In this document: positions 1 to 39,319 of the stretch, in pieces | Layout of the letters: each line of letters opens with the position of its first letter | Numbering within the stretch: the stretch's first letter is position 1 | Source of the DNA: Chitinophagia bacterium | Lineage (GTDB): Bacteria; Bacteroidota; Bacteroidia; Chitinophagales; Chitinophagaceae | Length of the DNA stretch: 39,319 bases | Assembly (NCBI GenBank): GCA_009920495.1 | Contig: RFZW01000007.1 | Coordinates: 1 to 39,319, forward strand | Direction of reading: 5' to 3' | The notes under the pieces: model-generated | The model's input: the letters and a program-made list of their open reading frames with translations, nothing else | Database searches by the model: none | Told to the model about the DNA's origin: nothing | Translations under genes and position numbers: made by a program

Positions 1-1008
1 TTAAATCAAACACAAAGAGATGGAACGCAAGTAGGAACAGGCCTTAGAAGTATTGTTGCCATGGATTGGAATAAGCAAACCAACTCCTTATTCGCAGTAC
101 AACATGGCAGAGATGATTTACATTTATTATGGCCACAATATTATTCAGCATGGGAAAATGCAGTTACGCCAGCAGAAGAATTTTTTGAAGTGAATGAAAA
201 TAGTAATTACGGTTGGCCTTATTCGTATTATGATCTTTTCAAAAAACAAAAAATACAGGCGCCTGAATATAGTGGTGACGGGAAAAAATTAGCGATTGAT
301 CAAACCTATACAAATCCACTAGCGGCATTTCCTGCACATTGGGCACCAAATGATTTATTATTTTATACAGGTAATCAATTTCCCGATAGATATAAAAACG
401 GCGCGTTTGTAGCCTTTCACGGATCTACCAATAGAGGTCCATATCCGCAAGCAGGTTATATAGTAGCGTTTGTGCCTTTTGAAAATGGGAAACCTTCCGA
501 TGAATGGGAAGTATTCGCAGATGGTTTTGCTGGCGTAGATACGATTGTAAATGTAAGCGATGCCAAATATAGACCCATGGGACTTGCCCAAGGACCTGAT
601 GGATCTTTATATATAAATGATTCGAAGAAAGGAAAAATTTGGAGAATACTATACAAAGAAGATAAAGCAAAATTTAATCCTTCTGCATTAGCTAAAATGG
701 AGATAAGAAAAAATACTGCTAATAATATTAAAACACCGGATCCGGTTAAAAATATCATTCAATTAAAGTATAGTAAAATTGGTGCCCAAATTTATCAGAC
801 CTACTGTACCAATTGTCATCAAAGCAATTTAAATGGGGATGGGAATAGAAATCCTTCTTTGATTAAATCAAACTACTTGAACGATAAATCTAGTTTTAGA
901 AATTTAATATCAAATGGCAAAGGCAACATGCCTGCATTTAAAAATATTTCAGACAAAGAAATTGACGAACTAGAAACCTACCTACAATCGGTCATTAATA
1001 AAAAGTAA
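1..1008 (+). CDS. PQQ-dependent sugar dehydrogenase (glucose/sorbosone dehydrogenase-like) with C-terminal cytochrome c domain, 5' partial
   Basis: Frame stays open to base 1 upstream of the listed ORF (LNQTQRDGTQVGTGLRSIVAMDW...). GSDH-like motifs HWAPNDLLFYTGNQFP, AFVAFHGSTNRGP, RPMGLAQGPDGSLYI; heme motif CTNCH near the C-terminus. Confidence 0.85.
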   Translation, partial: LNQTQRDGTQVGTGLRSIVAMDWNKQTNSLFAVQHGRDDLHLLWPQYYSAWENAVTPAEEFFEVNENSNYGWPYSYYDLFKKQKIQAPEYSGDGKKLAIDQTYTNPLAAFPAHWAPNDLLFYTGNQFPDRYKNGAFVAFHGSTNRGPYPQAGYIVAFVPFENGKPSDEWEVFADGFAGVDTIVNVSDAKYRPMGLAQGPDGSLYINDSKKGKIWRILYKEDKAKFNPSALAKMEIRKNTANNIKTPDPVKNIIQLKYSKIGAQIYQTYCTNCHQSNLNGDGNRNPSLIKSNYLNDKSSFRNLISNGKGNMPAFKNISDKEIDELETYLQSVINKK

Positions 1009-1010
1009 AA

Positions 1011-1040
1011 ATAGGGGCCCATATTGCTATGGGCCCCTAT
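1011..1040. terminator. Bidirectional rho-independent-type terminator hairpin
   Basis: Perfect 12-bp inverted repeat ATAGGGGCCCAT-attgct-ATGGGCCCCTAT between convergent genes; T-rich on the minus-strand exit side. Confidence 0.85.
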
Positions 1041-1072
1041 CGTATTTTACAACTTATGCCAATTTAAAATAA

Positions 1073-1579
1073 TTACTTCATCAATCCCATTATTGGAGTT
1101 TGATCGTAAACGATAAATTCCTCAATGACTTTACCATCTTTATTAAACTTGTCCCCTTGAAAATTTACAACTTCAACTGTTTTATCCCCTTTAGTGAAAT
1201 TAACAATGATGTATGAATAAACATAATCTCCTTCTGTACCATCTTTAAAGTTAAAGTGACTGCCCCATACATATCTTTTTGGTTGTACTTGTAGTTTAAA
1301 TCCAGAAGCTTGAAACTGTCTTAGCATCGCTACATTTTCAGTTAAATTAGTTTTTCTTAAGTTATCATAAAAAACAGCAGTATCTGCATATTTTTTTACA
1401 TAACTAATCGTATCAAAAGTTTCTAAATCAGTAAAAGTGGCTTTGATTGCATCAATATTTGCAGAGCTATCAATATTAACCCCAAATTGATGAGGATCAG
1501 CAGTTGCTACAGCATTTTGATTACCAGAAGTACATGAGTACACGGTGATTGCAAGCACCGCAATTAGAATTACATTTTT
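1073..1579 (-). CDS. SnoaL/NTF2-like lipoprotein
   Basis: Likely start MKNVILIAVLAITVYSC (lipobox-like) inside the listed ORF; ~170 aa; NTF2-like C-terminal pattern (YIIVNFTKGDKTVEVVNFQGDKFNKDGKVIEEFIVYD). Confidence 0.6.
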   Translation of the reverse strand, partial: KNVILIAVLAITVYSCTSGNQNAVATADPHQFGVNIDSSANIDAIKATFTDLETFDTISYVKKYADTAVFYDNLRKTNLTENVAMLRQFQASGFKLQVQPKRYVWGSHFNFKDGTEGDYVYSYIIVNFTKGDKTVEVVNFQGDKFNKDGKVIEEFIVYDQTPIMGLMK

Positions 1580-1654
1580 CATTTTTAAAATTTTGATTTG
1601 AGTCATAAAGAAAGAAAAATGGACTGAATTTAGGTATAAAAAAGCACTGTTTTT

Positions 1655-1679
1655 TGTTCCGTTATACGAATTAGGAACA
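1655..1679. promoter_or_regulatory. Palindromic motif TGTTCC-N13-GGAACA (copy 1)
   Basis: TGTTCCgttatacgaattaGGAACA in the divergent intergenic region, 36 nt before the DoxX-like ATG; same motif at 32099 and 33976. Confidence 0.6.
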
Positions 1680-1688
1680 TATTTTTAT

Positions 1689-1696
1689 TATTTTTG
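1689..1696 (+). promoter_or_regulatory. Bacteroidetes-type -7 element TATTTTTG
   Basis: Matches TAnnTTTG, ~20 nt upstream of the ATG at 1716. Confidence 0.45.
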
Positions 1697-1715
1697 ATTA
1701 CTTAACAATTCAATT

Positions 1716-2087
1716 ATGAAAACAACAAAAATTATTTACTGGATTACTACAGGTATTATCTGCCTATTTTCATTAGGAGCTATACAGATGAACTCTCAAA
1801 TGGCCATTGATGGCGCAAATCACTTACTTATACCACGTTACCTTGGTCTTGAAGTTAGTATTGGGCAATTAATAGGCTTGGTACTTTTAATCGTTCCAGC
1901 TGTGCCTGCTCGATTTAAAGAATGGGCTTATGTTGGTTATGGGATTATGTATTTAACGGCAATAAATGCGCACTTGGCAGTGGGAGACGCCTTTGTCCCT
2001 TATGCTTTAATGGGAATTATTTTCTTTGGCTTATTATTGACCTCCTACATTACTTTTCACAAATTACAGGCAGCAAAAAATAACTAA
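1716..2087 (+). CDS. DoxX-like small integral membrane protein
   Basis: 123 aa with about four hydrophobic segments; DoxX-like pattern (LLLIVPAVPARFKEWAYVGYGI...). Confidence 0.6.
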   Translation: MKTTKIIYWITTGIICLFSLGAIQMNSQMAIDGANHLLIPRYLGLEVSIGQLIGLVLLIVPAVPARFKEWAYVGYGIMYLTAINAHLAVGDAFVPYALMGIIFFGLLLTSYITFHKLQAAKNN

Positions 2088-2122
2088 GCATATTTTTAAT
2101 ATTGTTGAAATTTTACTACTAT

Positions 2123-2156
2123 AAAAATAGGCGCATCATTTGATGCGCCTATTTTT
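2123..2156. terminator. Bidirectional terminator hairpin
   Basis: Perfect 16-bp inverted repeat AAAAATAGGCGCATCA-tt-TGATGCGCCTATTTTT between convergent genes. Confidence 0.9.
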
Positions 2157-2183
2157 ATTCTTATTTTAAACCTGAACATACAT

Positions 2184-3938
2184 TTACCAAGCGCGCAATG
2201 GTTTTACTTTTGGTGTTGCAATTGTCGATTTTGATCCAGGTATTAAGAATATATCAAAATCAACCTTAGTATTCGCAGGAACAATGGCTTCAAAGCCTAC
2301 TAGTATGGTGCCGGGATTCGGGGCGTCATAATCTCTTGGCGGAATTGTAGACCAGGTTTTCATCGTAATATTTTTTGCGCCTGATACTTTCAGCGTTAGC
2401 GTTTTACCCCCTTTTTTTAAGAGCGCTGTTTCAGGTCCAACTATTTCAACATCAGCGGGCGTAAGCATGGTCCATCTAACTTTAGTTTCATGATTTAATG
2501 TTTGAATTTCATCTCTTACAACAACATGATTTTTATTTACTATGGCTATACCGCGATCACTTGAAGCAAGTTGATTTTTATATACCGTACTCAAATCAAA
2601 TGTCACTTGCATGAAATTGGGATCCTTGTTATCATTTATAATGGGCGCATCTCCTTCAACCACCTGAAGTTGGCTATCAATAGTAAGTGTATTATGCGCA
2701 TAATTATTAAGTCTAAAAACATCCCATCTTTCAGAATTTTGTGTGCGCCCCCAAAGTTTAACCCCCTTGGACTCAAGTGATTCATAATCTTGCATTCCAA
2801 AATCCATAGCCCATCTTTGACCATCCGCATCCATGATGAAGGAGCCAATATCCATATGGGCATGATTGATTGAAGCTATTTGTCCTTTCCATAACATAAT
2901 AGCTGGCAATATCCTTTCCCTAACTAGGTTATCTGATTTTTCTATTTTAAGATAAGATTTTTCAACCCATAACAAGCTTGGATCCTTTACCTTATTCGCC
3001 AACCAAAACATTGCAGGATTAAATGAACCATTACCCCCCGCATCCGAATAATTGAAAGGCTTACCTGTGGTACCAGTCATGCTTTCCATAAAAGCAGCAG
3101 TTTGTAAAAAGCCAGGGGCTTTCGTCATGCCAAAGTCAGTACCATAAATTTTTTCAAGCGCACTTAGGAATAATACATTAAAAGTGGTTCCATAACCCCA
3201 ATAGCCATAACCCTCAGGATAAATACCATCAGGTCCATAATCCTTCATTGGAATTGCCATGGATTCAATTGCGCGATTAATAATCATTTTTGCCAATTTT
3301 GGATCTCGCTCATATATCGCCATAGCACCATAAGACATACTTGCATTACACACCTGATTCCAGTTGTGTTCGGCTTTTAACCAACTATTATTTTTACTAT
3401 CAAGCGATGGCTCAATTCCTTTTTTGATAATCGCATTTTGTATGGAATCTTTGGAGGTTTGAGAAAGTTGATCAAATAACCAATCATAACCAATGGACAT
3501 GGCCATAGTCATTTCAGCTACATCTAAAAAATGAGATGGATTCCAATCACTAAAACCTGCAATGACTAGCATTTCTTTTTCGGCCCTTACTAAATACTTC
3601 TGATCATTGGTCGAACGATATGCATAGGACAAATAAAATAATCTTTTTAATGCTTCCCTTGATTTGTCTAAAAGTCGTCGACCTATTTGTATTCTTTTTA
3701 TTGGGTCAATAGTAATGATGCGATCACTTTCCTTAATGATTGCATTATGCAACATGGACCATACTGGATCCTTTGTTATTGAGCTAACTAAATTCGCTTC
3801 CTCTCCTTTGAATAATAGTATTCTTGGATGTTGTTGTGTTATTTGTAAATCCTCTTTATTTTTTACTTGCGCAGTTAAATTATTTATGACAATCGAAAAA
3901 ATGATTGTGATAAATAGTTGCTTGAAAAGATGTTTCAT
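2184..3938 (-). CDS. Heparinase II/III-like secreted protein (polysaccharide-lyase-like)
   Basis: Signal peptide; HPRILLFKGEE, NWNQVCNASMSYGA, INHAHMDIGSFIMDADGQRWAMDFGMQDY, NNYAHNTLTI typical of the family. Possible internal in-frame gap (see findings). Confidence 0.8.
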   Translation of the reverse strand: MKHLFKQLFITIIFSIVINNLTAQVKNKEDLQITQQHPRILLFKGEEANLVSSITKDPVWSMLHNAIIKESDRIITIDPIKRIQIGRRLLDKSREALKRLFYLSYAYRSTNDQKYLVRAEKEMLVIAGFSDWNPSHFLDVAEMTMAMSIGYDWLFDQLSQTSKDSIQNAIIKKGIEPSLDSKNNSWLKAEHNWNQVCNASMSYGAMAIYERDPKLAKMIINRAIESMAIPMKDYGPDGIYPEGYGYWGYGTTFNVLFLSALEKIYGTDFGMTKAPGFLQTAAFMESMTGTTGKPFNYSDAGGNGSFNPAMFWLANKVKDPSLLWVEKSYLKIEKSDNLVRERILPAIMLWKGQIASINHAHMDIGSFIMDADGQRWAMDFGMQDYESLESKGVKLWGRTQNSERWDVFRLNNYAHNTLTIDSQLQVVEGDAPIINDNKDPNFMQVTFDLSTVYKNQLASSDRGIAIVNKNHVVVRDEIQTLNHETKVRWTMLTPADVEIVGPETALLKKGGKTLTLKVSGAKNITMKTWSTIPPRDYDAPNPGTILVGFEAIVPANTKVDFDIFLIPGSKSTIATPKVKPLRAW

Positions 3939-4039
3939 TATTATTATTTTTAATACACCACTAAAAAATGGAATTTTTTTTCCTTACCGAATTTAAGGGA
4001 AAAATTATAAAAATAACAAAACGAAATCCGAAGAAAAAT

Positions 4040-5518
4040 TTACCAAAGATAGGTCCCAACTGATCCTGGCTCCAAATAGGTGGTAGCCCATTTGCCGTTG
4101 TGTTTAATATTATATGATTCGGCAGTAGCGCCATCATTCAACACAATCAATACTATTTTCCCAGCGGGAGTTTTAAAGGCGACATTATATAAATTACCTA
4201 CATTATTTGTCCCAAGGCGTATAGAGCCAGCGGGTACAAATTTAGAAGCATGTGCAATAATATAATAGGACACGTTTCTCGTAACCACTGAATTGTCAAT
4301 AGTAAGTGCGCCTTTGCAGGAAGTGCATCCACCTGGCGTATGTGGATTATAAGATGGATCGCTCGCTAAATTCCACTCCAAAGCTACTTTGCTCCAATTA
4401 CGAGCCGAGCCAATCACCACATTTTTTGTATGCCATTTTAAATCGCCTGCAAATTCACCAGTGCCCGATGTCCACTGTTCAGTAAAATACAATCCCTTGT
4501 CTGGAAATGTATTATGTACTTGGGTTAACGCGCTAATATCTCCAGCATATAAATGAAATGCAGATCCAGTGACATAAGGATTTGTAGCAGCATCACTTAA
4601 AATGGATGTTGCATATTCTGGCTTATCACAATTGTGATCGTAAATGATAATTTTTGTTTTGATCCCTGCTGCAGCAAAAGCGGGACCTAAATGATTTTTA
4701 ATAAAATCGTTTTGTTGTGCAGCCAACATATACATACTAGGATTATTTCCAGGATGTAAGGGTTCGTTTTGAGGCGTGATTGCATCAATGGTAATACCAC
4801 TTTGTTTCATGACCTGAATGTATTTTACAAAGTATTGCGCATACACATTATAATACTGTGGTAACAAACTTCCACCCACCGATAACTTATTGTCCTTCAT
4901 CCAAAGTGGTGCAGACCATGGACTACCCATAATTTTGATATTAGGGTTGATGGCTATAATTTCCTTTAATAAAGGAATTAAATTAGTCATATCAGGGGAA
5001 ATACTGAACTTATTTAAATTAATATCTGTTTGATTCGTTGGTATATCATTGTAGGAAAAAACGGAAGCATCTAAATCAGACGCGCCAATACTTACTCTCA
5101 AATAATTAATTGAAATTGAATTTGTGCTTTGACCAAATAACTCTTGTAATAAATCTTTTTTTGCAGCAGATCCTAATTGATTAATCACTTGGGCGCTTCC
5201 CCCAGTCAAGGTATAGCCAAAGCCTTCCATTTCCTGATAAGTAGTAGCATCATTAATTTCAACACTATTGTAATTATTAAATGAAGTGCCAAATTTTAAT
5301 ATCGCTGATTGCTTTTCTAATTTAACAGATTGATCTGATTTTGTTAACCAGAACTCAATATCAGTAACCACCGGCGTTGGCGGCACCACAACAGTCGGTA
5401 TCACAGCTGCTGTGCTTGATGGCGAACAATTTAAAATGGAGATGCCTAATAAAAACGTTGCCATCAATTTCATTACCAAACAATTTTTTAATTTAGTCGA
5501 ATTCATTTTTCTATACAC
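4040..5518 (-). CDS. GH30 family glycosidase (beta-1,6-glucanase/glucosylceramidase-like), lipoprotein
   Basis: MEGFGYTLTGGSA, LRVSIGASDLDAS, GSPWSAPLWMK, acid/base context TPQNEPL, nucleophile context YFTEQW; lipobox-like ILNC. Confidence 0.88.
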   Translation of the reverse strand: MYRKMNSTKLKNCLVMKLMATFLLGISILNCSPSSTAAVIPTVVVPPTPVVTDIEFWLTKSDQSVKLEKQSAILKFGTSFNNYNSVEINDATTYQEMEGFGYTLTGGSAQVINQLGSAAKKDLLQELFGQSTNSISINYLRVSIGASDLDASVFSYNDIPTNQTDINLNKFSISPDMTNLIPLLKEIIAINPNIKIMGSPWSAPLWMKDNKLSVGGSLLPQYYNVYAQYFVKYIQVMKQSGITIDAITPQNEPLHPGNNPSMYMLAAQQNDFIKNHLGPAFAAAGIKTKIIIYDHNCDKPEYATSILSDAATNPYVTGSAFHLYAGDISALTQVHNTFPDKGLYFTEQWTSGTGEFAGDLKWHTKNVVIGSARNWSKVALEWNLASDPSYNPHTPGGCTSCKGALTIDNSVVTRNVSYYIIAHASKFVPAGSIRLGTNNVGNLYNVAFKTPAGKIVLIVLNDGATAESYNIKHNGKWATTYLEPGSVGTYLW

Positions 5519-7661
5519 TATTTCTTCAACTCAAAACTTTCTTTCAATCTTATGTCTTCAGAAGACGACCCTATCATCAAATCAAAATCTGTAGGCGCTG
5601 CATCCCACTTTAAATTAGCATTGTAAAAAGATAACTTTTCTTTATTGATGTTAAATTGAATTTTTTTACTTTCTCCTGGTTGTAACATAATTTTTTGAAA
5701 ATCTTTTAACGCTTTTACTGGCATCACTACTGAAGCGTGTTTGTTGCGCAAATACAACTGTACGATTTCCGATCCTGCTAATTTTCCTGTATTGGTTAAT
5801 GTGAAGGTAACAGCAATTGAATCCTTCATATTCATAACTTTTTTACTTAATGCCAAATTAGCATAAGAAAAACTAGTATAGCTCAAGCCAAAACCAAAAG
5901 GAAATTTTGGAAATATACTTTCATCCAAGTAGGATGAATTGTAAATATGATTGTTGTCGTCAGTAGCAGGACGTCCCGTATTAAAATGATTATAGTAAAT
6001 AGGAATTTGTCCCACACTCATAGGAAAGGTCATCGGTAACTTAGCTGAGGGGTTATAATCGCCAAATAATACATCCGCAATGGCATTGCCAGCTTCACTT
6101 CCAAGCCACCATGTATATAAAATAGCAATAATTCCTCTTGCACTCCTGGTATATTAATATTACTTCTGCTTTTTGCTTCACCACTCATATCCCTTTTTTC
6201 ACCAATACTTAGTATCACTACATCCGCTTGGTTAGCAACAGCTACTGCTTCACTAAATCCTGCTTTGTTATCTCCTTCTATTTCACAGCCTTTGGCATAC
6301 AATAAGCTAGTTCCCGGCCCTACTTTATTTTGTAATCCTTCCCATTGTGAAACAATAAAATTGGAATCGACTGTTGGAATAGATACATCCCAAAAGCCTT
6401 TATTTTGTAATAAAGATTTTACCAATGGTCCAACAAATGCAATTTTTTTCAAATTTTTTGAAAGTGGTAAAATATTATCATTGTTTTTAAGTAGTACAAT
6501 GCTTTTTGCAGCCATTGATCTTGCGGCTGCGATATGTGCAGGATTATTCAATGCAGCAGCTTCGCGCTCATTATTTGAAAACTTATAAGGGTCATCAAAT
6601 AAGCCCATTTCGAATTTCTTAATCAATATTCTTTTAACTGCATCATCAATAAATGCAATGTTTATTTTTCCTTCTTTAACAAGTTGCGTTAAATTATTTT
6701 TATACGCCCTACTTTCCATGTCCATGTCCGTGCCTGCATTCATTGACAATAAAGCTGCTTCTTTCGCATCTTTTGCATAACCATGGTTAATTAGCTCACC
6801 TATTGAGCCCCAGTCACTCACTACAAATCCTTTAAAACCCCAGTTTCCTTTTAAAATTGTTCTTTGTAAATAATTATTGGCTACTGCAGGAATACCATTG
6901 ATATCATTAAATGAATTCATGAAACTTGCAGCACCCGCATCCACCGCGGCTTTGAATGGAGGCAAGTATATTTCCCATAATTGCCTTTCACTCATATCCA
7001 CCGAATTATAATCTCGACCACCCACTGCAGCTCCATAGGCTGCAAAATGCTTTACACAAGCCATTAAAGTATTTGTATCCCCTAAATTTGTTCCTTGAAA
7101 TCCTTTTACCCTAGCTGCACTAATTAAGGATCCTAAATAAGGATCTTCTCCTGCGCCTTCCATCACGCGTCCCCATCTTGGATCACGTGCAATATCCACC
7201 ATTGGCGCAAATGTCCAATGAATACCGCTTGCACTTGCTTCAGTAGCAGCAACACGCGCCGATAATTGAATTGCAGGCAAATCCCAGCTTGCTGCTTCGG
7301 CTAATGGAATAGGGAAAGTGGTTTTAAATCCATGTATAACATCCTGCCCAAATAATAATGGAATTTTTAATCGCGACTGCATGGCCAGTTTTTGCCAGCT
7401 TCTTGTACGTTCGCTACCAATGGTATTTAATAATGAGCCTACTTGGCCATTTTTAATTTGATCAATTTTATTATTATCAATCGTAACTGGACCAGTTGCC
7501 TGATTGTCGTCATTGTATTGATTCAATTGACCAATTTTTTCATCCAAGGTCATTAATCGTATAACCGAATCGGCTTTTTGAGTCAATGACTTTTTTTGTG
7601 CGATGCACTTGTTTGAAAAAACGAATGTCAAAAAAAGTAATCCAAATATTTTAAATCTCAT
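5518..7661 (-). pseudogene. GH3 beta-glucosidase (BglX-like), split by an apparent internal deletion/frameshift
   Basis: ORFs 6030..7661 and 5518..6033 are the two halves of one GH3 (WTFAPMVDIARDPRWGR, VVSDWGS, KSIVLLKN / FPMSVGQIPIYYNHFNTGRP, PFGFGLSYTSF). Frame changes between EELL and AILYTWWLGSEAGNAIADVLFGDYNPSAKLP. Confidence 0.85.
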
Positions 7662-7688
7662 TTGTTAAATATTGTAACGAATAATAAT

Positions 7689-7740
7689 GCAGTATACTGC
7701 GCTACTATTTATTGTAAATAGAGAATAGTGAGTTACTATT
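7689..7740. repeat. Three consecutive small inverted repeats in the GH16-GH3 intercistronic gap
   Basis: GCAGTATACTGC (7689-7700), CTATTTA-ttg-TAAATAG (7705-7721), AATAGT-gagtt-ACTATT (7724-7740). Confidence 0.6.
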
Positions 7741-7766
7741 TAACGGAGAAAAAACTTACAAGAAAA

Positions 7767-8834
7767 TTATTGATACACCCTTACATAATCCACTTCCATC
7801 ACGCCACTTGTAAATGCAGGATCAATAGCACCTCCAAGGTTACCACCCATGGCTACATTAAAAATGAAGAAAAAGTTTTGATTAAACGGCATTGTTGCTT
7901 TATTTGCAAAAGTATAAAACACTACATCATCAACATAAATTTTAATACTGACATCAGTCCACTCTAAAGTATATTTGTGAAATGCAGTTGTTGCATTGTT
8001 GATCATGGTAGTAGCCCCATCCGCATTACCTCCAGAACGACCTGGGTAGTGCAATGTGCCATAAATTTTATTTAATGAATTGCCTATGTGCTCCATAATA
8101 TCTATTTCGCCACAGGCAGGCCATCCAGCTGAACCAAAATTATCGCCAAGCATCCACAGTGCAGGCCATGTTCCGCCTCCAGCTGGTAACTTAGCACTTA
8201 TATCCACCTTGCCGTATTTAAATGAAAATTTACCTTTGCTTAATAATCTCGCCGATGTATAATTACTACCACTAAATGATTCTTTCAATGCGGTAATTTT
8301 TAATGTGCCGCCAGAAACAATCGAATTGGTAGTACGATTTGTATAATATTCTTGTTCGTTATTGCCCCATCCACCTGATCCTGTTCCTATATCATAGCCC
8401 CATTTATTAGGATCTGGCGCGCTTGCAGTTGCAGCATCAAACTCATCGGACCAAACTAATGACAATGAAGTTGTCACGGTTACCACCGTTGTTTTTGAAG
8501 CCGTTGCACCACTCGCGCTTTTAGCTACTACACTTACCGTGTATACGCCTGATGTGGCATATTTATAAGTTAAATCTCCTGTTACTGAAACTTGATCCTT
8601 GATGCCATTGCCTAAATCAAAAGTATACATCACTGCATTTGTTGCAGCTGCTTTAAAAACCACATTACCTGAGGTTCCGCTAACGGTTGCATCCAAACTT
8701 AAATTAGTAGGTGCTGTGGAAACGGGTGTAGGCGTATCGCCCCCCTTGCCGCACGAAGTAAGTGCAGCAAGGAGAAGGATAAACAAGACACTAAAAAATT
8801 TCAACCTTAATATAGACTTTGAAAACATCATCAA
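7767..8834 (-). CDS. GH16 endo-beta-glucanase (laminarinase-like) lipoprotein with N-terminal PKD-like domain
   Basis: GH16 catalytic motif EIDIME (GEIDIMEHIG), WPALWMLG, VDYVRVYQ C-terminus; PKD-like GVYTVSVVAKS; lipobox-like LTSC. Confidence 0.92.
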   Translation of the reverse strand: MMMFSKSILRLKFFSVLFILLLAALTSCGKGGDTPTPVSTAPTNLSLDATVSGTSGNVVFKAAATNAVMYTFDLGNGIKDQVSVTGDLTYKYATSGVYTVSVVAKSASGATASKTTVVTVTTSLSLVWSDEFDAATASAPDPNKWGYDIGTGSGGWGNNEQEYYTNRTTNSIVSGGTLKITALKESFSGSNYTSARLLSKGKFSFKYGKVDISAKLPAGGGTWPALWMLGDNFGSAGWPACGEIDIMEHIGNSLNKIYGTLHYPGRSGGNADGATTMINNATTAFHKYTLEWTDVSIKIYVDDVVFYTFANKATMPFNQNFFFIFNVAMGGNLGGAIDPAFTSGVMEVDYVRVYQ

Positions 8835-8838
8835 GTTT

Positions 8839-9765
8839 TTATAATGCTTTTAATTTTAAATACCAAGCGTTACCTGTTTCTGTACCTTGTACTCTTAAAT
8901 ACATTGCGGTCGCAGATATAGATAAAATTTCGTATTCTTTTTGCAATGAACCATAACCAATGAAGGTGTTGGTTCCAGCAAGCAATATACTAGTTCTTGT
9001 TGAATTTGCAGCAGGAACTGCTGTACTTGCAGGTATGAACGAAAAATTACTTGTTCCGCCAGCATACGCGTAACAACCTTCATCACCAGAACCAGGGATT
9101 CCTGCTAAAGTAGCATTACCACCAGTTTTAGTAAACGCACCATCAGGTGTAGTTACTTGTAATGTATAGCTTGTTGCACTCACTGCAGTAAACTTAAATC
9201 CAGCAGTATAAAAACAAGGTGCAGCGGTAACTTTTTCATTTACTGAAGCAGCCCACCACTCTGGAACAATTGATCCAGACCATGGACCTACGCCAAAATG
9301 ACCAGCAACACTTTTATCAACAATCCAAGTTTTAGATGACCCTCCAGTTAGGTTAGCAACTACGGCAGCGTCAGGCGTAAAATTACTTTGTACAGTAACA
9401 TCTTTTGTAATAGTAGTAGAGGTGCCTCCACGGCCATAGGCTACTGCAGTTACTTTATACGTATTTGTACCAAGTGTTGTATATTTTTTAGTAGTAGTAC
9501 CTGTTGGTAAATACACTAAGTCTAATGCATTGGTTGCATCGTAATCAATTTTATATGATAATGCATTGTCAGCAGAAACAGTGAATGTAACGTCACCAGA
9601 ACCATCTCCGTTTGGAGTTGCTGTGGTAACACCTTTCACTACTGCAGTGATCGCTAAGTTTGTAGGCGCTTTTAAATCACCTAAAACATATTCTTTTTCC
9701 TTACATGACGACAATAAAATTGCCGTTGCAAGAAAACTTAAAAATAATTTTGAAATATTTTTCAT
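8839..9765 (-). CDS. SusE/SGBP-like outer-membrane lipoprotein
   Basis: Lipobox-like ILLSSC; Ig/PKD-like N-terminus then KTWIVDKSVAGHFGVGP region; located between susD-side genes and GH16. Confidence 0.65.
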   Translation of the reverse strand: MKNISKLFLSFLATAILLSSCKEKEYVLGDLKAPTNLAITAVVKGVTTATPNGDGSGDVTFTVSADNALSYKIDYDATNALDLVYLPTGTTTKKYTTLGTNTYKVTAVAYGRGGTSTTITKDVTVQSNFTPDAAVVANLTGGSSKTWIVDKSVAGHFGVGPWSGSIVPEWWAASVNEKVTAAPCFYTAGFKFTAVSATSYTLQVTTPDGAFTKTGGNATLAGIPGSGDEGCYAYAGGTSNFSFIPASTAVPAANSTRTSILLAGTNTFIGYGSLQKEYEILSISATAMYLRVQGTETGNAWYLKLKAL

Positions 9766-9776
9766 TGTGTTTTGGT

Positions 9777-10895
9777 TTATTTGGTTAATCTAAAATTGTC
9801 TACGTAAATAACTGCTCCTGCACCATCTACTGAATCATTAAATCGTAAAACCAATTGTGTGAATTTTGTTCCATCAGGAATAGCAGCGATACCGCTAAAA
9901 TCAAATACCAATTCCTCCCAAGCACCTGATGTAGTTACTGGCACTTTTAAAACAGCAACACCATTGGATGGTTTACCGCCAATTGCCCATTCTAATTCAA
10001 CATTTAATTTAGCACCGATTAACGCAGCATCAGGATTATATACCAACACTTTAATTATTTTACCAACGCTAAAATCAATTGGATTGTTTGGAGCGCCCAT
10101 TGGGCTATAAGTACCACTCCATCCTTCCCAACCTCTTGTGAACTTTCCTACTTTCGCACTTGTATTTAAACCAGTAGCGCTAGGGTTTGCAACTGTTGCA
10201 AATCCTTGACCACCACCAAAGGTTCCAAAGAAATAATTAACAAAAGCATTTTCAAAATCCAATGGCAAACCAAATGGATCAGTAACCACAATTGCATTTG
10301 TTTTTTCAGTTTTAGCAGCACCACCACTTAAAGCAACCACTTTTACATTATAGTTACCTGAAGTTGCATAAGTATGTTTTACTGTCGCACCAATTGCCAT
10401 TGGAGTTCCTACTTCATTAGTTACATCACCAAAGTATACTAGGTATGATGCTGCATATAATGATGTAGCAGAAACTGTCAAGTCGTGCACGTTTTGCGAC
10501 ATACTCACTGCTAAGTTTTCAGGAGCGCGGTAAGTAACTGCTAAAGGATAAGTAGTAGTCGTTGTTTTACCAGCGATATCTGTAGTTAAAATAGTAACAG
10601 TATAAGAACCTTCTGGATACACATGTGTTGCGTTTCCACCTGGCGTTACTGTAGCTGAAGCTGCAGCACCTGTTCCATGTCCGAAATTAATAGTGTAAGA
10701 AGAAACGCCTTCTCCAGTTGGAGAAACTCTTACTACACCAGAATTATCTGTACTGATCGTAAATACTTTTGCTAAAGCAGAAGACGATGCAGAATTTATA
10801 AAAGACAAATCGCTATCGATCCCGTCTTTTTTTGTACATCCTGTAGCCAAAACCAACAGGAATGCAATGCTGTATAGAAACTTTATTTTATTCAT
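9777..10895 (-). CDS. PKD-domain surface glycan-binding-like lipoprotein with C-terminal CBM-like beta-sandwich
   Basis: Lipobox-like LATGC; two PKD-like repeats (YTINFGHGTGAAASATVTPGGNATHVYPEGSYTV; VKHTYATSGNYNVKVVA); C-terminal VIYVDNFRLTK. Confidence 0.65.
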   Translation of the reverse strand: MNKIKFLYSIAFLLVLATGCTKKDGIDSDLSFINSASSSALAKVFTISTDNSGVVRVSPTGEGVSSYTINFGHGTGAAASATVTPGGNATHVYPEGSYTVTILTTDIAGKTTTTTYPLAVTYRAPENLAVSMSQNVHDLTVSATSLYAASYLVYFGDVTNEVGTPMAIGATVKHTYATSGNYNVKVVALSGGAAKTEKTNAIVVTDPFGLPLDFENAFVNYFFGTFGGGQGFATVANPSATGLNTSAKVGKFTRGWEGWSGTYSPMGAPNNPIDFSVGKIIKVLVYNPDAALIGAKLNVELEWAIGGKPSNGVAVLKVPVTTSGAWEELVFDFSGIAAIPDGTKFTQLVLRFNDSVDGAGAVIYVDNFRLTK

Positions 10896-10909
10896 TGTAT
10901 AGTTTTTTA

Positions 10910-12427
10910 TTAGTTATACTTAGGATTTTGTACCAATAACGTGCCTTGTAATTCAGAATAAGGAATTGGGAAAATTTCATCTCTTCCAGCAACAAAACCT
11001 CTAGATGCTAATTTTGCTGCAGCTTCATTCCATCTTACTAAATCAAAAAAGCGATGTCCTTCACCAGCCAATTCTAATCTTCTTTCTGCTTTAATAGCAG
11101 CAAGTGAAACTGGCGTTGAAGCCAAACCAACTCTTGCTCTAACAGCATCTAATAAAGCTTGTGCTCTTGCACCTGTTCCACCCAAGGCTTCTGCTTCCAT
11201 TAAATAAGTATCAGCTAAACGAATTACATACGTGTCTTGCTTGAAGTTTAATTCTTGAGATCCACCACCTGTTCTGATATCCGCATTTCTTGGTAAAAAC
11301 TTATTCAAGAAATACCCAGTATTTTGGTAGCCATCAATATAATCAGCTTGACCAGCAGCTTTTAATGCTTTCAAATCAAATACTGTTGCTGCAAAACGAG
11401 GATCCCCTTTAATTGCATCATAAAAGTTTTGAGTGAATACGTTAAAGCTCCATCCTGAAGGTAAACCTGGTGCAGGTGATCCAGCAGGGGTAGAATAACT
11501 ACGAGGTCCTACCATTACATTCACTGTATTTCCCTCATCACGGCCGCTTCCCCACCAACCCCAATCGGAGTTACCAGCACTGCTATGACCTACTTCCAAA
11601 ATTGATTCAGAGTTGAATTTGTTATTAGTAACCCATAAGTCACTAAAGTTGCTTAATAACTTATATCCGTAACTACTAGCAGATCCTGGCGTTGCACCAT
11701 TTACATCCGCTAATTGAGCAGCAGCTAAAGCGCCTTTGTTTTCAAACAATAAAACTTTTCCTAATAAAGCTTTTGCAGCACCTTTTGTAAAACGACCCGC
11801 TTCAGTTGTAACCGAAACAGTTGTAGGTAAGGTAGCAATGGCCTCATTTAAATCCTTTTCAATTTGTGCGTACACAGAATCGGATGTAGTTTGTTTTACT
11901 TTGTACATGCTTGCAGCAGATACTGGCTCAGTAATCAATGGAATGTTCTTAAACATTCTCACCAAGTTAAAGTAGTATAATGCTCTTAATGCTTTTGACT
12001 CTGCAGCAAATCTTGCTTTCAAAGTTGCATCCATTGTAGTAGTAGGTAATTTTTGTAACAAAGTGTTGGCTCTGAAAATACCTTGATAATGATCGCTCCA
12101 AAAACTTCCTGGAACATTTAATGCAGTTAATGTGTGATTTGAAAATGCTTGAATTCCAGCACCATCAGTTGCACCACCACCACCAGCAAAATGATCATCT
12201 GAACCTGCGTTCATCATGGTAATCATGTTTTCAAAACCGCCAGAATTTTTGCGAATCGCATCATATACTCCAACAAGGCCTCCGTAGGCTTGTGTAGCAT
12301 CTGCGTAATAGTTTGCTGTAAGGAATTGACCTTTAGGCGAAACATCCACAAATTCTTTTTTGCAAGCGCCCAATGATAATATCAAGGCAACTGCAACAAG
12401 TAGGTTATTAATTTGTATTTTTTTCAT
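10910..12427 (-). CDS. susD: SusD/RagB-family nutrient-binding outer-membrane lipoprotein
   Basis: ILSLGACKKEFVDVSPKGQF; FNLVRMFKNIPLITEPV; ERRLELAGEGHRFFDLVRW near the C-terminus. Confidence 0.95.
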   Translation of the reverse strand: MKKIQINNLLVAVALILSLGACKKEFVDVSPKGQFLTANYYADATQAYGGLVGVYDAIRKNSGGFENMITMMNAGSDDHFAGGGGATDGAGIQAFSNHTLTALNVPGSFWSDHYQGIFRANTLLQKLPTTTMDATLKARFAAESKALRALYYFNLVRMFKNIPLITEPVSAASMYKVKQTTSDSVYAQIEKDLNEAIATLPTTVSVTTEAGRFTKGAAKALLGKVLLFENKGALAAAQLADVNGATPGSASSYGYKLLSNFSDLWVTNNKFNSESILEVGHSSAGNSDWGWWGSGRDEGNTVNVMVGPRSYSTPAGSPAPGLPSGWSFNVFTQNFYDAIKGDPRFAATVFDLKALKAAGQADYIDGYQNTGYFLNKFLPRNADIRTGGGSQELNFKQDTYVIRLADTYLMEAEALGGTGARAQALLDAVRARVGLASTPVSLAAIKAERRLELAGEGHRFFDLVRWNEAAAKLASRGFVAGRDEIFPIPYSELQGTLLVQNPKYN

Positions 12428-12462
12428 GTGTTTATATTTTTATCAATTTTGAATTTTTGAAA

Positions 12463-15400
12463 TTAAAATTGAAGTTGAATTCCTAAAATAAATGACTTGG
12501 CTTGAGGATATACACCTTTATCAATACCAAATACGCCACCACCAATTTCAGGATCGTATCCAGTATAGTTTGTTAAGGTTAACAAGTTTTCACCAGTTGC
12601 ATAAACACGAAGTTTAGTACCACCAATTTTCTTTAACATCTTAACAGGTAATGTATATCCAATTTGTACCACTTTCAAACGTAAGTAATTGCCATCTTCT
12701 AAATAAAAATCAGACATTTTACCAAAGTTACCATTGTCATCAGCACTTGTTAAACGAGGATAAGTAGTTGAAGTACCATCTCCAGTCCAACGGCTTAACG
12801 CTCTTGTTTGCCAGTTTGCAGTACCAATATCTAAACGACGTAAACCTTGGAAAATTTTATTTCCTGCAGCACCTTGTGCAAAAACCATTACATCAAAACC
12901 TTTATAATCAGCATTTAAAGTTAAACCAAAAGTATATTTTGGTAAACTTGATCCTAAATAAGTTTTATCCTTATCAGTGATTGAACCATCACCATCAGTA
13001 TCCACCCAACGGAAATCACCTGGCTTAGCAGTTGGTTGAATTAATCCACCAGCACCATTTTTATTATTTGCAATTTCTGCTGCATTTTGGAAAATACCTG
13101 CAGATTGAAAACCATAGAATGAGTTGTAAGATTGACCAACTTCAGTTCTTGTCACTGGACCCATTGATTGGAATGCAGCATCTCCGTTTATAAATCTTGT
13201 ATCACTTGCTACATAAGTTACTTGGTTCTTTAAATAAGCAAAATTACCATTGGCAGAAAAATTAAATTCTCCAATTCTTTTACGGTAACCCAATTCAACT
13301 TCCACACCTTTATTTTCCATATCAGCAACGTTCGCTACTGGTGCACTTGTTACACCCACATAACCTGGGATTGCAATTGGTCTTAAGATACCTGTTGTTT
13401 TTTTATTGAATAAATCAACAGTCAAACTAAAGTCATTTAAGATTTGTGCATCAAAACCAAAGTTAGCTTGTGTTGTTTCCTCCCAACGTAAATCTGGATT
13501 ATCCAAAGTTGTTGGCGCATAACCTGTAGTAATTACACCTGCATTACCCATCGTGTAGTTTAAGCCACCCGCAACAGTTGATAAATAACCAAAGTCACGA
13601 ATCGCATCATTTCCTACCACACCATATCCACCTCTAACTTTCAATGTATTTACAATACTGTTTTGTTTCCAGAAACCTTCTTTGTTCGCTACCCAACCGG
13701 CAGAGAATGAAGGGAACATACCAAATTTGTTATTCGCACCAAAACGAGATGATCCATCACGGCGATAAATACCAGTGAATAAATATTTCTCTTGGTAGTT
13801 ATAGTTCACACGACCAAACAATGAAGTTAGTTTATGTTGTGTAAAATCATAAGTTCCTGAAGTACGATTTGCTTGAGAAATATCAAAGTTAAAAGAAGCG
13901 TCTTTATAACTATTGATAGGTAAGTCCAACATGGCAACTGATGAACCACCACCATTATTTTCCATGTAAGCCCCTTGTCCTAACAATACTGAAAAGCTAT
14001 GGTCATTTACTTTTTTATTGTAAGTGATTGTGTTTTCAACGTTCCAGTTTAAAGTATTGTTATTGCTCTTAGTATAATTATTCTTAAGTAATGAGTTAGT
14101 CGCACTTAAAAAGTTAACAGGTGTAAAACCTTGATAACCCCAGAAAGCCAACTTACCACCAATGGTTGATTTAAACTTAATGTCATTAGTAATATTTGCT
14201 TCCAAGAAAGCATTACCAATCATATCATCAGACCAATTGTATTGACCTAAACGTGTTTGGATGTATGCTAAAGGGTTGGTCATTTCTTGACCTACAATAG
14301 TTGATATACCATAAGGGTTGCCATTTGCATCTCTTATTACTGGGTTTACACTGTATGGTGCACCAGCAGCAACTAAAGGATCCGTAATTACTAATTTTGT
14401 AATTGGATCTAAATTAATTGCTGAAGATAAAGGACCACCAAATTCACTATTTGTATTTCCGATACCGATAGATTTTGCGTGTGTGTATCCTAATGTTTGT
14501 CCTAAAGTAAATACTTTAGAAATTTTATGCGTAGCGTTTAAACGAATGTTTTGCTTTGTAAAATTTGAAATTTCTGTAGCAACGATACCTTGTTGATCTT
14601 GCGTACCAAATGACAAATAGAAGGTTGATTTATCATTACCGCCGCTTAAGCTTACTTCATGAGAATAACGACGTGCGTCATTATTAAAAATCGCTTTTTG
14701 CCAATCAGTACCTAAACCTAAAGAACCTACATTATTAAATAATACATTTCCACCACCAGCAACTGAACGCTCATTTAATAAAGTAGCATATTGTGTAGCA
14801 TTTAATAAGTGTAGCATTTTAGCAGGTGAAGATGATCCGTAAAATCCATTATAGTTCACTGTTAATGCGCCAGCTTTACCTTTTTTAGTAGTAACCATAA
14901 TTACCCCAGTTGCAGCTCTTGTACCATAGATGGCTGCAGAAGTTGCATCTTTTAATACCTCAATAGACTCGATATCAGATTGGTTTAAATAACCAATGCC
15001 ACCAGCGTCTACTACGATACCATCCACTACCCACAATGGGTTGTTTCCACCACCGAATGTGGTTACACCACGAATTAAGATAGTTGAAGGCGTTCCAGGT
15101 TGACCTGAATTTTGTGCAATGGTTACACCAGCAACACGACCTTGAAGGGATTGTTCCACTCTTCCGTTAGGGATATTTGCCAAATCCTTTGCACTAACCC
15201 TTGAAATTGAACCAGTTACGACACTCTTCTTTTGAGTACCATAACCCACATTCACTACTACATCTTCCAATGTAGTACTAGATGATTCAAGTTCAATGCT
15301 AACTGGACCAGCATTATTTACGGTGTAAGTCACTGTTTTCATACCTATATAAGATATGCTTAAAACTGCTCCTTTTTGAGCAACTTTAATAGTGAATTCA

Positions 15401-15589
15401 CCCTGTGCATTTGTTTTAGTTCGTGTAGCACTGCCTGTAATTGAGACAGTTGCGTCACTTAGCGCTGTACCAGTTGCTTTGTCTTTCACCGTACCAGAGA
15501 CCTGAGACCTGTAAGGACTGTCCCATGGCTTGGTTAAAGATGCTACATACTAGAAGTATCGCACCAAGTACAAAAAGTTTTGGATTCAT
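12463..15589 (-). pseudogene. susC: SusC/RagA TonB-linked outer-membrane transporter with N-terminal frameshift
   Basis: Large in-frame body 12463..15489 (plug GSISRVSAKDLANIPNGRVEQSLQGRVAGV, TonB-dependent C-terminus). Signal peptide MNPKLFVLGAILLVCSIFNQAMGQSLQVSG starts at 15589 in another frame and stops at 15455 because of a 7-bp tandem duplication. Confidence 0.9.
15497..15510. repeat. 7-bp tandem duplication GAGACCTGAGACCT (AGGTCTCAGGTCTC on the coding strand)
   Basis: Read directly; removing one copy gives SLQVSGTVKDKATGTALSDATVSI in one frame. Confidence 0.95.
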
Positions 15590-15662
15590 AACAATCGTTT
15601 AGTTAATTTAATTAAAATAGCGATATAAAATTGAGCATTCTTACTGATATTATACATAATAC

Positions 15663-15746
15663 TACTACATCATTACTACATCAATACTACAATTTTAACT
15701 TAAAAAGGTATAAAATAAGCTTTTTTGATACTTCTCTACTACATCA
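15663..15746. promoter_or_regulatory. Direct repeats TACTACATCA in the susC/regulator intergenic region
   Basis: TACTACATCA at 15663-15672, 15674-15683, partial TACTACAAT at 15685-15693 (11-bp spacing), and a full copy at 15737-15746. Confidence 0.7.
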
Positions 15747-15760
15747 CAAAATTTTTATAT

Positions 15761-15768
15761 TAAATTTG
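15761..15768 (+). promoter_or_regulatory. Bacteroidetes-type -7 element TAAATTTG of the sensor-regulator gene
   Basis: Matches TAnnTTTG; ATG at 15789 lies ~21 nt downstream. Confidence 0.5.
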
Positions 15769-15792
15769 GGTTAACAATTGTTCGCCTAATGA

Positions 15793-18543
15793 AATGTAGC
15801 CAATAATGAAGGGCTATTGAGTTTTGATGGCAAATATTGGAAATCATATCCTTTACCAAATAAAACCATCGTTCGATCACTTGAAATTGGCACTGATAAT
15901 AAGATATATGTAGGTGGCCAGGATGAATTTGGATACTTCACACCATCTATTAATGGACGGCTCACCTATCACTCCTTAGTTCAATTTGTAAAAGAGGGCG
16001 ATAAGGATTTTGCTGATGTATGGGATATTGCACAATATAAGAATGAGGTATTTTTTAGAACTTCCAGACGCATATTTAAAGTAGCAAATAATAAAATAAC
16101 CGTTTACACTGCTCCTTCTGAATGGAGTTATGTTGGCATTTGCAATGGTGTATTATTTGCTCATGATATTAAAGGTGGCTTATTGCAGTTTCAAAATAAT
16201 AGTTGGCAATTAATTGCAGCGGCTTCCTTACTTAAAAATGTAGAAGTCACCTCCATTCTTTCATTAAATGGCGGCATTATTATAACGACACTTAAAAATG
16301 GCATATACAGTTATGCAAATAACCAAGTGGTTAAAATTCAAACACCCACTACACAGCTAATTGAAAATCAAAGAATTTATTCGGCCACTGTTATTGATAA
16401 TACATGGATAGGTATTGCAACCACCAATGCAGGGGCAATGATCATAAATAGTAAAGGCGAATTAATTCAAAGCTTAACCAAAACAGAAGGCATTCAGAAT
16501 AATAATATATTAAATATATTTTCAGACAAACAGGGAAACCTTTGGCTCGGCTTAAATAATGGTATTGATTGCATTGGATTCAATAATGCGATTAAACATA
16601 TCAATCCCAAATACCAGGATGCTTCCGCTTATGCAACTATCATACATCAAAACAAATTATATGTAGGAACCTCGAGCGGTTTATTTAGTGTGCCTCTTAC
16701 TGAAAAAAATGATTTGAGTTTTAATAGAGGTGATTTTTCACTTATACCTAATACTGTAGGTCAAGTATGGAATTTATCGGAGGTTAATAATGAATTAATT
16801 CTATCCCATCATGAAGGTGCATTTGCAATTAAAAACGATGAAGCCAACTTAATTTCCAATATGACTGGATTTTGGAATTTTCAACCAATTACTGGTTTAC
16901 AGAATATGGTACCTCGAAATAATTTAAATAATCAAGTTGTTGCTGGTAATTATAAAGGCTTGGCTTTTTTTAATCAAAGTGGATCTAAATTTCAACTCAC
17001 TGGACAAGTACCAAATTTTACGCAATCTTCAAGATATGTCGCAGTAGATGACGGTGCACATATATGGGTATCGCATCCATTTCATGGTGTTTACAAAGTA
17101 GCCAAAGAAATTATTAGCACAGAGAAGGTAAAGATATATACACAATCAAATGGTTTGCCATCCACATTGAACAACCATGTTTTTAAAGTTAAAAATGAAA
17201 TATTAATTGCCACGGAAAAAGGGGTGTATGGATACAATGAAGGAAAAGATATTTTTGAAGCGAACCCATTTTATCATAATTTATTAGGCGAGCAAAGTTT
17301 GCGTTATTTGAAGGAAGACAAGGAAGGCAATATTTGGTTTATACATGAGAAGCAATTGGGCGTGGTGGATATGTCAAGTAAAACACCACGTATCATATAC
17401 ATACCCGAATTGAATAATAAATTATTAAGTGGCTTTGAATTGGTATACCCAGTAGATGAGCGTAATATTTTCGTTGCTGGGGAAAGCGGGTTATTCAATT
17501 TAAATTATAAAAAGTATAAAAAAAATAATTATGAATTACAGGTGCATATTCGTGAAGTAAGAATCACTGGAGATAACACAGATAGTTTATTATTTGGCGG
17601 CTATTTTACTGGCATTAATGAAAAACAAGCACAAAATAAAAGTAGTATTCCGGAGGTTGCAAGAAAATGGCAGATGATTCATTTTGAATTTTCGTCAGCT
17701 CTTTTTGGCTTACAGAAAAACTTAGAATACAGCTACCGCCTAAATGGACTTGAAAATAATTGGTCAAAATGGACCAATAAAACCGAAAAAGAATATACGA
17801 ATCTTCCTCCTGGTAATTATGTATTTGAAATTAAAGTGCGAGATAATTTAGGAGAGGAATCGCAGGTGGATAGTTTTTCATTTAATGTATTACCTCCATG
17901 GTATCGTTCTACTTGGGCCTATGTTTTATATTTTGCCATCTTTATCATCATTATTTTATTGATCATCCAATGGCAAAAAGGCAAATTTATTGTACAGCAA
18001 CAAAAACATAATGAAGAACAAGAAAAATTAAATTATTTAAAGCAATTAGAAATAGATAAAGCAGAAAGTAAGTTGACTGAAATTCAGAATGAAAAATTAC
18101 AAGTTGAAATAGATTCTAAAAATTCTGAATTGATCAATTTTACCATGCACTTAGTTCAAAAGGGGGAATTATTGACGGATTTAAAATCACACATGTCTAA
18201 AATGACAAAGCTGATTGACAACCCCATTGCACATGAGGAATTGAAAAAAATGATTAAAGTAATTAATGATGCGGATAAAATGGATAAGGATTGGGAAAAC
18301 TTCACGAATCACTTTGACAAAGCGCATAACTCCTTTACCGTTAATATTAAAGAGAAATTCCCTAAGCTGACTGCCAATGAATTAAAACTTTGTACCTTTT
18401 TACGTGTGAATCTAACCACGAAGGAAATTGCGCAATTAATGAATATATCTATGCGTGGTGTTGAAATTAGCAGATACCGTTTAAGAAAAAAATTAAACCT
18501 CCCTACGGAAATGTCCTTATTTGATTTCTTAAATGAAATTTAG
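15793..18543 (+). pseudogene. SusR/HTCS-like one-component sensor (beta-propeller + Y_Y_Y + TM + coiled coil + LuxR-like HTH) with missing N-terminus
   Basis: NVANNEGLLSFDGKYWKSYPLPNKTIVRSL propeller start, Y_Y_Y region SYRLNGLENNWSKWTNKTEKEYTNLPPGNYVFEIKVRDNLG, one TM, C-terminal FPKLTANELKLCTFLRVNLTTKEIAQLMNISMRGVEISRYRLRKKLNL. No signal peptide; stops immediately upstream in frame. Confidence 0.8.
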
Positions 18544-18579
18544 TAGGAATATGCTACTTGATATTTCATGCAGCTATGC

Positions 18580-20493
18580 TTACTGGTATTTCTGCATGAT
18601 TTTTTTTCCTAGTTCAACGCCATCCACATTGAATAAAAATTGTGCAGGCAATGGGGATGGATTGTAATAAGTAATTCTTTTTTTAAGATTCAAGTCCGCC
18701 TTTACCCCTAATTTACCTTGTGGTGTTATCACTGATACATCCACAATGCCCGCATTATTGGTAACATTACATTTGGCATTAAGTACAGTTGCCCTAAAAT
18801 TGGCAAATGCAGCATTAGTGGTTATGCCCTCTGCTGTTTTCCACCACATGGCAATGGTCGCCTTACCATTTTTCGAATGTTTTAATGTCATTCGAATCAG
18901 TTTATTATTCGTTAACGAAAAGTTTTCACGAGATGCCTTGTATTCAAATCCATCATTAATGATACATGCCACTTCATTAGTAGGCGCATCCTCATATAAA
19001 ATTTTAAAAGCAACCACAACATCCTCAAATTTTACAAAAAGTGTTTTTGTACTATCTAAGCCAAGCTGGCTGCCAATGGTTGGAACTGCCATTTTTTTAT
19101 TGCCAATCCAAACTTCATTAAAAACATTAGGTAACAAAATAGTTGAATTTAAATAATCCTTGATACTATTATGGTCCTTTTGCCCTGACACCAACATGAC
19201 AAACTCATTTTTATTTTGAGCAACCTGCATAAATGGCATCAAATGTCTTGTTTTACCCCAGCCGCCGTTTAAGGGATAATTTTTGGTTTGTAAATTTAAA
19301 AATTTATCGCCCCAGCCTTGTGCACCCCATTGACCATAATGATCATCACGTCCTTCCATGACATAGGTTATATTTGCCATTGCAGGAACCGTTTTGCTAC
19401 TTAAATAAATAACAAAGGTTTTGTCATCTGGGCTATATGTTTGATTGGAGGACGCTATGGCTAATTTTTTTCCAACATACTCGGTCGCATATGCGTTCGG
19501 AAAACTATCCCACTTTTGTATGATATATTTATTTTGTCGGTACATTAATTCCTTTTGTTGTGGGCTTAATCCGATTTCCTTTAATCTAGCAAAACATACT
19601 TGATGAAATAATTGATTATTATTATTGACTTTCCCTAATAAGGGATTAAAATATTTTTCTTCTAGCAAATCTCTCGCAAATGCTCGGTTATAATCTCTAC
19701 TATGTGCGCCTCCCAAAAATCCACCCAATGGATTATAATGCGAACAAAAATCAGTCAAAAATAAATTCAACAAATCTGCAGTCTTGGTTTGAATATCCTT
19801 ATCTTTTGCAAATTGCGAAAGTAATAAAAGCGACTCTAAATCAACGCCTCCATAGGTAGGACTGTCATACTCTCTATTTCCATAGTTTGCAATATGCTTT
19901 ATAAATATATTAAGATACGCTCGGCCTTGTTCTAAAACTTCCGGCTTATTATATACTTGGCCAAGTGCAATTAAGTTCCAAATACGCATTAAATATATAT
20001 TGGTATAGGAAACGCGCACATTGGCTCTAGTTATTCCACTTAAAGCATAATCAAATATAGTATCAAGCGCTTTTCGACTTCCAGCAGATAACTGATTATC
20101 ATATAACAACTTGATAAGAATACCATATTGTACGCAAAATTCAACATTATTATTATCCTCAACTATATTTTTAGGATTTACCCAGCTCCAATAAATATTA
20201 CCATAATTAAAATCTTTGGGATTTGTAACAACCCGAGTAATCATTTTATTTAATAGCCACTCAATGTCGTTTTGATTAAATTGTTTTGTATCCATTGCAT
20301 CTAAAATGAATAAAAAACAATCACGCAATCCCAATTTAGGTATGGGCTGATGCAATAGGTCCCATTTTTCTTTCAATAATGCTACTCTAGCTGTAGGATT
20401 TGCTACTGCTGGAACTTTGTAACCATTAGTTTGTGCAGTTGAAAAATTTGCAAATAACAAAATGACTATTAAACCGATTACAATTTTTTTCAT
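18580..20493 (-). CDS. Secreted protein of unassigned family, possibly an (alpha/alpha)-barrel lyase/hydrolase
   Basis: Likely start MKKIVIGLIVILLFANFSTAQ; helix-rich first ~400 aa with GGFLGGAHSRDYNRAF, then a beta-rich region (YVMEGRDDHYGQWGAQGWGDKF). Family not recognised with confidence. Confidence 0.6.
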   Translation of the reverse strand: MKKIVIGLIVILLFANFSTAQTNGYKVPAVANPTARVALLKEKWDLLHQPIPKLGLRDCFLFILDAMDTKQFNQNDIEWLLNKMITRVVTNPKDFNYGNIYWSWVNPKNIVEDNNNVEFCVQYGILIKLLYDNQLSAGSRKALDTIFDYALSGITRANVRVSYTNIYLMRIWNLIALGQVYNKPEVLEQGRAYLNIFIKHIANYGNREYDSPTYGGVDLESLLLLSQFAKDKDIQTKTADLLNLFLTDFCSHYNPLGGFLGGAHSRDYNRAFARDLLEEKYFNPLLGKVNNNNQLFHQVCFARLKEIGLSPQQKELMYRQNKYIIQKWDSFPNAYATEYVGKKLAIASSNQTYSPDDKTFVIYLSSKTVPAMANITYVMEGRDDHYGQWGAQGWGDKFLNLQTKNYPLNGGWGKTRHLMPFMQVAQNKNEFVMLVSGQKDHNSIKDYLNSTILLPNVFNEVWIGNKKMAVPTIGSQLGLDSTKTLFVKFEDVVVAFKILYEDAPTNEVACIINDGFEYKASRENFSLTNNKLIRMTLKHSKNGKATIAMWWKTAEGITTNAAFANFRATVLNAKCNVTNNAGIVDVSVITPQGKLGVKADLNLKKRITYYNPSPLPAQFLFNVDGVELGKKIMQKYQ

Positions 20494-20585
20494 ATAACAC
20501 TTAAATTGAAGCACATTAATAATGCGCCTCAAGTTAATTAAATATCTTTAATAATGATTACCGCTACTGTATATAGTGCATCAGT

Positions 20586-22910
20586 TTAATTGCGATTTTT
20601 TTTCAAAGTACTTTCCTTGTGATTTTTTTGAAGCCCCCACCATTGTGTGTCAAAACTTGTACTTTTAACTGGGGTTATGGCAGCGCTTGGAAAGTTTTTA
20701 TGGCTAATTGTAATTACTTCTCCCACTTTAGTATTAAGCGTGATATAGGATTTATTTTGCTCCTCTTTTAATTGATAAATGGATTTACCCATATTGGAAG
20801 CGATATTTAAAGCAATTGCAGGAATAGTTGTAACAATAGTAGTAATTCCACCTTTTTCACTTTTAACAATCACAACTGCAGTTTTACTTGACTTGCGCGC
20901 AGCGCTTACTAAAAAAGCCCCTTCTGCACGCAAATTTTCAAAACTTGCTTCCTCCCAAGCATCTGGTATTGCAGGAAAAACTTGAATGATTGGCTCCTGA
21001 CTTTGTAATAACATTTCTAATAAGCTATTGGTCATGCCATGGGGCGTTTCAAAACAAGGTCCCGCTTCTGCATATAAGCCATTCACTTCAGCATGTTTTA
21101 ATAAAAAGGTATCTAAAAAATTATATGCTAAGTTGCCTTTATTTAATAAGGAAGCCATTGATGAAGCAGCTACATAGGAATACCCCCTGAACTTTTTATT
21201 CATTGAAATCCAATAATTAGTGGATTTGTTTGCAATTGCTAAGGAAGCTGAATCAGTTAACGAAACTTCACGATAAGGGTAAATCATCATTAAATGTGAA
21301 AAATGGCGATGTCCAGTTAATAATTCTTTGTCCTTCCCAATTAAGTACCCCTTTTCATTGGTATAATAAGGTGGCAAATGGATTAAAATTTCTTCCCATT
21401 TTTTTCTGTCCGCATCATTGGATTTAAGTAACCGGTCTGTATTAATTAAAGTTTTTAATCCCCATTTTAAAGCACTTAAACTATAATGTGCATCTACCGC
21501 ATCGCTGTATTCTGGCGAAAATGAATTTACCAAATGATAAATACCTTGATCATCCTTGTTTAGTAAATGAATTAAAAAATTGACCGATCTTTTAAGTAAT
21601 GGGAATATGCGCGTTTGTAATTCATTGGTATCTTTCGAATATAAAAAATACTTATGGTAATAAAATAAAGCCCAAGTTAAATTACCAGGTTCAAATTTTC
21701 CATTTTCAATTTCTTCGTTTAATACAGGTGAATGTAAATCGTAGGATGAAATTCGATTAACAGCAGCTGCATCATACTGCCATTTCGCTGGGGCATTTTT
21801 AATTAATGTATTTTGATTGTTATAAAACGCATCAAACAAGGACCTGCCTAATTCCAAATGATTCGAAGCAAATACGGACGAATAAGCCAATTGTGTATTT
21901 AAGTTCCACCAAATAGCAGGCCAAGGTGTTTTACTTTTATACCATGGACCCATCAAATCAACCATGGGCTTACCTGCTCTGGTAGCGGATGCCATATTAT
22001 ATTGCTCCATCCAATAATATCCTTGCATTCTAGCATCGGGAATGGAAATAAAACTTTGTTTTGTAAAATTATGCCACCAATTGCGATGATTTTGTAAAAC
22101 AGCAGATTCCCCTTTTTTAATATAGTTATTTATAAATTGAATAGCTTCTGCAGTGGCACTTTTATTTATCGCAACTTCATTTCCCACGGCAATTAATAAT
22201 ACACTGGTATCTATTATTTGCTTTACCTTATACACTGTACTATAGCCATTGCTATATAAAAGTGGTTGATGACAAATATGATATCCTGCAGAATCTTTTT
22301 CTATAAAGGATGGATTATACTGATAATCTGTAATGCCATTTTTTTTACTTTGGGAAGTAATTCTTGGCGAAATACTTTCTTCTCCCACCCATTGCCATTG
22401 TATATTTTTTTCATCTGCTGTCCCATACACTTTTACTACAATAACATCTTGTCCTGTTGGAACGTATGCGAAAAAATGAATGGTTCCTTTGGTTGTTTTT
22501 ATAGTTCCAGTACTTTCCGCATTGTAAATATCCAATTGCATATCAGCAGATAAAATTGCTCCATTTGTATTTAATAACATTTTTCCAATGGGTAAGCGCG
22601 GTCTTGATAATAATTGTTCAAAGGCAACCGTATCCGAATTATGTGGTCGTTGATCAGTAACATCTGATCTCCCGATATCAAATCGAATCGCTTGATTATT
22701 TTCCTTATAAATATTTGTACCTAGCTGCCCGTTGCCTAAAAGTATACCCGTATAATAATTATCACTAATCGAATCCCATTTAAGCATTTGCGCTTGCATA
22801 AACGATTCCCATTGAATATTATTATTGAATGATTGTGAATATCCTTGTATACTAATGCATATAAAAAATATACATACTCCTATTTTAAAAAAATTATTAT
22901 AACTGTGCAT
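20586..22910 (-). CDS. GH95-like secreted glycoside hydrolase
   Basis: Signal peptide; N-terminal GILLGNGQLGTNIYKENNQAIRFDIGRSDVTDQRP; barrel region WPAIWWNLNTQLAYSSV, EPGNLTWALFYYHKYF, HRHFSHLMMIYP. Confidence 0.65.
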   Translation of the reverse strand: MHSYNNFFKIGVCIFFICISIQGYSQSFNNNIQWESFMQAQMLKWDSISDNYYTGILLGNGQLGTNIYKENNQAIRFDIGRSDVTDQRPHNSDTVAFEQLLSRPRLPIGKMLLNTNGAILSADMQLDIYNAESTGTIKTTKGTIHFFAYVPTGQDVIVVKVYGTADEKNIQWQWVGEESISPRITSQSKKNGITDYQYNPSFIEKDSAGYHICHQPLLYSNGYSTVYKVKQIIDTSVLLIAVGNEVAINKSATAEAIQFINNYIKKGESAVLQNHRNWWHNFTKQSFISIPDARMQGYYWMEQYNMASATRAGKPMVDLMGPWYKSKTPWPAIWWNLNTQLAYSSVFASNHLELGRSLFDAFYNNQNTLIKNAPAKWQYDAAAVNRISSYDLHSPVLNEEIENGKFEPGNLTWALFYYHKYFLYSKDTNELQTRIFPLLKRSVNFLIHLLNKDDQGIYHLVNSFSPEYSDAVDAHYSLSALKWGLKTLINTDRLLKSNDADRKKWEEILIHLPPYYTNEKGYLIGKDKELLTGHRHFSHLMMIYPYREVSLTDSASLAIANKSTNYWISMNKKFRGYSYVAASSMASLLNKGNLAYNFLDTFLLKHAEVNGLYAEAGPCFETPHGMTNSLLEMLLQSQEPIIQVFPAIPDAWEEASFENLRAEGAFLVSAARKSSKTAVVIVKSEKGGITTIVTTIPAIALNIASNMGKSIYQLKEEQNKSYITLNTKVGEVITISHKNFPSAAITPVKSTSFDTQWWGLQKNHKESTLKKNRN

Positions 22911-22993
22911 ACTTAAATATTATATACAAATATGCTATAAAAATATTAACAAATTGATTAATCTGGATCATACTTTATCTATTAAATAAATAT

Positions 22994-23001
22994 TACATTT
23001 G
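22994..23001 (+). promoter_or_regulatory. Bacteroidetes-type -7 element TACATTTG upstream of GH16
   Basis: Matches TAnnTTTG, ~20 nt before the ATG at 23022. Confidence 0.45.
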
Positions 23002-23021
23002 AATTAGCTAATTTAATTTTT

Positions 23022-23912
23022 ATGAAAAATAAAATCGCCCTGATTTCTTTTGTTGTCGCAATACTTTTCATTTCAAGTACAGTTGTTTACAAAAAGCATT
23101 ACAAACTTGTTGATGGTTACATGCTAGTTCAAAATGAAAGTAGGCGTAATGAAACTACCCAATGGGAATTAGTGTGGGAAGATGATTTCAATAAAGGTGC
23201 ACTTGACACTAATAGATGGTCACGTATTGATCTTTTCACTTCACCTAAATGGCAAACACCTATTGATAAATGGAGATCAGCAACAGGGTGGAATAGATAT
23301 ATTACAAGTACCAATAATGAAGTAGTTACATTTGACAAAGACAATATTTACTTAAGGGGTATTGTGAATAATGATACGATTAATGGCGATCCTCGCCCAA
23401 TGCTTACCGGCGGTATATATAGTTGGAAGAAATTTGCCTTTCAATATGGTCGTATTGAAATTAAAGCAAAATTGGATGCTGCTTATGGTTCATGGCCTGC
23501 CATTTGGATGATGTCTGAGAAAGATATTTATCCCAATCAACATAATGGCGAGATGGATATTATGGAAAAATTAAATCACGATGCATTTGCTTACCAAACT
23601 ACCCATAATCATTATACCATTACATTAAAACAAGAAACCCCTAAAAAATTTAATACAGGTAAAATAGATACGAGTGGTTACAATATATATAGTGTAAGTT
23701 GGTATCCTGATAAATTGGTGTATGCCATCAACGGTATTGAAACTATTACCTATCCCAAAGTGCCAGGTGCAGGCACGTACCAATGGCCATTTGATCAACC
23801 ATTTTACTTGATGATTGACCAGCAGTTAGAAGGTAGCTGGCCCGGGAAAGTCACCAACCCCAAAGAACTACCTATCAATATGGTAGTGGACTGGGTTAGG
23901 TTATATCAATAA
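23022..23912 (+). CDS. GH16 family glycosidase (beta-glucanase-like), single catalytic domain
   Basis: N-terminal hydrophobic anchor; catalytic motif EMDIME; WPAIWMMSEKD; MVVDWVRLYQ C-terminus. Confidence 0.92.
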   Translation: MKNKIALISFVVAILFISSTVVYKKHYKLVDGYMLVQNESRRNETTQWELVWEDDFNKGALDTNRWSRIDLFTSPKWQTPIDKWRSATGWNRYITSTNNEVVTFDKDNIYLRGIVNNDTINGDPRPMLTGGIYSWKKFAFQYGRIEIKAKLDAAYGSWPAIWMMSEKDIYPNQHNGEMDIMEKLNHDAFAYQTTHNHYTITLKQETPKKFNTGKIDTSGYNIYSVSWYPDKLVYAINGIETITYPKVPGAGTYQWPFDQPFYLMIDQQLEGSWPGKVTNPKELPINMVVDWVRLYQ

Positions 23913-23920
23913 ATTACTGC

Positions 23921-26267
23921 CTACAGCTTAATTTCACTAAGTGTAACCCCCAATAGTTTTAGTGTTAAAGCATTTAAATCTGTATCATTTCCTTTTAAGT
24001 GTATCGTTTTTTGAATATGCATTTGTGTGTCACCTGGCAACAAAGCCATTGCTGGAGATGACCCTTCTAATTCATAAAACTTACCCATTTGTTTGCCATC
24101 CACCGGGCCATCTGTATAGGCATTTAACGCATCGCCTTTAAAGGGTTCGGATTGCATTTGCCATAATGAATTTACATAATCGGTTTTGCCTTGAGGCAAA
24201 GTAAACTGTATAATAGTTAACACTTTATTTTCTGCATCATAACTAGCCGCCATTGACGTTGCGCGTAATGGCGAAATGCCTATTTTACTTCTTTGCTTTG
24301 CATCTGCTTTAAATAACAAGTGTCCATTTTTTACTTGTAATCTGGTGGTATCTAATTTTCCGAAATAATCATCAGTTACAATTTTTCCTAACTTAGTTTC
24401 ATCTCCATGTTGGTAAGGAACAAAAACAGTGGTATGATCATTCGCTTGCAACATACTCAATACCCATATGGATAATTGACCTGTATTTTTGGTCCAAGGG
24501 AATTGGCCTATATTTTTTACTTTGTTTTCTGTTTCAAATCCAACCGCCTTTATCGAAGCGCCCGTTTTCACACCAAGGGCATTGGTAATATTTTCACTGC
24601 TTAATAATTTTATTTTTCTATTTACTTCCAAGTCAAATGGGGTGCCCGAATAATTTAACAAATGAATTTTCTTATTAAAAACAGCCTCCGTGTTTGTTGT
24701 CGCTATTAAATCAAAGCCTTCGGTATCAAGGCTTGGCGGTACATACCAATTTTCAAACTTGAATTCAGTATTGGGTTTAAAATAAATAGAGAATTGCCCA
24801 CCTTCTGGTCCTAACCAAAATCTTTCTTCGCCCCCAAAGGCATTAAAATGAGGCGTTAGTTTATTTGCTGCAATTAAATCATGGTTAATCCATCCAAAAC
24901 TAAATCCCTTTTCACCTTCGGCCGTACTAGTCATTACGCGGCCTTGGTATTTTGGTAATACAATTAAAGAAGCATCTCCGTTTTTTAACAACACTAAATC
25001 CTTGTGGTATTTTTTTAAAAAAGCGAGGTCGTAGCCAAATGAACCTTTTTTATTTTCATCCGCGACGCTTACTTGGGTATTTAAATTATTAAAGGGCTTG
25101 TCTAGATAAAAATAGGCGGTTGAAGCCAACTCATCAGTTCGATAAAAATTCATTCCAAAATTTTTGTTATCAAAAAATGGATTGTTGATGCCTCCTTCAA
25201 AACTGGTATCTAATAACCCATAAGTAATAGGTGGGTTGCCCTTTAAATTAAATATATCACTGCCAAGGCGACCGCCTTCTTGTTTAATGAAAAAAACAGG
25301 TTTAATATTTGCGCCATTTTTTATTAGTGATCTAATTTTTTCAACAGAACTGTTCCCAATTTGCTGAATGGTCACTTTGCATTGACTTTGAAAATAAATT
25401 GGATCAGGTACATGATATCTATAAAAACAATACTCCCCTTTTTTATCATCTGAAATTTTGGCCCCATCCTGAACCAATATAATCTTCCGTTCCTGTGCCT
25501 GAAAGTGAGGGTAATTTGCTATCCCCATCTAAATACACTTTCACTTCCCCTTCACCAAACCAGGTATCTCGTAACATGCTATCACTTACAACTGAAATAT
25601 TAGTCCCAATGAATCGTCCTTTACCATTGATCGTAGGCAAAATTTCAAAATCCTTGCCCAGCGTTGTTTTTGCTACATGATGCCAATAGGCATGAAAATA
25701 CATAGCATCATCAGGTACTTTTTCTGAAGTATAATTTATGTCATACCATATGAGTGCATGTGAACTTGATTCATTGATTAAAACAATTTTTGCTGATTTC
25801 CGAAATGGCATTGGTATTGTAAAATTAAAAGAGCGTCCTTCTGGATTGGAAAACATTGCATTTTTGTATGCTTTTGATTTTCCCAGTCCTAAACCAAAAA
25901 AATCACCAATGGGTGCTGAAACTGCGGGTTTTTTACTTCCATCCCAATACATTTCAATGCGCACATGCTGCATTTGTTCGCTCGATCTTGGAATTGTTCC
26001 GCTTAGCCACATGCGTCTCACGATTCCAGCGCCAGTAGCATCTAATAAATTAATTTTTTCGCCTGCTTCTAAAGTAATAAATGCACGCCCCTTAGCACCC
26101 TTGTTTGTTACGCCCGCACTGCCTTTGGCTCCTGTTGGATTTTCAGGACTTACCCAAATCGATTTGATTTGATTTGAGGGTGCTTTGTATAATTCCTGGG
26201 CGAAAGTTTTTGAAACGAATGTGTTTATCACAAAAAATAAGACCAATAAATGCAGGTTGTTTTTCAT
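23921..26267 (-). pseudogene. DUF2961 (GH172-like) protein, frameshifted, joined to a DUF6786-like C-terminal region
   Basis: ORF 25446..26267 has the DUF2961 N-terminal part (SPENPTGAKGSAGVTNKGAKGRAFITL, LSGTGTEDYIGSGWGQ). ORF 23921..25528 resumes with DDKKGEYCFYRYHVPDPIYFQSQCKVTIQQIG, then LPKYQGRVMTSTAEGEKGFSFGWINHDLI and FGGEERFWLGPEGGQFSIYFKP (DUF6786-like). Confidence 0.75.
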
Positions 26268-26276
26268 AGCTTAAAT

Positions 26277-26768
26277 TTAACAACAATTAGGTGAACCATC
26301 ACATGATTTTATAACGGCTTCAGTAAGGCCTCTTTGAATTTCGATTTCAGTGGCCTGTCGAATAGATACTATTTTTATATTATAATGTAAGGTCGCTCCG
26401 GCAAATGAATGATTCGCATCCACCAATATTGTGTCCTTGTTTTTTTGCAATAATTTTGCTTCAGTGCCATCAGGTATTTGAATAAAACTGCCAATTTCAA
26501 AATCGTTAATTGTTTCAAATAAAGAATTGGGGTATGTTTTAATTAATTTTTCATTTATTGCGCCGTAAGCATGTTGTGGAGGTAAAGTAATTTGTACTTC
26601 ATCCTTTACTTGGTGACCTTCCAGTGCATTTGCGACCATTGGAAAAATAGCAATAGCCCCATGTACATATTCCTCTGGTTCAAAATCGAGATTTGAAAAC
26701 ACCTCGCCTTCCTCATCCACCGAAATAGTATAATGTATGCCTACAACTTTATTTTTTTCAACTTGCAT
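26277..26768 (-). CDS. SlyD-like FKBP-type peptidyl-prolyl cis-trans isomerase
   Basis: MQVEKNKVVGIHYTISVDEEGEV, insert-like middle, FAGATLHYNIKIVSIRQATEIEIQRG; Cys-rich tail SCDGSPNCC. Confidence 0.8.
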   Translation of the reverse strand: MQVEKNKVVGIHYTISVDEEGEVFSNLDFEPEEYVHGAIAIFPMVANALEGHQVKDEVQITLPPQHAYGAINEKLIKTYPNSLFETINDFEIGSFIQIPDGTEAKLLQKNKDTILVDANHSFAGATLHYNIKIVSIRQATEIEIQRGLTEAVIKSCDGSPNCC

Positions 26769-26769
26769 T

Positions 26770-29329
26770 TTAGCTGAGGTTAACTTTTAGTTCCTGGCCT
26801 TTCTTTAATTCAACTTTATTTTCAAAATGAAAAGCAAAGCTTTGGCCTTCCTTCATCATTTTTGCCTTTACCAACTTGGTTCCGATATAAATCTTAGCTG
26901 TAGTAACAGGCGCTTTGGCGTCAAGGGTAATTTTATTTAAAAACAAACTGCCATATTTAACTTTTAGTATGGCAGAAAAGTTTTTTTCACTTTGTAGTTG
27001 TTCATAGGAGCCCCAAGAAGTTGCTGATGTAAAAGGAACTTTACATTTATCTGTATTTAATTTTGGGGCAAATTTTATATACCCATTCGGCCCATCATAA
27101 TCAAAGCCACATGCAGAAATAAAAGTACCATAACTCGCCATTGCGCGTGCATAGTGATCACTGCATTCTATTTCATTGAATGGATTTCGTTTTCCTGCAT
27201 AGTATCGATCATGTATCATCCTTGTTAAAATAAGTGCTTCATCGGTCATACCTTCTGCCATCATATGTGAAGCCACCTGATGTTCAAAGCCACTCATACA
27301 TTCATGGAACTCTTCGCTCCTTAATATAAGGTCCAACATCAGGGGTGAAATTATATTTCCATAATGCCTTAAGCGCTGAAATTGTTTTTTCTTTGTCAAT
27401 GATTCTGCCTAAACCAACCTGGTGTGCCCAACTTTGTCCATACACCTGATCAATATGACAGGTATTATAAGATCCTAATTTTTCTCTTCCTTTAATTTCA
27501 TCTGGTTTATGAATAAAATATTCGCCATTGAAAAGTTGCGCCTCCATGTTTTTAGTTCCATTGCTTACATAAGTGGAACAAATTTTAGCAAATCCGGTAT
27601 CTCCCATTTCTATGGCCATTTGTTCACTCGCTTTTACCGCCGCAATACACATGCCTACCAACCAAGCTATTTCACCATCCCAAACGGCATCTAATGTATT
27701 TTCAATCGGGGTATCTTCCATGCCATCCCCATTTTTATCCTGATTTAAAACCCAGGTGGTTGCTAACTTTATTTTATCCCAATTTTTTTGTAAAAATGTT
27801 TTATCTGGTGACATTTTATGCTCCCTATATATTCTTAATATCGTACCTGCCTGTCCATCTATCGCAGGTGTTTTCACCACTTCACCACGATACAACATCA
27901 TCCCATCTGATTTCAATGACAAACCTAAATCAACGCGTTCCCTTGTATCTCTTTCAATCGCAGGAAAAATGCGACCCATGGCTTGTGCATATTGCCACAC
28001 ATGTGTGCAGGTTCCCTCACAACAACCTACGCCTTCCCAAGCATAAAATCTGCCTGATTCAAAACGGTGGGCTGTGGTTGTGGCCAGTGTTGAGATATTT
28101 AAAAAGGTACGTTCTAAAAACCACCATGGTAATGTTGAATCATACCATGTTTGTCGCCACAATGCTGTTTGTGTTGAAAGTGCTGTAAAATTTGCAGCTA
28201 CGTATTTTACAACTTCAACTGCAGTTTTAAATTGTTGGTTATAAAAACGTCCTTTGCCCTGAATGACTGGATTTAAAGTTAAATTAGCAAAATGCCATGC
28301 AAGTATATAGTTTGCATTAATAGTTTGACCGCTTTTAATAACATGATTTGTGCAAACTGAATTCATTAATGGTCCTGCTGACACTAATTTTTCAGTAGGT
28401 AATAAAATTTCTTCTGAAAACGAGGAGGAAGAAAGTGGTAAAGAAAAGGAGGTATTGACGATACACTTGCTGTTAATCGCTCCAATAGCCATCGTACCAT
28501 AATCTGCTTTCTTATCCTGATTTTCAATACCATTCAATTTAATACTACTATTTAAAATTGCGGAACCATTATTTTTCTCAGCTGTATTTAATCTTATATC
28601 TGTTTCTTTTTTTGATTTTGGCGATACTTTATTTTCTAACCAACCCAATAGGGAAACATTGATGTCATTCTTTGTTTTATTTTTTATTGAAAATGAATAA
28701 ACCGTACAAGGGAGGCCTGAGTTTCTCTCATCCAACGGAATAAAAGGAGAAAAAATATCTGCTGTAATATCCAAGCCTAAACGATGATCAATATAATGCA
28801 GCTTTGCCATCGGGTAAGTGGCTTCAAATAAAATTTCATCCCAATCTGCTGCTTCTAATTTTTTTATAATTATATTTTTCCCGGATAAAATTTTAAATGC
28901 AAAGCCTTGTTCAAGCGGTCTAATATTTTTTGCTGGTTGTACATATGCAGATCCATCTTGCGGACGTACTTTTTTTCCCACATGTAAATCTGATTCCCAT
29001 TCAATGGTCTTAGGATCAATCCCATTTTGGTTTTCATTAAAAATATCCCATAACCAAAGCCTTCCATCACCGCCTAAGTAAACAGTACCAGTGAAAATAC
29101 CACCGATAGGCATGCCAATATACTGTAACTCATTTTTTGTTTTTTTATAAGTAGTCACAAATCCCCGATGATATAAGGACTTGATCCATTCCGGATTTAG
29201 TTTTTTATCAAGAGGTATATTATGCAATAAAGGCGATTGCACAAATGGACCTGCGATGGCTTTCAGCGGTGTATGATAAATACCTGCAGCTAAGAGTCCT
29301 GAATTTTGAATAAATTTTCTTCTTTCCAT
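26770..29329 (-). pseudogene. GH116 (GBA2-like) glycosidase with Tat-like signal, frameshifted by an apparent internal deletion
   Basis: MERRKFIQNSGLLAAGIYHTP Tat-like leader; PIGGIFTGTVYLGGDGRLWLWDIF, EGTCTHVWQYAQAMGRIFPAIERDTR, KYNFTPDVGPY; other frame continues FHECMSGFEHQVASHMMAEGMTDEALILTRMIHDRY..RNPFNEIECSDHYARAMASYG. Confidence 0.85.
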
Positions 29330-29356
29330 AACGATCAATTAGAATATTATTCTTTT

Positions 29357-30376
29357 TTATTGTTTTGCGTGATCCTGCTTATAATGATTCAATAACATAT
29401 CTCCTCCAAAATCATTTTTTAAATCTCTGATAACAGAGTGAATATGATTTGCATTGTTTTGTGTGTTATCATATTCAATAATAAAACTAGGTCCTTGAAC
29501 ACGATAATAGGTAGGACTGCCTACTTGATTGATGGTCGTACCTGCCCATGCAAATAAAATATTATCTAATCCAGCAGCTTGTATATCCTTCAGCATACTT
29601 TCGGCAAATAAATGGGTATACCTATTTACATATACTTTAATTAATTTCAACACCAAGGCTTGTTGCGTTTCGGTTAAATCTGAATACTTAAGTCCAAGTT
29701 TTGAATTAATTTCTGCATTTCTTTTATCAAAAGTTAATATGTCTTTATAAGCTATAGTATCAATAATTGCTTTTTTTAATTGCTGTGGATCTAATGAATT
29801 AAGTACTTGAAATCCTTCTTCGGTTTCTTCTTTTAAAATTTCTTTCCCTTTTTTTGATCCTGTAAGTACGACTGCAGGATTAGATCCCATGAATCCAGGT
29901 GTGCCAGATACAATCATTTTTTTATCAAAAGAAAAATTGTAAGAAATGTGATGCCCCTCGAAGCGCCATCCCCAAATTGTTTTATTAGATGGGATACCGA
30001 AAATAGAAAAATGATAATTTCCTGGATCACGATAGTTGTCTTCTGGTTTTCTGTTTTCAATTTCTTTTAAAACCACTTCCATCGCGACAATATCAGTTGC
30101 TTTTTTGTAAGCCGTCTCGCTTAAACAAGCGCGTAATAATGCAAGGCCCGCCTCGGTTTGCTGCGCATTCATTTCATTGAATGTAATCCCTTTTCTTACG
30201 AATGGGACAAAATGAAAATTATACCTTTCATCATTGTCAAAGGGGAACAAAGTTCCTGTTTTTTGTTCTTCACTCAATAAATCAATAAAATTGTTTGCTT
30301 TTTTTACAACGTCCTGTGCATTGGCTATAAAAATAATTAAACAAATGTTTAAAAACGTCAGAAATACTTTTTTCAT
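29357..30376 (-). CDS. DUF3500 domain-containing secreted protein
   Basis: Signal peptide; IWGWRFEGHHISYNFSFDKKMIVSGTPGFMGSNPAVV typical of DUF3500. Confidence 0.8.
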   Translation of the reverse strand: MKKVFLTFLNICLIIFIANAQDVVKKANNFIDLLSEEQKTGTLFPFDNDERYNFHFVPFVRKGITFNEMNAQQTEAGLALLRACLSETAYKKATDIVAMEVVLKEIENRKPEDNYRDPGNYHFSIFGIPSNKTIWGWRFEGHHISYNFSFDKKMIVSGTPGFMGSNPAVVLTGSKKGKEILKEETEEGFQVLNSLDPQQLKKAIIDTIAYKDILTFDKRNAEINSKLGLKYSDLTETQQALVLKLIKVYVNRYTHLFAESMLKDIQAAGLDNILFAWAGTTINQVGSPTYYRVQGPSFIIEYDNTQNNANHIHSVIRDLKNDFGGDMLLNHYKQDHAKQ

Positions 30377-30433
30377 TTTAATTTATTTAGGGATAACTGT
30401 ATAATAATATTAATCAATTAAAGCCGATATAGC

Positions 30434-31939
30434 TTACTTATTTTTTTCTTTTATTTGATTTAACAATAATTCCAAAGCTGCTACTTTTTCGGGAAATTGA
30501 TTTGCCAAATTATTTTTTTCTCCAATGTCATCTTTTAAATTATATAATTGTGGAATAGTTGCATTGCCTGTTTCAATATTTGTGGCATAGGTTATGGCAT
30601 TGCCTTTACTAGGTACAATATACTTCCAATCGCCACTTACAATAGCTAAAGTTCCTGCATGTTCAATATAAGTTGTACGCCCTTGTTTGGTTTTACCTAA
30701 TAATGCACTCATATGATTTTCACTATCGATTGCTTCACCATTAGGAATTTTAAACTTAAAATAGCTGGCAAAGGAGGCCAGTAAATCTATCTGACTCACT
30801 AATGCAGGTGAAACCTGATGTTGTATGGTGCCTGGCCAACTTACAATAAATGGCACCCTATTTCCTCCTTCAAAAATACTCGACTTCCCACCGCGTAAAG
30901 GACCCAACGGCGTGTGGCCATTTAATTCAGTTATGGAACCATCTATATACCCATCATTTAATACAGGGCCATTGTCACTTGAAAAAATAATCATGGTATT
31001 TTTTTCAATACCTAATGCTTTTAGTTTACTTACAATTTCGCCAACAATCCAATCCAATTGTAAAATTGCATCTCCCCTAAAACCTAGTCCACTAGTGCCT
31101 TTAAACATAGTCGCTGGCATACGAGGTACATGTGGCTCAGTAGCGGCAAAATATAAAAAGAAGGGCTTGCTTTTATTCCCTTCCATAAATTGTTTTGCTT
31201 TTTCTAAAAAAGTAAATGAAAGTTCTTCATCAGTCCACCTTGCCGTTTTCCCTCCGGACATATACCCAATACGACCAATATTATTTACAATTGTTTGATC
31301 ATGCCCCTGTATTGGATCCGTATGCATTTTTAATAATTCAGGATGTTCCTTTCCTGTAGGATCATCCCCTATTTTTTCTTTGTAGCTGACTTTAATAGGA
31401 TCTTTTAAATCTAAGCCAACCACATTTCCATTTTCGATAAAAACGGTAGGTACCCTATCTGCAGTTGCAGGAAAAATAAATGAAAAATTAAATCCTACTT
31501 CATTGGGGCCCGGTTTAATGGTTGCATTCCAATTTTTTTCAATAACCGCTCCTAGCCCTAAATGCCATTTCCCAACAATGCCAGTTTGATACCCTGCTTT
31601 CTGAAAAACCAAGGGCAAAGTTGTTTTATTTGCTGGAATAATTAAAGCCGCATCCCCAGGTAATATTCCAGTCCCTTCCTGACGCCATGGATATCTGCCT
31701 GTCATTAATGCATAACGCGAAGGGGTGCAGGTAGCAGAGGTAGTGTGGCCATTACTAAAAACAATACCTTGATTCGCTAATTGATCAATATTTGGAGTAT
31801 GTAATTTTGTTGCTCCATTATAACTCACATCTCCGTAGCCTAAATCATCTGCATATATATAAATTACATTCGGCTTTTGCTGTGAAAAAGCAAACTGTGC
31901 CATTAGTAAAGTAATAAATGAAATGCTAAGTTGTTTCAT
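30434..31939 (-). CDS. S1-family sulfatase (arylsulfatase A-like)
   Basis: PNVIYIYADDLGYGD; formylglycine motif CTPSR in SATCTPSRYALMTGRYPWR; GKWHLG; SSDNGP. Confidence 0.93.
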   Translation of the reverse strand: MKQLSISFITLLMAQFAFSQQKPNVIYIYADDLGYGDVSYNGATKLHTPNIDQLANQGIVFSNGHTTSATCTPSRYALMTGRYPWRQEGTGILPGDAALIIPANKTTLPLVFQKAGYQTGIVGKWHLGLGAVIEKNWNATIKPGPNEVGFNFSFIFPATADRVPTVFIENGNVVGLDLKDPIKVSYKEKIGDDPTGKEHPELLKMHTDPIQGHDQTIVNNIGRIGYMSGGKTARWTDEELSFTFLEKAKQFMEGNKSKPFFLYFAATEPHVPRMPATMFKGTSGLGFRGDAILQLDWIVGEIVSKLKALGIEKNTMIIFSSDNGPVLNDGYIDGSITELNGHTPLGPLRGGKSSIFEGGNRVPFIVSWPGTIQHQVSPALVSQIDLLASFASYFKFKIPNGEAIDSENHMSALLGKTKQGRTTYIEHAGTLAIVSGDWKYIVPSKGNAITYATNIETGNATIPQLYNLKDDIGEKNNLANQFPEKVAALELLLNQIKEKNK

Positions 31940-32098
31940 AGGTGAGTCATTTAAAGTTATTTGCTATAAATACATATTGAAATAGGAAATGGCGGATTGG
32001 GTAACAATTAATTACATGAAATAAATTTAACGAAAATTGGGCTAGTATTGAAAAATGGGCTTTTTTAATAGGGAAATAGGTATAGGTGGGCGGATTTT

Positions 32099-32124
32099 TG
32101 TTCCCTTTTTTGTTTAGTGGAACA
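32099..32124. promoter_or_regulatory. Palindromic motif TGTTCC-N14-GGAACA (copy 2)
   Basis: TGTTCCcttttttgtttagtGGAACA upstream of the ATG at 32189. Confidence 0.6.
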
Positions 32125-32166
32125 TATTTGAATAGGATGGATTAAATGACATGAAGCATTTGCCAT

Positions 32167-32174
32167 TATTTTTG
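32167..32174 (+). promoter_or_regulatory. Bacteroidetes-type -7 element TATTTTTG
   Basis: Matches TAnnTTTG, 14 nt before the ATG at 32189; same ATTATTTTTGA context as at 1689. Confidence 0.4.
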
Positions 32175-32188
32175 AAAAAAAATATACT

Positions 32189-32674
32189 ATGAAAAAATTG
32201 ATTTTTGGGCTTTTAGTAACTGCTTCTCTTATTTCTTGTAACAACGAAAGTGCAAAAAGAGAGAAAATAGCGAATGACAATATTAAATTTTATGGCCATG
32301 TTTGGGATGTGGCGATTGTTGAAGGAAGAGTAAATATTTTAGATACTGCTTATAGTCCAGATGTGGTTTTACACACAGTTCCTGAAGTTAAAGGAGCTGC
32401 AAATGCTAAAGCATATTATGCAAACTATGTGACTGGATTTACAGAAAGAGAATTTATTATTAAAGATATTTTCGCACAAGGTAATAAAGTAACAAAGTAC
32501 TGGCAGTTTAAAGGTGTACATACTGGTGACTTTTTTGGTATCCCAGCTACAGGTAAAAAAGTAGATGTAATTGGTTGTACAATTGCTACAATCGTGGATG
32601 GTAAAATTACAGAAGAAATTGATTTCTTTGATAACTTGGAATTTTTTAGACAGCTTGGATTAATGCCTCGCTAA
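32189..32674 (+). CDS. SnoaL-like ester cyclase family lipoprotein
   Basis: Lipobox-like SLISC; ester-cyclase-like FTEREFIIKDIFAQGNKVTKYWQFKGVHTGDFFGIPATGKKVDVIGCTIATIVDGKITEEIDFFD. Confidence 0.85.
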   Translation: MKKLIFGLLVTASLISCNNESAKREKIANDNIKFYGHVWDVAIVEGRVNILDTAYSPDVVLHTVPEVKGAANAKAYYANYVTGFTEREFIIKDIFAQGNKVTKYWQFKGVHTGDFFGIPATGKKVDVIGCTIATIVDGKITEEIDFFDNLEFFRQLGLMPR

Positions 32675-32698
32675 ATTTAATACGACAATTGCAAGTAA

Positions 32699-32727
32699 AG
32701 GCCATCTAATATTAGGTGGCCTTTTTT
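32699..32727 (+). terminator. Rho-independent terminator
   Basis: AAAGGCCATCT-aatatt-AGGTGGCCTTT (one G-U pair) followed by a T run. Confidence 0.8.
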
Positions 32728-32729
32728 AA

Positions 32730-33935
32730 TTATGTATGTTCAGCAATTCCTTTGATATACGCCGAAGGGGTTACCCCTTTTCTTTCCTTGAATGCATCTA
32801 TGAATTTTGATCTTGATACAAAGCCAGCGTTAATAGAAATGGCTTCAATAGTTATATCTTTTGCTTTGCCTTCGTCTAAAATTTGACATACATAACTGAT
32901 ACGCTGATCATTTTTCCACTCACCAAATGTTTTGGATAATTCCTTATTAAAATAGTTTGATAAAATGCGTTCTGATATTTTTAAATCAAAAGACATTTGA
33001 GAAAGCGAAAATCCTTTTTTTACAAATGGAAGTGTTGCTAGATAAGGATTTAAGGTAATATCTAAATTTTCAAAATTTGCAGATGGTGTAACTTTTTTTG
33101 CAATACTCGATTTTATTTCTTCAATAATGCCCTCATTTTCTTTAAGCACTTGATAGGAAATATTTCCATATAATATTTTTGGAAATAAAAAAAGTATGAA
33201 ATTCTGAATAACAAAAGCGCCACCGCAGATCCTAAAAAAATATAGCTCAGAAAATAAATCAGTTGATTTAATGCCTAATATGCTAAACTTATGATATAGC
33301 GTGGTCATGTGACCCAAACTATTCCCCGCAATTAAAACCTGAATAATGATGAGTATGTTTATCCATCTATTTATTATCAAATGATTTGTAGGAACAATTC
33401 CGTAAGTATTGATTATTTTTTTAGTAGAATATCTAAAATAAAAAAACGAAAAAATTGCATAAATTATTAAATGTATTGACCTAGAGTACAATATAAATTC
33501 AAAAGTAACAAAATAAAAATTTAGCGAATAGTTCTCAGTAATTTTTACAATTTGATGTGCGATTTCAAATTTTTTATGAAAGGGCAAGCTTGTATAAGGT
33601 AAGGTTGCAATTAAAATTAAAAAAGCCGGGATAAAATGCAGCCAGTCGGTTTTTTTAAATTGCTTATTATCTGAAATTGTCGTTCTTACATAAACAAATA
33701 ACAAGGGGCCAATAATATAGGACAAGGGTAAAAAATGGACAAAAAAGATAGCTTCCCAAAACTGATTATTTGAAAAATGCAATCCAAAATAGACGAGTAC
33801 AATTAAATTACAACACAAAAAAAACAGAGCTAGATTAAGATAAAGGATGTGAAAAATCCGAAGATCGGCGCCAAAATTTCCATAAATCAATGATTTATAA
33901 CAGATTGAGTCCGAAAGATAAGGGAAAATATACAA
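32730..33935 (-). CDS. Membrane-anchored AraC-family transcriptional regulator
   Basis: Multiple TM segments then AraC HTH (FSLSQMSFDLKISERILSNYFNKELSKTFGEWKNDQRI...ITIEAISINAGFVSRSKFIDAFKERKGVTPSAYIKG). Confidence 0.88.
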   Translation of the reverse strand: MYIFPYLSDSICYKSLIYGNFGADLRIFHILYLNLALFFLCCNLIVLVYFGLHFSNNQFWEAIFFVHFLPLSYIIGPLLFVYVRTTISDNKQFKKTDWLHFIPAFLILIATLPYTSLPFHKKFEIAHQIVKITENYSLNFYFVTFEFILYSRSIHLIIYAIFSFFYFRYSTKKIINTYGIVPTNHLIINRWINILIIIQVLIAGNSLGHMTTLYHKFSILGIKSTDLFSELYFFRICGGAFVIQNFILFLFPKILYGNISYQVLKENEGIIEEIKSSIAKKVTPSANFENLDITLNPYLATLPFVKKGFSLSQMSFDLKISERILSNYFNKELSKTFGEWKNDQRISYVCQILDEGKAKDITIEAISINAGFVSRSKFIDAFKERKGVTPSAYIKGIAEHT

Positions 33936-33975
33936 AATATATACAATAGCCCTTAATTAGGGTTATCAAGTTGGG

Positions 33976-34000
33976 TGTTCCCTTTCCCGAAATTGGAACA
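33976..34000. promoter_or_regulatory. Palindromic motif TGTTCC-N13-GGAACA (copy 3)
   Basis: TGTTCCctttcccgaaattGGAACA ~40 nt upstream of the AraC ORF (minus strand). Confidence 0.6.
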
Positions 34001-34027
34001 TTTGGTAGCTTAATGGATAACTACAAG

Positions 34028-35530
34028 CTATGTTGCCATAAACTTCTTTTGATGTAATATATTTCCATCGACACTATAATGCGTGAATTGAATATTTGGC
34101 ACTTGATTTAATCTTTGGGTTTGAATATTTAAAAATCCACCCACGATGTTTAAATATTCATGCTCTGGGTAAACCTCCTCTTTTTTCCAACCACCCGCAT
34201 GTTCATCACTTGCAGGACCGCAAGCAAATTCATAAGTGCCTGTTTTTAAGTGCCTTGAAACATATTGCCAATGTCGATCCCCGCATACGACAAATGTGTT
34301 TTTATCGCCTTGGATAAATCCACGAATTTCATCCCCCTCAAAAGTAAAATTAGAATTAGCGTGGTTGTCCTTTTTTTGAGGTCGGTCGGGACCAATGATT
34401 GGCGTAGGGGAAATTAATATTTTAAATGTTGCATCTGATGCTTTATAAGTTTCCTTAAACCACGCCATTTGTTCTTTACCCCAGATTGTTTTATCTGGGC
34501 CATCAGGCATTTCATTCGGCATGCGGTAATCTCGTCCATCAAATAACCAAATTTGGACATCCTTCCCCCACCTAAATGTTCGATATGATTTTTCACTATG
34601 AGGACCTTGTTGTTTAAATAATGCTGCTCCTTGCTTAAATGTAAATTCACCCATGAACTTAGTTTTAGTGGCGGAGTGACAATCATTCATCCAGGTATCA
34701 TGATCATCCTTCATAAAATAGCATGGAACATTTTGATAAAATGCAACATTATTTGGAAGGCTATTCATTTTTTGCCAATTCCATTTAGCAAGGTCTAAGT
34801 TTTTTGCAATTTGATCATGGTATAACACGTCCCCTGTATGTACTAAAAATTGTGGATGTAATTTTTGCATTTCCTTAAATATCTTAAACCCACCATTCAT
34901 TGGATCATCTTGGTGTGTATACTCATGGCAGGTGGTCACCATGAAATTAACTGGTTCCGCTTTTTCATCTTTTGGTGCAGTAACAAAACTACCCTCCATT
35001 ATTTTTATTCCTTCGCTATTCGTTTTACCTAACACATTTATCTCATACTTGGTATTCGATTCAAGATGGTAAAGATTAAACTGCGTCGCATAATCAGTAT
35101 CAGATGCTACTTGTTCCCATTTTGTAGTTTGCCATTCCATTGTTCCCATCGCGCGATATTTTACACTTATTTGTCCGGCAATACCAGGAACAGCGCCATC
35201 TAATGTTTTCAATGTATGTCCTTCAGGCATGACAACTTTAACATTTTTATCAGGCCTTCCCATTTTATATTTTTTGTCAAAATAAGATGTATCATGCCAC
35301 TCGTTCACTGCGTCATCCCAATACAGAATTGATGGACGAATACCTGTATCTTTTACGCGTGTTTCATTTGCTGTAAGGCGCGCCCATACAACAGCAGATG
35401 TAGGCGTAATTTCGCCAATTTTTATTCCTGTCGTGAAAAAAGGGGTATCTAAAATTGATAAGTTTTTCATTACGGGAAAGGCAGCCATCATCCCAACAGA
35501 ACTTTGAATAATAAACTTTCTTCTTTTCAT
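34028..35530 (-). CDS. PhoD-like phosphatase / metallophosphoesterase with Tat-like signal
   Basis: MKRRKFIIQSSVGMMAAFPV; HTGDVLYHD, KDDHDTWMNDC, PTPIIGPDRP, VVCGDRHWQYVS. Confidence 0.88.
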   Translation of the reverse strand: MKRRKFIIQSSVGMMAAFPVMKNLSILDTPFFTTGIKIGEITPTSAVVWARLTANETRVKDTGIRPSILYWDDAVNEWHDTSYFDKKYKMGRPDKNVKVVMPEGHTLKTLDGAVPGIAGQISVKYRAMGTMEWQTTKWEQVASDTDYATQFNLYHLESNTKYEINVLGKTNSEGIKIMEGSFVTAPKDEKAEPVNFMVTTCHEYTHQDDPMNGGFKIFKEMQKLHPQFLVHTGDVLYHDQIAKNLDLAKWNWQKMNSLPNNVAFYQNVPCYFMKDDHDTWMNDCHSATKTKFMGEFTFKQGAALFKQQGPHSEKSYRTFRWGKDVQIWLFDGRDYRMPNEMPDGPDKTIWGKEQMAWFKETYKASDATFKILISPTPIIGPDRPQKKDNHANSNFTFEGDEIRGFIQGDKNTFVVCGDRHWQYVSRHLKTGTYEFACGPASDEHAGGWKKEEVYPEHEYLNIVGGFLNIQTQRLNQVPNIQFTHYSVDGNILHQKKFMAT

Positions 35531-35605
35531 AATGCGATAAAAGATATTGTTATAACTAAATTAGGTAAGCTTGTGATTTAAGTTACATTACCCCCGAGTT
35601 GGTAA

Positions 35606-35977
35606 CTATTTTGATTTTATAAATTTTTTATAATTTATAAATAAAACAATTAAAATAATGACCAATCCAAAAAACTCCCTTGATTCTTCAATCCAGGGTT
35701 GCTCAGCTTTCATAGTTGCTGCGATATTTGCAGCATCATGAAAACGCAACCAATCAATCACCCCATTTTGATCTAGTAATTTATATACTGCATAAACACT
35801 GAAAAATATAAATCCTCCGGTGTATGTATTTTTATTAAATTTTTCACGGGCAGCTAAAAAACATAGTACCGCTGGATAAAGATAAATTGGTATCCATAAA
35901 TAAGGATCTGGATCATTATATTGCACAGCAGCGAAAGAAATAAATATAAATACAAATAGATAGTTGAATGTTTTCAT
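35606..35977 (-). CDS. Transmembrane family 220 (TMEM220-like) protein
   Basis: AAVQYNDPDPYLWIPIYLYPAVLCF pattern, four hydrophobic segments. Confidence 0.75.
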   Translation of the reverse strand: MKTFNYLFVFIFISFAAVQYNDPDPYLWIPIYLYPAVLCFLAAREKFNKNTYTGGFIFFSVYAVYKLLDQNGVIDWLRFHDAANIAATMKAEQPWIEESREFFGLVIILIVLFINYKKFIKSK

Positions 35978-36222
35978 GGAAAATATTTTATGTAACGAAT
36001 TTTTTTAATGTAATGCCCTCCTTGGTAAATCATTCAAGCCAATAAAATCAAGCAATACGGGCATTTTATATGGCACCTGATTTACATAAGCAATTTAGGA
36101 CATTTTAGATGATTTTAAATTAGGGGAAGCCAAAAATGTGATGGACTAGGTTTCAAAAATCTTGTATATTAGTACCATTAAAACAATTATATTTGATATT
36201 GAAGCCTAAAATTATAAACTAC

Positions 36223-36618
36223 ATGAAAAAAGCAAAATTGCTGTTAGCCATTATTGGACTATCCATGCTAACGTTTCATTGTATTGCTCAAAATAGTATC
36301 ACGAATAACCCAATCAAAATTGGTGAATTATTGGTGGCTCGCTCCGATTTCAAGATGCAAATGAAATGGGCTGATTCCCGAAAGGCTTGCGAAAAATTAA
36401 AAGATGGTTGGAGATTGCCTAATAGAGCAGAATTAAATTTTTTATACCTTAACAAAGACAAAATTCCGGGTTTAAATGGAAAATACTACTGGAGTATTGA
36501 TCAAAGTATTGAAAACCATGCTTGGCTTCAATTTTTTAATGACGGAACCCAGGATGATTATCTTAAGTTTACCAAGTGTTGGGTTCGACCTGTAAAAATT
36601 AATGACTTATCTAAATAA
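36223..36618 (+). CDS. DUF1566-like secreted protein
   Basis: Likely start MKKAKLLLAIIGLSMLTFHCIAQ; GWRLPNRAELNFLY, YYWSIDQS, CWVRPVK. Confidence 0.65.
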   Translation: MKKAKLLLAIIGLSMLTFHCIAQNSITNNPIKIGELLVARSDFKMQMKWADSRKACEKLKDGWRLPNRAELNFLYLNKDKIPGLNGKYYWSIDQSIENHAWLQFFNDGTQDDYLKFTKCWVRPVKINDLSK

Positions 36619-39319
36619 TATGACCGACCCGGTTTTCTTCATATTTTTTAATACGCTCTTAATGGGATCGATGTAGTTATATTCTAATAAGTAACTATAC
36701 CCATCCATCTCCTGCAATAGTCCACTTGAATCGCGTCCATCCCAGCCTTTATTTTTATCGTTGGTCTGGAACATTAATTTACCCCATCTATTAAATATCC
36801 TAAAATTAAAGTCATCTCCTACACCTGCGCTGTACTCCACTTTTAAAACATCATTTAATCCATCATTATTAGGTGTAAACGCATTGGGCACATTTGCATA
36901 CACTTCTGTGGACACAATAATTTCATATTCGTCTGTAACCGAACAAGAAGTGATTGTATCCGTTCTGGTTAATGTATAATCCGTGGATTTATCACCATTG
37001 AATATAGGATTTGCCTGATTCGGATTATCTAAAAATGTGGCAGGATTCCATTTGTATTGCACATAAGCAGGATCTGTTTTGGTAACTATACTAAATGGTT
37101 GATTGGCAAGGAAAAAATATTTGAAAGTAGTTGGCTTAATTGCAGATGATACTTTTACTGCACTACCAATGATTTGATAATTGTATTTTGGACAATAATC
37201 ATTGGTTACATTCAGTTTTATTTTATAATCCCCCTTCGCCATATATTTATGACTCCCAGGACTTGCTTTTAAATAATTAAAGCCGTCTCCAAAATCCCAA
37301 TTATAATGCACATTGTATTGATCAACCGCATTTGTATTTACAATGAGTGGCGCACCAATGCAAATATTCGGGACATGTGTAAATGAATATTTAATGATAT
37401 TTAATGGAGAAATCTTTTTACTTGCAGTCGCCAATGAATTACACTTACCATCATTTACCGTTAGTTTATACCAACCTGGGATATTGTTACTAATACTGTT
37501 TGTTGGCAATGTACTTACTAATGTATCGTTGCGATACCAGCTATAAGTGCTAATGGGGCCATTATTATATGCTTTTCCTGCACCTGCTAAATTAATCGCA
37601 TCTCCATTACATATAATACTATCGCCTGGTAAAATTTCGGCCGTTGGTATATCAATGACAGAGATTGAAAAATGATTACTATAGGGATAAATACATTTTT
37701 TTCGATCTGTAACTTGCAAGGATACTTGTGCAGTACCAGGCAATAATCCTTTTATATTGTTCCCACTAATACTTGCATTCGTATTTGTAGCAGTATATAA
37801 ATAATTAAAGTCAGCTAGGCCTCCGTTTGTAGTTGTATTTAATGTTAAACTATCCATAAAACACAAATAGTTTTTAGCAGTTTGTGTAATTGGTGTTTCC
37901 GGAGGCGGAACAAGGCTGATATCTTTTTTAGCGCTGATAAAACAACTCCCGCCAGAATAAGCCGTAAGTGTTATTGGATAATTTAATTTTAAATTATTCG
38001 GTGCTGAAATATTTGCATAATAATGTTGGTAAACTTTATTCGCGTTAGGATCAATACTTGGATCATTGACAACAGAATCAGGTGATCCATCGCCCCAGTT
38101 GATAACTAATTTTCCAATACTGCCAAAATCAACCCATGATGAATCAATTATTTTAACGGATTGATTACTACATAATGTATCCGCATTAACAATTTTAAAT
38201 TGCGATTTAGGTACGGCGCCATTGACTCTAAAATCAGAGGTATCAGTTGCAATACAACCTGTCGTTTTATGTGTTACCCTTAATGATACTTTATAATCGC
38301 CCCAATCATTGTATTGTACAATTGGATTTTTATCTGTTTTCATTGCTGAAGGAATAATGGGTAATTTTTTACCCACTGGAGGTACCACATTAAAATCCCA
38401 TAAATAATCAAATGACTTTGTGTTATTGTCCGCTAAAAAACTAGTGTCCTTGAATTGTGCATATTTGTCGTCCAAACATACTTCAGGTAATTCAAAGCCT
38501 ACGGTTGGATTGGGATGGATGTAAATTGATTTTATAAGCGTGTCGCTATTACAACCTAACCTAGATTGGACTGCTAGCTTTATTTTATAGGTGCCCCATA
38601 CATTAAACTGCTCATTGAATGGGGATTTAGTTAGTTCATTTCTGGTTTTTCCATTTCCAAAATTCCAATACCATTTAGCGACACTATCTAAATCACCTTT
38701 GGATTGATCACTGAATAATATATCTCTTTGTTCACATCTAATTGTTGCATAATCAAAATTTGCAACTGGTAATTTGTTTACTACAATGGTATCTTTTTCA
38801 TTACTAGCATTTACACTTACCACACAGGAATTGGAGTCCTTAATATTAACAATACTATAAATAGTTTTAACAGCAGGTGTGACTGTAAAAAAATTAGGTG
38901 ATTGGCCAATATTAGTAATGATTGAGTTTACAGTACCATTACTGTATTCAAGTGTCCAAGGCGCTTTCCCATCCAATGAATAATGAATATCCTTTGCAGT
39001 TCCCAAGCAAACGGTATCGATCGATTTTAAAAAATGAATGGTTGGTTTGGGATTAACCACTACGCGAACACTATCTGTTGAAACACCACAACCATTAATA
39101 TTTGCAACAACAATGTACATCCCCGAATCCTTTAAAGTTGCATTCGTAATTGTTGGATTAAAAATAGTAGCACTAAAATTATTGGGTCCAGTCCATTGAT
39201 AATTTACATTGAGTAATTCAGTAGCTGCTAATTTAATGTCAGATCCAAAGCAAGCAGTGGAGGTAATCACTGGCGCTAATGTTACCTGTGCATAGTTGGA
39301 AAAATAACCCAAGCGAGAA
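36607..39319 (-). CDS. PKD-repeat large secreted protein with T9SS type-B (CHU_C) C-terminal sorting domain, 5' partial
   Basis: Multiple PKD-like repeats (YWNFGNGKTRNELTKSPFNEQFNVWGTYKIKLAV...), C-terminus NAFTPNNDGLNDVLKVEY..FRIFNRWGKLMFQTND..GWDGRD; frame open to the window end. Confidence 0.9.
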   Translation of the reverse strand, partial: SRLGYFSNYAQVTLAPVITSTACFGSDIKLAATELLNVNYQWTGPNNFSATIFNPTITNATLKDSGMYIVVANINGCGVSTDSVRVVVNPKPTIHFLKSIDTVCLGTAKDIHYSLDGKAPWTLEYSNGTVNSIITNIGQSPNFFTVTPAVKTIYSIVNIKDSNSCVVSVNASNEKDTIVVNKLPVANFDYATIRCEQRDILFSDQSKGDLDSVAKWYWNFGNGKTRNELTKSPFNEQFNVWGTYKIKLAVQSRLGCNSDTLIKSIYIHPNPTVGFELPEVCLDDKYAQFKDTSFLADNNTKSFDYLWDFNVVPPVGKKLPIIPSAMKTDKNPIVQYNDWGDYKVSLRVTHKTTGCIATDTSDFRVNGAVPKSQFKIVNADTLCSNQSVKIIDSSWVDFGSIGKLVINWGDGSPDSVVNDPSIDPNANKVYQHYYANISAPNNLKLNYPITLTAYSGGSCFISAKKDISLVPPPETPITQTAKNYLCFMDSLTLNTTTNGGLADFNYLYTATNTNASISGNNIKGLLPGTAQVSLQVTDRKKCIYPYSNHFSISVIDIPTAEILPGDSIICNGDAINLAGAGKAYNNGPISTYSWYRNDTLVSTLPTNSISNNIPGWYKLTVNDGKCNSLATASKKISPLNIIKYSFTHVPNICIGAPLIVNTNAVDQYNVHYNWDFGDGFNYLKASPGSHKYMAKGDYKIKLNVTNDYCPKYNYQIIGSAVKVSSAIKPTTFKYFFLANQPFSIVTKTDPAYVQYKWNPATFLDNPNQANPIFNGDKSTDYTLTRTDTITSCSVTDEYEIIVSTEVYANVPNAFTPNNDGLNDVLKVEYSAGVGDDFNFRIFNRWGKLMFQTNDKNKGWDGRDSSGLLQEMDGYSYLLEYNYIDPIKSVLKNMKKTGSVILFR

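Follow-up and report, generated by a model that had tools for sequence, protein, structure and literature searches.

The small deletions and the short duplication that break genes along a beta-glucan PUL in the window analysed here (39,319 nucleotides, contig C305 in full) are, as judged from comparison with related genomes, very probably errors of a draft MAG, that is, contig ends joined unmerged or with the gap between them dropped, and not the marks of a decaying pathway. The lesions themselves, how widely they occur across the genome, and the fact that essential genes carry them were all observed directly. The MAG (hereafter designated G000) comprises 2.29 Mb in 348 contigs and is 78% complete, and the closest relatives of the window are lake-type Chitinophagaceae MAGs of the Sediminibacterium type, foremost G025 (isolate UBA8137) and G015 (isolate F1-60-MAGs052).

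Alignment to close relatives in which the genes are intact (G025, G015, G111, G129, and G033) confirmed that the lesions are truly in the contig sequence, at or a few bases from the positions given in a first-pass annotation (Table 1). The GH3 gene, whose counterpart in G025 is a 745-aa open frame, lacks 91 bp that are present in three relatives, and susC, represented in G025 by a 1042-aa open frame, carries a 7-bp tandem duplication (CAGGTCT / AGACCTG), the second copy of which is missing from three relatives. Relative to G025, G111, and G033, the deletion in the sensor-regulator gene has removed about 50 of the first 70 codons. The GH116 gene of the relatives is one open frame of 890–895 aa (n = 3), and the 107-bp stretch lost here is kept in all of the approximately 20 relatives having DNA aligned on both sides of the junction. 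These five events, including the deletion in the DUF2961 gene, had been proposed in the first-pass annotation from the sequence of the window, as non-3n deletions in the case of GH3, DUF2961, and GH116. The in-frame loss that it suspected in the heparinase-like gene also proved real: several relatives match residues 1–356 and 350–584 as two separate stretches, and the loss amounts to 42 codons as computed from the coordinates of G089. The separate loss suspected at the DUF2961/DUF6786 junction, on the other hand, dissolved into the first one, because both Pfam domains lie on a single 790-aa ORF of G015 that is split here by the 32-bp deletion, and no second event was seen. The deletion in the AraC-family gene, whose N-terminus is intact in G015 and G025, had been overlooked and lies outside the range that the annotation covered. 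Gaps common to close relatives, also raised there, were checked for, and none of the window deletions was common to any relative examined, which rules out shared ancestral gaps. The missing GH116 and GH3 stretches were not found elsewhere in the assembly in a search for misplaced segments.

Table 1 Features of the window and the lesions that they carry.
Feature	Position	Strand	Evidence
Heparinase II/III-like gene, 126-bp in-frame loss at about 2865-2903	2184..3938	-	Pfam Hepar_II_III_C; split matches in relatives
GH30, full length	4040..5518	-	Pfam Glyco_hydro_30 and 30C
GH3, two ORFs through 91-bp loss at 6127	5518..7661	-	Pfam; DNA alignment, three relatives
GH16 with PKD domain, full length	7767..8834	-	Pfam
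Two surface-glycan-binding-type lipoproteins and SusD	8839..12427	-	Pfam PKD_4, SusD_RagB (8839-9765, no Pfam match)
SusC (TonB-dependent receptor), frame broken at 15505-15512	12463..15590	-	Pfam; three relatives
Reg_prop / Y_Y_Y / LuxR-type sensor-regulator, 146-bp 5' loss at 15794	15787..18543	+	Pfam; alignment to G025, G111, G033
Accessory block: 650-aa protein (no Pfam match) and GH95	18580..22910	-	Pfam
Second GH16, full length	23022..23912	+	Pfam
DUF2961-DUF6786 fusion gene, split through 32-bp loss at 25457	23921..26267	-	790-aa G015 ORF; alignment
GH116, split through 107-bp loss at 27309-27315	26770..29338	-	Pfam GH116; open frames of relatives
AraC-family gene, 37-bp loss at about 33830	32730..33956	-	Alignment; Pfam HTH_18

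The first-pass annotation had read these breaks as the decay of the PUL. On such a view, beta-glucan use would have been lost in the lineage and the genes would be gathering small frame-breaking deletions. Breaks do fall in the genes for the transporter, the regulator, and the exo-enzyme alike, as this reading would have it, and the breaks occur in no relative. We surveyed about 590 kb of the G000 contigs, of which about 84 kb were aligned at the DNA level to G025. Relative to G025, we counted 5 clean deletions of 30–200 bp over 26.7 kb of the window and 7 over 57.7 kb of the other contigs. The rates of 1.9 and 1.2 per 10 kb, respectively, are similar (binomial p = 0.32 for an excess in the window), and lesion density was not significantly raised in the locus. 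Outside the window, the losses fall in thrC (threonine synthase, twice), ccoG (cytochrome oxidase accessory), recF, kpsF (arabinose-5-phosphate isomerase), and an esterase-like gene, and one removes the 3' end of pfkA (6-phosphofructokinase); lesions are thus found genome-wide whatever the function of the gene, as an artefact would predict. Moreover, the unbroken PUL genes have full-length frames highly similar to those of relatives (SusD is 98% identical in G025), whereas a decaying locus should also show nonsense and single-base changes.

The same kind of lesion was found in core genes. Five long essential families were looked up in G000. In dnaE (G000:C69:12900-17200), the match passes from one frame to another at C69:13883/13885 and about 17 model positions are lost; in ileS (G000:C338:3797-6416), the split between frames falls at C338:5106-5110 and about 26 model positions are lost. 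No break was seen in rpoB and rpoC within the matched parts present on contig C27, and valS is cut off by the end of a contig. From what is generally known of dnaE and ileS, an organism whose sole copies of them were so broken would not be viable; the breaks therefore belong to the assembly, although second copies may lie in the 22% of the genome that the MAG lacks. Essential genes are not intact in the assembly that carries the broken PUL. On the genome-wide rate and the essential-gene breaks, we reject decay of the PUL, which we regard as very improbable. The first-pass interpretation is partly supported overall: its claim of decay fell, and the evidence favours the alternative that it had itself allowed for, namely a fault of draft or metagenomic assembly with the same appearance.

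If the breaks are spread over the genome, they might instead reflect real pseudogenisation of the whole genome, of the kind seen in lineages that are confined to a host or have recently passed through a bottleneck. Most of the lesions are indeed not multiples of 3 (11 of 14 losses; the 14 are the 12 from the comparison with G025, of which 11 are not multiples of 3 when the AraC-family deletion is counted as 37 bp, together with the 75-bp loss in thrC and the 126-bp loss in the heparinase-like gene), a fraction about as expected from random lengths. This explanation is even less credible than decay of the locus, however, since no cell could survive breaks in the only dnaE and ileS that were detected and since sister genomes of the same genus have far fewer lesions. 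In the reverse direction, losses in G025 of sequence that G000 has were rarer (2 events versus 12). In a search for frame changes, with the sister pair of G025 and G033 as the control, ORFs of G025 gave none in 72.7 kb against the near-finished G033 and 8 in 76 kb against G000, and ORFs of G033 gave 4 in 79 kb against G025, most of them at or beside N-gaps of G025. With few exceptions, furthermore, the lesions of G000 are gaps some tens of bases long, not mixed with stops and 1-bp indels as real pseudogenes would be. We give almost no credence to a free-living lake Bacteroidota truly carrying genome-wide frame-breaking deletions, essential genes included, and surviving by message repair or recoding.

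The junctions point to the assembly as the origin of the losses. Overlap at the junctions averaged 1.0 bp against an expected 0.89 (13 rows, one of them mis-registered); no repeat or homology beyond chance was present, as expected for an artefact, and slippage between direct repeats is ruled out by the same figure. There was no clear excess of mismatches of the sort that error-rich contig ends would leave: mismatches amounted to 10–13% within 15 bp of the junctions and 8–11% farther away, with the one mis-registered row inflating these figures. The deletion lengths (32–188 bp) match the lengths of the N-gaps in G025 (2–188 bp; KS p = 0.99), and no N was found in the 587 kb of readable sequence of G000, three short contigs being wholly masked. 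Together, the chance overlap, the G025-like gap lengths, and the lack of N fit contig ends that were joined with the gap dropped. The sister MAG G025 itself contains 24 N runs of 2–188 bp in 341 kb, a size range like that of the losses in G000.

Presumably, every several kb, contig ends flanking a short unassembled stretch (about 30–190 bp) would have been joined directly, so that the dropped bases vanished without an N run, and ends that overlapped slightly may have been joined unmerged to yield a short tandem duplication, such as the 7-bp one in susC. The pipeline step that would have caused such joins is a guess on our part, because common assemblers do not usually join ends directly with no N between them.

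The artefact might also have taken the form of a strain-mixture consensus, in which pieces of coexisting strains would be stitched at points of divergence and the stretch between them lost. At the DUF2961 junction, the 105 bp to the left (window 25353–25457) are 100% identical to the MAG Ki3-D2_bin-0726 and the right side is 92% identical, an identity step that possibly reflects two stitched strains or recombination. This is a single junction at a contig end, however, and the identity to G025 shows no step at most junctions, so that we consider a strain mixture rather unlikely, if well ahead of either biological explanation. Elsewhere in the assembly, contig C1 was poorly conserved and repeat-rich in a 20-kb DNA search, and pieces of about 150 bp at G000:C1 ~7750-8410 and 16670-17000 recur in many copies on the contigs of several sister genomes, C7 of G033 in particular.

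Some observations weigh against the assembly-error reading: the rate in the window is nominally above that outside, the DNA-level comparison with a close relative spans only the roughly 84 kb given above, and neither rpoB nor rpoC shows a break in its matched parts. That faulty assembly gives rise to many spurious pseudogenes in bacteria has been documented by Cooley and Wright (2024; PMC11017572), with assembler, platform, and coverage as causes. As in their cases, the frame-broken genes here cluster in a single assembly, and near relatives lack them; unlike in those cases, the lesions of G000 are mainly losses of 30–190 bp at joins, and the genome is a MAG.

Apart from the breaks, the locus is a beta-glucan PUL of an ordinary kind, of the freshwater Sediminibacterium type. 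By Pfam matches, it contains a SusC/SusD pair, two surface-protein genes, GH16, GH3, GH30, and a Reg_prop / Y_Y_Y / LuxR regulator, and the GH30 and both GH16 genes are full length, as the first-pass annotation had stated. The combination of a SusC/SusD pair with GH16, GH3, and GH30 is that of a beta-glucan PUL, the substrate of which we take to be a beta-glucan of the laminarin or mixed-linkage type. Bacteroidota PULs for such beta-glucans likewise have SusC/SusD, PKD-type surface proteins, GH16, GH3, GH30, and a regulator adjacent to susC, and, once the artefacts are discounted, nothing in the present locus is unusual beside them, the regulator here being of the Reg_prop / Y_Y_Y / LuxR type. 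Beyond the PUL comes an accessory block that contains GH95, the second GH16, DUF2961-DUF6786, an FKBP-type (SlyD-like) isomerase, GH116, DUF3500, and a sulfatase. Within 18580..22910, no lesion was seen, most of this stretch having no near relative for comparison. In G015 (C34, segment 1–1120, against window 18543–23927), the 650-aa protein, most of GH95, and the second GH16 are missing or fragmentary between the regulator and the DUF6786 gene; the accessory block, being reduced or absent there, thus differs among species.

Collectively, the lesions exist in the file but almost certainly not in the living cell. The public draft genome G000 carries about 1–2 hidden joins per 10 kb, mostly frame-breaking and with no N marking them, and claims of pseudogenes, gene loss, or pathway decay made from it are unsafe; comparison with the closest relative, junction overlap, and essential single-copy genes together offer a quick general screen for such genomes. 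In the living bacterium, the PUL is probably intact.
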